DNA of 64,000 nt from Calothrix sp. FI2-JRJ7 (lineage in GTDB: Bacteria > Cyanobacteriota > Cyanobacteriia > Cyanobacteriales > Nostocaceae). Positions 1-64,000 of this stretch are shown here, piece after piece. The stretch spans positions 62,001 through 126,000 of the forward strand of contig JAHHGX010000076.1 of NCBI GenBank assembly GCA_019359675.1, read 5' to 3'. The translations under genes and the position numbers were made by a program. A model generated the notes under the pieces. It saw only the letters and a list, made by a program, of their open reading frames with translations. It did not search any database and was not told the DNA's origin. The stretch's first letter is position 1. Every line of letters starts with the position of its first letter.

Positions 1-456
1 AAGATGAGTTTCGCTACTTAATACTTTTTGACGTTTGGTTTCGTAAGATTTTCGTCCATCTCCCGCGCGCTTGTTCTTTGGAGAGAGAATTTCTATTGTT
101 GTCACAACTTCACCTGTTTCAACTTCTCGTACTTCTAGATACCCTTCTCTTTCTTCCTCTGGCATTGGAATTGTTACAGTTACGGGTTTAGCTTCCGGTG
201 AAGCAACTGCTACAGCCAAAGCACGTGGGTCATTAGAATCAGTTTTGGAACGTGCTACAGACACATCCGGTATTCCAACTAAAACTGTTTCTTCTCCAAC
301 CGTTTGATAGACACGCTTTTCTATAGCTACCCGATATTTAGGACGTAGATGAGGAACTAAGCTATAAGCCATGAGTGCAATTAACCCGTGATGGACTTCT
401 GCCCAAAGGTCAGGGTTTTCGAGGTAGGGATTCATTCCCGGAAATGGAGAAAGCAT
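1..456 (-). CDS. DUF4058 family protein, upstream copy (partial, runs off left edge)
   Basis: The reverse strand is open from the ATG at 456 to the window edge and gives 152 residues beginning MLSPFPGMNPYLENPDLW, the typical start of cyanobacterial DUF4058 proteins. It is close to the complete copy at 746-1534, with substitutions clustered around residues 24-35 and 75-90 and near identity in the last 60 visible residues. The C-terminal part lies outside the window. The family function is unknown; conserved LSPKNKR and acidic residues have a nuclease-like look, but that is only an impression. Confidence 0.85.
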   Translation of the reverse strand, partial: MLSPFPGMNPYLENPDLWAEVHHGLIALMAYSLVPHLRPKYRVAIEKRVYQTVGEETVLVGIPDVSVARSKTDSNDPRALAVAVASPEAKPVTVTIPMPEEEREGYLEVREVETGEVVTTIEILSPKNKRAGDGRKSYETKRQKVLSSETHL

Positions 457-528
457 ATGGTTACGCTGGATGAACGATATAAAATCACAGGCGCCATTTA
501 AAATAATCGTAGCAGTTCTACTAAAATC

Positions 529-652
529 TTAAAGACCCAACAGTCGTACAAATATGTTTGGTAACGGCAATACGATAAGTATTAGTAAAGCTATTGACAC
601 AATTCCTAAAATATCGCGTTGATTATTAAGTTCAGTTACATCATTCAACGTA
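529..652 (-). pseudogene. C-terminal remnant of site-2 protease gene
   Basis: Reading the reverse strand up to the TAA at 529-531 gives about 40 residues ending RDILGIVSIALLILIVLP then NIFVRLLGL, almost identical to the last residues of the intact M50 protease at 1607-3082. Similarity stops near 650, so catalytic motifs and membrane core are absent. It is the tail carried along by the tandem duplication and has no start codon of its own. Confidence 0.85.
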
Positions 653-745
653 AAAATAAGGTACAGTTCGGTCTTTTTTTCTTAATAATCGTGCATGTGC
701 AAGATATAAGTTAAGCAATGTTTTCTTAAATCAATTGTAATTTAA

Positions 746-1534
746 TCAGCGCAAACCTTGCTGGCGCAATAAATTATCTGCCCAAGTTTCATCAGCATCA
801 GATAATTCAGGTATTGGCTTACGTGTATAATCTATCCTCATATCTAAACCTGCTCGGTGATAAAGCTCTTGTATTAAAGTTTGTAAATCTAATAATGGTT
901 CGGTATCACCTTGACGTAAAGGTAAAGAAAAAGCTGGTATTGGTTCGGTTAGTTCAAACGGGTATAATTCAGCTTTAGGACGGTAATTGCTACGACTTAC
1001 CAAAATTCGGTAGCTACTGTTAATAAATCTACCCACCATTGGCATCGGTTTTCCACTTCGTAGCAAGTCAATTTCTACAAGATGAGTTTCGCTACTTAAT
1101 ACTTTTTGACGTTTGGTTTCGTAAGATTTTCGTCCATCTCCCGCGCGCTTGTTCTTTGGAGAGAGAATTTCTATTGTTGTTACAACTTCTGTTGTTTCAA
1201 CTTCTCGTACTTCCAAATACCCTTCTTTTTCTTCCTCTGGCATTGGAATTGTTACAGTTACAGGTAATCGTGGAGGTGAAGCTACTGCTACGGTCGAAGT
1301 AACTGGGTCATTAGAGTCAGTTTTGGAACGTCCCACAGACACATCTGGTATTCCGACTAAAACTGTTTCTTCTCCAGTAGTTTGATAAACACGCTTTTCT
1401 ATAGCCACGAGGTATTTAGGACGCAATTGAGGAACTAATTCATCAGCAATGAGTGTGATTAACCGATGATGGACTTCTGCCCAAAGGTCGGGGTTTTCTA
1501 GGTAGGGATTCATTCCCGGAAATGGAGAAAGCAT
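746..1534 (-). CDS. DUF4058 family protein
   Basis: This 262-residue protein starts MLSPFPGMNPYLENPDLWAE and contains TIEILSPKNKR near residue 125, both hallmarks of the DUF4058 family, which is abundant and often multicopy in filamentous cyanobacteria. There is no signal peptide or membrane segment, so it should be cytoplasmic. The biochemical role is unknown. Its length is normal for the family. It lies 72 bp downstream of the M50 protease on the same strand and is duplicated at the left window edge. Confidence 0.9.
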   Translation of the reverse strand: MLSPFPGMNPYLENPDLWAEVHHRLITLIADELVPQLRPKYLVAIEKRVYQTTGEETVLVGIPDVSVGRSKTDSNDPVTSTVAVASPPRLPVTVTIPMPEEEKEGYLEVREVETTEVVTTIEILSPKNKRAGDGRKSYETKRQKVLSSETHLVEIDLLRSGKPMPMVGRFINSSYRILVSRSNYRPKAELYPFELTEPIPAFSLPLRQGDTEPLLDLQTLIQELYHRAGLDMRIDYTRKPIPELSDADETWADNLLRQQGLR

Positions 1535-1606
1535 ATGAGTGGGTAAATAAAGAATGTTATTTTGACAGGCGCCATTTAAAACAATCGTACCAGCTTTACT
1601 AAATTC

Positions 1607-3082
1607 TTAAAGACCCAAAAGTCGTACAAAGATGTTTGGTAACGGCAAGACGATAAGTATTAGTAAAGCTATTGAAAGAATTCCTAAAATATCGCGTTGG
1701 TTATTAAGCTCTGTTACATCATTTAATGCTGGCTCGTCAATTAAAGGTACAAATATCAAAATGATTGCCCACAGTAAAAATCCTGGTTGTACCAATGCCA
1801 GTAATAACAGTAAGAAACGCGCGATTTGACCAATAATAATGGCGTTTTTTTGTCCAAACATGGCGTGGATAATATGACCACCATCAAGTTGACCTACTGG
1901 TACTAAATTTAATGCTGTTACTACTAAACCTAATAACCCAGCAAATGCAACTGGATGTAAATCGATAGCTGTTTTGGTAATTAATTGACTGCCTAAGACT
2001 AATTTTGATATTAATGCTAACAGTATTGAGTATCTGGGGTTGAGAGAATCTGGGTTAAATAATCCTGATTGTTCGGTTAGAGGAATAATCGTTGAATTTG
2101 CTAATCCCCACGCGAGTATTGGTAAAGTCGCGATAAAACCAGCTAATGGGCCAGCTATACTGATATCAAATAATGCTTTGCGGTTAGGAACTGGACTCCG
2201 CATTTGAATAAAGGCGCCAAAAGTTCCTAAGAATAGTGGCATGGGTATAAAGTATGGTAGTGTCGCACGAATTTTATAGCGTTTGGCTGTAATGTAGTGA
2301 CCTAATTCGTGGATTCCCAATATTGTTAATAATGCTAAAGCGTAGGGCAATCCTTGTAGCAATACACCTGAATTTTGTCTTAGTTGTTGTGCTTCAACTC
2401 CAGCAATTCTTGCTCCTACTAAAGTAGTTGTCATTAGCGTTGCAAATAGTAAACCTAACGCTATTCCAGGTCGTGTTAATTTTTCTGAACTATTCTGATA
2501 TTTGGCTAATTGAGTGTTAGGTACTAATACAAATATTGGTTTTCCGTTGAAACCTTCTTGAAGCATTACTAAAAAACGGTCGCCAAATTGTGCTTCGACG
2601 TTTTCTTTAATTTGTTGGTAAGCTGCTGTTGCATCTGTCCGCAGTTGACCTTTACAAATCACTGCTTGTGGTCGATATTCTATATCTTGAAGGTAATATA
2701 ACGACCAAGGAAAACAATTTCTTAATTGAGCTTCTTCGTCTGGTTTAATGGGACGTACTGATACAGACGATTCTGCTACTTGATGAATAGCTAATTGAGG
2801 TTGAGGTGTTGCTGATTCAGTTTGGGTGACTTCACTCGGACGGCGCCCTATTTGAAATAATACCCAGTATAAAATAGGGCTAATTACCAAAGGAGCAATC
2901 ATTAATGCCCTAGGTGGACGGACTTGTACACCATACACAGTAGACCATGCAGTCCAAATGAGTGGTGGCGCCATTAGTACCAACCATAACAGCCAAACGG
3001 GTGTTCTGGTGATTCGAGCAACACTCCGCTGCACCATGAAATAAGTAATTATTCCTAGTAAAACGAGAAACCAAAATGTCAT
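1607..3082 (-). CDS. Site-2 protease (M50) family, EGY1-like membrane metalloprotease
   Basis: This 491-residue polytopic membrane protein carries the zinc motif HELGH at residues 258-262 and the second S2P motif NLVPVGQLDGGH in a later helix, so both the metal-binding and the aspartate motifs are intact. The N-terminus has two or three TM helices and a soluble ~100-residue domain before the core, as in plant EGY and cyanobacterial homologues. The family cleaves peptide bonds within membranes, for example in anti-sigma factors. The substrate cannot be told from context. The last ~40 codons are also present as a remnant at 529-652. Confidence 0.92.
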   Translation of the reverse strand: MTFWFLVLLGIITYFMVQRSVARITRTPVWLLWLVLMAPPLIWTAWSTVYGVQVRPPRALMIAPLVISPILYWVLFQIGRRPSEVTQTESATPQPQLAIHQVAESSVSVRPIKPDEEAQLRNCFPWSLYYLQDIEYRPQAVICKGQLRTDATAAYQQIKENVEAQFGDRFLVMLQEGFNGKPIFVLVPNTQLAKYQNSSEKLTRPGIALGLLFATLMTTTLVGARIAGVEAQQLRQNSGVLLQGLPYALALLTILGIHELGHYITAKRYKIRATLPYFIPMPLFLGTFGAFIQMRSPVPNRKALFDISIAGPLAGFIATLPILAWGLANSTIIPLTEQSGLFNPDSLNPRYSILLALISKLVLGSQLITKTAIDLHPVAFAGLLGLVVTALNLVPVGQLDGGHIIHAMFGQKNAIIIGQIARFLLLLLALVQPGFLLWAIILIFVPLIDEPALNDVTELNNQRDILGILSIALLILIVLPLPNIFVRLLGL

Positions 3083-3164
3083 CTTATTTTTATATATTTT
3101 GAATCGTTATAACCTGATAAAAGCAACATTTACACAAACACTCCTCTTAAAATAAGCTCTTCCC

Positions 3165-3806
3165 ATGTTTCTCCAGAATCAAGACAAAAACCAAACAGTC
3201 AAGCAACCACGGGTTATACTCGATACCATTTATGCCTTTGCACCGAATCGAGACACTTTGGGAGGAACTGCTTACCTCATTGTAAGAAATGAAGGTAACA
3301 TATTAGTCGATTGTCCAGCCTGGGATGATACAAACCAGGATTTTATCAAAGCACATGGTGGGGTACGTTGGCTATTTATTACTCACCGCACAGCGATTGG
3401 TAAAACTGCTGAACTAAAACTTGCGCTTAACTGCGAAGTCATTATCCAAGAACAAGAAGCTTATTTGTTACCTGAAGTAGAATTAACTACTTTTAATCAA
3501 GATTTAAGCTTGGACTCAAGCTTGCAGTTGATTTGGACACCTGGACATTCTCCTGGTTCCTCTTGTCTCTACTATAGCGATTTTGGAGGGATATTATTTT
3601 CTGGGCGCCATATACTTCCTGACGGTTCGGGTAAACCAATGCCATTGCGAACCGCTAAAACTTTTCATTGGAAACGTCAACTCAAAAGTTTACAGTTACT
3701 GTTGGAACGTTTCTCCCCTGATACGCTGCAATACTTATGTCCCGGTGCAAATACAGGGTTCCTTCGAGGTAAACGAATTATCGATAATGCCTACAATCAG
3801 TTATGA
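3165..3806 (+). CDS. MBL-fold metallo-hydrolase-like protein, metal site degenerate
   Basis: The 213 residues show a metallo-beta-lactamase layout: GGTAYLIV and NILVDCP strands, then THRTAIGKT where active members have THxHxDH, then TPGHSPGSSCLYY and FSGRHIL near residues 125-150. The first metal motif has lost two His and the Asp, while the GHSPGS histidine is kept. It may be a non-catalytic member or have an altered metal site. The gene is divergent from the M50 protease, 82 bp away, and tail-to-tail with ctpA across an inverted repeat. Confidence 0.75.
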   Translation: MFLQNQDKNQTVKQPRVILDTIYAFAPNRDTLGGTAYLIVRNEGNILVDCPAWDDTNQDFIKAHGGVRWLFITHRTAIGKTAELKLALNCEVIIQEQEAYLLPEVELTTFNQDLSLDSSLQLIWTPGHSPGSSCLYYSDFGGILFSGRHILPDGSGKPMPLRTAKTFHWKRQLKSLQLLLERFSPDTLQYLCPGANTGFLRGKRIIDNAYNQL

Positions 3807-3831
3807 ATTTTAACTTCTAATTCGTTAGTCA

Positions 3832-3890
3832 GGTGCGTGACGCTACTAGATTACTCGTTTTATTTGACAATTGTTATAGCGTCACGCACC
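3832..3890. repeat. GTGCGTGACGC inverted-repeat element, copy 1
   Basis: Arms GGTGCGTGACGCTA (3832-3845) and TAGCGTCACGCACC (3877-3890) form a perfect 14-bp stem around an AT-rich loop. It lies between two convergent genes and could also stop transcription from both. Near-identical elements occur at about 26532, 35156 and 52230. Confidence 0.85.
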
Positions 3891-3895
3891 CTACT

Positions 3896-5152
3896 TTATG
3901 CTGCTCCTACGACGACGTTTCGTTGTTGTAGAAGATCTAATGCAGCTTGGTATTGAGCATCGTCCTTGGTTGCTACTTGGTCGCGTGTTAAGGGTTCAGA
4001 ACTCACTACCTTGTCAGGTTTTATACCAATTTTATTAATATCGTGGTGTTGCGGTGTTTCGTATTTGGCAATGGTTACTGCCAACCCAGAACCGTCGGAA
4101 AGTTCAAATAGTGATTGAATTAAGCCTTTTCCAAAGGTTGTTTCACCTACTAGTGTTGCTCGACCGTTGTCTTGTAAGGCGCCTGCTAAAATTTCGCTAG
4201 CACTAGCTGTACCTTGATTGACTAGAATAACTAATGGGTCATTAGTTAAAGCCGAGCCAAGTGCTTCAAAACTGCCGATTATGCCTTGACGATTAACTGT
4301 ATAAACAATCGTACCCTCTGGAAGCCAAAGGCGCGCTATTTCAACTCCTGCTTGCAGTAAACCACCTGGATTATTTCTCAAATCGAGTATGTACGAGTCG
4401 GCGCCTTTTTTCTCTAAACTATTAATAGCGTGTGCTAACTCCATTGGAGCATTAGCATTAAACTGAGTTAAGCGCAAATAACCTACTGACTTACCTTGTT
4501 CGGTTTTGTGTAGTTGGGCAATAACTGGGTTGAGTTCAATGCGTGAGCGTGTTAGCTGTATTTCACGGTTTGGGGCACCTTCACGCTCAATAACGAGCGT
4601 TACAATGCTACCGTTTGGTCCGCGCATTCTAGCTGCGGCTTCATCAAGAGTTAGTTTTTCTGTTGAAATACCCTCAATGGTAACGATACGGTCGCGCGGT
4701 TGAATGCCAGCTTTTTCTGCTGGTGAACCCGCTATTGGCGCCACAACTTCTAATTTACCTGTTTCAGGATTGAGCGCTATTTGCAACCCAACTCCTGTTA
4801 ACTCCCCAGAAGTGTTGACCTGTAAGCTGCGATATTGCTCTGGGTCTAAAAAACGAGTGAAAGGGTCATCTAGACTCTTGAGCATCGTCTGAATAGCTGC
4901 GTATGTAGCTTGCTGGTTTTGGAGGGGCTTTTCTAAGATTTTTTGCCGAACGGATGCCCAATTTTGATGATTAAAGCTATCATCAAGATAAGTACGGTTG
5001 ACAATTCGCCAAACTTCTGATAGTAATTTCTGCTCGTCAGTCAATGCTGTTGCACTTTGACTGAAGCTAAAAAAAGTAAGAACCAACGCCATTAGCAGCG
5101 ATAATACCACCCGAAAAGTTTTCTTTTGCATTTTGACCATTAGAAGCAACAC
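3896..5152 (-). CDS. ctpA: Carboxyl-terminal processing protease (S41, CtpA family)
   Basis: This 418-residue protein has an N-terminal signal sequence (about residues 10-37), a PDZ domain (about 110-195) and an S41 catalytic domain with VNQGTASASE, giving catalytic Ser317, and TTFGKG, giving Lys342, spaced 25 residues as in E. coli Tsp. CtpA removes the C-terminal extension of photosystem II D1 in the thylakoid lumen; cyanobacteria have several paralogues, so this exact role is probable rather than proven. ATG codons at residues 1, 6 and 8 are all possible starts. It is divergent from petB, 357 bp away. Confidence 0.9.
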   Translation of the reverse strand: MLLLMVKMQKKTFRVVLSLLMALVLTFFSFSQSATALTDEQKLLSEVWRIVNRTYLDDSFNHQNWASVRQKILEKPLQNQQATYAAIQTMLKSLDDPFTRFLDPEQYRSLQVNTSGELTGVGLQIALNPETGKLEVVAPIAGSPAEKAGIQPRDRIVTIEGISTEKLTLDEAAARMRGPNGSIVTLVIEREGAPNREIQLTRSRIELNPVIAQLHKTEQGKSVGYLRLTQFNANAPMELAHAINSLEKKGADSYILDLRNNPGGLLQAGVEIARLWLPEGTIVYTVNRQGIIGSFEALGSALTNDPLVILVNQGTASASEILAGALQDNGRATLVGETTFGKGLIQSLFELSDGSGLAVTIAKYETPQHHDINKIGIKPDKVVSSEPLTRDQVATKDDAQYQAALDLLQQRNVVVGAA

Positions 5153-5509
5153 GTTTAACTCAATTGCTAAATTAATCGCGCGTTGAGTGCGGATTTGATG
5201 AAATATGTCTCTCGACTATGTTACTTTTTTTATAGAAGCGATGCATTCTCTCATCAAACGGGCGACCAATTGATGTGGTTTATCCTTCTTCATAAACGCT
5301 AAAATTTACTTTGTGTCTATCATCCTCCGAGATTGGGTGCAAAGTACGCCATAATACGAACAAACTTTGAAGAGTGTTAAGTTTAGTAAAGAGTCTTAGC
5401 ACGATTGGGCGCCAAGACAACAAGCGAACCTCTATAAGCCACAATCCCATGCAGTGATGTTTGGGAACTTTATCACAGTAAGTATCGATTTTTAGGAACT
5501 AGAGATTGT
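5153..5509. promoter_or_regulatory. Divergent intergenic region between ctpA and petB
   Basis: This 357-bp gap must hold promoters for both ctpA and petBD. It includes a GGCGCC site near 5409. I see no credible reading frame, RNA gene or clear transcription-factor box. Confidence 0.5.
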
Positions 5510-6157
5510 ATGGCTAACGTTTACGACTGGTTTGAGGAGCGTTTGGAGATTCAAGCGATTGCTGAAGACGTAACCAGCAAGTATGTACCTCCTCACGTAA
5601 ATATTTTTTATTGTCTGGGTGGAATTACCCTGACATGCTTCCTTATCCAGTTTGCAACTGGATTTGCGATGACTTTTTACTACAGACCAACCGTTGCTGA
5701 AGCTTATACTTCTGTACAGCACATCATGAACGATGTGAACTTTGGCTGGTTAATTCGCTCCATTCACCGCTGGTCTGCCAGCATGATGGTGCTGATGATG
5801 ATTCTCCACACTTTCCGAGTTTACTTAACAGGTGGTTTTAAAAAGCCCCGCGAATTAACTTGGGTCAGTGGCGTAATTTTGGCAGTAATCACAGTTTCAT
5901 TTGGTGTAACTGGTTACTCGCTGCCTTGGGACCAAGTTGGTTATTGGGCTGTAAAAATCGTTAGCGGTGTACCTGAAGCTATTCCTGTAGTCGGCGTTTT
6001 AATCGCTGATTTACTCCGTGGTGGCGCCAGCGTTGGACAAGCTACTTTAACCCGTTATTACAGCGCTCATACATTTGTATTACCTTGGTTAATTGCAGTA
6101 TTCATGCTGTTCCACTTCTTGATGATTCGCAAGCAAGGTATTTCGGGTCCGCTGTAA
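5510..6157 (+). CDS. petB: Cytochrome b6
   Basis: The 215-residue protein is full length for cytochrome b6 and starts [20 protein letters not shown]. The four haem-ligand histidines are in the second and fourth helices ([37 protein letters not shown]). Cys35 in the IFYCLGG stretch fits the residue that covalently binds the extra haem ci. It is a core subunit of the cytochrome b6f complex, passing electrons from plastoquinol to plastocyanin or cytochrome c6. petD follows 110 bp downstream, as in most cyanobacteria. Confidence 0.98.
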
Positions 6158-6267
6158 AGGCGCACGTATTTTTCTGAAAGTTATACTGGGTGTAGCTTTA
6201 GTTGCATCCAGTTTACACCAAATAAATGCTTTAACTTAAAAAAGTAACGCAGGAGAACATACTAAAC

Positions 6268-6750
6268 ATGGGAACACAAAAGAAACCCGACCTCTCGGAC
6301 CCAACTTTAAGAGCCAAGCTGGCGAAAGGCATGGGTCACAACTACTACGGTGAACCTGCATGGCCTAATGACCTACTGTATATTTTCCCAGTAGTAATCA
6401 TGGGTTCGTTTGCTTGCATCGTAGCACTCTCAGTTCTTGACCCCGCAATGACTGGTGAACCAGCAAATCCTTTTGCAACACCTTTGGAAATTTTACCTGA
6501 GTGGTACTTGTACCCTGTATTCCAAATTTTACGCACAGTTCCTAACAAACTTATCGGCGTATTCTTAATGGCTGCGGTACCACTGGGTCTTATACTCGTT
6601 CCTTTCATTGAGAACGTTAATAAATTCCAAAACCCATTCCGTCGTCCAGTTGCTACCGCTGTATTTTTGTTCGGTACTTTGGTAACAATCTGGCTTGGTA
6701 TTGGCGCCACCTTCCCAATCGACAAGTCTTTGACTTTAGGATTGTTCTAA
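6268..6750 (+). CDS. petD: Cytochrome b6f complex subunit IV
   Basis: The 160-residue protein starts [20 protein letters not shown] and has the PEWYLYP motif near residue 78, part of the quinol-oxidation site, with three TM helices. With petB it forms the split equivalent of cytochrome b. It is preceded by AGGAG about 12 bases upstream and is very probably co-transcribed with petB. A long hairpin follows 33 bp after the stop. Confidence 0.98.
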
Positions 6751-6782
6751 GCCAATAGTCTTATAATGGTTCTTTAACGGTT

Positions 6783-6844
6783 TGACGCCTGTGAGTTTCG
6801 TGATTGTGGGATAATTCCACAGAGCGAAATGAGCGCAGGCGTCA
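6783..6844. terminator. Long stem-loop after petD
   Basis: Nested pairs TGACGCCTG/CAGGCGTCA (6783-6791 with 6836-6844), TTTCG/CGAAA and TGTGG/CCACA form an extended hairpin just after petD. It lacks a downstream T tract, so it may protect the mRNA 3' end rather than be a classical intrinsic terminator. Confidence 0.55.
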
Positions 6845-6989
6845 TATGTTCTGTGAAAAATGTCGTCAATATGAAGCAAAATAATAAGAATCGGTAAGAT
6901 TTGCCTCAATAAATTTGACATTAGTTTCAATCATTTAGTATAAAATCTGTACATCACGATTATTTAGAAAATAACGATTAACCTGCATA

Positions 6990-7448
6990 GTGTTTAAGTC
7001 AAGGTCAATGCTAGGCATGGAGCAGCAAGACCATCTGACGGTAAAGAGCGAACTAAAGCTTCTAAACCAAGTACAACAATGGTTTGAACAATTTTGTCTG
7101 AAGTACCTATCGCCAGGAGGGTGGTCTGAAAGCCAACTTTACCGTCTTAATCTCGCGTTGGCAGAAGGTTTTACCAACGCTGTTCGTCATGCTCACCACG
7201 CTTTACCACCAGAGACAACTATTGATATTGATGTTTGTTTGTTTCTTGACCGACTCGAAATTAGAATTTGGGACCGTGGTAAACCTTTTAACCCTGATGC
7301 AATTAGGGAACCGGAACCAGGTACTCTTCAAGTTGGAGGTTATGGTTGGTTTTTACTACGACGTTTGGCTGACCGTGTTGTTTACGAACGCACGCTCGAC
7401 GATCGAAATTGTTTGCTTATCGTTAAATACGCTTTAATCGGTCAATAA
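6990..7448 (+). CDS. Anti-sigma regulatory factor-like ATPase (RsbW/SpoIIAB type)
   Basis: The 152 residues form a small GHKL ATPase: N box NLALAEGFTNAVRHA (about 57-71), G1 box WDRGKPFNP (about 103) and G2 box GGYGWFLLRRLAD (about 126). Such proteins bind ATP and inhibit sigma factors or phosphorylate STAS-domain antagonists. No partner STAS or PP2C gene is adjacent. The longest frame starts with GTG at 6990; in-frame ATGs at 7008 and 7017 are alternatives. A terminator follows at 7563. Confidence 0.85.
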   Translation: MFKSRSMLGMEQQDHLTVKSELKLLNQVQQWFEQFCLKYLSPGGWSESQLYRLNLALAEGFTNAVRHAHHALPPETTIDIDVCLFLDRLEIRIWDRGKPFNPDAIREPEPGTLQVGGYGWFLLRRLADRVVYERTLDDRNCLLIVKYALIGQ

Positions 7449-7562
7449 TCTACTTCTTCAACAAATCATAATCAGATTCGGCGCCTCACTGACAGCACAG
7501 CAAATTTGAAGAGTAAATTTTGAATGAATTTGTATAAAATTAAATCAACAATTACGTAAACG

Positions 7563-7589
7563 CCGCATTTCTAGTTGCGGTTTTTTTTT
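7563..7589 (+). terminator. Intrinsic terminator
   Basis: Stem CCGCA/TGCGG (7563-7567 with 7576-7580) is followed directly by nine T residues, a rho-independent terminator for the RsbW-like gene 114 bp upstream. Confidence 0.8.
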
Positions 7590-7699
7590 GCTATGATTTG
7601 GAAAACTATATATTTCAAGTAAAATTTGTGCCAAAATTAAGAAGATATTCAGGATAAATACTTAAATTTAGGGTGCGTACCATTTTAGCATGAAAACCT

Positions 7700-7781
7700 A
7701 GAAACCTGGTTTCTTCGTTGATAGCATGTAATAAAAATGACGATTTGTCTGCGACAATGAATGCGTAGAAACCAGGTTTCT
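7700..7781. repeat. 82-bp element with AGAAACC(T/A)GGTTTCT ends, copy 1
   Basis: Both ends carry a 15-bp palindrome, AGAAACCTGGTTTCT at 7700-7714 and AGAAACCAGGTTTCT at 7767-7781. The reverse complement resembles 53103-53169 through the interior as well, so this is a defined mobile-like element and not just two palindromes. It supplies spurious codons ahead of the true start of the glycosyltransferase gene. Confidence 0.75.
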
Positions 7782-7811
7782 TTGCGACGAACCCTTTTAC
7801 ATATAAAGCAA

Positions 7812-8972
7812 ATGCTAAAAACAAGTTATAAAAAAATAAACGATTTAGCTGTGAACAAAATCGAAGCAGCAAGTCACGTATTTGTATTTTTAGAAATTTT
7901 TGCCCGTGAGGGTGGGATTCAATCTTATGTAAAAGATGTTTTTCGCTCTTATACAGACAAGAACGAAGCAATTCGTGCAGAAGTATTTTTGCTACGGGAT
8001 GCTGCTAACTGCGTGAATAACTTTGAATCTGCGAACTTACGGTTTCGCTACTTCAAAACGAATTGGCCTCAAATCGACAGAATACGAATGGCAGCAGCAT
8101 TATTTTTGCATTTGCTGCTTCATCGACCAAAGCATGTTTATTGTGGACACGTTAATCTTGCCAGTCTAATTGGTATATTTTGTAATTTTTTAGGTATTCC
8201 TTACACGGTGATGACACATGGTAAAGAAGTTTGGCAACCTTTACCAGCACTCACAATTAAAAGTTTACAAAAAGCGACTTCTATTTGGACGGTAAGCCAT
8301 TATACCCGTGACCAAATTGTAAATGGCGCCAATAAGCTAGATGCGCGAAAAATAAAAATATTACCTTGTGCAGTAAATAATAATTATTTTACGCCAGGAG
8401 TAAAATCAGCGGCACTTGTAGAACGTTATGGTTTGAACGATGCTAGGGTGTTGATGACCGTGGCAAGACTATGGTCGGGAGACCGATATAAGGGAGTAGA
8501 TATAACAATACAAGCTTTACCTGAAATCGCCAAAGTTTTTCCAGACGTAAAATATTTAGTGATTGGTCGAGGTGATGACCAACCGAGATTAGCGTCTTTA
8601 GCAGCAGATTGTGGTGTAGAAGAACGTGTAGTGTTTGCCGGGTTTGTAGCAAATGAAGAATTAGTAGAGCATTATCGTTTGGCTGATGCCTATGTTATGC
8701 CTTCGCAAGAAGGATTTGGTATTGTGTACTTAGAAGCAATGGCTTGTGGTGTGCCTGTTGTAGCAGGTGATGCTGATGGTTCTGCTGACCCACTTCAAAA
8801 TGGTAGGCTTGGTTGGCGTGTTCCACATCGTGATGTTAAAGCGGTAGCAATAGCTTGTATAGAAATACTCAAGGGTGATGACCAACGATGTAATGGTGAG
8901 TGGTTACGTGAACAGGTCGTATCACACTTTGGTATTGATGCTTTTAGGGCGCGACTCAGAAAACAGTTTTAA
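7812..8972 (+). CDS. Glycosyltransferase family 4 (GT-B)
   Basis: From ATG 7812 the protein has 386 residues. It shows the GT-B pattern: an N-terminal acceptor domain with FAREGGIQSYV, then PCAVNNNYFTPG and the donor-site EX7E-like stretch EGFGIVYLEAMACGVPVVAG near the C-terminus. Members transfer a sugar from a nucleotide donor to lipid, polysaccharide or protein. No other polysaccharide genes adjoin it. An upstream in-frame ATG at 7761 lies inside the repeat element and its codons are unlikely to be translated; GTG 7851 is a further option. Confidence 0.87.
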   Translation: MLKTSYKKINDLAVNKIEAASHVFVFLEIFAREGGIQSYVKDVFRSYTDKNEAIRAEVFLLRDAANCVNNFESANLRFRYFKTNWPQIDRIRMAAALFLHLLLHRPKHVYCGHVNLASLIGIFCNFLGIPYTVMTHGKEVWQPLPALTIKSLQKATSIWTVSHYTRDQIVNGANKLDARKIKILPCAVNNNYFTPGVKSAALVERYGLNDARVLMTVARLWSGDRYKGVDITIQALPEIAKVFPDVKYLVIGRGDDQPRLASLAADCGVEERVVFAGFVANEELVEHYRLADAYVMPSQEGFGIVYLEAMACGVPVVAGDADGSADPLQNGRLGWRVPHRDVKAVAIACIEILKGDDQRCNGEWLREQVVSHFGIDAFRARLRKQF

Positions 8973-9072
8973 TGTTTTTACCACTATTCTATAACGGATT
9001 ATAACTTCGCTTCTTCAAAATCGTTATCCTAGGAAGAGAACAAAAAAGAAGTTTGAATTCATAAGTTTGACA

Positions 9073-9444
9073 ATGAGCTTTAAATCCCCCCAGTATCAAT
9101 TATCGAATCTCCGTCCAGTACTGACTCTAGTCGCTATCGCTTGGTTACTAGGGTCACTAGGGTTGAGTTGGTTGGTTAATTCAGTCTTAATTATCGTTGG
9201 ATTGCTGCTTGTGGCGCCAGCTATTGCTTTCTTCGGCTTTCAGTGGTGGCTGAAACGAAGCTTAGTAGCAGATAAATGCCCAGTATGTCAATTTGAATTT
9301 ACAGGATTAAATAATACACAATTGCAGTGTCCTAACTGCGGAGAAGGGTTATCGGTGGAAAATTCACATTTTCATCGCATAACTCCCGCAGGTACCATCG
9401 ATGTTACCGCTGTTGAAGTACCTACGAAATTACTCGAAGAATAG
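9073..9444 (+). CDS. Small membrane protein with C-terminal zinc ribbon
   Basis: The 123-residue protein (ATG 9073; a TTG lies two codons earlier) has two hydrophobic helices at about 15-35 and 37-58, then a cytoplasmic-looking tail with CPVC and CPNCGEG, four cysteines that should bind one zinc. I know no function. The arrangement is common among uncharacterised cyanobacterial proteins. It is alone on its strand between a glycosyltransferase and a convergent secreted-protein gene. Confidence 0.7.
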   Translation: MSFKSPQYQLSNLRPVLTLVAIAWLLGSLGLSWLVNSVLIIVGLLLVAPAIAFFGFQWWLKRSLVADKCPVCQFEFTGLNNTQLQCPNCGEGLSVENSHFHRITPAGTIDVTAVEVPTKLLEE

Positions 9445-9515
9445 TTATTTTGGATGATAAATGTAGGTATTTTTAACAATTGACAGCTTAGTGTTGTTAA
9501 ACAGTTGTCAATTGA

Positions 9516-9947
9516 TTATTTCTTCTGTTGCGAAATCGAGAGCGTATAGTTATACTGTCCCTGAGATAATTCACCTACATATAGCGAGTAACTACCAGCT
9601 TGCCAAAACCCTGTAATTTCTGGCTTCTTGCCTGAGTAATTATCGGGTAGTACACAAAAACGACCCCCAGGTCCATCAATTAGTAATGTTGGTTGTCCGG
9701 AACCTTCGACTGTTAACCGTAAATACGGTAATGGTTCAGTGACTTGGATAACCTGATTTGGAGTAGGTGCAATATTACCGCAGTTACCTTTGTTAGAACC
9801 TCCTGATTTACCCGTTAGGGTGAGAGGGTCTGGTTTGAAATTGGGACTGATTTTTACTTGCTCTGCTGTTGCTTGTTTGGCAATGGTGAGACACAAACTC
9901 ATCGCTAAAGCAGCTGGAACAAGCCTTAATAGTAAAGATGTATTCAT
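9516..9947 (-). CDS. Secreted hypothetical protein
   Basis: From the ATG at 9947 the protein has 143 residues with a clear signal peptide ending near AKQATA. The mature part is Gly/Pro/Ser rich, with two cysteines (NCGN and RFCVLP) that could pair, and a C-terminal YSLYVGELSQGQYNYTLSIS beta-like stretch. This resembles small pre-peptidase-type beta-sandwich domains of cyanobacterial exported proteins, but I do not recognise a family. The longer frame to 10019 would put 24 extra residues before the signal peptide. Confidence 0.65.
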   Translation of the reverse strand: MNTSLLLRLVPAALAMSLCLTIAKQATAEQVKISPNFKPDPLTLTGKSGGSNKGNCGNIAPTPNQVIQVTEPLPYLRLTVEGSGQPTLLIDGPGGRFCVLPDNYSGKKPEITGFWQAGSYSLYVGELSQGQYNYTLSISQQKK

Positions 9948-10166
9948 TTTAATAATGCCCGCCAACCCGCGCACGAGCGATAAAGTGTTGATAAAAGCTA
10001 ATTTTAAAGACGAAGGCAACTATTAAGAGGTTCCAATCGTCCCACGTAAAGATTAGTTATATGTTCAGAAATATTAAGTTGTAACTCGTTCGCTATTAAC
10101 TATTAAATAACCTTTAATTTATAAAGGTTGTGATTGCTTAAAAATTTCAGAATAAAGGAAATATTT

Positions 10167-12311
10167 ATGACAACCCCAATTGTGAGGAGAGGGACAAACG
10201 AGAATAAGCCACGAGAGTCTGGCAAACAGGCAAATGTAATGTCTTTAAAAAAAAGGCGCCTGACAGCTTGGGCAGCAGAAGTGGCTATTGTGTTTGTAAG
10301 TGGGTTGGTACCGTATGGAATAGGAGCTTTTGCGAATACAAGAAGCGAATTTAGCAGAGTACCGTTGAATCCGGTAATTGGAGTAATTGAGCGTGAAGTT
10401 TCGCGTCCTTTAGCATTGCCTGTAAGCTATGGAAATCGAAACGTTTCATTACCCACAAATATTTTGTGGACGATTGCTGCAATTGCACCTTTAACGTTTT
10501 CGTGTTGGCAGTTATATTTACTAGCAAAGACAGGCAGTACGATTCCCAAGCGTTGGTTTGCAGTGCGGGTTGTTTCTGAACAAGGAACACCACCGGGTTT
10601 GGCGCCTGTTTTAGTACGCGAAGGAATTGGGCGTTGGGGTGTACCAATGTCTGTCGCTTATATATTATGGCGTTATAGTCCAGCGTTTCCCAATTTAGTA
10701 ATTCTAACTGGTTTAGCTGGGATTGCAATATTAAGCGAAGCAACAGGATTTTCTTTAAAGCGTAATCGTCGTGCGTTCCACGACCAAATTGCAGGAACTT
10801 ATACAATTGACGCAACAAAACCCTTTATACCACCAAACACTGGCTTAAAGCAATCTAGGGAACAGTGGAACGAATCAGATGAAGAAGCTGCAATTGCCTC
10901 AGTGGTAATGTCTCCAGACAGAATTCGACGCTCAGGACTATGGCGTTGGATGGTTTCCAACCCTAGTATTACTCTGTTTAGCATTGCGCTAGTGAGTATG
11001 ACTGCGGTTTTAGCGACATTAGTAGGTACCCAAGTATATATCCAGTCACAAGAAAATAATCGAACGACCGAAGAAGGTAATCGTAAGCAGTTTATCGATT
11101 TAGAGAAACGTTTGAAAGCAAGTTCCAATGCCAGTGTTGAGGAGCGTCAAAGTACCATCATGACGATGGGCACTTTAAATTACTCGCAAGCCACACAGTT
11201 TTTAGTAGATTTGTTGGCAGAAGAGAAAAACCCAATTCTTCTTAATACAATTCAGCAAGCTTTAGTTAATGTTGGTGCTGATGCGATTCCTTATTTAAAG
11301 CGTAAAAATTTACAACTTGCAACTGGAGTTGATACGAGTTCCGGAAACGAACAATTGAACAACCAACAGGAGTTACAAGTTAACCAGCAAGCGATTAACA
11401 AAATTGTCGGAACTTATAGTGGTCAATTACAAAACGTTGATTTAAGCCGTTCTAAGTTATCACAAACAGTTTCTATTCCAACTGCTTTCTTTAATTTGGT
11501 ACTTGACAAAACAAATTTGTGGGGCATCAATTTTAGAGGCGCCAATCTGAATCAAGCTAGTTTTAAAAACACTCGTTTTCGGGGTCCAGGTCCCGATGGT
11601 CGCTGGGATACATATGATGACTGGACTGCGGATTTGCGGTTTGCGTCTATGAAGCAGGCAAATTTTACCGAAGCTAACTTAAGTCGAGTTTCGTTGAACA
11701 AAAGTGATTTGAGTGGTGCCACTCTCAACAAAGCTAATTTATCTTCCGCGCGGTTATTAAGTGCCAATCTTAGTAGCGCTCAACTTGTAGGCGCCGATTT
11801 ACGTGGTGCTATTTTAGAAAATGCTAGCCTTACAGGTGCTGATATTGGTGAAGCTAAATTGAATGATGCTGAAATGTTTGGCGCCCAACTAGGCAGGTCA
11901 ATTGCAATTGGCACCCAATTATCTTATGCCAACTTAACCAAAACAAACTGGCAAGCAGCAGATTTATCGGGTGCTTATTTAGACCATGCAAATTTAAGTA
12001 GTGCGAATTTGAATGCAACTAGGTTGACAAACGTAATATTGCGAAAAGCGAACTTAGAAAATGCGAGTTTGCGAAATGCCGATTTGAGTCTAGCAGACTT
12101 ACAAGGTGCAAACGTAGCAGGCGCCGATTTTCAAGGAGCAATTTTATCTAGTTCCGGTCAAGACCCTTCTGAGCAATTTGTACAGAAACCTCAAATAGGT
12201 GTTCAGTCAGCAGTAGTAAAAGGTGTTGATTTTAGCCAAGCCAGAAATCTAGATGCCAAGCAACTAGCCTACATTTGTACTCAAGGTGGCATTCATCCAC
12301 GATGCCCGTAA
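10167..12311 (+). CDS. hglK: RDD/pentapeptide-repeat membrane protein, HglK-like
   Basis: From ATG 10167 the protein has 714 residues. It has an RDD-like membrane region (RRLTAWAAEVAIVFVSG, a second helix, then PKRWFAVRVVSEQGTPPG and FHDQIAGTYTID), a fourth helix at about residue 270, a ~120-residue HEAT-like stretch, and about 40 degenerate A(D/N)LxX pentapeptides from about residue 420 to the end. The published Anabaena HglK, needed to deposit the heterocyst glycolipid layer, has 727 residues, four membrane spans and C-terminal pentapeptides, which matches in size and order. Paralogues with pentapeptides are common, so the symbol is probable rather than certain. Confidence 0.65.
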   Translation: MTTPIVRRGTNENKPRESGKQANVMSLKKRRLTAWAAEVAIVFVSGLVPYGIGAFANTRSEFSRVPLNPVIGVIEREVSRPLALPVSYGNRNVSLPTNILWTIAAIAPLTFSCWQLYLLAKTGSTIPKRWFAVRVVSEQGTPPGLAPVLVREGIGRWGVPMSVAYILWRYSPAFPNLVILTGLAGIAILSEATGFSLKRNRRAFHDQIAGTYTIDATKPFIPPNTGLKQSREQWNESDEEAAIASVVMSPDRIRRSGLWRWMVSNPSITLFSIALVSMTAVLATLVGTQVYIQSQENNRTTEEGNRKQFIDLEKRLKASSNASVEERQSTIMTMGTLNYSQATQFLVDLLAEEKNPILLNTIQQALVNVGADAIPYLKRKNLQLATGVDTSSGNEQLNNQQELQVNQQAINKIVGTYSGQLQNVDLSRSKLSQTVSIPTAFFNLVLDKTNLWGINFRGANLNQASFKNTRFRGPGPDGRWDTYDDWTADLRFASMKQANFTEANLSRVSLNKSDLSGATLNKANLSSARLLSANLSSAQLVGADLRGAILENASLTGADIGEAKLNDAEMFGAQLGRSIAIGTQLSYANLTKTNWQAADLSGAYLDHANLSSANLNATRLTNVILRKANLENASLRNADLSLADLQGANVAGADFQGAILSSSGQDPSEQFVQKPQIGVQSAVVKGVDFSQARNLDAKQLAYICTQGGIHPRCP

Positions 12312-12395
12312 TGTTATAAATGAAGAATGGGGAAAGGGAAAAGTAAGAAAAATAACCCTTTACCCCTAATTCAAAATTATGTGAGGAGTAGGGCA

Positions 12396-12890
12396 ATGAG
12401 GCATCTGGGGTATTTGACATCACTTGTATTCGCTGGTTCGATATTGGGGTTGACGCAGTTTGCTCAACCCGCTTCTGCACAAGTTGCATATGGAAGTTAT
12501 GTAGGTGTTGGGCCTGCTGTTGGTCTTTCGGATGGTGTCCAAGTTGGAGGAGTTTTAGCAGCGCGTTATAAGTTGTTAGAAACACCGATATCATTGCGCG
12601 CACAAGCTTTGATAGGTCAAAGTACAGCAGTTGTACCTACAGTATCTTATGATATTCCTTTAAACTGGCAAACCGATGCTTATATAGGCGCCGGGTTAGT
12701 ACTTGCTGGTGGTAGTGACCCTTCTCCTGTTGGTAACAAAATTAGTTTTGCGCTGCAACCTGGTGTTGATTACATGGTTCCCAACAGTAATACAGTAATT
12801 TTTGGTAATGCGATTATTGCATTTGATGCTTACCGCGATGGTGGTGGTACTGCACTGTCGTTACAAGGTGGTGTTGGTTTACGATTTTAA
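12396..12890 (+). CDS. Outer-membrane beta-barrel-like protein
   Basis: From the ATG at 12396, preceded by GAGGAG, the protein has 164 residues with a signal peptide ending at about QPASAQ. The mature part alternates short hydrophobic strands with Gly turns (YGSYVGVGPAVGLSDG, AYIGAGLVLAGG) and ends in GGVGLRF, a C-terminal aromatic residue typical of outer-membrane barrels. It resembles small porin-like or opacity-type proteins of cyanobacteria. It lies 84 bp after the HglK-like gene and may share its transcript. Confidence 0.7.
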   Translation: MRHLGYLTSLVFAGSILGLTQFAQPASAQVAYGSYVGVGPAVGLSDGVQVGGVLAARYKLLETPISLRAQALIGQSTAVVPTVSYDIPLNWQTDAYIGAGLVLAGGSDPSPVGNKISFALQPGVDYMVPNSNTVIFGNAIIAFDAYRDGGGTALSLQGGVGLRF

Positions 12891-12928
12891 TTCACAAATT
12901 AATACGGGTTATAATGTTACATTTGGTA

Positions 12929-12950
12929 GAGACGTTACATGTAACGTCTC
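12929..12950. repeat. Perfect 22-bp palindrome
   Basis: GAGACGTTAC followed by its exact complement (ATGTAACGTCTC) forms a perfect 11+11 palindrome 39 bp after the barrel gene. It belongs to the GAGACG...CGTCTC hairpins seen at 33917, 52937 and 56043. There is no T tract, so it is not an obvious terminator. Confidence 0.7.
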
Positions 12951-12983
12951 CACATTTGTTGGTTTAGATTATTGGTTGTATTA

Positions 12984-13097
12984 ATGAATCATTATTTTTT
13001 GGTAGCTGGCAGCATCGAAGAATGGGCAACAGTTTTTACATACTTGGGTTTAACGGTGTTTGTGATTGGCGCCATATTTATAGCAGGCAAAAAATAA
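12984..13097 (+). CDS. Predicted small single-TM protein (37 aa)
   Basis: ATG 12984 to TAA 13097 encodes 37 residues: a short polar N-terminus (MNHYFLVAGSIEEW), one hydrophobic helix (VFTYLGLTVFVIGAIFIAG) and a KK end. Size and layout fit the tiny membrane subunits common in photosynthetic complexes, but I do not match it to a known Pet, Psa, Psb or Ndh subunit. There is no strong ribosome binding site. Confidence 0.4.
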   Translation: MNHYFLVAGSIEEWATVFTYLGLTVFVIGAIFIAGKK

Positions 13098-13216
13098 GAT
13101 TATACTCTTTAACCAATAGATAGATTTTTATATCAAACTAGTAGTACTAGAGGTAGATTCTCTAGCGTGTAAAGCATCTTAAAATATTTAAGAATTATCA
13201 GCATAAAGTATAACTT

Positions 13217-16200
13217 ATGATGGAGGCGAAGCTAGTTAGTCCTAATAACCTTTTCTCAGAAGAAGGTGAAATGGTGGGGCTTGTGCAGAATATGGATTGG
13301 GCTGCAACACCACTCGGTTCAAAGGAAAACTGGCCACAAAGTTTACGAACTGCTGTAGATATTTGTTTGTACTCGCGGTTCCCAATGGTGATTTGGTGGG
13401 GACGAGAACTTGTTTTAATATACAACGATGCTTGGCGCCCAATTCTTGGTCCACTTAAGCACCCCAAAGCATTAGGCAAACCTGGATACGAAATGTGGCA
13501 AGAAGCTTGGGACATTATTGGAGCGCAACTCAACAGTGTATTAAATACAGGGCAAGCTACATGGTCTGATGATTTATACCTACCTATAAATCGGTTTGGT
13601 TTTATCGAAGAATGTTATTTTACTTATTCTTATAGTCCTATTCTTATAGAAACGGGAGAAGTTGGAGGAGTATTTACTGCTGTTACGGAAACTACCGAGC
13701 GTGTAATTGGTGAGCGACATTTACGAACATTACGCGAACTTGGTGCCAACACATCCAAAGCAAAAAATGTTGAGGAAGCTTGTAACTTCGCTGTTAATAC
13801 TTTATCTCATAATCTTCACGACATTCCTTTTGCTTTATTATATTTAGTAGAAGAAATTGAAACGGTAACATTCGCGCGTCTTATTGGTACGGTAGGAATT
13901 GAGACGGGATGTGATGCAAGTCCAACACAAGTAGATTTAACACAAAATCAAAGCAGTGATGTTTGGAACCTTGCAGAAATTTGCCAAACTTGTGAAGCGC
14001 TAATTATAGATGATTTAGCATCTAAATTTGATGCAATACCTTCGAGCGTCTGGAGTACACCGCCAAATTCCTGTATTGTAATGCCAATTGCTCAATCGGG
14101 ACAAAAAAAGCAGTTAGCTGGATTGCTGGTTATGGGTATTAGTCCCCAGCGCAGTATGGATGACACTTACCAAAGATTTTTTGAATTAGTAGCTAACAAT
14201 GTAGCAACTGCAATTGCCAACGCTTCGGCATATGAAGCAGAAAAGAGACGCGCGGAAGTGTTAGCAGAATTAGATAAAGCTAAAACAACTTTTTTTAGTA
14301 ATGTTAGTCACGAATTCCGAACTCCACTGACATTAATGCTATCTCCGTTAGAAGACATGGTGGCAGAAGATGCAGAACTTACGCAACAGCAAAGGCAAAT
14401 ATTAGAATTAGTTCATCGTAATGGCTTGCGTTTACTAAAACTCGTTAATACGCTGCTTGATTTTTCTCGTATTGAAGCAGGACGTGTACAAGCAGTGTAT
14501 GACAAAACTGACTTAGCAACGCTGACAAGAGAATTAGCAAGTGTATTTCGTTCTGCTATTGAAAAAGCGGGACTACAGCTAATAATCAATTGCCCACAAT
14601 ACGTCGAAGCATATGTAGACCAACAGATGTGGGAGAAAATAGTTCTAAACTTAATTTCTAATGCTTTTAAATTTACCTTTGTAGGAGAAATTGAAGTTGC
14701 GCTGCACGCTATTGGTGACAATATTGAACTAAAAGTGCGCGATACTGGCATTGGTATTCCAACTACAGAGCTGCCACATTTATTTAAGCGATTTTACCGT
14801 GTTGAAGGCGCCAAAGGACGTTCTTTAGAAGGGTCAGGAATTGGGCTATCACTAGTACAAGAATTAGTCAAGCTGCACGGTGGCAATATTCATGTAGAAA
14901 GCACTGTAGATAAAGGCACTTGTTTTACAATATCAATCAAGAGAGGGTATGCCCATCTACCTGCTGATCGTATCAGTGCAACTAGTACACTTGCCTCAAC
15001 AGCTTTAGGCGCCACTCCTTATGTCGAAGAAGCTGTACGCTGGCTACCTCAAACAGTGGAAAGTGCTGAGTTAAAAGTGCTGAGTCAACTACAAACCATT
15101 AATCACTCAACACTCAACACGACTCACTCAGCACGACTCACTCAGCACTCGAAGCGCATTTTGCTTGCAGATGACAATGCGGATATGCGTGAGTATGTCA
15201 AGCGTTTATTAGAAGAAAATTATATAGTAGAAGCTGTAGGAGATGGGATAGAGGCTTTAACTGCGATTCGTCAACAAGTTCCTGATTTAGTTCTGACAGA
15301 TATAATGATGCCGGGACTCGATGGTTTTGGGTTATTGCGAGAACTAAAAGCAAACCCTGATACTACAGATATTCCAATTATTATGCTATCAGCGCGTGCG
15401 GGTGAAGAGTCGCGCGTTGAAGGTATGGAAGCTGGAGCAGATGATTATTTAGTGAAGCCATTCTCAGCTCGTGAATTAAGAGCGCGCGTTGCAGCAACTT
15501 TGAAATTAGCTCAGTTACGCAAAGAAGCATTAATACGTGAACAAGCATTGCGTCAACAAAGTGAAGAGACTTATAACCAGCTAATATCCCTTCTAGAAAA
15601 TATGAGCGACGCATATATTGCTCTAGACAAAGACTGGCGAGTAGTTTATCAAAATGCAGCAGCCGAGCGTATCAATGGTAAATCCCGCACAGAGGTACTA
15701 GGTAAAACTCACTGGGAGGAATGGGCAACTTCAGTTGGTACAAATGTTGAACATCAGTATCGATGGGCAATGGAACATCAAGTTCTAGTTCACTTTGAAC
15801 ACCATTATTATGTACCATCTGTATACGATGTCTGGCTAGAAATTCATGCTTATCCTAGCGAGAGCGGGTTAAGTATTTTTTATCGAGATATTACCGAGCG
15901 TAAGCAAGCAGAACAGGAACGCGAACGTTTATTACAACAAGAGCAAGCAGCACGTGTGGATGCTGAAGCAGCAAACCGAATTAAAGATGAATTTTTAGCA
16001 GTGTTATCTCACGAGTTGCGCTCTCCTCTCAACCCAATTCTTGGTTGGGCAAAATTATTACAAACCCGTAAATTTGACGAAGCAGCTTTAAAAAGTGCGC
16101 TTTCAACAATTGAACGTAATGCCAAGTTACAAGCGCAACTTATCGAAGACTTGCTTGATGTTTCACGAATTTTACAAGGTAAACTCAGCCTGAATATGGT

Positions 16201-17095
16201 TAGTGTTAGCTTGATACCTGTTATTGAGGCAGCACTCGAAACCGTGCATTTAGCAGCAGAAGCTAAAAATATTCATATTCAGACGCAGTTTGACTCAATT
16301 GGACAAGTTCTAGGTGATGCTGGACGTTTGCAACAAATTATTTGGAACCTTCTATCTAATGCCGTCAAATTTACGCCTCAATCCGGACAAATTAAAATTT
16401 GTTTGGAATGTGTAAATAAGCAAGCTCAAATTTCAGTTAGCGATAATGGTAAAGGTATTAGTGCAGACTTTTTACCTTATGTATTTGAACACTTCCGTCA
16501 AGAAGATAGTGCCACAACCCGAAAATTTGGCGGTCTGGGACTAGGGTTAGCAATTGTTAAGTATTTAGTTGAATTGCATGGTGGAACAGTTAAGGCAGAA
16601 AGTCTGGGTGAAGGACTTGGCGCCACTTTTATAGTTAAATTACCCGTAATACAAAATTTAACAAAAACCGAAGAAATAAATATGAACTTATTAGATACTC
16701 CTTCAAATACCCTGCCTCTTGCAGGTAAAACTATTCTTATCGTAGATGACGATACAGACAATCTGGAATTTTTTAGCTTTATCTTAGAAGAGTATGGAGC
16801 TAATGTTACAACAGTGGCATCAGGAGCCGAAGCTTTACAATTACTATCACATTCTCAGCCCGATATTTTACTCAGCGATATTGGCATGGCAGAAATGGAT
16901 GGGTATATGTTAATACAAGAAATACGGACTAGGGAAAAAGAGAAAAATATACAAGAAATACCAGCAATTGCATTAACAGCTTATGCTGGTGAAATGAATC
17001 AGCAGCAAGCATTAACAGCAGGTTTTCAACATCACATCGCTAAACCTGTAGACTCAGAAGAATTACTTGAAGCTATTTGTAAATTACTATCTTGA
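13217..17095 (+). CDS. Double hybrid sensor histidine kinase (PAS-GAF-HK-REC-PAS-HK-REC)
   Basis: This 1292-residue soluble kinase reads as PAS-like (about 25-160), GAF (about 165-340), HisKA with NVSHEFRTP (His365), HATPase (about 470-585, DTGIGIP and GSGIGLSL), receiver 1 (about 648-770, LTDIMMPG Asp near 695), PAS 2 (about 790-900), a second HisKA with VLSHELRSP (His near 931), HATPase 2 and receiver 2 (about 1170-1290, LSDIGMAEMDG). It is a complete double phosphorelay with no membrane segment, so the signal is cytosolic. The linker before receiver 1 is built from ACTCACTCAGCAC-type DNA repeats. Neither output nor signal can be told from the neighbours. Confidence 0.93.
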   Translation: MMEAKLVSPNNLFSEEGEMVGLVQNMDWAATPLGSKENWPQSLRTAVDICLYSRFPMVIWWGRELVLIYNDAWRPILGPLKHPKALGKPGYEMWQEAWDIIGAQLNSVLNTGQATWSDDLYLPINRFGFIEECYFTYSYSPILIETGEVGGVFTAVTETTERVIGERHLRTLRELGANTSKAKNVEEACNFAVNTLSHNLHDIPFALLYLVEEIETVTFARLIGTVGIETGCDASPTQVDLTQNQSSDVWNLAEICQTCEALIIDDLASKFDAIPSSVWSTPPNSCIVMPIAQSGQKKQLAGLLVMGISPQRSMDDTYQRFFELVANNVATAIANASAYEAEKRRAEVLAELDKAKTTFFSNVSHEFRTPLTLMLSPLEDMVAEDAELTQQQRQILELVHRNGLRLLKLVNTLLDFSRIEAGRVQAVYDKTDLATLTRELASVFRSAIEKAGLQLIINCPQYVEAYVDQQMWEKIVLNLISNAFKFTFVGEIEVALHAIGDNIELKVRDTGIGIPTTELPHLFKRFYRVEGAKGRSLEGSGIGLSLVQELVKLHGGNIHVESTVDKGTCFTISIKRGYAHLPADRISATSTLASTALGATPYVEEAVRWLPQTVESAELKVLSQLQTINHSTLNTTHSARLTQHSKRILLADDNADMREYVKRLLEENYIVEAVGDGIEALTAIRQQVPDLVLTDIMMPGLDGFGLLRELKANPDTTDIPIIMLSARAGEESRVEGMEAGADDYLVKPFSARELRARVAATLKLAQLRKEALIREQALRQQSEETYNQLISLLENMSDAYIALDKDWRVVYQNAAAERINGKSRTEVLGKTHWEEWATSVGTNVEHQYRWAMEHQVLVHFEHHYYVPSVYDVWLEIHAYPSESGLSIFYRDITERKQAEQERERLLQQEQAARVDAEAANRIKDEFLAVLSHELRSPLNPILGWAKLLQTRKFDEAALKSALSTIERNAKLQAQLIEDLLDVSRILQGKLSLNMVSVSLIPVIEAALETVHLAAEAKNIHIQTQFDSIGQVLGDAGRLQQIIWNLLSNAVKFTPQSGQIKICLECVNKQAQISVSDNGKGISADFLPYVFEHFRQEDSATTRKFGGLGLGLAIVKYLVELHGGTVKAESLGEGLGATFIVKLPVIQNLTKTEEINMNLLDTPSNTLPLAGKTILIVDDDTDNLEFFSFILEEYGANVTTVASGAEALQLLSHSQPDILLSDIGMAEMDGYMLIQEIRTREKEKNIQEIPAIALTAYAGEMNQQQALTAGFQHHIAKPVDSEELLEAICKLLS
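15080..15152. repeat. Short tandem repeats inside the kinase coding sequence
   Basis: Repeats of CACTCAACAC and of ACTCACTCAGCAC run in frame through the linker between the first kinase module and the first receiver, encoding a Ser/Thr/His-rich stretch. Such short repeats are usually intergenic in filamentous cyanobacteria. Confidence 0.6.
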
Positions 17096-17112
17096 TATAT
17101 TTAAGTTTTGTT

Positions 17113-17144
17113 AAGAGACGGGCAAGGATGCCCATCCCACAAGA
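17113..17144. repeat. GGGCAAGGATGCCC hairpin with CCCACAAG end
   Basis: A short GC stem (GGGCA/TGCCC) followed by TCCCACAAG lies directly after the histidine kinase gene. Related sequences occur near 21116, 28389, 46970, 50125 and 63164. Confidence 0.6.
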
Positions 17145-17205
17145 AAAAAATAAATTTAAGTAAGCTAGTACTACTGGTTGAAACTGTAGGCTGGGTGGAG
17201 GAACG

Positions 17206-17508
17206 GAACCCAACAAATGGTTTTGATGTTACGCCGAAGTTAGCACAGTCATAACTCAAGCTTGCAACTGGTACTACTGGTTAAGAGTCAACCAGTAGTA
17301 CTGCTTGATGTGTTTACTCGACAGGCGCCTTTTTGGTGGTACTACTGGTTCGGTTCCGGAACCGAACCCAACAAATAGTTTTGCTGTTACTCAAAGAAAG
17401 CACAGCCAGAACTCAAGCTTGCAACTGGTACTACTGGTTAAGAGAGTCAACCAGTAGTACTGTTTGATATCTTTACTTGATAGGCGCCTTTCTGGTGGTA
17501 CTACTGGT
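17206..17508. repeat. Two tandem copies of a 158-bp unit with TACTACTGGTT palindromes
   Basis: GAACCCAACAAAT at 17206 recurs at 17364, and the following ~145 bases (AACTCAAGCTTGCAACTGG, the GGTACTACTGGTT...AACCAGTAGTACT hairpin, then AGGCGCCTTT and GGTGGTACTACTGGTT) are closely repeated at the same offset. Further half units lie on both sides (17166-17180 and 17535-17570). No reading frame is credible here; this explains the whole gap between the kinase and SDR genes. Confidence 0.8.
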
Positions 17509-17578
17509 TGAGGATATGTTGGGTTACGCAAAGCCTCCACCCAACCTACAATTTCAAGCAGTAGTACTGGAAAATATT

Positions 17579-18346
17579 ATGATTACTTTTGATCTCCAAG
17601 GAAAAACAGTATTAGTTACAGGCGCCTCACGAGGAATAGGGGAAGCGATAGCAACTGGTTTTGCAACAAGTGGTGCCCGTGTAACAGTTCACTATCATCA
17701 GCAGCATGATGTTGCTGAAAGTGTATGCAATTCTTTAGCAGGTACGGGACATATTACAGTTGGAGCAGACCTTGCCAACCCTGTAGCAGTTGAGGAAATG
17801 GTGACTTCGACGTTAAATGAATTCGGGCAAATAGATATTTTGGTTAATAATGCAGGTATTTATCAAGAGCATCCTTTAAATCAAACTAATTATGAAGATT
17901 GGCAAACTGTATGGCAGCGAACTATAAATCTTAACTTACTAGGCGCCGCGAATGTTTCGTATTGTGTAGCAAAACATATGATAGAACGACGCAGTGGACG
18001 GATTATTAATATAACTTCACGTGGTGCATTTAGAGGAGAACCAACAGCTACTGCATATGGCGCCAGTAAAGCTGCTCTTAATTCTTTGAGTCAATCATTA
18101 GCTCAATACTTGGCGCCTCATAATATATTTGTTACGGCAGTCGCTCCAGGTTATGTAGAAACCGAAATGTCACGTGCAGTTTTAGAAAGTCCAGCAGGAG
18201 ATTTCATTAGACAACAAAGCCCATTAAATCGTGTTGCTTATCCTGAAGAAATTGCACACACAGTTTTATTTTTAGCTTCACCAGGTTCAGAATTTTTAAC
18301 AGGTAATATTGTTGATGTGAATGGCGCCAGTTATTTACGCTCGTAA
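17579..18346 (+). CDS. Short-chain dehydrogenase/reductase (FabG-like)
   Basis: From ATG 17579 the 255-residue protein starts MITFDLQGKTVLVTGASRGIG and has the classical SDR set: TGASRGIG for NAD(P) binding, NNAG near residue 90, the catalytic Ser of NITS and Tyr/Lys of YGASK near residue 160. The length is standard. The substrate is unknown; FabG-like or sugar/alcohol reductases look alike. An open extension back to 17477 lies inside the repeat array and is rejected as coding. Confidence 0.88.
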   Translation: MITFDLQGKTVLVTGASRGIGEAIATGFATSGARVTVHYHQQHDVAESVCNSLAGTGHITVGADLANPVAVEEMVTSTLNEFGQIDILVNNAGIYQEHPLNQTNYEDWQTVWQRTINLNLLGAANVSYCVAKHMIERRSGRIINITSRGAFRGEPTATAYGASKAALNSLSQSLAQYLAPHNIFVTAVAPGYVETEMSRAVLESPAGDFIRQQSPLNRVAYPEEIAHTVLFLASPGSEFLTGNIVDVNGASYLRS

Positions 18347-18458
18347 TAATCGCTGTTCACAATTCATAGTTAGAAATAGTATTATAGAAGAGAATAGGCG
18401 TTATAGCAACTTTAGAAGGAGGGTCGAATCAATGCTACTAGCACCAAACTAAGAAAAG

Positions 18459-18829
18459 ATGTGGGAACAGCCCATAAACTACAGCATCAGCGAACTGGAT
18501 AAGATGTATAATGATGTTAAGATAGATACCGACTATTTAAAAGAAAAAAGAAGAATACTTAACGAAAGAAGCCGTCATAAGCTTCCAGGATTTTTAGAAG
18601 CACTTAAAAATCGTGATTATATAGATTTAGAACTCTTCGCTCAGATCAGCAATTTCTGGGATGTAAAAAAGCAATCCAGGCTGATAGAGTCGATATTAAT
18701 TAATATTACAATACCCCAATTATTCTTTTTGAGAAAAGGTATGGGTATAAATCTTATGAATTGATAGATGGAAGACAGAGAATTATAGCTATTCGTGATT
18801 TTTATAGCAACAAGTACCAATTAAGCTGA
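18459..18829 (+). pseudogene. DUF262 (ParB-like nuclease domain) N-terminal fragment, frameshifted
   Basis: The first frame gives YSISELDKMY and KKQSRLIESILINITIPQLFF, the N-terminal signature of DUF262 proteins. It stops at 18764, but another frame from about 18752 continues with YELIDGRQRIIAIRDFY, where DG(R/K)QR is the conserved DUF262 motif, to TGA 18827-18829. One frameshift therefore separates the halves, and the rest of the protein (normally several hundred residues) is missing. DUF262 occurs in GmrSD-type and other phage-defence proteins. The fragment ends exactly where a transposase remnant begins. Confidence 0.75.
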
Positions 18830-19283
18830 CTCGAATTGCACTAAATTTTTGTGCTACTGGCGCCCATTTGTGGGCTAGTTGTTTAGTTCGATTTTTAATG
18901 GCAATTCGCTCTATGACTTGCTCGAATAACCCTAAAAATAGGTGTGATGGCAAACTATTTAGCCGTTGAGATAAAGCTTGCACCCCTTACCTGCATTGCA
19001 GGCGCCCAAAGTAAAGTTTCAGTCTCAAGTGTACGTAGTAAATCTGTTAATTACTGTAATTTTATATACACTATACTCAGGACTATCGCTGCCATGACTG
19101 GCAGCGTTAGTACTCTAGAAGCGCAGGTCACGCTCTTTATCTTTAACGCGTTTTAGATTAGTAAACGTGCCTGGACGCGCGTAGTTCAAACAAACGCGAT
19201 TCAATTTCTTCGGTTGGTGACGCTGGCACTGAAGAACTATGGCGAAAGTCTGGATTTCCTGGTTTTTTGCGTGGTTTACTCAT
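18830..19283 (-). pseudogene. IS4-type transposase, N-terminal half, multiply frameshifted
   Basis: Read on the reverse strand in shifting frames, the segment gives MSKPRKKPGNPDFRHSSS and PTEEIESRLFEL, then RVLTLPVMAAIVLSIVY, then LLRTLETETLLWAPAMQV, then QALSQRLNSLPSHLFLGLFE and KFSAI. This order matches the N-terminal third of a cyanobacterial IS4-family transposase. The DDE domain is absent; similarity breaks off near 18830 against the DUF262 fragment. It is a dead IS remnant. Confidence 0.7.
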
Positions 19284-19460
19284 GGCTTTTCCTACACCGT
19301 TCTGTTGAGTTAACCACAACAGGCGCCCCCACTTGACAAGGCTATAATTTTCGCGCACTTGACGCCAATGGCATCCTTGCCCGTCCTTTAGTTGATTTTA
19401 TAATCCAAAATAAATGACTATATTTAGAGTACTGTATATCTTAATTTTGCGTTTCCAGTG

Positions 19461-19527
19461 AGAAACCGGGTTTCTGTTCCTTTCTATTGAAGATTGTTTT
19501 GTTCAGTGATGAAGAAACCCGGTTTCT
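19461..19527. repeat. Pair of AGAAACC(G/C)GGTTTCT palindromes
   Basis: AGAAACCGGGTTTCT (19461-19475) and AGAAACCCGGTTTCT (19513-19527) lie 37 bp apart upstream of the AraC-type gene. They belong to the dispersed family also at 7700, 27932, 37742, 38670 and 53103. Confidence 0.8.
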
Positions 19528-19604
19528 TGCAAAAACGTACAATACATACTTTGGAGAACTACTTAAAATAAATACTACGCTCTGGTTGCAAGTGTAGAGA
19601 AGCG

Positions 19605-20486
19605 ATGAAAATGGCTCAGGAACAAGCAAAGTTTTGGCGTGACAGCGCTCTAAGTAATTTAGAGATGCTCAGTGCTACATATATAACTCATTCTTTCGCG
19701 CGTCATACTCATGAGGGTTTTGCTATTGGTGTTATTGAAGCTGGGGTTGAAGCATTTACTTATCAAGGGTCACATTATGTGGCGCCTGCGAGTAGTATTG
19801 TTATCATCCATCCTGGGGAAGTTCACACTGGACATGCGGCAATACCCGATGGTTGGAAATATCGGATGCTTTATCCTGATGTGAAGTTGCTACAAACTGC
19901 TTTTACAGAGGTTAGGGAAAATGGACAAGCAATTCCCTTTTTTCCACAACCTGTAATTCAAAATGTAGAACTGGCAACACAGCTACGACAATTTCATATT
20001 ACTTGTGAAACTTCTGCTTCTCAGCTCGAAAAAGAATCTCGTCTACTTTGGACACTCGCACAGCTAGTAACACGCTATGCTGACAGTCGTCCTTTGTGTA
20101 AACCTGTTGGTTGTGAGCATAATCGTGTTCAATGTGTGAAGCAGTACTTGGATGATAATTATGCTGAGACAATTTCTTTAGAACAGCTAGCAAAAATAGT
20201 GAATTTAAAACCACTGCGTCTGTTACGTGCGTTCCTGCGAGAAGTTGGTTTACCACCTCATGCTTATCTAGTACAACTACGAGTTAACCGCGCTAAAGCA
20301 ATGCTAGCAATGGGTATACCAATTTCTCAAGTTGCTTCTGAAACTGGTTTTACTGACCAAAGTCATTTACATCGCCATTTTAAGCGTTTAGTTGGTGTAA
20401 CACCAGGACAGTATGTATCTGGATGCTGTAATAATAATCATAATCATATTAGGGTAAGAAAATTATGTCATTTGCCAATTGGTTAA
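19605..20486 (+). CDS. AraC-family transcriptional regulator
   Basis: The 293 residues show a cupin-like sensor half with HTHEGFAIGVIEAG and HPGEVHTG (residues 30-75) and two AraC helix-turn-helix motifs, SLEQLAKIVNLKPLRLLRAF and PISQVASETGFTDQSHLHRHF (about 190-265). It overlaps the downstream lysE-like gene by 22 bp, which implies co-translation, so it very probably controls amino-acid export together with that gene. In other bacteria such AraC-LysE pairs respond to amino acids. Confidence 0.9.
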   Translation: MKMAQEQAKFWRDSALSNLEMLSATYITHSFARHTHEGFAIGVIEAGVEAFTYQGSHYVAPASSIVIIHPGEVHTGHAAIPDGWKYRMLYPDVKLLQTAFTEVRENGQAIPFFPQPVIQNVELATQLRQFHITCETSASQLEKESRLLWTLAQLVTRYADSRPLCKPVGCEHNRVQCVKQYLDDNYAETISLEQLAKIVNLKPLRLLRAFLREVGLPPHAYLVQLRVNRAKAMLAMGIPISQVASETGFTDQSHLHRHFKRLVGVTPGQYVSGCCNNNHNHIRVRKLCHLPIG

Positions 20487-21091
20487 CTGTTTTCTCTTTG
20501 GGAATGGTCGCTGTAATGAGTCCTGGCCCAGATTTTGCGCTAACATTGCGAAACAGTTTAGTTTACAGTCGCAAAACTGGTATTTATACGGCTTTAGGTA
20601 TTACTGTTGGACATATTATTCATGCTACTTACTGTTTAATTGGGATTGGAGCAATTATTTCGCGCTCAATTATACTGTTCAATATCATTAAATGGGTCGG
20701 CGCCGCTTACCTAATTTACATAGGTATAAAATCATTAAAAGCAAAGAAATATCAAGAAGAGTCTATAACTAAACAAGCTTTAAAAATAGGTAACTGGGCA
20801 GCTTTTCGTATTGGTTTATTAGGTGACGTACTGAATCCAAAAGCTACATTATTCTTCCTTGCTCTGTTTACTCAAATCATTCATCCTGCGACACGATTAA
20901 ATGTACAAGTTGTATATGGAGGGACTATTGTAGTGCAAGCACTAGCTTGGTACACATTAGTTGCTGTTTTGATTTCACAAAATGCTGTAAAAAAACTGTT
21001 TCAGTCAATATCACACTGGATAGAGAGAATAACAGGCGCCGTCTTAATTGGTTTAGGTTTGCGTTTAGCTTTCGCAAAAGCCAATGATTAA
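20465..21091 (+). CDS. LysE/RhtB-family amino-acid exporter
   Basis: The 208-residue protein has about six TM helices and the LysE-family N-terminal signature GMVAVMSPGPDFALTLRNSL. It exports amino acids or related metabolites across the plasma membrane. The start codon lies within the AraC gene (22-bp overlap). azlC and azlD follow on the same strand. Confidence 0.9.
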   Translation: MSFANWLTVFSLGMVAVMSPGPDFALTLRNSLVYSRKTGIYTALGITVGHIIHATYCLIGIGAIISRSIILFNIIKWVGAAYLIYIGIKSLKAKKYQEESITKQALKIGNWAAFRIGLLGDVLNPKATLFFLALFTQIIHPATRLNVQVVYGGTIVVQALAWYTLVAVLISQNAVKKLFQSISHWIERITGAVLIGLGLRLAFAKAND

Positions 21092-21115
21092 CTAATATAT
21101 TACAACTCTTGTGGA

Positions 21116-21133
21116 ACGGGCATTCCTGCCCGT
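21116..21133. repeat. ACGGGCA/TGCCCGT hairpin
   Basis: A 7-bp stem with a 4-base loop, preceded by CTTGTGGA, lies between lysE-like and azlC. It is a short form of the CTTGTGG...CCACAAG family. Confidence 0.6.
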
Positions 21134-21156
21134 CTCATTACACATTAACTTGAAAA

Positions 21157-21876
21157 ATGAATATTAATCCCATTCCAGATAAAATATCTCGTAAAAGTGA
21201 ATTTTTCGCAGGTTGCCGAGGAATTGTACCATTAATAATAGGCGCCATTCCATTTGGAATTATATTCGGTGCCGTTGCCCATAACAGCGGTTTGTCTTTT
21301 GCTGGTACTATCGCAATGTCAGCTTTTGTCTTTGCTGGCTCTTCTCAGTTTATCGCCTTAAGTTTACTTAAAAGTACTGCAATACCTTTAATTATTCTAA
21401 CTGTATTTGTAGTTAATTTACGACATTTACTTTATGCAGTTAGCTTAATACCTTATATACAACGCTTACCTCAAGTTTGGAAATTTTCTCTAGGGTTTTG
21501 GCTAACTGATGAAGCTTTTGCTGTTGCAATTGCTCGTTATAATCAAGCAGATAAATCACCTTACAAACACTGGTATCATTTTGGAGCAGCCTTATTTATG
21601 TATGCAAATTGGCAGCTTTTCACAATTGCTGGATTTACATTAGGTAATCTTATTCCTAATGCAGCTAACTGGGGTTTAGATTTTGCTATGTCAGTAACTT
21701 TTATTGGTTTGCTAATTCCCTATTTAATTAATAAACCAATGATAATAGCTGTTGTAGTATCTGGAATAATGGCGTTATTTTTCCATAGCCTGCCATATAA
21801 CTTAGGCTTAATTGTTGCTACTTTATCAGGTGTAATATCTGGTATTAGTGCAGAAAAGCTTTATCTAACTCAATAA
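21157..21876 (+). CDS. azlC: AzlC-family branched-chain amino-acid exporter, large subunit
   Basis: The 239-residue polytopic protein has the AzlC pattern: [32 protein letters not shown] and [13 protein letters not shown]. It works with the small AzlD subunit, encoded 5 bp downstream, to export branched-chain amino acids or analogues. It lies 65 bp after the LysE gene, so one operon of two export systems is likely. Confidence 0.92.
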
Positions 21877-21881
21877 TTTAT

Positions 21882-22196
21882 ATGAATGAATTTCCTCTAA
21901 TTCTTGGAATGACACTAGTAACCTTTATTATCCGCTATCCTATCTTAGGAGTCAGCGCGCGGATAAAAATGGCGCCACAATTCATCCAAGTTCTTCGTTA
22001 TGTTCCACCCGCAGTTTTGACGGCTATTATTACTCCTGCGGTACTCATATCGACAGATGATAAAATAGATATTATCACCAATCCTCGATTAATAGGAGCA
22101 ATTGCGGCATTGATTGTAGGTATATGGCGCCAAAATCTCTTATTAACTATTTCTGTTGGGATGATAGTGTTTTTAATATGTCAGTTATATATTTAA
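21882..22196 (+). CDS. azlD: AzlD-family exporter, small subunit
   Basis: The 104-residue protein has about four TM helices and AzlD features (GMTLVTFIIRYP, RYVPPAVLTAIITP). It starts 5 bp after azlC, and its last 12 bases overlap the convergent MocR gene. Confidence 0.92.
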   Translation: MNEFPLILGMTLVTFIIRYPILGVSARIKMAPQFIQVLRYVPPAVLTAIITPAVLISTDDKIDIITNPRLIGAIAALIVGIWRQNLLLTISVGMIVFLICQLYI

Positions 22197-23672
22197 GAGA
22201 ACATTACTAGATGAATATTTTTTAACTAAGTTACCAAGTATTTTAATCCCAATTTCAATTTGTTCTATATTGTGAGAAAAGTTTAAGCGCATTGCAGGAT
22301 AACCAACACCAGGGAAAAATGCTGCACCGTTGGCAACGAGTATATTTTGAGCTAAAGCTTCTTTACAAATTGCTTGGATTGGAAAATAATCTGGTAAATG
22401 TGCCCATAAAAATAAACCACCTTTGGGAACAGTCCATGTTACTGCTTCAGGAAAATAAGATTCTAATGCTTGCAACATGGCATTTCTAGATTGAAGGTTG
22501 TGTGTTTGTAAGCGGTTGAGATGGCGCCTAAATTGTCCTGATGCTAAATATTCGCTTACAATTGCTTGTGATACTGTGGAAACGTGCATATCATGAAGTG
22601 CTTTTTGTTTGACTAATTCTCGGTAATGTTTTCCTGTAACGACCATATAACCGACTCGCAGTCCTGGCATTAGGGTTTTGGAGAAGGTGCTAATATATGT
22701 AACTAAGTTGTTATTATCTAATGCTTTGATAGGCGCCGTCCCTTTATCAAAGTTTAATCCTTCATAAGCATTATCTTCTAAAATCGGACATTCGTACTGT
22801 TGTGCTAACCTGAGTAATTCTTGACGGTGCGTTAGTGAAGTTGTGATGCCAGTAGGGTTATGAAGAGTGCTGATAGTATATATTAACTTGGGACGGTGAC
22901 TTTTAAGGTATTGTTCGAGCAATTCTAAATTCATCCCTGCACCTGTCATGGGAATACCGATTACTTTGGCGCCGATATTCTCTAAAATACTTAAGGCGCC
23001 GTGATAAGTTGGTGTTTCGACAATTGCCCAATCACCACGCTGAAGGTAGTAATTCATTGTTAATGATATACCTTGTTCAGAACCACTTGTTATGATTAGT
23101 TCCTCTGGTAAAACCTCTAATCCTTGCTGAAGTAGCATTTGGGCAATTTGTTGCCGCAGGATTAATTGCCCTTCTGGAAAATCATACCGAAATAGATTGT
23201 CAAGTGGTTTAGCAAGCGCGCGTTTGGCAATTTTTTGCAGGTTATCTACACCATGACTACGTGGAAACCCTGAACTAAAATCAATTATGCCCGTTGTATG
23301 CTGTGCTTGTAGTGAAGCTATATATTGTTCAAAGAATGAACTTCCCCCTTCGGAAATAATTACTTTTTGGGCAGGTGCAAAATGCGATTCTGTATAAGAT
23401 ATATTACGTGAACGTAATGTTAAATCTGAAGCTACTACACGATCAACAAAATATCCTGCTCCTTGACGAGCGTAGATTAACCCATCGGCTTCTAAGTAAC
23501 TATACGCTTGTATTATTGTTAATTTATTTACTCGAATGCGTTGAGATAGAGCGCGAATTGATGGTAACTTTTGTCCGGGTGTAAGTTTGCCTGATTTTAT
23601 TAAACGGCTGAAGTGGTTGTGAATTTGCTGATAAACTGGCTGCGAGGAATGACGGTTTAAAAGAATATTCAC
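22185..23672 (-). CDS. MocR/PdxR-type regulator (GntR HTH fused to aminotransferase fold)
   Basis: This 495-residue protein has an N-terminal GntR winged helix (PVYQQIHNHFSRLIKSGKL, KLPSIRALSQRIRVNKLTI) and a fold-type I aminotransferase domain with YISTFSKTLMPGLRVGY holding the PLP lysine. MocR proteins usually sense PLP or amino acids and regulate vitamin B6 or amino-acid genes; some keep transaminase activity. Convergent with azlD and overlapping it by 12 bp, it is a second candidate regulator of the export cluster. Confidence 0.9.
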   Translation of the reverse strand: MNILLNRHSSQPVYQQIHNHFSRLIKSGKLTPGQKLPSIRALSQRIRVNKLTIIQAYSYLEADGLIYARQGAGYFVDRVVASDLTLRSRNISYTESHFAPAQKVIISEGGSSFFEQYIASLQAQHTTGIIDFSSGFPRSHGVDNLQKIAKRALAKPLDNLFRYDFPEGQLILRQQIAQMLLQQGLEVLPEELIITSGSEQGISLTMNYYLQRGDWAIVETPTYHGALSILENIGAKVIGIPMTGAGMNLELLEQYLKSHRPKLIYTISTLHNPTGITTSLTHRQELLRLAQQYECPILEDNAYEGLNFDKGTAPIKALDNNNLVTYISTFSKTLMPGLRVGYMVVTGKHYRELVKQKALHDMHVSTVSQAIVSEYLASGQFRRHLNRLQTHNLQSRNAMLQALESYFPEAVTWTVPKGGLFLWAHLPDYFPIQAICKEALAQNILVANGAAFFPGVGYPAMRLNFSHNIEQIEIGIKILGNLVKKYSSSNVLLNI

Positions 23673-23890
23673 AAGCTTACCCCTTTCAATGAATGGCGAG
23701 TAATTAAAGCTACTACAGGCAATATAAGTGATTTTTGATTATTTGAGTTGGTACAGTTATGTGAAATTGAACTAGAACAGTTGAGATTATTGTAACTGTG
23801 CTAGGTAAAACTAACTTAATCTGTACCTTCTCGCGAAGCTGTACTTGGTGCGAACCTAAAAGTAGGCGCCGCAGGGATCTACATAAGGGT

Positions 23891-24121
23891 ATGAAAATGA
23901 AGATTATAGACTCATTTTTCGCGCTGAAATCTCACCTAAACAGCGTTTGGCAAAAGTTAACACTCCTTTTTATAGAAAATTCTGAGTTACAAGTTTGGTC
24001 AACTCGTGATAGAAACGGTGAAATATGCTGGTACGCTTATGACCCTTCTACAAGACGTTCTGCTTGTTTCGGTTCAGAAGATGATATGCGCGCGTGGATT
24101 GAAAAACGATTGTATTTATAA
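23891..24121 (+). CDS. Conserved hypothetical protein (76 aa)
   Basis: From ATG 23891, after AAGGGT, the 76-residue protein reads MKMKIIDSFFALKSHLNSVW, then LQVWSTRDRNGEICWYAYDP and RSACFGSEDDMRAWIEKR. This looks like a compact soluble protein of a type I have seen unnamed in cyanobacteria. Its stop overlaps the start of the downstream transporter (TAATG), so the two are translationally coupled. Function unknown. Confidence 0.65.
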   Translation: MKMKIIDSFFALKSHLNSVWQKLTLLFIENSELQVWSTRDRNGEICWYAYDPSTRRSACFGSEDDMRAWIEKRLYL

Positions 24122-25014
24122 TGAAACAACTTCTTTCTCGTATTGATTCAGAAACAGTAGGGTTATTTTATGGTTTTCTGGGGGTGTTGGGTTTTAGCCT
24201 AACTTTACCAGCTACCCGTGTTGCAGTTATAGATTTTGACGCTGTTATTGTGGGACTTGGACGCGCGGTTGTTGCTAGTGTATTGGCAATGCTGGCACTG
24301 TGGGTAAATCGTCAACCTTTTCCACCACGTAAACTTTGGGGAAGTCTTGTTGTTGTCGCAATAGGTGTAATTATTGGATTTCCTTTATTATCTGCTTGGG
24401 CAATGCAGCAATTACCAGCTGCACATGGCGCCATTATTACTGGTTTAGTACCTTTAGCTACTGCTATTGTTGCTACTGTTAGAGTTGGGGAACGTCCTTC
24501 ACTTAAATTTTGGATTGCTAGTATAACAGGTAGTACTACAATCGTTTTGTTTGTTTTACTTTCAAATGGTGGCAGTATTCAAGGGGCACATGTTTTACTT
24601 TTAGGCGCCTCTGTTGCCGCAGCTATTGGATATGCTGAGGGTGGAAAACTTGCTTCTATATTAGGAGGATGGCAGGTTATTAGCTGGGCATTGGTTTTTA
24701 TTGCCCCGATTTTACTTGTTCCTGTAACGTTAAGTGTTTTTCAACATGGATTAATTGCTTCACCTCATGCTTGGTTAGGGTTTGGGTATGTCAGTATTAT
24801 TAGTCAATTTGTGGCGTTTTTTGCTTGGTATCATGGAATGAAGGTTGCAGGTGTTGCCAGAGTTAGTCAAATACAGTTATTACAACCGTTTTTAACTATT
24901 CTATTTTCTGCTTGGTTGCTTCATGAGCAAGTTACACCCCTGATGTTATTAGCTACGTGCATTGTAATTGCTTGCGTATTTATCGGTAAACAAGCTTTAA
25001 TTAGGCGCCGTTAG
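24121..25014 (+). CDS. DMT-superfamily (EamA) transporter
   Basis: The 297 residues form about ten TM helices in two EamA repeats; the internal duplication is visible as the GFLGVLGFSLTLPATRVAV and LLLGASVAAAIGYAEGGKLA halves. Such proteins export amino acids and other metabolites, consistent with the export genes upstream. It is coupled to the preceding small gene by a 1-base overlap. Its 3' end overlaps a DevA-like remnant on the other strand. Confidence 0.88.
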   Translation: MKQLLSRIDSETVGLFYGFLGVLGFSLTLPATRVAVIDFDAVIVGLGRAVVASVLAMLALWVNRQPFPPRKLWGSLVVVAIGVIIGFPLLSAWAMQQLPAAHGAIITGLVPLATAIVATVRVGERPSLKFWIASITGSTTIVLFVLLSNGGSIQGAHVLLLGASVAAAIGYAEGGKLASILGGWQVISWALVFIAPILLVPVTLSVFQHGLIASPHAWLGFGYVSIISQFVAFFAWYHGMKVAGVARVSQIQLLQPFLTILFSAWLLHEQVTPLMLLATCIVIACVFIGKQALIRRR

Positions 25015-25444
25015 TAACTTTCCATCTTCCATGTTTACAATACGGTCTGCTATATCTAAAATGCGCGCGCTGTGCTGTAATTTCTGCTTGTTTTACGTCT
25101 CCTTGCTGAATTTTTAGTAGTTCTGCTCTTTTTATTGCGACGTTTGCGTGTGCGTCGCGAAGTTGTTGTTCGGCTCTTTCTCTTCCTTGTAATATGACTA
25201 TTACTTGATTGGCTTTTACTAAGTCTCCTTCTTTTACTAAAAGTTGGTTTACTCTGCTATCTCTTGCGTTTACTACGGAAATTTTTATTACGTCACCTTC
25301 TGGTACTAGTTTTCCTAGTGCTAATACTCGATTTGATGTACTTGTGTTTACAGGTAATGGATTAGTGGTATTGTTTTTTGCTTGTATTGAATTGCACGCA
25401 GCACATAGCAATGCTATTCCAAGTATTATTATGCATTTATTCAT
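24997..25444 (-). pseudogene. DevB-DevA remnant fused by internal deletion of a devBCA-type operon
   Basis: From the ATG at 25444 the frame encodes a lipoprotein-like signal (ALLCAACNS) and the start of a DevB-family membrane-fusion protein: ALGKLVPEGDVIKISV, then VNQLLVKEGDLVKANQVIVIL and AEITAQ. It then leaves the family and stops at 25001. In another frame the last 80 bases encode HSARILDIADRIVNMEDGKL, the C-terminal end of a DevA-type ABC ATPase, stopping at 24997. The rest of devB, all of devC and most of devA are gone. Intact DevBCA exports heterocyst glycolipids; related operons serve other roles. Confidence 0.8.
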
Positions 25445-25486
25445 TTTTTTAATAAACCACAAAGGCACAAAGGAAGAGGGGAAGAG

Positions 25487-26515
25487 TTAGGTTGATGTTG
25501 GTGTTTTTAAATTGTTGCTATTTATTAATAAGTTATTAGTTGCGTTTACTATAATTTGTGCTGAACCTTTAAAGAACTTACGGTCTATGGTTTCTGGTTT
25601 GTCACTGGGTTTATGGTAGTGTGGTGTACGTAAGTTTGCTGTGTCGGTTACTAGTACTGCTCCTATTCCTTGATACCAAAATGGTGCATGGTCACTACGC
25701 AGGGTGTCGGGGGTTAATAGTCCTTTGAGTGGTATGGGTACTGTGAGGACAGCAGGTAAATTTGCTTGCTCGGATGCGTTATTTTGAAATGAATTTAGTA
25801 GTGGTAAGTGTTCTATGTCACCAACTACTGTTAGAAAATCTCCTTTATCACTGGGAGGTGTAATTGGTAAGGTTGGTGGGTATTTTTGACATCCTGGAGT
25901 ATAACATGCGTAACTTACCATATCCATTACTACGGCGCCGCGTAAGTTCCTAATATTGGTTGCTTTTTTCGCGTAAGCTTGACTTCCTAGTAAACCTGTT
26001 TCTTCTTTATCGAATAGTACTAGCTGTAATCCTCGTGGTGTCGGTTGCGTTAAGAGTCGGGCAACTTCTAATACAACTGCTACACCACTTGCGTTATCAT
26101 CTGCACCTGGAGATTGATATACTGTGTCATAGTGGGCGCCTACTAAAATATTACCTGCGGTTTTATCTGTTCCTGGACGTTCCGCGACTACGTTAACTCC
26201 CTGACCAAAGTTTTGTAATTTTGGTTTCCAACCGTATTTTTTTAGCTCCGCTGTTATATAACTACGTGCGGTAGCTCTATCTGCATCGGTGTATCGCTGA
26301 TAATTCAATTTTTGAATATGAGCAAGCAAGCTGTCTATTTGTACTAACGGAGAACTCACCGCACTTTCTAACTTTTGTTGCGGCGCCTCATTAATATCAT
26401 TTTGAACTCGAATTGTGTCAACAGGTGGTTGCGGTGCTTTATCAAAAAAATTTGTACCAGCAACTATACCTAACGCTACTATTACCAGCAGCACCAGCCA
26501 GATTATTTTTTTCAT
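25487..26515 (-). CDS. M28-family zinc aminopeptidase, membrane anchored or secreted
   Basis: The 342-residue protein has an N-terminal hydrophobic anchor (residues 4-24) and all M28 ligands: GAHYDTV, GADDNASG, DKEETGLLGS, MDMVSY, and the final His in RTPHYHKPSD. It should remove N-terminal residues from peptides outside the cytoplasm with two zinc ions. It stands alone, upstream of the DevB/DevA remnant. Confidence 0.9.
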   Translation of the reverse strand: MKKIIWLVLLVIVALGIVAGTNFFDKAPQPPVDTIRVQNDINEAPQQKLESAVSSPLVQIDSLLAHIQKLNYQRYTDADRATARSYITAELKKYGWKPKLQNFGQGVNVVAERPGTDKTAGNILVGAHYDTVYQSPGADDNASGVAVVLEVARLLTQPTPRGLQLVLFDKEETGLLGSQAYAKKATNIRNLRGAVVMDMVSYACYTPGCQKYPPTLPITPPSDKGDFLTVVGDIEHLPLLNSFQNNASEQANLPAVLTVPIPLKGLLTPDTLRSDHAPFWYQGIGAVLVTDTANLRTPHYHKPSDKPETIDRKFFKGSAQIIVNATNNLLINSNNLKTPTST

Positions 26516-26531
26516 AACTCCTAACTCGTAA

Positions 26532-26590
26532 GGTGCGTGACGCTACTAGATTATTCGTTTTGTTTCATAATTGTTATAGCGTCACGCACC
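26532..26590. repeat. GTGCGTGACGC inverted-repeat element, copy 2
   Basis: Arms GGTGCGTGACGCTA (26532-26545) and TAGCGTCACGCACC (26577-26590) with a loop nearly identical to copy 1 at 3832. It lies between two divergent genes and so cannot be a terminator for either. It adds false in-frame codons before the TauE-like start. Confidence 0.85.
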
Positions 26591-26607
26591 CTACCATAAC
26601 TCCTTCA

Positions 26608-27786
26608 ATGTTAGATTTTTGGCTTATTTTTACTCTCGGTTTTTTGGGAAGCTTTGGTCACTGCGTTGGGATGTGCGGTCCTCTTGCCGCTGCTTTTTCT
26701 CTTTCTCAAACCCAAAATACCCCTGACTGGCGCCAACAATTACAGTTCCATATTCTTCTCAACCTCGGTAGAACACTTAGTTACATGATAATTGGCGCCG
26801 CTATTGGAGCTATTGGTTCGGTGTTTCTAGCAAGCGGTCAAATGGCAGGAGTCGGGAGTGATATGCGTCGCTTTCTGGCTATTATTACTGGTTTAATGTT
26901 GATTTGGTTTGGATTACGGCAAATTAAACCCGACTTATTACCCCGTGTACCTCTATTACATCCTTTATTACAATCCAAATTACATGACCGTCTAAGTGCC
27001 GGAATGGTCAAACTTTCGCTTAAACCAACTTGGTGGACTCCTGCTTTACTTGGAATTACTTGGGGTTTGATACCTTGCGGTTTTTTATATGCTGCACAAA
27101 TTAAAGCTGCTGAAACTGGTGATTTAATTAAAGGCGCCACCACTATGTTAGCTTTTGGCTTGGGAACTTTACCAACTATGTTGGGAGTAGGAATATCAAC
27201 GTCGGTTTTAAGTAAAGATAAGCGCAGTCAGTTGTTCCGTTTGGGTGGTTGGGTAACGCTAATAATTGGCGCCTTGACTTTGCTGCGAACGGGCGATATG
27301 ATGGTTGACTTTACGGGACATGCGGCATTGTTCTGTTTAATGTTAGCTAGTATTGCACGTCCAATTAGTAATTTGTGGTCGGCACCATTACGTTATCGTC
27401 GCGCTTTGGGTGTGGGAGCATATGTTCTTTCAATAGCTCATACAACTCATATGCTCCAACATTCTTTAGATTGGAATTTTGAAGCGTTTTGGTTTTTACC
27501 ATTACAATTTCAATGGGGTATTGCTGCGGGTGGTGTGGCTTTAGTATTAATGACACCTGCTGCACTCACTAGTTTTGATTCGATGCAGAAGAAATTAGGT
27601 CAATATTGGCGCCAAATTCATTTATTAAGTGTTCCTGCTTTGATTTTTGCGGTTGTTCACACGATTACTACTGGTTCGCTTTATTTAGGCGCCCTTTCTA
27701 TAACCTGGCAAAATCAGTTAGCTATTATATCATTGGCAATTTTAATGTTAATTGTATTATTATTGCGTTTACAAAGTAATAAATAA
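26608..27786 (+). CDS. Sulfite exporter TauE/SafE-like (UreH/DsbD-type) membrane protein
   Basis: From ATG 26608 the 392-residue protein has about ten TM helices. The N-terminal half carries LGSFGHCVGMCGPLAAAFSL and GLIPCGFLYAAQIKA, the paired cysteine-containing motifs of the UreH/cytochrome-biogenesis branch that databases label TauE/SafE. The two CGP/PCG cysteine sites suggest metal or thiol transport. The C-terminal half adds helices and conserved His (HTTHMLQHS, VHTITTGSLY) reminiscent of ferric-reductase-like domains. Confidence 0.82.
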   Translation: MLDFWLIFTLGFLGSFGHCVGMCGPLAAAFSLSQTQNTPDWRQQLQFHILLNLGRTLSYMIIGAAIGAIGSVFLASGQMAGVGSDMRRFLAIITGLMLIWFGLRQIKPDLLPRVPLLHPLLQSKLHDRLSAGMVKLSLKPTWWTPALLGITWGLIPCGFLYAAQIKAAETGDLIKGATTMLAFGLGTLPTMLGVGISTSVLSKDKRSQLFRLGGWVTLIIGALTLLRTGDMMVDFTGHAALFCLMLASIARPISNLWSAPLRYRRALGVGAYVLSIAHTTHMLQHSLDWNFEAFWFLPLQFQWGIAAGGVALVLMTPAALTSFDSMQKKLGQYWRQIHLLSVPALIFAVVHTITTGSLYLGALSITWQNQLAIISLAILMLIVLLLRLQSNK

Positions 27787-27931
27787 TATTCATATTACTT
27801 TTATTACTTTTATAAATTCTTGTATTTTTATATTTTAGGCATTTATGACATTTATTTAGTTGTGTAATCAACTTCTAATTTAGAGTTGCATTAATATTGT
27901 AATTGTGTTTAAATTTTGATCAAACCTAATA

Positions 27932-27972
27932 AGAAACCGGGTTTATTAGTTAACTGTAGAAACCCGGTTTCT
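27932..27972. repeat. AGAAACC(G/C)GGTTT palindrome pair
   Basis: AGAAACCGGGTTTAT (27932-27946, one arm degraded) and AGAAACCCGGTTTCT (27958-27972) in the AT-rich gap after the TauE-like gene. They can pair with each other as well as fold singly. Confidence 0.75.
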
Positions 27973-28043
27973 AGGATTTTAAAATTTTTATACAAAATAA
28001 ATAGTAAGTACTAATTATTAAAATATTTCTTCAAAGAGTAAAA

Positions 28044-28372
28044 ATGAAGATATTAGGGATTTGTGCATATTAACAGAATAGCGGCACCGCTTTATTAATT
28101 AATGGTGAAATTATAACCGCTATTCAAGAAAGATGTTTTACAAGGATATTGCTGCGTCTATTCAGAAAGTTAAAGAAGAAATAATACGGCGCCTAATTTA
28201 CACAGTTTATCAAGGATTAGGAGAGGATTATCTTTGTATTGCTGGTGATGTTGCTCATTATCAGATGCGTGAAAATTGTTTTCGAGATGTTTGGATTCAA
28301 CCTCAAATTGATTATTCGGAAAGTGCTGCGCTTGCAGTTTGGTTTCAATGGGCTTGTGTTTGTTTGAAGTGA
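28044..28372 (+). pseudogene. Carbamoyltransferase (NodU/CmcH type) with large internal deletion
   Basis: ATG 28044 opens MKILGICAY, a TAA stop, then QNSGTALLINGEIITAIQE and RCFTR, the N-terminal signature of NodU/CmcH carbamoyltransferases. Right after, in another frame from about 28133, come KDIAASIQKVKEEIIRRL, DYLCIAGDVAH and FRDVWIQPQ, the family's C-terminal nucleotide-binding end. Several hundred central codons are missing, a stop interrupts the N-terminus, and CLAGGVALN is degraded. It is clearly dead. Confidence 0.75.
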
Positions 28373-28455
28373 GGGGGTTTTTAGATAAAGGGCGGGCAAT
28401 CTTAAGCCCGCTCCACAAGATATTCACAAGATTATGGAACAAGATATTGGGTTTT

Positions 28456-29454
28456 TTATTTGTGTATTTTTTGATGCCAAGCCCATGCGTGGGTAAGTAT
28501 ATCTTCGATGGAAGAATATTTTGGTTCCCAGCCTAATGTTTGTCGCGCTTTGTCGCCACTGCCTATTAATGCTGGTGGGTCGCCTGGGCGCCGTTCGCAT
28601 TCAATGGCTTTAATTTTTTTGCCTGTAACTTTGATGGCGGTATCAATGACTTCGCGCACTGAGAAGCCGCTACCGTTGCCTAAATTAAATACGGCGCTGT
28701 TGCCACCTTTGAGCAGGTATTCTAGCCCCAATATATGAGCATCTGCTAAGTCGCTAACGTGAATATAATCTCGAATACATGTACCATCTGGTGTTGGGTA
28801 GTCGGTACCAAAAATTGATACTGAGTCGCGTAAACCAAGAGCGGTTTGTAAAACTAAGGGAATAAGATGGGTTTCGGGGTTATGGTCTTCGCCTAAATTT
28901 CCACTTGGGTCGGCGCCTGCGGCGTTAAAGTAGCGGAATCTTACTGATTTTAGTCCGTATGCAACATCAAAGTCGGTAAGTATACGTTCTACCATCAATT
29001 TGGTGGCGCCGTAGGGATTAATGGGATTTTGCGGGTGGTCTTCGGGAATGGGTACCTGATTGGGCACACCGTATGTTGCACAAGTTGATGAAAATACAAA
29101 ATTCTTAATAGAAGCCGCTAACATCGCTTCTAACAGCGTTATGGTACCAATTACATTATTTCGATAGTACTTTGCAGGGTCACTGACCGATTCACCTACG
29201 TATGCGTATGCCGAAAAATGCATGACCGCATCGAACGCGCGCGTTGTAAATAGCTTATCCAGTAAGGTTCGGTCATTTGTATCCCCTACAACCAACTCGA
29301 CCTGTAAAACGTTTTCAACTAAGTCACGATGCCCGTACACAAGATTATCAAGTATTACTACCTCGTAACCTACTTGCTTGAGGGCAAGCACGGTATGCGA
29401 GCCAATGTATCCAGCTCCTCCTGTGACAAGGATGGTGGGCTTTGCAGACGACAT
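28456..29454 (-). CDS. galE: UDP-glucose 4-epimerase
   Basis: The 332-residue extended SDR starts with TILVTGGAGYIGSHTVLAL (NAD binding) and has the catalytic set SSTCATYG and YGATK near residues 125-155, plus RYFNAAGADPSG, typical of GalE. It interconverts UDP-glucose and UDP-galactose for polysaccharide and galactolipid supply. It is a single gene whose upstream gap (29455-29708) shows no other feature. Confidence 0.95.
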   Translation of the reverse strand: MSSAKPTILVTGGAGYIGSHTVLALKQVGYEVVILDNLVYGHRDLVENVLQVELVVGDTNDRTLLDKLFTTRAFDAVMHFSAYAYVGESVSDPAKYYRNNVIGTITLLEAMLAASIKNFVFSSTCATYGVPNQVPIPEDHPQNPINPYGATKLMVERILTDFDVAYGLKSVRFRYFNAAGADPSGNLGEDHNPETHLIPLVLQTALGLRDSVSIFGTDYPTPDGTCIRDYIHVSDLADAHILGLEYLLKGGNSAVFNLGNGSGFSVREVIDTAIKVTGKKIKAIECERRPGDPPALIGSGDKARQTLGWEPKYSSIEDILTHAWAWHQKIHK

Positions 29455-29708
29455 AGTTTTTCCTTACATGTAGAAGTCTCTTTAACTAATTTAATTTACT
29501 TAATACAAAATACCTAACAGGAAAATCACAATTCAGTAAGCCAAGTTCGAGATTATGCTCTAAAATCACTACGACGGTAGTCTTTGTGTGTGGGGTGTGA
29601 GGAGTTTATTGCGGTCAAAAGGAAGTCCTACTACAATTTGACGGTAACAATAAGTCAATCGCCCAAATCAAAAAGGCTGTCGCTTATATACGATTTGAGA
29701 GTGAGCCT

Positions 29709-30335
29709 ATGTTTGTAATGTTAAGCCGGGTACTACTCTGGCTACTTCTGGGTACTATCCTTTATTCCTTGTTCCAAAGGTTTTATCCTTCTGGGGGCTT
29801 TTTCGGAAGATTCGTTTTAATTGTTCTTTCATTTGTACTACTGCTGTCGTTTTTTAACCCTGGTGGTACAGGAACAGTTGTATCTCCTTTATGGCAATTC
29901 ATATCGTTCCCGCTCAAACCACTGGGTGCGGCGATTTTACTGATGATTTTTGCCGCACAACGTCTTAAAGGTGGCGCCATTGACAAACCGGGCGGATATT
30001 TACTCGGTTGGGCACTAACGATTTTGTTAATTGCTAGCACACCAGCGTTTGCTTACTTCTTGGTTAGCCCTCGTTTAGCTCAGATGTTACCAGAAGGTCA
30101 ACCACAGCAAACCCTCGTAGCATTAGCTTCTCAATCTGATGTTAATGCTATCGTTAGTGGTTCAGCTCGTAGCGACGTGCCTTCATACTTGATGCAAACA
30201 ACACCAGCAGATACTGCCCGTCGGGGAAGGATAGCGCTTGAGGATTTTATTCCTAATGCACAAGCTCTTGCACAAACAACCGCTGCTTGGGAAGCTTTCC
30301 TAAACCAAGGCTTTATATTCCTTCGTGGTCGTTAA
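29709..30335 (+). CDS. Hypothetical membrane protein
   Basis: The 208-residue protein has three or four N-terminal TM helices (about 5-20, 32-50, 68-85, 97-118) followed by a ~90-residue soluble tail ending in AFLNQGFIFLRGR. The membrane part resembles the N-terminal helices of cyanobacterial YdcF-type proteins, but the DUF218 catalytic domain is absent and the tail is unlike it. Function unknown. Confidence 0.65.
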   Translation: MFVMLSRVLLWLLLGTILYSLFQRFYPSGGFFGRFVLIVLSFVLLLSFFNPGGTGTVVSPLWQFISFPLKPLGAAILLMIFAAQRLKGGAIDKPGGYLLGWALTILLIASTPAFAYFLVSPRLAQMLPEGQPQQTLVALASQSDVNAIVSGSARSDVPSYLMQTTPADTARRGRIALEDFIPNAQALAQTTAAWEAFLNQGFIFLRGR

Positions 30336-30368
30336 TTTCTGAATTTGATAATCATTGTCATTTACTTT

Positions 30369-30388
30369 GAGCCACGCCTTCGTGGCTC
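30369..30388. terminator. Perfect GAGCCACG/CGTGGCTC stem-loop
   Basis: An 8-bp stem with a CCTT loop lies 33 bp after the preceding gene and is followed by GTTCTGTTG. It is probably a terminator or 3'-end stabiliser, with a weak T tract. Confidence 0.55.
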
Positions 30389-30572
30389 GTTCTGTTGATA
30401 GTATACATACGATAAATTTCGTATTGTAATAAATATAAAAACTATTTGTGCAAAATATATTTACTTCTTAATTTAAATTTCTAATCATTTGGATATAAAT
30501 GTATCTATGTAAGTGAATAGAAGATAATAGGTATATAAACAAGTAACAAAATTTTTGAGTCGCGACGCTGTA

Positions 30573-32324
30573 ATGGCAACATCAAGAAGGCTGGCAAAAT
30601 TGGGTTCTTACCTGCGTCCGCATTGGCGTGATGCAGCATTAGGAGTAGGTGCATTATTCACTGTAAACGGTTTGGGGGTTTATATACCTCTACTAATACG
30701 CTCTGCTGTTGATAGACTAAGTTATGAATTTACTATTGACCAAGTGCTACGTTACGTCGTGCCTGTTGTCTGTTTGACATCGGCAATGTGGCTAATTCGT
30801 ATGGCTTCGCGTATTTGGCTGTTTGGTGTTGGTCGTCAGGTTGAGTTTGACCTGAAACAAAATATATTTGAACATTTGCTGACATTAGAACCTTCATATT
30901 TTGCCACTAACACTGCTGGTGACTTAATCAGTCGTGCGACAAGCGATGTAGACAATATCCGCAGATTACTAGGTTTCGCTGTGTTGAGTTTGGCGAATAC
31001 ATTTTTTGCTTACACATTGACATTACCCATAATGTTGAGTATTAATATCGATTTAACCTTGGCATCGCTGACTGTATATCCATTGATGTTTTTATTAGTA
31101 CATCTGTATAGTGAAAAGCTTCGTAACCAACAAGCGAGGGTTCAAGAAAAAATTTCAGATATCAGTGGACTTATACAAGAAGATGTTAGTGGTATGGCGT
31201 TGATTAAAATTTACGCACAAGAGGACAACGAACGACGTGCGTTTGCCGAAAAAAATCAACGACTATTAGGAGCAAACCTTGAGCTAGCTAGGACTCGTAA
31301 CACAATTTTTCCATTAATTGGTGGTTTAGCGAGTGTTAGTTCTTTAATCATCATTTGGCTAGGCGCCACAAAAATTGCAGATGGTAGTCTATCGGTAGGG
31401 AACTTTGTCACGTTGCTTATTTATGTTGAACGTCTAGTTTTTCCAACTGCGCTATTAGGATTTACAATTACGGCTTACCAGCGTGGTGAAGTCAGTATTG
31501 ACCGTATCGAAGCAATTTTATCTACTCAACCAAAAATCGCTGACGAATTAAATGCGATTCGTTTAGCGCCAGAAAATGTTAAAGGTAAAATCACTGCTCG
31601 AAATTTTAGTTTCAGCTATCCACCTCGTAATACATTAGTTCTAGATAATATAAACTTTGAGATTGAACCAGGAGAAACGATATCGATAGTTGGTGCTATA
31701 GGTTCAGGAAAAACAACCTTGGCAAATTCGCTACCAAGATTAGTCGATATAGCTCCAGGACAATTATTTCTTGATGATATCGATATAACTAAAATAGCGA
31801 TTGCTGACTTACGGGGTGCAATAGCTTATGTACCTCAAGATAGCTTTTTGTTTAGTACAACTATAAAAAATAATATTCGTTACGCTGACCCTATAGCTGA
31901 AATTGAAGAAGTTGAAGCAGTATCTAAAAGCGCGCAAATTCATCCTGAAATTATGAACTTTCCAGCGAGTTACGAAACTATTGTTGGTGAGCGTGGTATT
32001 ACTCTTTCGGGTGGACAACGGCAGCGTACTGCTCTCGCGCGTGCGATGCTTGTAAATGCTCCTGTATTGATTTTAGACGATGCCCTTTCTAGCGTTGATA
32101 ATCAAACTGCAACGGCAATTTTACGTAATATTTCTGGTGGTACAACTCGTAAAACTGTACTTTTTATTACGCATCAATTATCAGCAGCGGCAGCAGCAGA
32201 CAGAATATTTGTCATGGACAAAGGGCAAATAGTCCAAACGGGAACACATATGGATTTGGTGCAAAAGCCAGGTTTATACCGAACTTTATGGAGTCAGCAT
32301 CAGGTTGAGGAGTTATTACATTAG
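30573..32324 (+). CDS. MsbA-like ABC exporter (TM domain fused to ATPase)
   Basis: From ATG 30573 the 583-residue half-transporter has six TM helices (residues ~15-310) and an ATPase domain with Walker A GAIGSGKTTL, signature LSGGQRQR, Walker B LILDDALSSVD and the H-loop of FITHQL. It should dimerise to export lipids, drugs or peptides. A TTG six codons upstream is an alternative start. There is no adjacent substrate gene. Confidence 0.9.
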   Translation: MATSRRLAKLGSYLRPHWRDAALGVGALFTVNGLGVYIPLLIRSAVDRLSYEFTIDQVLRYVVPVVCLTSAMWLIRMASRIWLFGVGRQVEFDLKQNIFEHLLTLEPSYFATNTAGDLISRATSDVDNIRRLLGFAVLSLANTFFAYTLTLPIMLSINIDLTLASLTVYPLMFLLVHLYSEKLRNQQARVQEKISDISGLIQEDVSGMALIKIYAQEDNERRAFAEKNQRLLGANLELARTRNTIFPLIGGLASVSSLIIIWLGATKIADGSLSVGNFVTLLIYVERLVFPTALLGFTITAYQRGEVSIDRIEAILSTQPKIADELNAIRLAPENVKGKITARNFSFSYPPRNTLVLDNINFEIEPGETISIVGAIGSGKTTLANSLPRLVDIAPGQLFLDDIDITKIAIADLRGAIAYVPQDSFLFSTTIKNNIRYADPIAEIEEVEAVSKSAQIHPEIMNFPASYETIVGERGITLSGGQRQRTALARAMLVNAPVLILDDALSSVDNQTATAILRNISGGTTRKTVLFITHQLSAAAAADRIFVMDKGQIVQTGTHMDLVQKPGLYRTLWSQHQVEELLH

Positions 32325-32549
32325 TAAATATTACTACCGATTTTTTGAATAATTAAGTGTTATTCTCCTCCGGAGACACTCCGTGAACGCAAAAAAGACG
32401 CTATTTTACAAGTTAATTTGTATGATTTGTGTAATTTTTATACACATTAATTATGGAAGTCGGCGCCAACTCGCGCACCTTTACCCTCTGTGAACTAAGC
32501 GTGCGCCTAATAAGGTAAAAATACATGTGGAAGATTGTATATTAGAGCT

Positions 32550-33212
32550 ATGGAAGTTAATAAAGATTGGGAAGAATGTACAAGTGATGCGGCAGTTGCA
32601 GAAGCTCTTCGTTTAACTGACGAGCAGTATAATAAGAAAATGCAGCGCCGCAAGGAAGTGCAAGATAAGCGTATAGAAAACGCGATATCAGAAAAAGGTT
32701 TGATTATCGTTAATACTGGTAATGGCAAGGGTAAAACTACAGCAGCCTTAGGAATGGTTATACGTGCGCTTGGGCACGGTTATAAAGTCGTAATAATTCA
32801 GTTTATCAAAGGCGCTTGGGAACCAGCAGAGAAGAAAGTATTAAGTGTATGGTCTGACCAGTTAGAATTTCATGCGATGGGAGAAGGGTTTACTTGGGAA
32901 ACTCAAGACCGTGAGCGAGATATAATGGTCGCTCAAGCTGCATGGGAAAAAGCGCTCTCTTACATCAAAAATCCAGAGTTTCGCGTCGTGCTTTTGGATG
33001 AAGTTAATATTGCGCTCAAACTTGGTTATCTAAATGTCGAGGATATTATCAAAGGATTAGAACAGAAACCTGACTTGAATCACGTTATTCTTACAGGAAG
33101 AGGGGCGCCGAAGCAACTCATTGAACGGGCAGACTTAGTAACAGAAATGACTTTAGTAAAACATCCCTTCCGTGAACAAGGGGTAAAAGCACAACCAGGA
33201 ATTGAGTTTTAA
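32550..33212 (+). CDS. cobO: Cob(I)yrinic acid a,c-diamide adenosyltransferase
   Basis: From ATG 32550 the 220-residue protein contains the P-loop NTGNGKGKTTAALG near residue 55, with IIQFIKGAW, VLLDEVNIAL and LTGRGAP, all typical of CobO/BtuR. It transfers the 5'-deoxyadenosyl group of ATP to the cobalt of corrinoids. A ~40-residue N-terminal coiled extension is usual for the family. No cobalamin riboswitch is recognisable upstream. A response-regulator gene follows 18 bp downstream. Confidence 0.93.
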   Translation: MEVNKDWEECTSDAAVAEALRLTDEQYNKKMQRRKEVQDKRIENAISEKGLIIVNTGNGKGKTTAALGMVIRALGHGYKVVIIQFIKGAWEPAEKKVLSVWSDQLEFHAMGEGFTWETQDRERDIMVAQAAWEKALSYIKNPEFRVVLLDEVNIALKLGYLNVEDIIKGLEQKPDLNHVILTGRGAPKQLIERADLVTEMTLVKHPFREQGVKAQPGIEF

Positions 33213-33230
33213 TTCTTATAATTTAATATT

Positions 33231-33890
33231 ATGTCTTTAAATCTACCACTTGATGCTCCACCATTACGGATACTAATTGTCGAAGATGACCCGATGATGC
33301 AATTGGGACTTGAGCAATCATTAATGTCGTATCCACAATTAGAGATAGTTGGACGAGCAGAAGATGGTTACTTAGGTGTTCAAGCAGCGCTGAAACTTAA
33401 ACCTGATTTAGTCGTAATGGATATTGGACTACCTCGTTTAGATGGTATTGCAGCAACACAACAAATCAAAGCAGCACTACCCCAAACTCATATCGTAATG
33501 TTAACGTCGCATCAAACCGAAACCGAAATTATCGCTGCTTTATCGAGCGGCGCCGATGCTTATTGTATCAAAGGCGCCACCGTCGAGCGGTTATTAAGCG
33601 CAATTTCTGCCGCAGTCGAAGGTGCAGCATATCTCGACCCACAAATAGCAAGACGAGTCATTGAAAATCTTAAACCACCAGCAAATAAAACCAATTCTGC
33701 AAACTTATCACAGCGCGAGTTAGAAGTATTGAAGTTAATGGTAGATGGTTTGAGTAACCCTGAGATTGCTGAGAAACTATATTTAAGTCCTAACACAGTA
33801 AAAACCCACGTTCGCGGAATCATGAATAAGCTTTCGGTTGACGACCGAGTACAAGCTGCTGTAGTCGCTTTACGTTCAGGACTTGTTTGA
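33231..33890 (+). CDS. NarL/FixJ-type response regulator
   Basis: The 219 residues form a receiver domain (ILIVEDDPMMQ acidic pocket, phospho-Asp in VVMDIGLP near residue 63, MLTSH and YCIKGA) and a LuxR-type helix-turn-helix (LSQRELEVLKLMVDGLSNPE, NTVKTHVRGIMNKL). It binds DNA on phosphorylation. No histidine kinase gene is adjacent, and the close spacing after cobO suggests a shared transcript. Confidence 0.93.
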   Translation: MSLNLPLDAPPLRILIVEDDPMMQLGLEQSLMSYPQLEIVGRAEDGYLGVQAALKLKPDLVVMDIGLPRLDGIAATQQIKAALPQTHIVMLTSHQTETEIIAALSSGADAYCIKGATVERLLSAISAAVEGAAYLDPQIARRVIENLKPPANKTNSANLSQRELEVLKLMVDGLSNPEIAEKLYLSPNTVKTHVRGIMNKLSVDDRVQAAVVALRSGLV

Positions 33891-33916
33891 AGTTTGATGA
33901 ATAAATTTTTGTAGAA

Positions 33917-33958
33917 AGACGCGATATATTCCCTGCGGGACACTACGTGAACGCGTCT
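33917..33958. repeat. AGACGCG/CGCGTCT hairpin
   Basis: A 7-bp stem with an internal CCCTGCGGGA sub-hairpin lies after the response regulator. A related sequence with GAGACACTCCGTGAACGC is at 32374-32393. Confidence 0.6.
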
Positions 33959-34053
33959 CTACATCACGTTCATAAATTTTCAAACCAACGGATGAAGAGT
34001 AATACCATGAAATTTGCCAAAATTACAACTAAATGCCAGATGGTGGTGTCACA

Positions 34054-34527
34054 ATGATTAAATCGTGGATGGTTATTCTTGGCGTTGGTTTTATTATCGC
34101 GCTAGGCGCCAACTTTTTTACTCCTGATGACCGTAAGTGGTTCAATCGTTTACAGCGTCCACGTTGGTTGACTTTTGAAAAGTTGATACCTGTAATTTGG
34201 ACTGTTGTTTTTGTTTGTGCAGGATGGTCTGCTTATATTGTTTGGGAACGTGACCCAGGAGCTACGACTACTTGGTTACGAATGGCTACATATATACTAT
34301 TAGAAATACTCACAATTGCATATACGCCTATAATGTTTAGACTTCGCAGTTTGAAAGTCGGTACAATCATTGGTGGCGCCGGATTTGTGGTAGGTTTATT
34401 ACTCACATTATTTGTTCTTCCTGTTTCTGGTTTAGCAGCTTTACTTCTTGTCCCGTACTTACTGTGGAGTCCTATAGGTACTTATACTACTTGGGTAATG
34501 GCTCGTTTAAACCCTCGCAATGCTTAA
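34054..34527 (+). CDS. TspO/MBR-family membrane protein, copy 1
   Basis: From ATG 34054 the 157-residue protein has five TM helices and TspO-like RPRWLTFEKLIPVIWT with the Trp-rich second helix and VPYLLWSPIGTYTTW near the end. TspO proteins bind tetrapyrroles and take part in stress signalling and porphyrin degradation. A similar gene follows 97 bp downstream. Confidence 0.82.
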   Translation: MIKSWMVILGVGFIIALGANFFTPDDRKWFNRLQRPRWLTFEKLIPVIWTVVFVCAGWSAYIVWERDPGATTTWLRMATYILLEILTIAYTPIMFRLRSLKVGTIIGGAGFVVGLLLTLFVLPVSGLAALLLVPYLLWSPIGTYTTWVMARLNPRNA

Positions 34528-34624
34528 TAATATGCCAATAATTTTTCCAACCATAGATTGATTAATAGTTACAGTCAGGGTTGACAAAATAGATTTATAA
34601 CTTTACTTGCAGAGTTTGAATGCT

Positions 34625-35098
34625 ATGTTGCAATCTTGGATAGTAATTGGTGCAATTACACTAATAGTACAATTCGGAAGTTTTTTCATTACTCCGCGCG
34701 ATGTTAAATGGTTTGCGAAACTAGCTCGTCCCCGTTGGTTGATATTTGAACCTTTAATTCCAGTTATTTGGACTGTTATCTTTATTTGTGGCGCCGCATC
34801 TGCTAACTTTGTATGGCAGAAAAATCCAGGAACCTTACAGACTTGGTTATTAATGGCTTTTTATTTGCTACTGGAAATCATTACTGTCACGTATATTCCT
34901 TTAATGCTAAGATTCCGTAGCTTGCGTGTTGGAGAAACTATCGGTTCTGTTGGTGTAATCTTAGGTTTGCTTTTGACATTATCTGTCCTGCCTGTTTCTC
35001 GTATCGCTGCACTGCTACTTGTACCTTATTTGATTTGGAGTCCTGTCGGCGCCTATACTACTGAAGAGTTGGTGCAGCTAAATCCTCAAGATGCGTAA
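34625..35098 (+). CDS. TspO/MBR-family membrane protein, copy 2
   Basis: The 157-residue paralogue of the preceding gene shares RPRWL, LIPVIWTV, the RFRSL(K/R)VG loop and LLVPYL(L/I)WSP(I/V)G at matching positions but has diverged widely elsewhere. Five TM helices are predicted. ATG 34625 is preferred to the TTG at 34607. An old tandem duplication is likely; whether the two form a heterodimer is unknown. Confidence 0.82.
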   Translation: MLQSWIVIGAITLIVQFGSFFITPRDVKWFAKLARPRWLIFEPLIPVIWTVIFICGAASANFVWQKNPGTLQTWLLMAFYLLLEIITVTYIPLMLRFRSLRVGETIGSVGVILGLLLTLSVLPVSRIAALLLVPYLIWSPVGAYTTEELVQLNPQDA

Positions 35099-35106
35099 GA
35101 GTCTTT

Positions 35107-35269
35107 GCAACGGATACAACGGATGTAACGAATAATTTATTGGTTACAAATAAAAGTAGGGTGCGTGACGCTACCAGTACTCCGCTTCGTTTTAAAATTT
35201 TAGTAGCGTCACGCACTCTACTATTTAAAATCAATCATCCGTTACATCCGTTTATAATCCGTTGCCAAT
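35107..35269. repeat. Compound element: CAACGGATGTAACGG repeats around GTGCGTGACGC inverted repeat (copy 3)
   Basis: GTAGGGTGCGTGACGCTAC (35156-35174) pairs with GTAGCGTCACGCACTCTAC (35203-35221, one mismatch). Outside it, CAACGGATACAACGGATGTAACG (from 35108) is mirrored by CATCCGTTACATCCGTT and ATCCGTTG (35235-35266). One inverted repeat thus sits inside another, and the right arm forms the C-terminal codons of the VanX-like gene. Confidence 0.75.
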
Positions 35270-35967
35270 CTTCCGTATTTTGCGGTGACGATATTATTTG
35301 GGTTTTTTTCGTTGTGTTGCCATGCCCACATTTGGTCGCCATATGAAAAGTGCCACCATTCACGTGGGTTACGATGAAAACCTGCTTTTTCCATGACTTC
35401 GCACAATAGTTTACGGTTTGAGTGATATTGGTTTGAATTAGAATGATTGTGATTATCGTAGTAGTTGGGGAGTGACCTATCAGACATTTCATCGATAGGT
35501 GAACCCATATCAAGAATTTCTTGATTTTCATTTACTAAAGTTACATCGACTGCGGCGCCTGTACTATGAGGTGGTGGAGTTTCCATGTCTAAACTCGGTA
35601 CTGCCCAGATTTTATATACTTCTTCCCAAACTTGTTGACCCTGTGTTGGGGTTAAATCTGATTCGATTAATTTTTTTTGTTGAAGTAAAGATGTAAAGCT
35701 GTAATCAACCATAAATTGCTGTACTGCGACTGGACGATAAGCGTCAAATATCTGGATTTGCCAGTCAGGATACTTTTGTTGCAGGTAATTTTGAGCTTCA
35801 ATTAAACATTGTATTACGCTCTGTCTTAAGAAATATGGTGAGTATTGCCCGTAAGGGGCGCCTAATTTTTCGTATGGGTGGGGTGTTTCTACAGCGAAGT
35901 TTTCTAGAGGGATTTTTACCAGTGGTTCATTACATTCGATGATTGGTATATTGTTATATGGTCGCAT
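35242..35967 (-). CDS. D-alanyl-D-alanine dipeptidase (M15, VanX/DdpX-like)
   Basis: The 241 residues hold the M15D set: FDAYRP near residue 94, zinc ligands in HSTGAAVDVTL (about 135-145), and EWWHFSYGDQMWAW near 205. The enzyme would cleave D-Ala-D-Ala, probably in peptidoglycan turnover rather than vancomycin resistance, since no VanHA genes are present. The last residues (TDYKRM) are encoded by a dispersed CATCCGTT repeat that supplies the stop codon. Confidence 0.87.
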   Translation of the reverse strand: MRPYNNIPIIECNEPLVKIPLENFAVETPHPYEKLGAPYGQYSPYFLRQSVIQCLIEAQNYLQQKYPDWQIQIFDAYRPVAVQQFMVDYSFTSLLQQKKLIESDLTPTQGQQVWEEVYKIWAVPSLDMETPPPHSTGAAVDVTLVNENQEILDMGSPIDEMSDRSLPNYYDNHNHSNSNQYHSNRKLLCEVMEKAGFHRNPREWWHFSYGDQMWAWQHNEKNPNNIVTAKYGRLATDYKRM

Positions 35968-35995
35968 TATTTAGTTAGGATTTAGGAGTTAGGAG

Positions 35996-36241
35996 TTAGT
36001 TCTTGTTATGATTTTTAGATGAAGATGAGGATTCGGGTACTGGGTCGTAACCACCTGGGTGGAAAGGGTGACAGCGTAAAATGCGCTTTGTGGCTAACCA
36101 ACTACCTTTGATGGCGCCAAATCTTTCGATAGCTTGAATGGCGTACATTGAACAAGTCGGTTGAAAACGGCAAGTTGGCGGAAATAGGGGAGAGATGAAA
36201 ATCCTATAACCGCGAATTAACCAAATAAATAACTGCTTCAT
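35996..36241 (-). CDS. yidD: Membrane protein insertion efficiency factor YidD
   Basis: The 81-residue protein has an amphipathic N-terminus, [20 protein letters not shown] with the conserved Cys pair, and [14 protein letters not shown], the full YidD signature. It assists YidC-dependent membrane insertion. It is detached from rpmH/rnpA here; a VanX-like gene follows it on the same strand. Confidence 0.93.
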
Positions 36242-36312
36242 TTTAAAGGCAAAAATCCGATAAAGTTAGTATAAAAGACAAAATTTACTGTTTATTATTT
36301 AGTGTTGTATCT

Positions 36313-37020
36313 TTGATAACTTTACTTACTGATTTAGATTCAAGTTACCCATTATGGCTGCAAATTTCTAGTGTTGCAGCTTGGGTTGGGTTTGTCCTGT
36401 CGCTCGCATGGGTCGTTAGCCGTACTGCGAGTCAAGACACTGAAATTTTGCGAAAGATTGTTCACATTGGCACAGGTAACGTAATTTTACTCGCATGGTG
36501 GCTTGATATACCCGCTATTCTAGGCATTACTGCTTCAATTTTAGCAGGCGCCATAACGCTTTTATCTTATCGCTTCCCGATTTTACCTGGTATTAATAGT
36601 GTGGGGCGCAAAAGCTTAGGCACGTTTTTTTATGCCGTGAGTATTGGCATCTTAGTCGCGTGGTTTTGGTACGTCAATCAACCTTACTACGCAGCGTTAG
36701 GTATCTTGATAATGGCGTGGGGTGATGGTTCTGCCGCATTAATCGGAAAGCGTTTTGGGAAACATAAATATATAGTCTTAGGCGGACAAAAAAGCTGGGA
36801 AGGCTCATTATCAATGACCTTCGTCAGCTTTGTAATCTCTAGTTTGATTTTATATAGCGTTCAAGGCAACATTTGGCAAACTTGGGTTGTATCCCTAATT
36901 GTTGCTGTCGCCGCAACAGTTTTAGAATCCTTTTCCTTCCTAGGTATCGATAATTTAACCGTCCCTTTAGGAAGTGCTGCCTTAGCCTTTTTTCTCAACC
37001 AGATAATGTACGGTATTTGA
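36313..37020 (+). CDS. Phytol/dolichol kinase family membrane protein (VTE5-like)
   Basis: The 235 residues have about seven TM helices and the CTP-dependent kinase motifs ILRKIVHIGTGN, GILIMAWGDGSAALIG and GGQKSWEGSL. The Synechocystis homologue slr1652 is known as a phytol kinase that salvages chlorophyll-derived phytol for tocopherol. No in-frame ATG precedes these motifs, so the start must be a rare codon, most simply TTG at 36313. It is divergent from yidD. Confidence 0.85.
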   Translation: MITLLTDLDSSYPLWLQISSVAAWVGFVLSLAWVVSRTASQDTEILRKIVHIGTGNVILLAWWLDIPAILGITASILAGAITLLSYRFPILPGINSVGRKSLGTFFYAVSIGILVAWFWYVNQPYYAALGILIMAWGDGSAALIGKRFGKHKYIVLGGQKSWEGSLSMTFVSFVISSLILYSVQGNIWQTWVVSLIVAVAATVLESFSFLGIDNLTVPLGSAALAFFLNQIMYGI

Positions 37021-37042
37021 CGCTACCCACGCATCCCACTAA

Positions 37043-37447
37043 TTAATGGCCATACCCATTATTGTGGTACCCATTATTTTGATACCCATTATTGTGGTGC
37101 CCATTATTGTGGTACCCGTTGTTGTGGTACCCATTATTGTGGGAACCATGACCGTACTTTTTGTGACCACTATTACGGTAGTAATTGGTTTGATGGTAGC
37201 CACTGTGGCGAGGACGGTAGTAATTTTGCTGCTGATATCCGCCATATGACTGACGTTTGTAACGAGGTTTGCAATTAGATTGGTAGTTATAGTTGTTGGC
37301 GTAATATTGAGGCGCCGAATCTTCTAGACTTTGTGCGACTTCTGATTGTGCGTTACTTTGAGGAGTTACTGCTGCTTGTGCAGAAACTGTGCTAATCCCT
37401 AAATAAGCGGGCAACATGAGGGCGCCAACTGCTAATTTCCAAAGCAT
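37043..37447 (-). CDS. Secreted His/Asn/Gly/Tyr-repeat protein
   Basis: The 134-residue protein starts at an ATG preceded by CAGGAG and has a signal peptide ending at about STVSAQA. The mature part is Tyr/Asn/Gln rich, then ends in seven or so pentads of the type GYHNN from about residue 100. The underlying DNA is a 15-bp tandem repeat (CCATTATTGTGGTAC type). A role in metal binding or as an extracellular matrix or adhesive protein would fit, but is inference only. Confidence 0.7.
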   Translation of the reverse strand: MLWKLAVGALMLPAYLGISTVSAQAAVTPQSNAQSEVAQSLEDSAPQYYANNYNYQSNCKPRYKRQSYGGYQQQNYYRPRHSGYHQTNYYRNSGHKKYGHGSHNNGYHNNGYHNNGHHNNGYQNNGYHNNGYGH

Positions 37448-38057
37448 TATGTTTTACTCCTGATAATGTTTAACGTTTGAATGCAAGAGATATAATTGTC
37501 TGTAGCGTGCTACTTGCTTTTATGCTCAAACTGTGGACGTTTTAGATTTATATACAGCATTTGACTGCTGCAAATGATTTTCGCCAATTAATAAAAATCT
37601 TGAACCTAAAGTCCTTCGTTAATTTCTGTGCCATTGGTAGAAGCTTTAAGAAATAGTTATCACAATACTCATAGTCGATATGGTTACTCGTGAGCGCAAG
37701 TGTACTTTTCACGATATTTTTATTTTTTATTTAGAAATAGAAGCCGGGTTTTTACAATAAACCCGGTTTTTTTGATAGTATCTATGCCCAATTGTTAAAT
37801 TTTAATAAAATTTGTAGGTAAGCGTGTGTAGCTTTATGAGCCGCATAGTGCAGAAGCTAGACAGTAGGGCTGCGAATTTGTAAAAGGAATAGCAGAATAT
37901 ACTGCATGAGACAGAATATAAAATAACCAAACTCACTACCCGTAGACAGAGTAAAAATAAAACGTTGCCAGACAAGATAAAACATAAATATGACGTACCT
38001 ATGTCAGTAAATCATTAAATCATTAAATTTTCATAAAAATAAAGCAACGTAATAATA
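37448..38057. other. 610-bp gene-free stretch
   Basis: I see no credible gene or RNA here. It contains the upstream region of the His/Asn repeat gene and a CCGGGTTT...AAACCCGG hairpin at 37742-37773 followed by T residues, plus AT-rich sequence before 38058. Confidence 0.5.
37742..37773. repeat. AGCCGGGTTT/AAACCCGGTTT hairpin with T tract
   Basis: The stem CCGGGTTT/AAACCCGG is followed by a run of T. It is a member of the AAACCCGGTTT family and could act as a terminator on the + strand. Confidence 0.65.
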
Positions 38058-38669
38058 ATGACCTTTTTTAATTATTCAGTACCACCGTTACGCCGTAAAC
38101 AAGCCACTCTAGACATACATGATATGGAGGGACTTTGGCTTGTAAATTGGCAAATTGGCTCTTTTAGACTTTATTCTAATTTTTATACCCGCATTGACCA
38201 AGCATTTTTGGTGTGGAGCTTACTGCTTATCCCAATGTTTATAACAGCCCAGTTTCTACCAGTCGATTGGAGTCTACAAGCAACATTATGGTCGATTCTT
38301 AGCTTTATTGGCACTATTGTAATGATGAGTTGGTCGCATTACTGGGTAAAGCGCAGACAAGTGGAATGGTTGCTGTACTTGTGGGCAGCATTAATGCTAG
38401 TAGGAATTATTCTAACTGATTTAGGTATTTCTTTTGGTTGGGGAGAAATACTGCTGAATTTATGTCCGTTGTGGTTAGGACTTAGCGCTACTGGATATTT
38501 ATGTACTGGTTTAGCTGTACGTTCTCGCACGCTTTTAATAACAGGTGCCGTACATTTACTAGGTATATATATACTAAGATTTATTGGGGAATGGCAATTT
38601 TTAGCAACAGGTGCTTTGATGGCATTTTGCTTACTATTACTAGCAGAATTTGAATGGGACCATTTGTAA
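38058..38669 (+). CDS. Conserved hypothetical membrane protein
   Basis: The 203-residue protein has a ~45-residue soluble N-terminus and five TM helices (about 50-70, 77-97, 105-122, 135-155, 160-198). There are no catalytic motifs, and I do not recognise a named family, although similar proteins occur across cyanobacteria. A GAAACCGGGTTT-type hairpin begins at its stop codon and probably ends transcription. Confidence 0.65.
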   Translation: MTFFNYSVPPLRRKQATLDIHDMEGLWLVNWQIGSFRLYSNFYTRIDQAFLVWSLLLIPMFITAQFLPVDWSLQATLWSILSFIGTIVMMSWSHYWVKRRQVEWLLYLWAALMLVGIILTDLGISFGWGEILLNLCPLWLGLSATGYLCTGLAVRSRTLLITGAVHLLGIYILRFIGEWQFLATGALMAFCLLLLAEFEWDHL

Positions 38670-38702
38670 AAAACCCGGTTTCTTGGAGGAACCGGGTTTC
38701 TA
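38670..38702. repeat. AAACCCGGTTTC/GAACCGGGTTTCT hairpin at gene end
   Basis: An 11-12 bp stem with a short TTGGAGG loop directly follows the stop of the membrane protein gene and precedes the convergent small gene. It may terminate both. Confidence 0.75.
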
Positions 38703-38704
38703 AA

Positions 38705-38854
38705 TTACAACTTGTCAACGTGACCTTTAAACGGTTCACCATGAAAAGGCTGTATACCAATATTGGGATAAGAATCGTGCGTAGGAGCAAAAATTTCCAT
38801 CGCAGCTTCGCTAATATACTGGGTGACGACTGCTACAATCTTTGAGATAGACAT
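38705..38854 (-). CDS. Small conserved-looking protein (49 aa)
   Basis: On the reverse strand, ATG 38854 to TAA 38705 encodes 49 residues starting MSISKIVAVVTQYISEAAME, then IFAPTHDSYPNIGIQPFHG and EPFKGHVDKL. The proline/aspartate-rich middle and balanced composition look like a genuine small cyanobacterial protein and not a shadow. It ends exactly at the shared hairpin, which supports a real transcript end. Function unknown. Confidence 0.55.
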   Translation of the reverse strand: MSISKIVAVVTQYISEAAMEIFAPTHDSYPNIGIQPFHGEPFKGHVDKL

Positions 38855-39029
38855 AACACTATACCCCTTGTGTGATTTCTTTAATCACTACTTTTTTGTG
38901 ATATCCATACTCTAGTTCCGATGACATTAGTTGGCTTATATTCGCAACATATTTAAATTAGACGCAATATTACTTGAAGTTATTGTGAACTACCACTCTG
39001 GTTTTTTATACTTTTCTTTACATACCTGG

Positions 39030-39107
39030 CAACGGATGTAACGGATGTAACGGATAGGCTATTTATCATGAATAAACCATCCGCTACATCCGTTGATCAT
39101 CCGTTGC
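39030..39107. repeat. CAACGGATGTAACGGATGTAACGG inverted element
   Basis: Tandem (G)TAACGGAT units at 39030-39056 face CATCCGCTACATCCGTTGATCATCCGTTG at 39078-39107. It is the same family as the arms at 35108 and 35235. Confidence 0.7.
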
Positions 39108-39162
39108 AAATAAATTCAGGTATAACCATTACAAAATGTTAAATATTCTATAAATTTAGTAT

Positions 39163-39181
39163 TATATTTACCGTAAATATA
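39163..39181. promoter_or_regulatory. Candidate operator upstream of the NAD operon
   Basis: TATATTTAC-C-GTAAATATA is a perfect 9-bp inverted repeat flanked by further TAGTAT/ATACTA symmetry, 105 bp before pncB. Since the operon encodes an NrtR-type regulator, this is a reasonable autoregulatory site, but no experiment or motif match is available. Confidence 0.4.
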
Positions 39182-39285
39182 CTATTTAAGCGAGATTGGG
39201 TACTTTCTAGCTTTTGTCACTTGACATTATTTTTGGTGAAACCTACCATAATTAGTATAAGCATTCTTCGGAGGCGCCTTTGACA

Positions 39286-40689
39286 ATGACCATTTATTCG
39301 GGGTTGGGCTATCTGGAAAGAGACATGCAGCAATCATCGCTGTTTGTGAGTGAGGATGATTGCAGTTTGCTGACAGACCTTTACCAGTTAACAATGTCAG
39401 CTTGTTATGTAGGTGAAGGGGTTGAAAACAAACGAGCGAGTTTTGAGCTATTTGTGCGTCGTTTACCATCGGGGTTTGGTTATTTGATTGCAATGGGTTT
39501 GGCGCAAGCGTTAGAGTATTTGGAGAAATTGCGGTTTAATCAGACGCAAATAGAAGCTTTGAAGCGAACTTCTATTTTTGATAACGCACCAGAAAGGTTT
39601 TGGAAACTACTAGAAAACGCTCGGTTTACAGGTGATGTTTGGGCGGTTCCAGAAGGTACTGCTGTCTTTGAGAATGAACCATTTTTACGGGTTGAGGCGC
39701 CTCTATGGCAAGCGCAGTTAGTAGAGACGTATTTATTGAATACAATTAATTATCAAACTTTGATTGCAACACGTGCAGCACGTATTCGTGATGTGGCAGG
39801 TGAAAATGCGACGCTGTTGGAGTTTGGGACGCGACGTGCCTTCAGTCCTCAAGGCGCCGTGTGGGCGGCACGTGCAGCTTTAGCGGCAGGTTTAGATGCT
39901 ACGTCAAATGTGTTCGCTGCGTTACAGTTAGGTACGCAACCGAGTGGTACGATGGCTCATGCGTTAGTTATGGCACTTTCAGCACTCGATGGTAGTGAAG
40001 ACCAGGCGTTTACGGCATTCCATCGTTATTTTCCTGGTGCGGCATTATTGATTGATACCTATGATACGGTAGCGGCGGCTAAAAAGTTGGGTGAAAAATT
40101 AAACTCTGGAGAAATAGAGTTGGCTGGGGTTAGGCTTGATTCTGGAGATTTAGTAAATTTGTCAAATCAAGTACGTTCTCACTTACCAAATGTACCAATT
40201 TTTGCCAGTGGAGATTTGGATGAGTGGGAAATTAGTCGTTTGAAAAAATCAGGTGCCCAAATTGACGGTTATGGTTTAGGTACAAAACTGGTAACGGGTT
40301 CTCCTGTGAATGGAGTTTATAAATTAGTAGATATAGATAGTATACCTGTAATGAAGCAGTCGAGCGGTAAAACAACATACCCAGGACGAAAACAAATCTT
40401 TCGACGTTATGTAAAGAATGACAATGGTATTAAACTAGAAAACGACCGTTTAGGGTTAATGACAGAAGAACCATTGGAAGGAGAAGAAGCTTTATTACAA
40501 GTATTTATTAAAGAAGGTATACGTGTAAAAGATCAAGAAGATTTAGCTACTATCAAAAAACGTACTCAAGCGCAAGTAGCAAGCTTACCTGAGCAAATAA
40601 GACAAATAGAAAATAGCCACGCACCCAAAATTGTAATATCACAAGATTTAGAGCAACTGACTCAAATAACCCAAAAAAATCAGAACTAA
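39286..40689 (+). CDS. pncB: Nicotinate phosphoribosyltransferase
   Basis: From ATG 39286 the protein has 467 residues. It shows the type II NAPRTase pattern: LLTDLYQLTMSACYV near the start, LEFGTRRAFSPQG with the functional His replaced by Phe-Ser as in many members, ALDGSEDQAF, VRLDSGDL and YGLGTKLVTG. It makes nicotinate mononucleotide from nicotinate and PRPP. First gene of a four-gene NAD operon; nadD follows 3 bp later. An alternative start is the Met 13 codons on, before QQSSLFVSE. Confidence 0.93.
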   Translation: MTIYSGLGYLERDMQQSSLFVSEDDCSLLTDLYQLTMSACYVGEGVENKRASFELFVRRLPSGFGYLIAMGLAQALEYLEKLRFNQTQIEALKRTSIFDNAPERFWKLLENARFTGDVWAVPEGTAVFENEPFLRVEAPLWQAQLVETYLLNTINYQTLIATRAARIRDVAGENATLLEFGTRRAFSPQGAVWAARAALAAGLDATSNVFAALQLGTQPSGTMAHALVMALSALDGSEDQAFTAFHRYFPGAALLIDTYDTVAAAKKLGEKLNSGEIELAGVRLDSGDLVNLSNQVRSHLPNVPIFASGDLDEWEISRLKKSGAQIDGYGLGTKLVTGSPVNGVYKLVDIDSIPVMKQSSGKTTYPGRKQIFRRYVKNDNGIKLENDRLGLMTEEPLEGEEALLQVFIKEGIRVKDQEDLATIKKRTQAQVASLPEQIRQIENSHAPKIVISQDLEQLTQITQKNQN

Positions 40690-40692
40690 CTT

Positions 40693-41289
40693 ATGCAAAT
40701 AGCATTATTTGGAACAAGTGCCGACCCGCCAACTGCTGGACATGAAAAAGTATTAAAATGGTTATCAGAGTGTTTTGATTTAGTTGCGGTATGGGCGGCA
40801 GAAAATCCTTTTAAGTCACATAAAGTATCATTAGAGCATCGCGTCATAATGTTACAAATGCTTATTGATGGTATAGAGTCACACCCTAGTAATATACATT
40901 TACAACAAGACCTCAGCAGTTTACGAACTTTAGAAACGTTAGATAAAGCCAAGCAAAAATGGCAGGATGCAGAGTATACTCTAGTAGTTGGTTCAGATTT
41001 GCTTACTCAGCTACCACGCTGGTATCGAATTGAAGATTTATTGCAACAGGTAAAACTTTTGGTAGTACCGCGTCCAGGATATGCAATAAATGAAACTAGT
41101 ATGCTTCGAGTAAAGCAACTTGGCGCCAAAATAACAATTGCGCCAATAACTGGTTTAGATGTTTCCTCTACATCGTACCGGGAACACGGCAACTCTGATG
41201 CTTTAATACCATCTGTAATAGACTATATCAATCAACAGCATTTGTACAAATGCCAGGACGTAACTCAAAATTGCCTGAACGTTCGCTAA
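40693..41289 (+). CDS. nadD: Nicotinate-nucleotide adenylyltransferase
   Basis: The 198-residue protein has the nucleotidyltransferase motif ALFGTSADPPTAGHEKVL and the second signature DVSSTSYRE (ISSTxxR type). It converts nicotinate mononucleotide and ATP to deamido-NAD. It starts 3 bp after pncB and overlaps the next gene by 40 bp. Confidence 0.93.
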   Translation: MQIALFGTSADPPTAGHEKVLKWLSECFDLVAVWAAENPFKSHKVSLEHRVIMLQMLIDGIESHPSNIHLQQDLSSLRTLETLDKAKQKWQDAEYTLVVGSDLLTQLPRWYRIEDLLQQVKLLVVPRPGYAINETSMLRVKQLGAKITIAPITGLDVSSTSYREHGNSDALIPSVIDYINQQHLYKCQDVTQNCLNVR

Positions 41290-41996
41290 ATCAACAATCT
41301 TTGGCAGATTTCAAAGTTGGCGTTGATAATGTGATATTTTCAGTAGACACTGCCCAAAATCGGCTATTAGTTCTGTTAGTAATGCGGCAGCAGCAGCCGT
41401 TTATCAATTCTTGGAGTCTTCCTGGTACCCTAGTACGACAAGGAGAGTCTTTAGAAGATGCTGCGTACCGAATTATGTCGGAAAAAATTCGCGTGAATAA
41501 TCTTTACTTAGAGCAGTTATATACATTTGGTGGTCCAAAGCGTGACCCAAGAGAGGATTGTGATAGTTATGGGGTTAGATATTTATCGGTTAGTTATTTT
41601 GCTTTGGTGAGATTTGAAGAAGCGGAATTAATTGCTGATCGAGTGACTGGTATTGCTTGGTACCCTGTTAAGGATGTTCCACAATTGGCATTTGACCATA
41701 ACGAAATTTTGACATATGGACATCGGCGCCTGAAAAACAAGTTGGAATATAGCCCTGTTGCTTTTGATGTGTTGCCTGAGATGTTTACCCTTAATGATTT
41801 GTATCAGCTTTATACAACAGTTTTGGGTGAGAATTTTTCTGATTATTCTAATTTCCGTGCCCGACTTTTGAAGTTAGGGTTTTTGTCTGATACGGGTGTT
41901 AAGGTTTCTAGAGGGGCTGGGCGCCCTGCTTCATTATATCGGTTTGATGCTGATGCTTTTGCGCCTTTTAAAAATAAACCTTTGGTTTTTATATAA
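41250..41996 (+). CDS. nrtR: NrtR-type regulator (degenerate Nudix domain plus winged helix)
   Basis: The 248 residues contain a Nudix fold (DFKVGVDNVIFSVD, SWSLPGTLVRQGESLEDAA) whose catalytic box is degenerate: RIMSEK stands where REUxEE is needed, so hydrolysis is unlikely. The C-terminal ~90 residues (FTLNDLYQLYTTVLG, FRARLLKLGFL, GRPASLYRF) form a winged helix. NrtR repressors of NAD metabolism have this layout and sense ADP-ribose. Its place inside a pncB-nadD-nadE operon supports local control. The start overlaps nadD by 40 bp. Confidence 0.85.
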   Translation: MPGRNSKLPERSLNQQSLADFKVGVDNVIFSVDTAQNRLLVLLVMRQQQPFINSWSLPGTLVRQGESLEDAAYRIMSEKIRVNNLYLEQLYTFGGPKRDPREDCDSYGVRYLSVSYFALVRFEEAELIADRVTGIAWYPVKDVPQLAFDHNEILTYGHRRLKNKLEYSPVAFDVLPEMFTLNDLYQLYTTVLGENFSDYSNFRARLLKLGFLSDTGVKVSRGAGRPASLYRFDADAFAPFKNKPLVFI

Positions 41997-42037
41997 AAAT
42001 ATTCGTCGTACTAAGCACTAAAGTGGTTCATAAAATT

Positions 42038-43735
42038 ATGAAAATTGCAATCGCACAACTTAATCCTATTATTGGTGATTTACCTGGTAATGCTGCAAAA
42101 ATTCTTGAGGCTGCACGAAAAGCTTCAACAGATGGCGCCCGTTTATTGTTAACTCCGGAACTGTCGCTGTGCGGGTATCCACCTAGAGATTTGTTATTGA
42201 ATCCTAGTTTTGTTGAGGCGATGGATACTACTTTGCAGCAATTAGCAAGAGATATTCCAGAAAATTTAGCTGTGTTGGTTGGCACTGTTGAAGCAAATAC
42301 AAAGGCACTTGATAACGGTGGTAAAGGCTTATTTAATAGCATGGCACTGCTTGACGAAGGCAGTATTAAACAAATTTTTCATAAGCGTCTTTTACCAACG
42401 TATGACGTTTTTGATGAACATCGCTATTTTGAACCAGGGTTACAAGCTAATCACTTTACCTTAGATGACATTAATATTGGTGTTACCATCTGTGAGGATT
42501 TATGGAATGATGAAGAATATTGGGGTAAACGTAGTTATGCCATCAACCCAATTGCAGATTTAGCGATTCTAGGTGTAGATTTTATCATCAATTTATCTGC
42601 TTCACCCTACAGCGTTAGCAAGCAAAAGTTACGCGAAGCAATGCTACGATACAGCGCGTCTCGATATAAGCATCCAATAATATATGTTAATCAGGTTGGT
42701 GGTAATGATGATTTGTTATTTGATGGCAACAGCTTTGCACTCAACCGTGAGGGGGAGATTGTTTGTCGGGCAGCAGGTTTTGATATAGATTTAGCATATA
42801 TTGAATTTGATAGTAACTGTTCAGGGGGGCGCCACGACTTACTACCAAGTTCGATTATTTCAGCATGTGAAAGCGAAGACGAAGAAATTTGGCGTGCTTT
42901 AGTGTTAGGAGTTCGTGACTATGCCCAAAAATGCCGCTTTTCTAAAGCTATTTTAGGTTTAAGCGGTGGTATAGACTCTGCGCTTGTTGCCGCTATTGCT
43001 GCTGCTGCCCTTGGTAAAGAAAATATCCTCGGTATTTTAATGCCATCACCCTATAGTTCTGACCATTCAATTAGTGATGCCTTAGCACTAGGTGACAACC
43101 TTGGTATAAAAACACAAACTATTCCTATCGGTAATTTGATGCAAGGGTTTGACGATGCTTTAGTTGGTTTATTCGCAGGTACAGAATTTGGGCTAGCTGA
43201 AGAAAATATTCAATCCCGAATTCGCGGTAATTTACTAATGGCAGTGGCAAATAAATTTGGTTATTTACTGCTTTCAACTGGTAATAAATCAGAAATGGCT
43301 GTAGGTTACTGTACTTTATACGGTGACATGAATGGAGGACTCGCAGTTATTGCCGATGTTCCAAAAACACGAGTTTATTCGTTATGTAACTGGTTAAATT
43401 CTAATTCCGAAATAATCCCCAATAATATATTAGTCAAAGCACCAAGTGCAGAATTAAAACCCGGACAACTAGACCAAGACTCATTACCAGAATACGAAAT
43501 CTTGGACGATATCTTACAAAAACTCATACACGAACATCAATCTGCTGCTCAAATAGTAGCTGCTGGACATGACGCTGCCACAGTAAACCGAGTCATTCAA
43601 ATGGTAGCACGCGCCGAATTTAAACGAAGACAGGCGCCTCCTGGCATCAAAATAACAGACCGAGCGTTCGGTACAGGATGGCGAATGCCTATTGCTAGTA
43701 ACTGGTTAGCTGTAAAAGGCACCTATCAATTGTAG
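42038..43735 (+). CDS. nadE: Glutamine-dependent NAD synthetase
   Basis: From ATG 42038 the 565-residue protein joins an N-terminal nitrilase-type glutaminase (Glu of LTPELSLCGYPPRD, Lys of FHKRLLPTYDVFDE, Cys of GVTICEDLW) to an NAD synthetase domain with the P-loop LGLSGGIDSAL and STGNKSEMAVGY. It amidates deamido-NAD with ammonia channelled from glutamine and completes the pathway encoded by pncB and nadD upstream. The upstream GTG at 42023 is an alternative start. Confidence 0.96.
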   Translation: MKIAIAQLNPIIGDLPGNAAKILEAARKASTDGARLLLTPELSLCGYPPRDLLLNPSFVEAMDTTLQQLARDIPENLAVLVGTVEANTKALDNGGKGLFNSMALLDEGSIKQIFHKRLLPTYDVFDEHRYFEPGLQANHFTLDDINIGVTICEDLWNDEEYWGKRSYAINPIADLAILGVDFIINLSASPYSVSKQKLREAMLRYSASRYKHPIIYVNQVGGNDDLLFDGNSFALNREGEIVCRAAGFDIDLAYIEFDSNCSGGRHDLLPSSIISACESEDEEIWRALVLGVRDYAQKCRFSKAILGLSGGIDSALVAAIAAAALGKENILGILMPSPYSSDHSISDALALGDNLGIKTQTIPIGNLMQGFDDALVGLFAGTEFGLAEENIQSRIRGNLLMAVANKFGYLLLSTGNKSEMAVGYCTLYGDMNGGLAVIADVPKTRVYSLCNWLNSNSEIIPNNILVKAPSAELKPGQLDQDSLPEYEILDDILQKLIHEHQSAAQIVAAGHDAATVNRVIQMVARAEFKRRQAPPGIKITDRAFGTGWRMPIASNWLAVKGTYQL

Positions 43736-43760
43736 GTTGGGTGGAGGAACGGAACCCAAC
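43736..43760. repeat. GTTGGGT/ACCCAAC hairpin
   Basis: The 7-bp stem with loop GGAGGAACGGA lies next to the nadE stop. The same sequence is at 17191-17214, and a relative with the arms apart is at 17519-17548. It may serve as a transcript end. Confidence 0.6.
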
Positions 43761-43901
43761 ATCTAAAGCATGGAGCATTTGTTAGGTTCCGTATTCGAGA
43801 GTTTTTAAAGCTCGCGCGAATCGTATTGTTCAAGCGCTTCGCGAACCAAATCCGGTACAGTACATTTCCTTTCAGATGCTAATTTTTTAAGGGATAGGTA
43901 T

Positions 43902-44414
43902 TTATTTCAAATCTACCTTCTCATGCTCTCCGACATTGCTAGCAGGTTTTCCCGTAGTAACAGCCTTCACCAAACTAATAGCATTAGCAACAATACTGGA
44001 AGGAGAATCCCAATACTCAGCTTTTTCGACGTTAACTTTTAACAAAGCAATATCTGGTTCATCAAGCTCTTTAGGGAACCATGCTTTAAGCTGAGGTTGC
44101 CATAATTCTTCAAGCTTTTGTCTATCTCTGACAATTTCTGCTGTACCAGTCAGCGAAACGTAACTCTGTTTTTTAGGGTCAGCATAGCTAACGTTTACTT
44201 CATGGCGCTGATTAATTTCCGAGACCTTAAGTGAGCTTGCGTAGGTAAAAAACCATACATCACCATTAAATTCGACTTCTTTGTTGGTTGACATGGGACG
44301 ACTGTGTAATTTGCCTTCGCTGTCAACAGTCGTTAGCATGGCGAAGTCGATATCTTTGATTAATTCTCGAATTTTTTTAATGCTGTCGCCGTTGTTTCCA
44401 TTTGAGTTAGTCAT
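43902..44414 (-). CDS. General stress protein 26-like (PNPOx-fold flavin-binding)
   Basis: The 170-residue protein has the split-barrel pattern of the pyridoxamine-phosphate-oxidase superfamily: DFAMLTTVDSEGKLHSRPMS, GDVWFFTYASSLKVSEI and YVSLTGTAEIV, with AEYWDSPSS near the C-terminus, as in Bacillus GSP26/YdaG proteins. It probably binds FMN or F420 and acts in stress. It is monocistronic. Confidence 0.88.
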   Translation of the reverse strand: MTNSNGNNGDSIKKIRELIKDIDFAMLTTVDSEGKLHSRPMSTNKEVEFNGDVWFFTYASSLKVSEINQRHEVNVSYADPKKQSYVSLTGTAEIVRDRQKLEELWQPQLKAWFPKELDEPDIALLKVNVEKAEYWDSPSSIVANAISLVKAVTTGKPASNVGEHEKVDLK

Positions 44415-44936
44415 GTTTAATCGCTATATATAAACGTCTTGGCTCGAAATCAACATTGATTTATCTGTTACGTTAGCCTTAACGCCTAAGTCATATCTTG
44501 CATCTAAGGTTAGGTATTTTGAAGGCGCCACTCGAATTAAGCACTGAGCAGATGCTGATTTTTATGCCAAATATTGCGACTATAGTGGATTTTGGCGGCA
44601 AACACCACTTAGGGTTTACGGTTGACGCGAATTACTTACAGTATTATTTCTCATACATTAGACGAAGTGAAATAAAACAAATTGTGAGTTTGAAAGCTGC
44701 TGCATGAAGCCAATTGGCTGACCGTCCGTTAAATTGTTCGGGAAACCACCCTTCATGGACAGGCTACACAGGCTCAGTATATATATCAGCATAGTTATGG
44801 GTTTTCACCCCACGAAAGCCAAATTTTAAGGTTTGAAGTGCTGAACTGGTCGCAACTAGCGACTCAGTTGGTTTAATTTTCTCGTCCTTATTACGTCCAT
44901 TTATTAATTTGTAGTTACACGGAGCCAGCACCTACA
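44415..44936. promoter_or_regulatory. Upstream region of dnaK
   Basis: This 522-bp gap holds the dnaK 5' region. An open frame at 44498-44707 has no family likeness and is not called. I find no CIRCE element. An imperfect hairpin (AACTGGTCGC/GCGACTCAGTT) lies at 44843-44869, about 70 bp before dnaK. Confidence 0.45.
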
Positions 44937-46859
44937 ATGGCAAAAGTAGTTGGAATAGACTTAGGAACAACTAACTCCTGCGTGGCAGTCATGGAAGGTG
45001 GTAAACCCACAGTTATTGCTAACGCTGAAGGTTTTCGTACCACTCCCTCTGTTGTCGCGTTTGCGAAAAATGGCGACCGCTTGGTTGGCCAGATCGCCAA
45101 ACGTCAAGCGGTAATGAACCCCGAAAACACTTTTTATTCAGTAAAACGCTTCATCGGGCGCCGCTTTGAGGAAGTTACAAATGAAGCTACGGAAATCTCA
45201 TACAAAATTTTACAAAGCGGTGGAAACGTTAAATTAGACTGTCCAGCGGCAGGTAAGCAGTTTGCACCAGAAGAAATTTCCGCACAAGTTCTTCGTAAGC
45301 TTGTTGAAGACGCTAGTAAGTATCTCGGTGAAACTGTTACTCAGGCAGTAATTACCGTACCTGCTTACTTTAACGACTCACAACGTCAAGCAACCAAAGA
45401 CGCAGGTAAAATTGCGGGTATTGAAGTATTACGGATTATCAACGAACCTACTGCTGCATCGTTAGCATACGGTTTTGATAAGAAGAGTAATGAAACAATC
45501 CTTGTATTTGACCTTGGTGGTGGTACTTTCGACGTATCTGTCCTCGAAGTAGGAGACGGAGTATTTGAAGTACTTGCAACCTCTGGTGACACCCACTTAG
45601 GTGGTGACGACTTCGACAAAAAAATCGTTGACTTCCTCGCTGAAGAATTCCGTAGAGCGGAAGGTATCGACCTTCGTAAAGACAAGCAAGCTTTACAACG
45701 TTTAACAGAAGCAGCAGAGAAAGCCAAAATCGAGCTTTCGAGCGTTACCCAAGCAGAAATTAACCTGCCTTTCATCACTGCAACACAAGATGGTCCCAAG
45801 CACCTCGACACAACGCTAACACGCGCTCGCTTTGAGGAACTTTGCTCTGACCTTATCGACCGTTGCCGCATTCCTGTTGAAAATGCGTTACGCGACGCAA
45901 AACTCAGCAAGACTGATATTGATGAAGTTGTACTAGTTGGTGGTTCGACTCGTATTCCCGCAGTACAACAGTTAGTCAAAACTGCGTTAGGTAAAGACCC
46001 CAACCAAACAGTAAACCCTGATGAAGTGGTAGCTGTTGGCGCCGCAATTCAGGCTGGTGTATTGGCTGGTGATGTTACTGGTATCTTATTGTTAGACGTA
46101 ACACCATTGTCTCTAGGTGTAGAAACCTTGGGTGGTGTAATGACCAAGATTATTCCTCGTAACACAACCATTCCTACCAAGAAGTCAGAAGTATTCTCTA
46201 CCGCAGTTGACGGACAAACAAACGTAGAAATTCACGTCCTCCAAGGTGAGCGTGAAATGTCCAACGACAACAAGAGCTTAGGAACTTTCCGTCTTGATGG
46301 TATTCCTCCTGCACCTCGTGGTGTTCCCCAAATTGAAGTTGTGTTCGATATCGATGCTAACGGTATTTTGAACGTAACAGCTAAAGACAAGGGTACAGGT
46401 AAGGAACAGTCCATCAGTATTACTGGCGCCTCGACTCTCGACAAGAACGACGTTGAGCGCATGGTACGTGATGCAGAGCAAAACGCATCAACCGACAAAG
46501 AACGTCGTGAAAAAATCGACCGTAAAAACCAAGCTGACTCTTTGGCATACCAAGCAGAGAAGCAAATTCAAGAACTTGGTGACAAAGTACCCGCAGCAGA
46601 CAAAACCAAAGTTGAAGGTTTAGTCAAAGACCTCAAAGACGCTGTTGCAAAAGAAGACGACGAGCAAATCAAGCGCGTTATGCCCGAATTGCAACAAGCA
46701 CTATTTGCAGTTGGTAGCAGCATCTATCAACAACAAGGTGGTGACGCTGGCGCCCCTGGTGCTGGTGCCCCTGGTGCTGACCCTGGTTCTGCTGGTGGCG
46801 CCTCAAGTGGTGGAAGCGGTGATGACGTTATTGATGCCGACTTCACTGAATCTAAGTAA
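44937..46859 (+). CDS. dnaK: Molecular chaperone DnaK (Hsp70)
   Basis: The 640 residues are full length: [19 protein letters not shown] (phosphate 1), [15 protein letters not shown] (phosphate 2), [14 protein letters not shown] (adenosine), a substrate domain, and a Gly/Ala/Pro tail ending [12 protein letters not shown]. It is an ATP-driven protein-folding chaperone working with DnaJ and GrpE. Neither partner is adjacent, so this is a stand-alone paralogue; cyanobacteria have several. Two hairpins, one with a T tract, follow it. Confidence 0.97.
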
Positions 46860-46873
46860 TCTTGTATTAGTCT

Positions 46874-46938
46874 GTTCCCAAGTTGAACTTGGGAACATCA
46901 ATAAACCCACATTGGCTAATGAAGCGTGTGGGTTTTTA
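46874..46938 (+). terminator. Double terminator after dnaK
   Basis: The first hairpin is GTTCCCAAGTT-G-AACTTGGGAAC (46874-46896), a perfect 11-bp stem. The second is AAACCCACA/TGTGGGTTT (46903-46935), followed by TTATTTTTT. The second has the features of a rho-independent terminator. Confidence 0.85.
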
Positions 46939-46969
46939 TTTTTTATAGTGATTAAAAATTTAATTAAAT

Positions 46970-47064
46970 CTTGTGGAATGTTTAATTATAAGAGTGGAAT
47001 GGGCTTTCTCTTGCCCCGTTCCAAATATATATAGGGTGGAGCAAGAGACAGCCCACCCCACAAG
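46970..47064. repeat. CTTGTGG...CCACAAG element, copy 1
   Basis: Terminal inverted repeats CTTGTGG and CCACAAG bound 95 bp with internal GGGCTTTCTCTTGCCCC and GAGCAAGAGACAGCCC. The ends and near-end sequence (CTTGTGGAATG, CCCACCCCACAAG) match the element at 63164-63252. Confidence 0.7.
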
Positions 47065-47103
47065 AACATTTTTAATATCTTGTGATTAGCTTAATATTAC
47101 AAA

Positions 47104-47449
47104 TTACTCAAATCTTTGTCTCCAAGCATCAGGGACACGGCGGGCGTGCAAAATAGCAAAAATTGTTATGTTATTACTCGCAACAACATAATATACACAA
47201 TATGGAAACTTTTGCATTAATGCTCTGCGAATACCAGTATCAACTTCACGATAAGCTTCTGGATACTGTGAAATCAGTATCAACTTCACGATAAGCTTCT
47301 GGATACTGTGAAATCATTACAATTACAGCATCAAGCGCTTCTATAAATTTGACAGCAGGCTCTAATTGCTGTTTCACATACCATTCAACTGCCGTATCAA
47401 TATCTTCGATGGCTCTTGGGTCAAAAATTATAGGTAGATTAGCACTCAC
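47104..47449 (-). pseudogene. ParE/RelE-type toxin gene disrupted by a 40-bp tandem duplication
   Basis: From ATG 47449 the frame gives SANLPIIFDPRAIEDIDTAV, WYVKQQLEPAVKFIEALDAV and ISQYPEAYREVDT, then shifts and stops. Another frame repeats ISQYPEAYREVDTGIRRALM and continues KFPYCVYYVVASNNITIFAI to RRVPDAWRQRF, a normal ParE-family end. A 40-bp exact tandem duplication (47235-47314) causes the shift; removing one copy restores a protein of about 100 residues. The toxin is therefore inactive while the antitoxin gene is intact. Confidence 0.85.
47235..47314. repeat. Exact 40-bp tandem duplication
   Basis: 47235-47274 and 47275-47314 are identical, each beginning CAGTATCAACTTCACGATAA. The absence of differences means it is recent. 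Because 40 is not divisible by three, it frameshifts the toxin. Confidence 0.95.
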
Positions 47450-47675
47450 GGTACTTATTAAGTAATTGTTGTTTCACTTCAGTCCAAGGAGTACCTTTAT
47501 TTGGTTCGTGGGAAGTTATGCGTTCGCGAACTATATCAATATGCGACTGAGGTGTAGAAACTTCTTCTTGTTTAGCAGCTATTATATCCCAAAGTTGCTG
47601 AACATAAACGATTTGTTCTTCTTTGCTCAACTGTTCAAAACCAGGTGGAGGAGCTACAAGTGGAAAGTTGCTCAT
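47439..47675 (-). CDS. Antitoxin of ParE-type module (addiction module component)
   Basis: The 78-residue protein has LSKEEQIVYVQQLWDIIAA and GTPWTEVKQQLL, the pattern of the small addiction-module proteins that pair with ParE/RelE toxins. It precedes the toxin and overlaps it by 11 bp, the classical arrangement. It should bind and neutralise the toxin and repress the operon, but its partner is now broken. Confidence 0.8.
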   Translation of the reverse strand: MSNFPLVAPPPGFEQLSKEEQIVYVQQLWDIIAAKQEEVSTPQSHIDIVRERITSHEPNKGTPWTEVKQQLLNKYREC

Positions 47676-47806
47676 ACGATTGCTTGTTAATGGAATTTTA
47701 TATAAGGATTATAACTTCTATCACAAGCGCGTTTATATGTCTCCAAGCAGGAAAAAGTGATTACGGGTTTCTGAATTACTACCGAATCTTTAAATCACGA
47801 TATTTG

Positions 47807-47835
47807 GTACTACTGGTTGAGTTAACCAGTAGTAC
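47807..47835. repeat. GTACTACTGGTT/AACCAGTAGTAC hairpin
   Basis: A perfect 12-bp stem with a GAGTT loop, the same palindrome that forms the core of the 17.2-17.5 kb array. It lies in the gap before the acetoacetate-decarboxylase-like gene. Confidence 0.85.
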
Positions 47836-47945
47836 TACGGGGGGAAGGTAAGCGAAAAAGCTTATATTTATAAACCTAAAACCTTCGATAGTAGTACCAG
47901 CAATCGGACGCGGTATATACTTTGCTGGTATTAGCGAGGGTAAAT

Positions 47946-48596
47946 ATGACATATCCAATGGCGCCTTGGAGTTTGCAGGGTTATGCGGTGCAAACTTTAC
48001 ATTTGGTAGATACTAACCGCGTTCGTGCGTTGATTCCTTCTGAGTTTGAGATTTTTTCGGTCTTTCCAGGTAAAACGGTTGGTGCAGTATATATATCAAA
48101 TTACCAACCAGGTTCGGTACTTGAATACAGCGAGTTAATTGTTGCACCTGCTTTAGTTAAATATCAAGATAAGATTGGTGCTTGGGTAACACATATATAT
48201 GTAGATAATTCTGACTCGGTGGCAGGTGGTCGAGAAATTTGGGGATTACCCAAGGAACTTGCTGATTTTACTTGGCTCGATAAGCGTGTTGCTGTACAGC
48301 AAGGAGGTAAAACTCTGTGTACCCTTGATTTCGATAAGAAAAGTTGGTTTAACTGGCGCCAGTGGTTAAAAGGGTTGAGTTTTAGTACTAAAGATGCAAA
48401 TATAATGTCTTTTGCGGCTGAGTTTGAGTTTAATATTGGTTTCATTGGTTCTAAATTAGAAGTTCCCCCAGAAAGTCCGTTTGCTTCTTTGAATTTGGGG
48501 GCGCCGCTTTTGAGTGCCCGTTCTGATAATATGATTTTGAAGGTTGAGGCGCCGCAAATAATAGGTGCGCGTGCAGTTGATTATAGCTATAATTAA
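47946..48596 (+). CDS. Acetoacetate decarboxylase-family protein
   Basis: From ATG 47946 the 216-residue protein has YPMAPWSLQGYAV, a ~100-residue barrel with YSELIVAPALV, and GGREIWGLPKELADFTW, the region of the ADC active site. In true ADC two lysines form the Schiff base; here the conserved Lys is in WGLPKELA. The function in cyanobacteria is unknown, possibly a decarboxylase or carotenoid/lipid-binding relative. A hairpin follows 14 bp later. Confidence 0.8.
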   Translation: MTYPMAPWSLQGYAVQTLHLVDTNRVRALIPSEFEIFSVFPGKTVGAVYISNYQPGSVLEYSELIVAPALVKYQDKIGAWVTHIYVDNSDSVAGGREIWGLPKELADFTWLDKRVAVQQGGKTLCTLDFDKKSWFNWRQWLKGLSFSTKDANIMSFAAEFEFNIGFIGSKLEVPPESPFASLNLGAPLLSARSDNMILKVEAPQIIGARAVDYSYN

Positions 48597-48609
48597 GACC
48601 TCAAGGTTA

Positions 48610-48641
48610 CTTGCGTCCTTGGCACAAAGCCAGGACGCAAG
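48610..48641. terminator. CTTGCGTCCT/AGGACGCAAG hairpin
   Basis: A 10-bp GC-containing stem with an inner TGG/CCA pair follows the acetoacetate-decarboxylase-like gene. It lacks a strong T tract. The next 200 bases hold no gene. Confidence 0.6.
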
Positions 48642-48850
48642 AAAAGCAAAATTATCGCTCCAATATTGCTTTTAGTTACTTTCACTAATATTTATTTACG
48701 CCTTTTTGAAAAAACTGCATACTCAATCACTGAGATTGCTCTGAATAAACGATACAATTTTTTCATGATTTTAAATGCGTATCATTTAACAACAATCGTA
48801 AAGTTTTATAAGTATTTTTACTTAATTAATACTTTTCATTGGAATGTAGG

Positions 48851-49147
48851 CTAACGCTTCTTGAAAAAGCTGCAAATTACGGCGCCTGCGTCATCTTTTC
48901 CAAACGATATAACCTTGCCATTACTTTGAGTATAAATTTGCTGACGACAATTGTAGAGTTCAACAGGTGTTTTGGTGCCGTCAATACTTACCGATGCGCG
49001 ATATTCCCAGTGATTTTTGGCGCTTCTTTTAATGCTGTGAATACAAACCTGATGACCGTTATAATTACGACAGGTAAAAGCTTGAGCAGGATATGTAATT
49101 GTAAAGCTAAGTAAAATTATTAGTATAAAAGCAAATATCTTGCTCAT
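48851..49147 (-). CDS. Small secreted protein, hypothetical
   Basis: The 98 residues start with a signal peptide (SKIFAFILIILLSFTITYPA, cleavage near AQA), followed by FTCRNYNGHQVCIHSIKRS and CRQQIYTQSNGK, with four cysteines likely to form two disulfides. It is a short periplasmic protein of a type frequent in cyanobacteria. Function unknown. It is divergent from the truncated ABC gene 26 bp away. Confidence 0.7.
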   Translation of the reverse strand: MSKIFAFILIILLSFTITYPAQAFTCRNYNGHQVCIHSIKRSAKNHWEYRASVSIDGTKTPVELYNCRQQIYTQSNGKVISFGKDDAGAVICSFFKKR

Positions 49148-49173
49148 GGTAAAAACTCGTAAAGTACGGTGAA

Positions 49174-49422
49174 ATGAAACTTCTCTCGCTACTTCAAAAA
49201 ACCTCTGGAACTTCGTTTATAGGCGCCGTTTTTGCGGGTCTTGTTAGTGGAGTAAGCAGTACAGGATTAATTGGATTAGTAAATTATGCCATAGCTGAGA
49301 AAGTTAACATAGATACATTGACTGTAATTAGTTACATTAGTCTATGTGTTCTAATGCTAGTGAGTATAGCTCTTTCCCGTATCATTAGGTGGCGATTTTT
49401 TGGAGTAATTCGGGGTCAATAG
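49174..49422 (+). pseudogene. N-terminal remnant of a cyclic-peptide-type ABC exporter
   Basis: The 82 residues begin MKLLSLLQKTSGTSFIGAVF and AGLVSGVSSTGLIGLVNYAI, then a second helix, which resembles the first two TM helices of SyrD/PvdE-like cyclic peptide exporters of about 550 residues. The frame then leaves the family at about IIRWRFFGVIRGQ and stops; no ATPase domain follows. It is more likely a truncated gene than a real two-TM protein. Confidence 0.5.
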
Positions 49423-49656
49423 TAGTAAAAGAATATCGATATTCATCAGACCGATGAATAGGTTTTGTATTTTTGGGACTAAAGCTTGTCTCTTTACCAC
49501 CAAATGGAATAAATGCCAATGTTTTCGCTGCTTTTTTGACGCGCCCCACCCAATACTGATGTAGCGTCTTTTCGATCCTACCAATTGAACGCAAAAGCGA
49601 TAGATGGCGTTTTTTGCATGGTGAGGGATGAAAATGTAACAATAATTTAATTTTGA
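49423..49656. other. Unassigned segment between gene fragments
   Basis: The reverse strand is open in two overlapping frames here (for example ending TLAFIPFGGKETSFSP...DPELLQKIAT), without a recognisable family or start signal. It is probably debris of the gene fragments on either side. Confidence 0.3.
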
Positions 49657-49767
49657 CTATATATTATCTAGTTCAAATTTTTGCAAATCATTCAAAATCA
49701 AAATATCATCTACCTTGGTCAAATTACCTACACATAAAATTGGTAGACGTTCTTGATAAGCCTTCAT
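49657..49767 (-). CDS. Short ORF coupled to upstream fragment (36 aa)
   Basis: ATG 49767 overlaps the preceding stop as ATGA and encodes 36 residues starting MKAYQERLPILCVGNLTKVD. No family is recognised. The overlap suggests a former operon, but the protein may itself be truncated. Confidence 0.3.
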   Translation of the reverse strand: MKAYQERLPILCVGNLTKVDDILILNDLQKFELDNI

Positions 49768-50067
49768 AGCGATGTATAATATTCATCGGCAGGCAAGGCA
49801 TTAATTTTTCGTAACTTGTCAAAAACTACACCAAACAGTGTTATTTTACCACCACTGCTTTCATAAACACTGTTTTCATGTAACCGTTCAATAGGCGCCT
49901 GAATTTGAGAAACTAATCCTTGAATTTGAATGGTAGGAAATGTTGTAAGCAACTCACCTAAAATTGCAATTGGTGTACGATTCTCAACTTCTGCTAGGGT
50001 TTTAACTGCTTCGCCAACTCGAATAGCATAATCTCCTACATCTTGCCTTGAAGGAAGTAAAATTTCC
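49764..50067 (-). pseudogene. Unidentified C-terminal gene fragment
   Basis: The reverse strand is open from a TAA near 50068 to TGA 49764, with ILLPSRQDVGDYAIRVGEAV, VENRTPIAILGELLTTFPT and IQAPIERLHENSVYESSGG. No plausible ATG opens the frame (only an internal TTG at 49952), so its 5' end appears lost. Codon use looks genuine and the sequence resembles a soluble helical protein. I do not recognise the family. Confidence 0.4.
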
Positions 50068-50240
50068 TTTTAAAGAAATGTATGGAATTGATGGGGGCTT
50101 TGTAAATGAGACAGTATATGTAGAGGACGGGCTTTTGACGCCCATCCCACAAGGCATGTCAAGCACAATGCACGTCAATTACAATGCGTGTCAATCACAA
50201 AGCACGTGAATCATTTAGCTATAAAATAAATAACCTGTTT

Positions 50241-51830
50241 CTATGCGATACCTAATACTTTGCGTAGAACTGTTTGGTCTTCTGACTTAACTTTTAGGCG
50301 CCCATTTTCGATGTCGCGTATCCAGCTTTGACTTTTGCCTGCGAGTTTAGCTAGTTCGCGCTGGCTCATATTGAGTCTTTTTCTTGCTTGCGAAATTTGG
50401 TCACCTATTAGTCCAGATGTGGTTTTAGTTTTTTTTCTGTTTCTTGTTGTGGCAAGATGCTTTTTTTCGGCTTCGGATAGTGCTTGCTCAAGTTCGGGTG
50501 GCAGGTCGAATGACAAAATACGTGCGTTCATAAGTAAGTTCCATTTGCCTCTTGGACCTGCATCGGTGAGACGTGACTTACCACCACCGTCATTAATCCA
50601 AAATTCGATAGCTTCATCGGGGTCTTCAGGAATATCAACTAGCTTTGCCCACATTGGTTGAATGTTAGGTGGATAGGTAACGGGGTCGAATTTGGGTTTC
50701 ATACCGTAGTGATTTAGCACTTCTAAGTCACTTTCAAAGGTACGCAGTAACCGTTTGCGGTCGTCACGCTGTCTGCAAGCTGTGGCAACTTTTTGCTCTC
50801 CATAGGCAACGCGAAGTAATGTAGGGACGGTAATTCGCTGTGAGTTACCCATTTTGGTTTTGAATAATAACCACAACATTAAACGCGCGGCGCCTTCATG
50901 TTGCTGCCATATACTCATAACAGTGTTTAACAGCGATTTAGGCAAACTACCATATTGAAAATAGGCGTTACGCTGTTTACAGCCTTGCTTGTTTAAAAAA
51001 TATTGTGCCCAAATTCCAGCTTTGACTTTAAAAGTTAATCCAATTAGATATTTACATCCCTTGTCGTCTTCTTGGAAGTGGTGCTGAATATCCACCAAGT
51101 GCCACAAGGGACTTTTTTCTATTTCAAATCCTGGTACTCTACCCTGCTGTGCCCAACTAATTGATGTCATTAGCGAACAACAACTGCGAACCCAGTTTTT
51201 CATTAATGTTAGTTTCGCAGTTTTATTGAGGTCTTTACGCTTCTCTAATCCCAAATATTTCTCGATTTGTTTGTCATCTATAACAAACTCTTGCTTCCAC
51301 GGTTCGCTAACGGCAGTTGCATGTGCCGCAAAAATTAGATTTACAAGTGCAGCGCGAATATCCAAAGCTTCAACTGCTGCTGTTGTTGTCGCAAGTTGAT
51401 TTTCACTAAATGGTACTGCAAGGTGAAAAGCTATGTTACCCTTACCTTGGTTAACTTGGCGCCGATAGCAGATATACCCATTTTCATCTAGTTCCCACGG
51501 TAAAGACGTGCGTTGTGCTAAAACATTAGAAGCTTCCCAAATTGCAATTGCAGAAGCAAAGGGATTATTCTTGCCGTTAGCAAATAAATTTGAACTAGTG
51601 ACTTCGCGTGGTTCAATCTTGCATCTTCCTCGTTTCACCTGTAAGGGAATAGGAGATTTAGTCGGACATATGGTCAAACATTGAGGTTCGGAGTAAAAAC
51701 CCTCACAGTTATTACATAGACAAGGGTCAATCCAATATTCGTCATTTACAAGCTTGATAGCACCCACAGGGCATTGAGGACGACATTTATCGCATTCAAT
51801 GCAACTGCTATTTGGAATTGTGTAAGGCAT
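50241..51830 (-). CDS. patB: PatB/CnfR-type regulator (4Fe-4S ferredoxin domain plus HTH)
   Basis: The 529-residue protein has two N-terminal 4Fe-4S motifs (CIECDKCRPQCP and CLCNNCEGFYSEPQCLTICP), a long central region, and a C-terminal XRE-type helix-turn-helix (NMSQRELAKLAGKSQSWIRD, about 480-525). PatB of Anabaena has the same domain order, and as I recall the same length; its Leptolyngbya orthologue CnfR activates nif genes under low oxygen, probably sensing oxygen through the clusters. The adjoining fdxB and cox genes reproduce the Anabaena neighbourhood. A GTAATG/CATTAC repeat lies just upstream of the ATG. Confidence 0.92.
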   Translation of the reverse strand: MPYTIPNSSCIECDKCRPQCPVGAIKLVNDEYWIDPCLCNNCEGFYSEPQCLTICPTKSPIPLQVKRGRCKIEPREVTSSNLFANGKNNPFASAIAIWEASNVLAQRTSLPWELDENGYICYRRQVNQGKGNIAFHLAVPFSENQLATTTAAVEALDIRAALVNLIFAAHATAVSEPWKQEFVIDDKQIEKYLGLEKRKDLNKTAKLTLMKNWVRSCCSLMTSISWAQQGRVPGFEIEKSPLWHLVDIQHHFQEDDKGCKYLIGLTFKVKAGIWAQYFLNKQGCKQRNAYFQYGSLPKSLLNTVMSIWQQHEGAARLMLWLLFKTKMGNSQRITVPTLLRVAYGEQKVATACRQRDDRKRLLRTFESDLEVLNHYGMKPKFDPVTYPPNIQPMWAKLVDIPEDPDEAIEFWINDGGGKSRLTDAGPRGKWNLLMNARILSFDLPPELEQALSEAEKKHLATTRNRKKTKTTSGLIGDQISQARKRLNMSQRELAKLAGKSQSWIRDIENGRLKVKSEDQTVLRKVLGIA

Positions 51831-51833
51831 AAG

Positions 51834-51849
51834 GTAATGGCCACATTAC
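51834..51849. promoter_or_regulatory. GTAATG-GCCA-CATTAC inverted repeat before patB
   Basis: A 6-bp inverted repeat with a 4-base spacer lies 3-19 bases upstream of the patB start. It is too close to be an activator site and could be an autoregulatory or mRNA-leader element. It is not an NtcA box (the spacing between GTA and TAC is 10, not 8). Confidence 0.35.
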
Positions 51850-52229
51850 TTCATTCGTATGCTTGGTTATTAATTAGCCCCTGGATAGCAGAATGTTAGT
51901 TCATATAAGTATTTAGAATACTTTGATTTGAATACTATTCAGGGTTATTAGTCGATTCGTTTTTATGCTGAATGTTTTCTATTCATAACAATTCCACAAA
52001 CAACTTTACAAAGTTGTTCATAACGAGCCAAGATGTCTTGATTTTTCATATTCATAGCCCCAATAAAATTTCCTAATCTTTCCTATTTATTTATTTGTAC
52101 AAGCTAATAGTTCTTGAGTAACACAAGCGACTATATTTAAAACTTCGGCGCCTTTGTTAATATTATTAATAAATAATAAAAAATATAAAATTGTAACTAA
52201 AATAACCCTTTGCATAAATAATATTGTAG

Positions 52230-52288
52230 GGTGCGTGACGTTTACAACAAACTCAAGCGAAGCAAATAACCCCGTAACGTCACGCACC
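52230..52288. repeat. GTGCGTGACGC inverted-repeat element, copy 4
   Basis: Arms GGTGCGTGACG and CGTCACGCACC enclose a loop with AAACTCAAGCGAAGC that differs from the other copies. It sits between two divergent genes. Confidence 0.8.
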
Positions 52289-52580
52289 ATATTATGATTT
52301 TTTTATTAATTGACAACAAATATCAACCAAGCATTGAAGGATAAAGCGTTTACCTTATTGTCTAACAAGCAGTTAATAAAAATTATTAGCATTACAAATT
52401 AAAAATAGTTTATAAGCGTGTTTACAAAAAAGAATAAAAACAATTTTTTAACATAGACAATAATGTTACTTTTTCAAAAAAAAGCATCTGATAACATCAA
52501 AATTAGAGAGTGAATAAAGTACTAGTGCATCGAGTAAAATCTAGCACAAAATTAAACACAAAATTGCTGAAGGTTAACAC

Positions 52581-52874
52581 ATGGCTACTCTAACAGGTTT
52601 GACATTTGGTGGAAAAACTTGGACACCTAAATTTGTTCAAGAAATTGACCAAGATAAATGTATCGGTTGTGGCAGATGCTTCAAAATCTGTGGACACGAT
52701 GTATTGCTGTTAAAAGCAATGAATGAAGAGGGTGAGTTCGTCGAAGATGAAGAAGACGATGAAATTGAAAAGAAAGTCATGACTGTAAAAAATCCTGACA
52801 ATTGTATTGGTTGTGAAGCTTGTGCCAAAATTTGCTCGAAAAATTGCTACACTCATGCGTCGTTAGACAATTAA
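52581..52874 (+). CDS. fdxB: Ferredoxin III, nif-specific (FdxB)
   Basis: The 97-residue protein starts [20 protein letters not shown] and has two cluster motifs, [13 protein letters not shown] and [15 protein letters not shown], with an acidic insert ([11 protein letters not shown]) between them, as in the FdxB family tied to nitrogen fixation. It would deliver electrons in nitrogenase assembly or function. It is divergent from patB and upstream of the cox genes, as in heterocystous cyanobacteria. A hairpin terminator follows 6 bp after the stop. Confidence 0.93.
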
Positions 52875-52880
52875 TTAACT

Positions 52881-52901
52881 GCACAGGCATCCTGCCTGTG
52901 C
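52881..52901 (+). terminator. GCACAGGCA/TGCCTGTGC hairpin after fdxB
   Basis: A perfect 9-bp stem with a TCC loop lies just after fdxB; TTTTTAAATATTTTTA follows ten bases later. It probably ends the fdxB transcript before coxB. Confidence 0.7.
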
Positions 52902-52936
52902 TACAATTCGTTTTTAAATATTTTTATAACACGTTG

Positions 52937-52962
52937 TAGAGACGCATAAATTTGCGTCTCTA
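52937..52962. repeat. TAGAGACGCA/TGCGTCTCTA hairpin
   Basis: A perfect 10-bp stem with a TAAATT loop, in the fdxB-coxB gap. It belongs to the GAGACG family also at 12929 and 56043. Confidence 0.75.
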
Positions 52963-53102
52963 TATTTATGTTTTTAAAAATCTAGATATTAAAAAAATTT
53001 AAAAATTTAACTAAAATCTATCAAAGTGTGTCAAAACTAGAAATAGTAAAAACAGGTTTAAAGGTGTAAGAGCCAATTGCTATCAAGTTATTAACTATGC
53101 AA

Positions 53103-53169
53103 AGAAACCTGGTTTCTACGCAAAATCGTTGTTTTTATTACATGTCATCAACGAAGAAAGCAGGTTTCT
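53103..53169. repeat. AGAAACCTGGTTTCT-ended element, copy 2
   Basis: The left end AGAAACCTGGTTTCT (53103-53117) and right end AGAAAGCAGGTTTCT (53155-53169) enclose TTTTTATTACATG and ATCAACGA, matching the reverse complement of 7700-7781. It ends 31 bp before the coxB start and so may carry or disturb promoter signals. Confidence 0.75.
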
Positions 53170-53200
53170 ATATTTTCAAGAAACACTTATCGTTTTTAGT

Positions 53201-54295
53201 ATGCAACAAGTCCCTGTTTCTCTTTTGACCCTTGTTGCTGGCATACTCGTTACACTTGTAAGCATCTGGGTAGGTCAGCACTCGGCTAGTTTGTTACCAG
53301 TGCAAGCATCTGAACAAGCTCCACTAGTAGACAGATTTTTCCAAATTTTGGTTGGTATTGGTACTGCATTGTTTTTGATAGTGCAAGGCGCCATTGTCAT
53401 TTTCATGTTTCAATATCGGCGTCGTCAAGATGATGACCGTGATGGAACGTTAATCGAAGGGAATTTCCCGTTAGAAATTTTCTGGACAGCGATTCCCTCG
53501 ATAATAGTCATTGGACTTGGAATATACAGCGTTGATGTATATACGCAGATGGGTGGTTTGAGTGTAGGGCATCATTCAATGGCTCAACATGCTGCTGCAC
53601 CAGTTAAGGGAAGTGCCTTAGCTGCGACATTAAACGACTCTGATATTGAAGCGCTGACTGAAGAAATACCTACAGACGAAGTTATTCCAGAACCAGCTTC
53701 AGACAGCAGTGAGTTGGCGCCAAATGAAGTTTCTCAGGAGGCATCATTAGAAGAAGCACCCGTTGAAGCACCATTACTGGCGCCTATTGAAGAACCTATA
53801 ACTCTCCCTGTTAAAACACCAATTAAAACACCTGTAAAAAAATTGGTAAATGTACCTCAACCAGGTATTGGTATTGGCGCCAACCCAAAAGTTTTAGGTA
53901 AAGCAGCAGATTTAGTTGTGAATGTAACAGGTATGCAGTTTGCTTGGATATTTAACTATCCTGAAACTGATATTACATCTGGTGAACTACATGTACCTGT
54001 GGGTGCCGATGTTCAAGTGAATCTTGCCGCGTCGGATGTTATTCACTCTTTGTGGATACCGCAATTCCGACTCAAACAAGACGCTATACCCGGACAAGCA
54101 ACGGGTTTAAGATTTAAAGCTACCAGACCAGGTACATATCCGATAGTTTGTGCAGAACTTTGCGGAGGATATCATGGTTCGATGCGTTCTCAAGTCATTG
54201 TTCATACACCTGATGAATATCAAGAATGGCTGGAATCAAATCGTATTGCTAGCGTACAAAATCAACAAATAGCAGCAGCTTTACAAACTCACTAA
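53201..54295 (+). CDS. coxB: Cytochrome c oxidase subunit II (cox2-type cluster)
   Basis: From ATG 53201 the 364-residue protein has two TM helices (about 8-25 and 48-71, with a further hydrophobic stretch at 93-110), then a Pro/Glu/Ala-rich insert at about 133-235, then the CuA domain: His in VIHSLWIPQF and the C/E/C/H/M ligands in CAELCGGYHGSM. It accepts electrons from cytochrome c or plastocyanin. In Anabaena coxBAC2 lies beside patB and is heterocyst-specific. The upstream ATG at 53129 belongs to the repeat. Confidence 0.93.
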   Translation: MQQVPVSLLTLVAGILVTLVSIWVGQHSASLLPVQASEQAPLVDRFFQILVGIGTALFLIVQGAIVIFMFQYRRRQDDDRDGTLIEGNFPLEIFWTAIPSIIVIGLGIYSVDVYTQMGGLSVGHHSMAQHAAAPVKGSALAATLNDSDIEALTEEIPTDEVIPEPASDSSELAPNEVSQEASLEEAPVEAPLLAPIEEPITLPVKTPIKTPVKKLVNVPQPGIGIGANPKVLGKAADLVVNVTGMQFAWIFNYPETDITSGELHVPVGADVQVNLAASDVIHSLWIPQFRLKQDAIPGQATGLRFKATRPGTYPIVCAELCGGYHGSMRSQVIVHTPDEYQEWLESNRIASVQNQQIAAALQTH

Positions 54296-54301
54296 CATCT
54301 T

Positions 54302-54317
54302 CCCCCTTCAAAGGGGG
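54302..54317. repeat. CCCCCTT/AAGGGGG hairpin between coxB and coxA
   Basis: A 7-bp stem with a two-base loop (CA) in the 49-bp coxB-coxA gap. It is related to the CCCCCTTGATAAGGGGGG repeats common in cyanobacteria and at 56733. Confidence 0.7.
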
Positions 54318-54344
54318 TGGATAATCTATACTCATACGAATTTT

Positions 54345-56027
54345 ATGACGTTACAACTTCCACAAAATAGTCCTCCTGGCAAAAAACCAGAGAATGTGGT
54401 CGTTACCAGCCACACCACTCATCAAAAAGCTTGGAAATGGCACGACTACTTTACATTTAACGTTGACCACAAGGTAATTGGCATACAGTATTTAGTTACT
54501 GCATTTGGATTTTATCTAATTGGTGGGTTGATGGCAGTGGCAATGCGTACTGAATTAGCTACTCCCGACTCCGATGTACTTGACCCAAATTTGTACAACG
54601 CTTTCATGACAAATCACGGAACCATAATGATATTTTTATGGGTCGTGCCAAGTGCTATTGGTGGTTTTGGTAACTATCTTGTACCACTAATGATAGGCGC
54701 CCGTGATATGGCATTTCCTAAGTTAAATGCTATTGCGTTTTGGCTTAACCCACCTGCTGGACTTTTGCTAGTTGCGAGTTTCTTTTTTGGTGGTTCACAG
54801 TCGGGGTGGACGGCATATCCTCCATTGTCGCTGATAACGGCGCCTATTGCTCAGAGTTTGTGGATTTTAGCAATTGTATTAGTAGGTACTTCATCAATTT
54901 TGGGTTCGGTAAACTTTGTCGTCACCATTCTCAAAATGAAAGTACCTAGTATGCGTTGGGACCAACTACCTTTATTTTGCTGGGCAATTTTAGCAACCTC
55001 AGTTTTAGCGTTAGTATCTACTCCTGTATTAGCATCGGGGTTAGTTTTATTACTGTTTGATATCAACTTTGGAACATCATTTTTTAAACCAGATGCAGGT
55101 GGAAACGTCGTTTTATATCAGCACTTGTTCTGGTTCTACTCGCACCCGGCAGTGTATTTAATGATTCTGCCTGTCTTCGGTGTCATGTCCGAAGTGATTC
55201 CTGTACATTCACGCAAACATATCTTTGGTTATAAAGCAATTGCCTACTCTAGCTTGGCGATTTGCGTAGTAGGTTTGTTTGTGTGGGTTCACCACATGTT
55301 TACCAGTGGTACCCCAGGTTGGATGCGGATGTTCTTTACTATTTCCACTTTGTTAGTTGCTGTACCCACAGGTGTAAAAATATTTGGTTGGGTTGCAACA
55401 CTCTGGCAGGGTAAAATTCGCTATACCAGCGCAATGCTATTTGCCATTGGTTTACTGTCAATGTTTGTGTTAGGGGGTATTGGTGGTGTAATGCTTGGAA
55501 CCACTCCCTTCGACATTCACGTTCACGACTCATATTATATAGTTGCTCACTTCCATTACGTACTATTTGGTGGTTCAGTATTTGGTATTTACTCAGGTAT
55601 TTACCACTGGTTCCCTAAAATGACTGGACGAATGCTAAATGAAACTTGGGGACGAGTTCACTTTGCCCTAACTTTCGTTGGTACTCACCTAACTTTCTTC
55701 CCTATGCACGAATTGGGACTACAAGGAATGCCTCGTCGCGTTGCTATGTATGACCCACAATTTACAGCTATTAACCAGCTTTGCACTTACGGCGCCTTTT
55801 TATTAGCTTTCTCTGTAATACCTTTTACTTACAACGTCATTAAGAGTTGGAGAGAAGGCGAAGTTGCAGGTGATAACCCTTGGAATGCGCTAACCCTGGA
55901 ATGGACAACCGCTTCACCCCCAGCAATTGAAAACTGGGAAGAATTACCTGTTGTTACACATGGGCCATATGAATATGGTCTAACTGATAATCATCGCGCA
56001 GATGGACTTGCGAATATCGGCGCCTAA
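54345..56027 (+). CDS. coxA: Cytochrome c oxidase subunit I
   Basis: The 560-residue protein has twelve TM helices and the haem-copper signatures: MTNHGTIMIFLWVVPS (haem a His), WFYSHPAVYLMILPVFG with His-Pro-x-x-Tyr for CuB and the cross-linked Tyr, VWVHHMFTSG, and HVHDSYYIVAHFHYVL (haem ligands). It reduces O2 and pumps protons. It lies 49 bp after coxB and ends with GGCGCC at its stop codon. The last codons do not overlap the true coxC start. Confidence 0.96.
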   Translation: MTLQLPQNSPPGKKPENVVVTSHTTHQKAWKWHDYFTFNVDHKVIGIQYLVTAFGFYLIGGLMAVAMRTELATPDSDVLDPNLYNAFMTNHGTIMIFLWVVPSAIGGFGNYLVPLMIGARDMAFPKLNAIAFWLNPPAGLLLVASFFFGGSQSGWTAYPPLSLITAPIAQSLWILAIVLVGTSSILGSVNFVVTILKMKVPSMRWDQLPLFCWAILATSVLALVSTPVLASGLVLLLFDINFGTSFFKPDAGGNVVLYQHLFWFYSHPAVYLMILPVFGVMSEVIPVHSRKHIFGYKAIAYSSLAICVVGLFVWVHHMFTSGTPGWMRMFFTISTLLVAVPTGVKIFGWVATLWQGKIRYTSAMLFAIGLLSMFVLGGIGGVMLGTTPFDIHVHDSYYIVAHFHYVLFGGSVFGIYSGIYHWFPKMTGRMLNETWGRVHFALTFVGTHLTFFPMHELGLQGMPRRVAMYDPQFTAINQLCTYGAFLLAFSVIPFTYNVIKSWREGEVAGDNPWNALTLEWTTASPPAIENWEELPVVTHGPYEYGLTDNHRADGLANIGA

Positions 56028-56042
56028 AAAATTCTCTCTTTG

Positions 56043-56066
56043 GAGACGCGAGGAACATCGCGTCTC
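56043..56066. repeat. GAGACGCG/CGCGTCTC hairpin between coxA and coxC
   Basis: A perfect 8-bp GC-rich stem with an AGGAACAT loop fills the coxA-coxC gap, 16 bp after the coxA stop. It may tune coxC expression. Confidence 0.75.
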
Positions 56067-56088
56067 TACCTACGCACTTTTAACTTAT

Positions 56089-56679
56089 ATGACAGCAGTA
56101 ACACCAACAGATACATCTCACCACGAGGAACATCCTGATTTAAGGGTTATAGGTTTATTGACCTTTCTTGCTTCAGAGTCACTAATGTTTGGCGGATTCT
56201 TCGCAACTTACTTGTTTTTTAAGGGAGTAACTCCTGTTTTTCCGCCTAAAGGTACTGAGGTAGAGTTATATTTACCTGCTATTAACACTGCTATTCTGGT
56301 TTCCAGTAGCTTTGTGATTCACCTTGGTGATGCAGCAATTAAGCGTGGCAGCGTTTGGGGAATGCGGTTTTGGTATTTTGTCACCGCTATTATGGGCGCC
56401 ACATTTTTAGCTGGTCAAATTTACGAGTACCAGCATTTGGGATATGGTCTGACGACAAATGTGTTTTCCAACTGCTTTTACATTTTGACTGGATTTCACG
56501 GTTTACACGTTTTTATCGGATTACTGTTAATTTTGGGTGTAATTTGGCGGTCGCGGCGCCAGGGTCATTATTCTGCCCATAAGCACACTGGTATCGAGAT
56601 GGCTGAGATTTACTGGCACTTTGTGGATATTATTTGGATTATCCTGTTTTTGCTTTTGTATGTAATGACTCAGTTTTAA
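56089..56679 (+). CDS. coxC: Cytochrome c oxidase subunit III
   Basis: From ATG 56089 the 196-residue protein has five TM helices with LTFLASESLMFGGFFATY (the Glu of the subunit III proton path), GFHGLHVFIGLLLI and AEIYWHFVDIIWIILF, the subunit III signatures. The five-helix short form is typical of bacteria. An open frame from 56002 runs through the hairpin and is not likely translated. It closes the coxBAC operon. Confidence 0.95.
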   Translation: MTAVTPTDTSHHEEHPDLRVIGLLTFLASESLMFGGFFATYLFFKGVTPVFPPKGTEVELYLPAINTAILVSSSFVIHLGDAAIKRGSVWGMRFWYFVTAIMGATFLAGQIYEYQHLGYGLTTNVFSNCFYILTGFHGLHVFIGLLLILGVIWRSRRQGHYSAHKHTGIEMAEIYWHFVDIIWIILFLLLYVMTQF

Positions 56680-56682
56680 TTA

Positions 56683-56761
56683 ATCCCCCCTAACCCCCCG
56701 CAAATTCGGGGGGAAAAAGAGCAAATACAAAGCCCCCCTTATCAAGGGGGGTTGGGGGGAT
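56683..56761. repeat. Long C/G-run inverted repeat after coxC
   Basis: The outer arms ATCCCCCCTAACCCCCC and GGGGGGTTGGGGGGAT pair across 79 bp. Two inner hairpins, CCCCCCG/CGGGGGG and CCCCCCTTATCAAGGGGGG, lie inside. It is a common cyanobacterial intergenic repeat and here could end the cox transcript. Confidence 0.8.
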
Positions 56762-56797
56762 CAAATTTAATTTATAACTATTAAATTTTAATTTACT

Positions 56798-57271
56798 ATG
56801 TTTTCTTGGTTTAACGTTCCGGATGATATTAAACAACTATTAATACTTGCTGCTGATAATTGGCAAGATACGTCAAAATCACAACACTATATAAATCAAG
56901 CACTAATTCAAACAAATAATTCTGTAGATGTTCTAATCGCCGCATATAGTTACTTTTACTATAAAAATAATTATAAAATGGCACTAAGTACAGCTAGTCA
57001 GGTTATAAATAATATTAAAGACTCAGAAAATTTACCCGATAACTGGCAACAACTTCAACCCGTGTTATCTAGTCGTAAAGAAGACTCGCAAATTCGACTT
57101 TATTTAAATGCATATGCAGCTTCAGGACTAGTGCTAGCAAAGCTTGGAGAAATTGAACAGGCTAAAACTATTTGCGTGCGTATTAAAGAAATTGATGTAA
57201 ATAACGAATTTGCAGGCGCCAGTATTTTACTTGATATTCTCACCCGCCCACCTGAAGAGGAAGATGATTAA
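56798..57271 (+). CDS. Hypothetical TPR-like protein
   Basis: The 157-residue helical protein has alternating helix pairs resembling divergent TPR/SEL repeats (SQHYINQALIQTNNSVDVLI, YAASGLVLAKLGEIEQAKTI) and an acidic PPEEEDD tail. There is no signal peptide. It follows the cox operon on the same strand after the large inverted repeat. Similar small proteins may occur next to nitrogen-fixation genes, but I cannot confirm this. Confidence 0.6.
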   Translation: MFSWFNVPDDIKQLLILAADNWQDTSKSQHYINQALIQTNNSVDVLIAAYSYFYYKNNYKMALSTASQVINNIKDSENLPDNWQQLQPVLSSRKEDSQIRLYLNAYAASGLVLAKLGEIEQAKTICVRIKEIDVNNEFAGASILLDILTRPPEEEDD

Positions 57272-57465
57272 AATCCGCGCATTGTGGAGACACGATTAAT
57301 CGCGTCTTTACATTTAGGTATTTTTCACAAATCATGTGGGACTGCTATATGTTACAATTCTGAATAATTTATCAAAATTATATTATTATTTAGAGATGCA
57401 ATAAATAGAAGTTATGTATTATTTATGGTTTCATGGGCAATTGAATATTTTTTGATTAAAGTTAT

Positions 57466-59634
57466 TTACCTTGACTTTAATATCTGAATTTTATTTATTC
57501 TTTTAGTATATTCTTGCTTATTACCTTGCTGTAAATATAATGCGGCAGCTTTTTCTAAATCATTAATAGCTGCTGAGATATTTCCCTGCTGCTCGTATAT
57601 ACCACTTCTATTGGTATAAAAAGTAGGTTCCTTAGAATTAATTTCAATTGCTTTATTAAAGTCATTGATTGCTGCTTCAAGTTTGTCTAATTTAAAGTAA
57701 GCAAAACCTCGTAAATTGTAGTAATAACCATCTTTCGATTCTTCAGAAATTGTTTTAGTCAAGTCATCGATTGCAGCTTGATAATTTTTTAGCTGATAAT
57801 TAGTTCTACCTCTGTTACTATAAAAATATGTAATATTAGAGTTGATTTCGATAGCTTTATTAAAATTTTCAAGAGCCAGATTAAATTTATCTAAACTATA
57901 ACACACAACTCCTCTACTGTTGTAATAGTAAGGATTCTGTGGACTTAAATCAATAGCTTTGTTGTAGTTAATAATTGCAGCTTCGTATTTTTGCATATCA
58001 CGATAAGCTAAAGCTTTTTGATAGTAGGTTTCGGCGTGCTTAGAGTTGATATTTATTGCTTGATTGTAATTATCAATAGCTACTATATGCCTACCATTTT
58101 TGGCTTCAATTATTCCTTGTGCTAAATAGGACTCTGTAAGATATTGATTAATATTGTCAGATAAATGAGGAGTTTCTGTTAATGCCAAATTCAAATGATT
58201 AATAGCCTCATAATAATTACCTTTTTGATAATGTTCTATTCCTTGTTGATAATATACTGGGCTAGTATTTGAATCTACAGGCTTCTTAGGTGTCTCTGTA
58301 CTTTCTTGAGTTATTTGATTAGAGTTATTTTGCGTTAGATATTTATAATCATTAACTTTTACTGTAAAAAAGAAAGAATGTATTATGGGTATCGCAGCCG
58401 TAATAAAAGAACCAATACCGAGAATTTTTAATACAATTTTCCAATCCTCACCTTTTTGTGCTATGGTTATTGGTGCTTGCGATTTATAATTTTGTTTTAG
58501 TTGAGATTGTCCCTTTGACGGTGTAGGAGTAAACATAGTAGCACCGTTTGCAGGAACATTCAGAGTTTGCGACCCTTGTGGTGATTGCTGTTTTGCTTGT
58601 GATGGCATAACTGCATTTGCCACATGTGGGAAAATGTCTATTCCAAGTTGCTGTTCACGTTCACACCAATAGCACTTGCCATAAACTTTACTATAGGAGT
58701 GATTTGCTACTTTGCGACAAGCAATTAAATCAGAAAGCGCTATTCGCAAAGCATTACACCAATCTTGTGCTGTTGGTCGTAATCTGGGAGATGTATGACC
58801 ATCGTTAAAACATTTTAAAAATAATTTCTGAATTTCTGGATGAACAACATTTAAAGGTATTGTATTTCGGGTGGCTTGGAGAGGACTATTTTGACTATAC
58901 AACCAAAAGCCTTGCCGAATATATTCGTTTTGTTCTGGTTGTTCTCCAAAAGCAACCCATTTTCCTGTAAACGGATGGTAGCCAAAAAGCAGAAAGTGAA
59001 TTATTACAGCTAGCCGAAAGCGGTCATGGTATTTAGTTTGATTCAAAGAAGATAAATCTTTATTAAGTAGTTCAGGAGGAATAAAACCATCTAAGCCAAC
59101 TTTGCATCGGTAAACCTTTCCATGTTTAGAGTCTGTCACTTGAAACGAATCTACATCAATGATAGAAATTAGCCCCTTGTCATTAACAAGTAAATTTTTC
59201 GGATTCATATCGCCAATCACATAGCTTTTTGCATGAAGTGCGCCTATAATAAGCGCAACATTGTATGCTGTTGCATGTAAGTAATACCAATTAAAATTTG
59301 GAGATTGTTGTAGTCTATGTTGAGGATTATACACATAGAGCAATTCTTTTACTTGACTAATAACTGGCATTAAAAAACCAACACAGTTACCCTGAATATC
59401 TATTAATAATTCCTGTACCCAAGCAATAGAAACATGATTTTGGCTTCTTGTCGGGTCTTCTGGTGGATTTGCCAACATCAGTTGCAGTTTTTTGACCCTT
59501 TCTGCATCATGAGAAAAATACAACTTGGCTAAATATCCACTACGATTTGTTTGCCAAACCGCTCCTTCTCCGCCACTAGCCAGCTTTTTTGTTAACAAAA
59601 TAGACTGACCTTTGCTATCACGATATTGTGTCAT
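57466..59634 (-). CDS. Protein kinase-like protein with TM segment and TPR repeats (TerY-P triad)
   Basis: From ATG 59634 the 722-residue protein has a kinase fold at about 1-305 with GGEGAVW (glycine loop), YVIGDMNPKNLLV (catalytic loop with Asp and Asn, HRD replaced by IGD) and IIDVDSFQV for the DFG region. A short CYWCERE motif, Ser/Pro/Gln linker and one TM helix (about 400-425) follow, then about seven TPRs to the C-terminus. It is the third gene of a vWA-PP2C-kinase operon, 30 bp after the phosphatase. Kinase activity is likely; the TPRs probably recruit partners at the membrane. Confidence 0.85.
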   Translation of the reverse strand: MTQYRDSKGQSILLTKKLASGGEGAVWQTNRSGYLAKLYFSHDAERVKKLQLMLANPPEDPTRSQNHVSIAWVQELLIDIQGNCVGFLMPVISQVKELLYVYNPQHRLQQSPNFNWYYLHATAYNVALIIGALHAKSYVIGDMNPKNLLVNDKGLISIIDVDSFQVTDSKHGKVYRCKVGLDGFIPPELLNKDLSSLNQTKYHDRFRLAVIIHFLLFGYHPFTGKWVAFGEQPEQNEYIRQGFWLYSQNSPLQATRNTIPLNVVHPEIQKLFLKCFNDGHTSPRLRPTAQDWCNALRIALSDLIACRKVANHSYSKVYGKCYWCEREQQLGIDIFPHVANAVMPSQAKQQSPQGSQTLNVPANGATMFTPTPSKGQSQLKQNYKSQAPITIAQKGEDWKIVLKILGIGSFITAAIPIIHSFFFTVKVNDYKYLTQNNSNQITQESTETPKKPVDSNTSPVYYQQGIEHYQKGNYYEAINHLNLALTETPHLSDNINQYLTESYLAQGIIEAKNGRHIVAIDNYNQAININSKHAETYYQKALAYRDMQKYEAAIINYNKAIDLSPQNPYYYNSRGVVCYSLDKFNLALENFNKAIEINSNITYFYSNRGRTNYQLKNYQAAIDDLTKTISEESKDGYYYNLRGFAYFKLDKLEAAINDFNKAIEINSKEPTFYTNRSGIYEQQGNISAAINDLEKAAALYLQQGNKQEYTKRINKIQILKSR

Positions 59635-59664
59635 ATAGGGTAGTCTCAAATCATCTTTTTAACA

Positions 59665-60888
59665 TCAGCGAAGAGGTAAGTATAAAACTATTCCTAGCAA
59701 CAACCCTAAAATAGTATTGCTTAAAGTCACAATTATTACTGCTCGAATCCTGTATATAAGTTGTAATAATTTACTGTAATTTTTAATCTCATATTTATAG
59801 TTAATAGGTTTTATTCGAGTTTTATTAAACCATTTAAATAGATTAATAAAAGTAATGGATAAAACCCAAAGTACAGCAGCAATGCCAAATCCAAAAGTCA
59901 TCCATTTTATTGGTTTTGGTTTCATCCATAAAGATGCTAGTAAGTAGCCTGCTAACATATTACATACGAAGCTCACTATTAGAAAATCCCAAGGAACCTT
60001 TACTGAGTCCTTAATTATTGGAGACGCAACAGCTTCCTTTGCTGGTTCTTTAGGCTTTATGTAATCTAAATTTATTGATGGTGCATATGAGTAATCCTTA
60101 GACTTACTCTCTCCATCGTACAAGCACAAAAGCAGAGTTTTATCATCATCAGTACGTGTATTTACATCTTCTGAGTCTAGCCACTTTTTAATATCCTCTT
60201 CTTCTTGCTCAAGGTTTTCCGTCATTTTTAGCCCTTCTTCAAAGGGTTTAAAGAAGCCAGAGGAGGGCTTCCAGTCACGGAAGTTAATTGCAAGTCTTTC
60301 TAGTCCATCTGTGGAAGCACAAATAAATTTAGGATTGTCTAATACATCCACATCCATTTCATAATGTGCATCCTTTGATGTTACAAATGTTGTTTCGTTG
60401 GCATATTCTCCTTTATCAGGCGGAAAAAATAATTTATATTCATTGGAGTTTTCAGCACGTACTACAATAAAGCCATCCCCAATTTGCATTGCAGCAATCC
60501 AATCGGGAGTGGCAATAAAAGCTAGTAGAGTACAAGCTAAATCGTTCAACTCACATTCTTGTTCAGAAGCTTTTGCTGTTAATTCATCTTTTACCTTATC
60601 TAAAATTTTACCAAAAACTTTCCTAGCTAATTTTTTTGGTATTGGTTGCTGTAAATCACGCTTCTTTTTTTCCTTGAAATTTTTGAAGAATTCCTCCAAG
60701 TGTGAAAGAGCAGTTTGAACTGCTAACTCCGCACCAATCTTAGAGAATTTGGCACTACCAGCCCCATCAGCGACTGCACCTACAATCACATCATCAATAA
60801 CTTTACGTTCACTATAGTCTTGACACGGTATATCGCCCTGTTTATGACTAGTTCCTTCAACAGAACTTCTAATAGCTTTCCACCCCAT
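59665..60888 (-). CDS. PP2C-family protein phosphatase with C-terminal TM segments
   Basis: From ATG 60888, preceded by GAGG, the 407-residue protein has a PP2C domain: DIPCQDYSERKV, VGAVADGAGSAKFS with a metal-binding Asp, FICASTDGLERLA and NTRTDDDKTLLLCLY (about 20-260). Three or four TM helices follow (about 300-405). It should remove phosphate from Ser/Thr on targets of the adjacent kinase. It starts 16 bp after the vWA gene. Confidence 0.87.
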   Translation of the reverse strand: MGWKAIRSSVEGTSHKQGDIPCQDYSERKVIDDVIVGAVADGAGSAKFSKIGAELAVQTALSHLEEFFKNFKEKKKRDLQQPIPKKLARKVFGKILDKVKDELTAKASEQECELNDLACTLLAFIATPDWIAAMQIGDGFIVVRAENSNEYKLFFPPDKGEYANETTFVTSKDAHYEMDVDVLDNPKFICASTDGLERLAINFRDWKPSSGFFKPFEEGLKMTENLEQEEEDIKKWLDSEDVNTRTDDDKTLLLCLYDGESKSKDYSYAPSINLDYIKPKEPAKEAVASPIIKDSVKVPWDFLIVSFVCNMLAGYLLASLWMKPKPIKWMTFGFGIAAVLWVLSITFINLFKWFNKTRIKPINYKYEIKNYSKLLQLIYRIRAVIIVTLSNTILGLLLGIVLYLPLR

Positions 60889-60903
60889 AAAATACCTCAC
60901 CTT

Positions 60904-61566
60904 TTAAACAGATACTTGACTCCATCCCACGGAAGGAAGCTTTATCATTGTTCCTCCCGGTTTGCTGTGAGAAACCTGCTTCATTGACTGACTTAGCCAG
61001 AGAAACATATCTCTGAATTTCAATCCATCTAGCCACATAGGTGGACGTTCTGGTGGAGCAATCTGGCTTAAAGTCGCTATATCCGCTCCTTTGACACCAA
61101 CTGCAAAAAACGAGATTTTCCGATTGTTTTCTGCATCTCTAACACGCTGTGCTGCATTCTGCCAATAATCTGTTGGCGCCCCATCTGTAATTAACCATAC
61201 CCAAGGACGATAGTATTGGATACCGTTTTCTCTATAATCTTCTTTACGTTCCTCAAGCAAATCTAAACCATAGTTAATAGCTTCTCCCATAGGAGTAGCA
61301 CCATAAGCTTTCAGGCACGAAGGGTCAAACTGGTCAATAGTTACAAACTTTTGAGCCACATTTACCGTCTCGCCAAATGTGACAATAGCAACTTCGACTC
61401 TAAGAGAAGCAAGCCCATCTTGTTGAATTGACTGTTTGAAGGTCACAATTCCATCGTTTAATTCTTTGATTGGTTGACCACTCATGGAGCCTGAAGTGTC
61501 AAGTAGCAAAACTACGGGGCATCGAGGCTCAGGGTTAAAAACAAACTCCGGTTGTCCTACAGGCAT
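60904..61566 (-). CDS. TerY-like von Willebrand factor A domain protein
   Basis: The 220-residue protein is a single vWA domain with an intact MIDAS site: VVLLLDTSGSMSGQPI (DxSxS), Thr in KAYGATPMGEAIN and WLITDGAPTD. TerY-family vWA proteins occur with PP2C phosphatases and kinases in Ter-linked stress systems. It is the first gene of the triad; the others follow 15 and 30 bp downstream. It probably acts as a metal-dependent scaffold. Confidence 0.88.
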   Translation of the reverse strand: MPVGQPEFVFNPEPRCPVVLLLDTSGSMSGQPIKELNDGIVTFKQSIQQDGLASLRVEVAIVTFGETVNVAQKFVTIDQFDPSCLKAYGATPMGEAINYGLDLLEERKEDYRENGIQYYRPWVWLITDGAPTDYWQNAAQRVRDAENNRKISFFAVGVKGADIATLSQIAPPERPPMWLDGLKFRDMFLWLSQSMKQVSHSKPGGTMIKLPSVGWSQVSV

Positions 61567-61969
61567 TTATCTAGTTTAATAGTACTTACAATTACTATTA
61601 AACTAGATTCTTTTTTTACATTGCATCAGAAAAAATACTAGTATTTTACTGTTTCTCTTTAAAAGCTTTGAAGATTATATATCAACCATGTGTAGCTCTA
61701 AGCTTTCATTGTTAATGAGATATAAGGTATAAAATTATACTGTTGTCATAAGTCTATTATCGTTTTATAGACGTTAGAAGGCAAATAATGATCAAGCGGG
61801 ATAATTAATTAATAATTCTTACGTAAAATAGCAAATTGGTGTCAGTATAAATACGCTATAGTAGCGAATCTTAGTCTAAATCTTCTCTCTCCAGGTTTAA
61901 AAGAATTTAAATCGAAACAGTTGATACACTAAATTTTAAAATTAAAATACTCACATTTGCCGCTAAATA
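61567..61969. promoter_or_regulatory. 403-bp gap upstream of the vWA-PP2C-kinase operon
   Basis: AT-rich sequence that must carry the promoter of the triad. I see no gene, RNA or repeat here. Confidence 0.45.
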
Positions 61970-62477
61970 CTAGCTCATACCTAAACTTGCTTTCCATTCT
62001 CTCAGAACTTTAGCGGATATGTGTTTACCACGCTGGTTGATTAATATATCAGCCATTGTTACAACTTCTACCGCTGTTTTGTGTCCAGTCTCTACCATCT
62101 CTTTTAACAATCGTAGTGTTCGCGTGTAGGCAATGCTGTATGCTTTACAAGTTTCTATAACTAACCCGTCATCGCTGGCACAAATTAATAACTGGTGACG
62201 AGCTATAGCAATTGTCGAACGGTCTGCAATGCTTAAAAGCGGCGCCCTCACAGCAAATTCTAAAAAACTAGCAAACATTTCCTCGCTCAGAAAGACTTAG
62301 AGGAGTTAAATATTGGTTAGCAGCTTCACGGGTGGGAAGTTAGAGTTGGTTTGAGTCTAGAAGTTCTTGGGAAATATACAATCGGCTGTAATGCTGTTGT
62401 AACCATTCCCACTCGTTGAGCCAACAGAAATCAATTAGTGCTGTAGCGTCAAGAATGGTTCCGTTAAGCGACTGCAT
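61970..62477 (-). pseudogene. PIN-domain toxin with a stop and a frameshift
   Basis: From ATG 62477 the frame gives TILDATALIDFCWLNEWEWL and RLYISQELLDSNQL, the acidic start of a PIN domain, then a TAA. It resumes as LPTREAANQYLTPLSLSERG, and after a frameshift near 62278 another frame gives LLSIADRSTIAIARHQ, LICASDDGLVIETCKAYSIA and RTLRLLKEMVETG, the PIN C-terminal core with its DD pair. The residues join into one domain if the two defects are repaired. It overlaps the upstream ImmA-like gene by 14 bp, a toxin-antitoxin arrangement. Confidence 0.75.
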
Positions 62478-63063
62478 AAACCTCAGTCTCTTGACGACGC
62501 ACCCGCAGTTGTTCCACGGTTATATTTAAAAGTTCGGCAGCCTTCATTTCAGAGATTTTACCTAGTTTAAGGGCATTCCAGATTAGGTATATAAATCTTT
62601 CATTCTCTGGAAATTCCTCTATTGTCAGTGCTGGGGGTAATTCAATTGAATCTTGTAGTTTGACGCCATGTTGTTTTTTGTAGATTCCATGTATTTTGGT
62701 TTTTTCTTTGGAATAATCAATAATTCCCATTTCTGCCAAACACTTCAAAATAACTAAGTAACTCACCCGAAAATGCCGTTCGAGTTTAACAATGTCTTGA
62801 GTGCGCGCGTATATCCGCTCAAATTCGGACTGGGGTACAAGTAAATGCGCTGCAAAATAATCAGCTACTTTGTCGCTCGCGTTTTGTTCTTCTTTTGTTT
62901 CTTTTATTACAAACATATCTTGGTACTCTACACGGTGAAAAATCAGGTGTCCAATCTCACGTGCTAAGGTAAATAACTGACGTTCAATCGTGACGTTATG
63001 AGTATTTACCAAAATGAAGGCGCCTTCAGTATCACTATAGCTACCTTTCGCATAGTCAAACAT
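62464..63063 (-). CDS. ImmA/IrrE-like metallopeptidase domain protein, truncated and probably inactive
   Basis: The 199 residues begin inside a COG2856-type protein: AFILVNTHNVTIERQLFTLA, then REIGHLIFH in place of the HExxH zinc site (first His is Arg), then ASDKVADYFAAHLLVPQSEF. The usual N-terminal XRE helix-turn-helix is missing. Family members act as antitoxins or repressor-cleaving proteases and pair with PIN toxins, as here. The lost His and N-terminus suggest decay, like its neighbour. Confidence 0.75.
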   Translation of the reverse strand: MFDYAKGSYSDTEGAFILVNTHNVTIERQLFTLAREIGHLIFHRVEYQDMFVIKETKEEQNASDKVADYFAAHLLVPQSEFERIYARTQDIVKLERHFRVSYLVILKCLAEMGIIDYSKEKTKIHGIYKKQHGVKLQDSIELPPALTIEEFPENERFIYLIWNALKLGKISEMKAAELLNITVEQLRVRRQETEVYAVA

Positions 63064-63163
63064 ATATTTCTATTACTCTGACTATCTGCTTAGTTTAAGT
63101 CAATATAGCATTTCTAGAAGATTTAAAAAAATACAAATGATGTATGAGTTTAATTCAAAATTT

Positions 63164-63252
63164 CTTGTGGAATGGGCATCCTTGCCCGTAAAGATTTCTT
63201 AGGCGCCGGATAGTAGAGATGTGCTGGGCGTAAGCGACGCCCACCCCACAAG
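63164..63252. repeat. CTTGTGG...CCACAAG element, copy 2
   Basis: Ends CTTGTGGAATG and CCCACCCCACAAG enclose GGGCATCCTTGCCC and GGGCGTAAGCGACGCCC hairpins and a GGCGCC site. It is the same layout as 46970-47064. Confidence 0.7.
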
Positions 63253-63292
63253 AAGGCCACCTACTTGGGTAGTGCGACTCGGAGCGGCGCCG

Positions 63293-64000
63293 TCAAGCTT
63301 GGGTTTGTAATGTAGCTAAATTATCCTCTGAAAGCGGAATACGACTGGGAAAGTGGAAAACAATTAAAGAAATTCTTTTAGAACTACGAGCAATTGCCTC
63401 AGTTGTAATTCCTAAGCTGGGTAGACCTGGGATAGTAGAATCACTGTTATGGGTTAGTATCAATAAATCATCGGGTTGCAAAATTTTTAAGATGCTGTTG
63501 GTGAATTTTCCCTGTATGCGCTGTATCGGAATGTCCAAAATAATTTCAGGAATTTCTATATCTTTTGAGCGTTTCCGAGGAGGGGATACTTGTAATAGTA
63601 GTACCGATGCTTTGAGTTCATTCGCTAAAATACGGGTCAGTGCTAAGGTACGTAGAAATGTGACTGAAGTTAAGTCTGTTTCGATAATTGGTAAAAGTAC
63701 TCGTTGAGTTGTCTCAATTGGATGGGTGAAGCGTGTAATCAATACTGGTATTGTAGTACGACGTACTACGTTATCAATGGCGCCGCCAAAAAAGTTATCC
63801 CGATATGTAGCAAAACCTTTCCAACCACAGATAATTAGATTGGCATTGCGCTCGAAGGCAGTTCGCAAAATTCCCTTTTCAATTGAGTCGTCCAACCGAC
63901 CAATAGCTTCAACGTTTGTCACTGCTGCATGGGCAATAGTTTCTGCTGCTGCTAGCAACTGCTGCTGTTGAATCTTTGTCTCACCTGAAATTTTTGGTTG
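63293..64000 (-). CDS. Universal-stress-protein domain protein (partial, runs off right edge)
   Basis: The reverse strand is open from the window end to 63293 (236 residues visible). It shows a USP-like half with KGILRTAFERNANLIICGWK and DNVVRRTTIPVLITR, then a second unit with RVLLPIIETDLTSVTFLRTL and DDLLILTHNS. Tandem USP domains of this type form the C-terminal cytosolic part of cyanobacterial cation:proton antiporters, so the missing N-terminus may be a transporter. That is inference, as the 5' end lies outside. Confidence 0.7.
   Translation of the reverse strand, partial: QPKISGETKIQQQQLLAAAETIAHAAVTNVEAIGRLDDSIEKGILRTAFERNANLIICGWKGFATYRDNFFGGAIDNVVRRTTIPVLITRFTHPIETTQRVLLPIIETDLTSVTFLRTLALTRILANELKASVLLLQVSPPRKRSKDIEIPEIILDIPIQRIQGKFTNSILKILQPDDLLILTHNSDSTIPGLPSLGITTEAIARSSKRISLIVFHFPSRIPLSEDNLATLQTQA

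Follow-up and report, generated by a model that had tools for sequence, protein, structure and literature searches.

The window analysed here, a stretch of 64,000 bases from Calothrix sp. FI2-JRJ7 with a G+C content of 39.3%, carries 123 copies of the palindrome GGCGCC (Table 1), against 3.65 expected from base composition and 6.0 under a first-order Markov model. GGCGCC ranks first among the over-represented 6-mers of the window, and its copies lie a mean of 519 bases apart (median 396); the earlier note's estimate by eye, of about 120 sites spaced near 0.5 kb where chance would give about four, was close to exact. HIP1 (GCGATCGC), of which that note had seen no copy, is indeed absent from the window, and CGATCG occurs once.

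Table 1. GGCGCC sites of the window and the positions at which congeners carry a GGCGCC that is altered here
Feature	Position	Strand	Observation
GGCGCC site set (n = 123)	490..63784		position list; first site at 490, last at 63779; Markov expectation 6.0
Decayed site, GGCACC here	4574..4579		GGCGCC in four aligned congeners (G006, G005, G004, G002); C3-to-T on minus
Decayed site, GGTGCC here	13742..13747		GGCGCC in three aligned congeners (G006, G004, G002)
Variable site, GGTGCC here and in G004	17672..17677		GGCGCC in G006, G005, G002
Decayed site, GGCACC here	27381..27386		GGCGCC in five aligned congeners
Decayed site, GGTGCC here	38544..38549		GGCGCC in 6/6 congeners
Variable site, GGTGCC here and in G001	40252..40257		GGCGCC in other five congeners
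Decayed site, GGCACC here	43718..43723		GGCGCC in 5/6 congeners; AACGCA in G001
Variable site, GGTGCC here	48974..48979		GGCGCC in G006, G002; GGCACC in G003; two unaligned

Abundance of GGCGCC in the genome and the genus

Across the whole genome (8.66 Mb), GGCGCC occurs 14,889 times, about 1,720 per Mb or once every ~550 letters, compared with 8 occurrences of the reversed word. Against a Markov model with the sites masked, the hexamer is enriched about 22-fold. HIP1 occurs 31 times genome-wide, compared with 51 for its reversed control. Neither outcome that the earlier note had named as fatal to its reading, a genome-wide GGCGCC density near expectation or HIP1 equally enriched elsewhere, was found. 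GGCGCC is thus a GC-rich, dispersed and strongly over-represented palindrome, and its density falls within the 1,000-2,000 per Mb given for highly iterated palindromes (HIPs), of which alternates to HIP1 are reported solely from genomes with little or no HIP1 (Elhai 2015, PMC4390886).

Sites had been described as lying in genes and gaps alike; they are present in both, but at unequal densities of 1.88/kb inside predicted open reading frames (ORFs) and 1.08/kb outside (counted over the window, 60 kb lying upstream of it in G000, and a 180-kb block of G004). The A/T-rich flanks noted earlier proved only mild, since 89 of the 123 window sites have A or T at -1 and 79 have it at +1, over a background of 61% A+T, and the flanking sequences vary. 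Among 186 sites in the 180-kb block of G004, the proposed Gly-Ala and Ala-Pro phases were recovered (98 Gly-Ala, 43 xxG-Ala-Pro), while the third phase, given as Arg-Arg, is centred on a single Arg codon (32), and 13 sites lie outside ORFs. Gly-Ala pairs are spelled GGCGCC in 267 of 512 cases, against 1.2% expected from codon use elsewhere, a ~43-fold excess.

The same pattern extends to all seven genomes examined from the Calothrix/Dulcicalothrix genus, which contain 7,475-20,380 copies of GGCGCC each (Markov observed/expected 14-22) and only 31-163 of HIP1. In 29 other genera of the family, GGCGCC occurs 3-530 times and HIP1 535-7,721 times; apart from G028, with 535, HIP1 counts are 1,117-7,721. 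GGCGCC is therefore a genus-wide HIP that replaces HIP1, as the earlier note had proposed for this genome, and it has been retained across a divergence of roughly 20%, although the seven genomes have a common origin and represent one shared ancestry. Three further genomes (G043, G409 and G290) seemed rich in GGCGCC by the reversed-word control; a Markov re-check on 20-39 kb of each gave 8 versus 6.8, 4 versus 3.8 and 11 versus 18.6 expected, with HIP1 as their main HIP. The re-check took in only some of the class-sample genomes whose raw counts are high, a set to which the G+C-rich family f29 also belongs.

The candidate methyltransferase and its partner nuclease

HIPs are tied to methyltransferases, and the earlier note had suggested a search for a solitary enzyme. 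Such a search, covering m5C genes and typing families from part of the m5C matches, found in all seven genomes a methyltransferase gene without a nuclease (group A; PF00145 match with E 6.9e-66, the C5-methyltransferase fold). It is of the BsaHI/HgiDI type, with the predicted target GRCGYC, which includes GGCGCC, and each genome would thus hold an enzyme fit for the motif. The gene adjoins the same RuBisCO-like gene in six of the seven genomes; in G006 it is split between two contigs, with one piece at an end of each. In an alignment judged by eye, which recovered 21 of 26 requested sequences (the other five fell outside the motif filter), a recognition region of the RR(G/A)IFSIDEPSPTIR-type is common to group A and nuclease-linked homologues. 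No shift of this region towards GGCGCC specificity was seen among the 21, and the enzyme is predicted to be specific for GRCGYC rather than for GGCGCC. GACGTC, another GRCGYC site, is nearly absent (3 versus 106 expected in 1.23 Mb), so that the target range of the enzyme alone does not explain why only GGCGCC rose.

Two other families were considered as the GGCGCC enzyme and rejected. Group B (370 aa) is the sole other family present in 7/7 genomes among the typed m5C genes, and its plasmid relatives adjoin Cfr10I/Bse634I-type nucleases in all three plasmids viewed, of four plasmid hits, which points to RCCGGY, the sequence recognised by Cfr10I and Bse634I (PMC2413257). Group C (427 aa) was not seen in G006.

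A genome-wide search for the HindVP-family nuclease (PF09519) found none in the seven genus members, so that a complete GRCGYC restriction-modification system was not recovered there. In the 39 other carriers of the methyltransferase, the family is present, whole or partial, in 37, of which 28 span the profile without a stop and nine are partial or interrupted, with only 2-152 copies of GGCGCC in those nine genomes. The nuclease gene adjoins the methyltransferase at four of six non-genus loci inspected, and none lies in the stretch read at the other two (L180 and L186). Nine of the 46 carriers are without the HindVP family: the seven genus members, G277 and G413. The only GGCGCC-rich carriers are the eight without both nuclease and HIP1. 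G413, which retains 3,327 copies of HIP1, has 4 GGCGCC against 6.0 expected in 71 kb, and neither it nor any of the nine carriers with broken nucleases is enriched; loss of the nuclease is therefore not sufficient, and since all ten keep HIP1, loss of HIP1 is the stronger discriminator. Only G174, with 45 copies of HIP1, an intact nuclease and 45 of GGCGCC, speaks for a role of the nuclease itself. G277, the one GGCGCC-rich carrier outside the genus, shows the consensus CGGCGCCG and numerous AGCGCC words, which would escape methylation by a GRCGYC enzyme; a search for the precursors of its sites yielded only 14 alignable sites, at ~73% identity.

Retention and decay of sites

GGCGCC sites of the window are preferentially kept in G001 (18/32, versus 0/33 for other all-G/C hexamers) and in G003 (37/52 versus 10/36). 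In the two closest relatives, retention of whole sites (79/100 and 56/74) equals that of the average hexamer, and other all-G/C hexamers fall below it (53/88 and 36/65). Each genome is without 8-19% of the sites held by its close relatives. Singleton changes were counted in five genomes, at places where at least four of the five are aligned. One or more of the five have GGCGCC at 216 places, and 37 of these, neither fully conserved nor singleton, were set aside. Recent losses outnumber gains by 69 to 4, compared with 988 to 1,041 for G/C-rich control hexamers (five or six G/C, without GGCGC or GCGCC) and 128 to 86 for the all-G/C controls alone. Only 3 of 83 sites in G003 are absent from every close congener.

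Of the 69 losses, 47 are to GGTGCC or GGCACC, that is, C-to-T at the third base (C3). Singleton C-to-T changes affect 65/372 C3 positions, 11/372 at C5, 9/357 at C6 and 505/5,936 at other CpG. At synonymous third positions the counts are 46/141 for C3, 5/55 for C5, 6/135 for C6, 384/1,718 for other CpG and 797/4,201 for other C, and here C3 tops other CpG only 1.5-fold (p = 0.007). Within GRCGYC, the base methylated by M.BsaHI is the central C (PMC2413257). The C3-to-T excess would appear to be an in-silico footprint of 5-methylcytosine at that same base, and is consistent with a group A enzyme acting there. Very-short-patch repair of the Vsr type was rejected as a source of new or restored sites, as no Vsr gene (PF03852) was found in any of 34 genomes, all seven of the genus included.

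Origin, maintenance and relation to known HIPs

Clade-wide enrichment, a group A gene and near absence of HIP1, with no HindVP-family nuclease found, come together in the sequences of all seven genomes. We consider it reasonably likely that GGCGCC is the target of a nuclease-less m5C methyltransferase in a lineage lacking HIP1, and that weak selection, or repair linked to methylation, maintains it. We infer the specificity of the enzyme, from homology, as well as methylation in vivo, the former presence of a nuclease and the following order of events. HIP1 would have been lost, and the target of the unpartnered methyltransferase would then have taken its place. The group A enzyme probably methylates the third base, giving GG(m5C)GCC, and the methylated C3 would mutate fast to T, which may be why each genome has lost 8-19% of its relatives' sites. 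Losses do not scale with distance, and old sites persist, those at synonymous positions included; some force would therefore remove or reverse the losses. It could be weak selection favouring a fixed density of a methylated G-meC palindrome or, alternatively, a methylation-linked repair bias.

Elhai's ratchet, in which newly formed G-meC directs mismatch repair to convert near-matches to GGCGCC and the sites are functionless, requires the G-meC that GGmCGCC would supply and the loss of HIP1 that is seen. A running ratchet should, however, create sites, whereas gains are few beside losses and almost no site of G003 is private to it. Elhai (2015, PMC4390886) also thought a second methyltransferase copy perhaps critical, and none was found in G001 or G004, both still enriched, among the typed genes (all but one 392-aa gene in G004 and one 93-aa fragment in G001). 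We regard the ratchet as an improbable account of the present sites; it may have run earlier, until the sites were saturated.

Another enzyme, or no methyltransferase at all, might instead drive the enrichment, with the GRCGYC enzyme a bystander by descent. The common ancestry of the seven genomes would allow this, as would G413 and the nine carriers whose nucleases are partial or interrupted, which show that having the enzyme but no working nuclease does not suffice, the consensus of G277, which is not plain GRCGYC, and the scope of the enzyme survey, which was confined to m5C (not N4) genes, part of them typed. Yet group B points to RCCGGY, no group C gene was seen in G006, and the C3-to-T excess points to an m5C enzyme acting on C3, so that we find a mere bystander unlikely.

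Errors at methylated motifs are known in nanopore data, and an excess of C3-to-T among close relatives could be such a sequencing or assembly artefact, in line with its uneven distribution among the five genomes. The ratios of C3-to-T to C5-plus-C6-to-T are 10:4, 18:4, 21:8 (G005, the highest C3 count), 11:0 and 5:4 (G004, the lowest). C3 nevertheless clearly exceeds C5 and C6 in four of the five genomes, and slightly in G004; moreover, the genome of G005, Calothrix PCC 7103, had been analysed by 2015 and is presumably not a nanopore assembly. An artefact is thus very improbable. Chance, base composition, codon or amino-acid usage and a dispersed repeat family can be dismissed with near certainty, given the enrichment over the masked Markov model, the 8 copies of the reversed word, the Gly-Ala excess and the varied flanks.

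The reading of GGCGCC as the target of an unpartnered methyltransferase can be extended, tentatively, to a wider one in which HIP identity is interchangeable: cyanobacteria would need a dense grid of methylated G-meC palindromes rather than any particular sequence, and after loss of HIP1 the target of a nuclease-less m5C methyltransferase could be drafted and then held genus-wide by selection. GGCGCC would then be, as far as we found in the literature, the first alternate HIP whose persistence across a clade has been demonstrated, and C3-to-T decay with restoration would display the holding force at work. For the function of HIP1 in cyanobacteria, the genus offers a natural swap experiment, with another word and a candidate methyltransferase within one family. 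Alternate HIPs have been held to be sporadic and short-lived, so that only HIP1 itself would be under selection (Elhai 2015, PMC4390886); retention of a different HIP through the divergence within this genus counts against that view.

Whether GGCGCC had been described as a HIP, left open in the earlier note, is answered by Elhai (2015, PMC4390886), who reported it as the alternate HIP of Calothrix PCC 7103, a member of this genus. The phenomenon itself is thus known, and that report shares with ours the hexamer, the absence of HIP1, depletion of GATC, a predicted GRCGYC methyltransferase and under-representation of GACGTC. New here are persistence across seven genomes rather than one, the HindVP-family nuclease sought and not found, the C3-to-T footprint, the measured asymmetry of losses and gains, and the second copy not found in two of seven genomes. 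GGCGCC resembles HIP1 as a GC-rich dispersed palindrome of similar density tied to methyltransferases, but differs in sequence and occurs where HIP1 is nearly absent. The methyltransferase type matches the BsaHI/HgiDI/HgiGI/HindV systems (GRCGYC; Neely and Roberts 2008, PMC2413257) through the nuclease neighbouring its relatives and the recognition region; in this genus, unlike in those systems, the methyltransferase is without a nuclease and GGCGCC is enriched, not avoided. The RCCGGY HIP of Oscillatoria PCC 10802 (Elhai 2015, PMC4390886) is likewise an over-represented m5C methyltransferase target in a genome low in HIP1, with a different motif and a different enzyme family.

GGCGCC in the genome and across the genus

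The hexamer GGCGCC occurs 123 times in the window, against 6.0 copies expected from a first-order Markov model and 3.65 from base composition, with a mean distance of 519 bases between sites. The enrichment itself is certain, and the counts bear out the earlier note, which had put about 120 sites at roughly 0.5-kb spacing where chance would give about four. That note had also noticed no HIP1, the usual cyanobacterial highly iterated palindrome (HIP), and a word count of the 64,000 nt gave zero copies of its sequence, GCGATCGC. The window belongs to contig 76 of an 8.66-Mb assembly, here G000, and the genome-wide count the note had proposed extends the pattern to the whole of it, with 14,889 GGCGCC versus 8 copies of the reversed word, and 31 HIP1 versus 51 of its control word. 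In three stretches, GGCGCC encodes 267 of 512 Gly-Ala pairs, where codon use elsewhere predicts 1.2%.

GGCGCC is already known as an alternate HIP from Calothrix PCC 7103. Passages of Elhai 2015 (PMC4390886) describe it there as the 6-mer whose over-representation is, by a wide margin, the largest in 97 genomes, in a strain without HIP1, with two predicted GRCGYC methyltransferases and strong under-representation of GACGTC; they propose a mismatch-repair ratchet steered by G-meC, and argue that alternate HIPs are sporadic, not clade-wide. No further relevant paper on GGCGCC as a HIP was found in the literature searched, which lay mostly outside subscription journals.

In a comparison of 60 genomes, that of the window included, all seven genus members carry 7,475-20,380 GGCGCC and 31-163 HIP1 per genome, and 29 other genera of the family carry 3-530 GGCGCC, with 1,117-7,721 HIP1 in 28 of them and 535 in the remaining one, G028. 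Every genus member has GGCGCC at 14-22 times the Markov expectation, in samples that add up to about 1.23 Mb. The simplest reading is one HIP swap on the genus stem, kept through about 20% nucleotide divergence (the Calothrix MAG G001 is 80-82% identical to the others), which counts against the premise of Elhai 2015 that such motifs do not occur in clades.

A second palindrome, CGCGCG, is enriched in the window and in all seven members (502 versus 94 expected in 1.23 Mb; 3- to 9-fold by genome), and constant flanks were looked for around it and none found. GATC (15 versus 134 expected) and GGCC (11 versus 125) are depleted in the window, and TGCGCA, GCATGC, GTGCAC, CTGCAG and TTCGAA are absent from it, a pattern such as several past or present restriction systems might leave; GATC stands at 0.08-0.34 of expectation across the seven genomes. 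The longest GGCGCC-free stretch of the window, which covers two open reading frames (Table), is possibly DNA acquired recently.

Table. Location and size of the features discussed
Feature	Location	Strand	Size
Group A methyltransferase gene	G000:C79:135478-136416		319 aa open frame
Group B methyltransferase			370 aa
Longest GGCGCC-free stretch of window	57221-61174		3,960 bases between sites
ORF in GGCGCC-free stretch	57466-59649	minus	
ORF in GGCGCC-free stretch	59665-60900	minus	

A candidate methyltransferase and the decay of GGCGCC sites

When a fetched subset of PF00145 profile matches from the seven genus genomes was clustered into families, two m5C families proved common to all seven. 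Group A, of BsaHI/HgiDI type with predicted target GRCGYC, answers to the solitary methyltransferase that the earlier note had suggested seeking: it is present in every member, and the HindVP-family nuclease profile PF09519 was found in none. The same RuBisCO-like gene adjoins it in six of the seven; in G006 (HK-06) it is split in two pieces, at contig ends. At four of six loci viewed outside the genus, a HindVP-family nuclease gene lies directly next to group A; none was found in the stretches read at L180 (Roseofilum) and L186 (Planktothrix), where about 10 kb hold no GGCGCC and 15 and 8 HIP1, respectively. By eye, the nuclease at locus L170 has the motifs WGKNQF, DKAFA and SPERRFD, all three given in a section of Neely and Roberts 2008 (PMC2413257) for BsaHI, HgiDI and HindV of the GRCGYC group. 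Nuclease-linked and unpartnered group A members align with one type of recognition region. GACGTC, likewise a GRCGYC site, occurs 3 times versus 106 expected in 1.23 Mb of the seven genomes. It is likely that the GGCGCC enrichment is linked to this unpartnered, predicted GRCGYC methyltransferase. Group B was rejected as the GGCGCC enzyme: its relatives on the three plasmids viewed adjoin Cfr10I/Bse634I-type nucleases, so its predicted target is RCCGGY, a pattern that does not match GGCGCC.

A 180-kb block of G004 (Dulcicalothrix desertica PCC 7102) was aligned to the other genomes, five close congeners being 93-96% identical pairwise. GGTGCC or GGCACC accounts for 47 of 69 singleton losses of GGCGCC. 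Singleton C-to-T changes fall on the third base, C3, at 65/372 sites, versus 505/5,936 at other CpG (p = 1e-7), and versus 11/372 at C5 and 9/357 at C6 (p = 6e-17 for C3 against the two combined; both p values take sites as independent). At synonymous third positions the proportions are 46/141 for C3, 5/55 for C5, 6/135 for C6, 384/1,718 for other CpG and 797/4,201 for other C. By genome, C3-to-T stands to C5-plus-C6-to-T as 10:4 (G000), 18:4 (G006), 21:8 (G005), 5:4 (G004) and 11:0 (G002). Deamination of 5-methylcytosine would be the simplest cause of the excess. A portion of PMC2413257 reports that M.BsaHI methylates the base equivalent to C3; as of 2015, according to a passage of PMC4390886, the site of methylation was known for no GRCGYC-specific enzyme.

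In the five congeners GGCGCC is conserved at 106 places, with a single loss at 69, a single gain at 4 and other patterns at 37; control hexamers with 5-6 G/C, lacking GGCGC and GCGCC, give 988 losses versus 1,041 gains, and all-G/C hexamers alone 128 versus 86. Each lineage has lost 14-32 of 157-174 sites (8-19%), and the more distant G003 and G001 lack 20/96 (21%) and 13/30 (43%), where a rough hand estimate from branch lengths at constant rate would have about 46% and 67% lost. Of 126 checkable GGTGCC/GGCACC words, 99 are GGCGCC in another genome. Decay is common yet does not seem to build up, being purged or reversed. The two closest relatives retain whole sites at the same rate as an average hexamer (79/100, 56/74), which is what recent decay would produce if it prevailed at so short a distance; at longer distance GGCGCC is kept at 18/32 (G001) and 37/52 (G003), versus 0/33 and 10/36 for other all-G/C hexamers. 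Maintenance by selection or repair is plausible.

Nuclease, HIP1 and alternate palindromes beyond the genus

A 388-genome class sample held 40 group A carriers at E <= 1e-40, and the six other genus members bring these to 46. PF09519 was matched in 37 and not found in nine: the seven genus members, G277 and G413. The profile is spanned without a stop in 28 of the 37 genes and is partial or interrupted in nine (G291, G160, G026, G334, G340, G333, G312, G317 and G407, that of G333 perhaps cut by the contig end); GGCGCC numbers 0-152 per genome in the 37. All eight genomes in which no nuclease was found and HIP1 is lost are GGCGCC-rich (7,475-20,380), representing at most two lineages. G413, with no nuclease found and HIP1 kept, is not (208 GGCGCC in 6.3 Mb; 4 versus 6.0 expected in a 71-kb sample), nor is G174, the sole carrier in which HIP1 is lost but a nuclease was found, nor any of the 36 with a whole or partial nuclease and HIP1 kept (518-9,589). 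HIP1 loss is therefore the best separator of GGCGCC-rich genomes, and any role of the nuclease is read from the single genome G174.

G277 has 9,489 GGCGCC; its congeners G042, G264 and G305 have 304-343, and the class-sample search found no group A match in them. Its consensus is CGGCGCCG (120 versus 5.0 expected), and AGCGCC is also in excess (227 versus 39.4 per strand), a combination that does not fit a GRCGYC enzyme; the genome has two further m5C genes. G277 is taken as partial support for the methyltransferase link.

These four congeners (genus g37) display three HIP states, with 3,110 and 3,424 HIP1 in two HIP1-type genomes, 134 in a GGCC-word type and 74 in the CGGCGCCG type, which suggests fast HIP turnover inside one genus. 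In HIP1-poor G042 (L207-L208, L216-L218), AGGGCC (160 versus 52) and CAGGCC (132 versus 41) are over-represented per strand in 100 kb; in HIP1-poor G174 (L219-L222), CAGGCC (148 versus 28) and CAGGCCTG (28 versus 1.7) are so in 80 kb. These GGCC-centred words may be further alternate HIPs. G028 (L124, L211-L215), with 535 HIP1 in 10.7 Mb and 0.07 GATC per kb in one 14-kb stretch, showed no evident palindrome in its place over 114 kb sampled and is perhaps HIP-vacant. G055 (L226-L228), with GCCGGC at 122 versus 14.8 and RCCGGY at 279 versus 43.8 in 60 kb, and 673 HIP1 in 6.5 Mb, resembles Oscillatoria PCC 10802 as a passage of PMC4390886 describes it, enriched in RCCGGY and low in HIP1.
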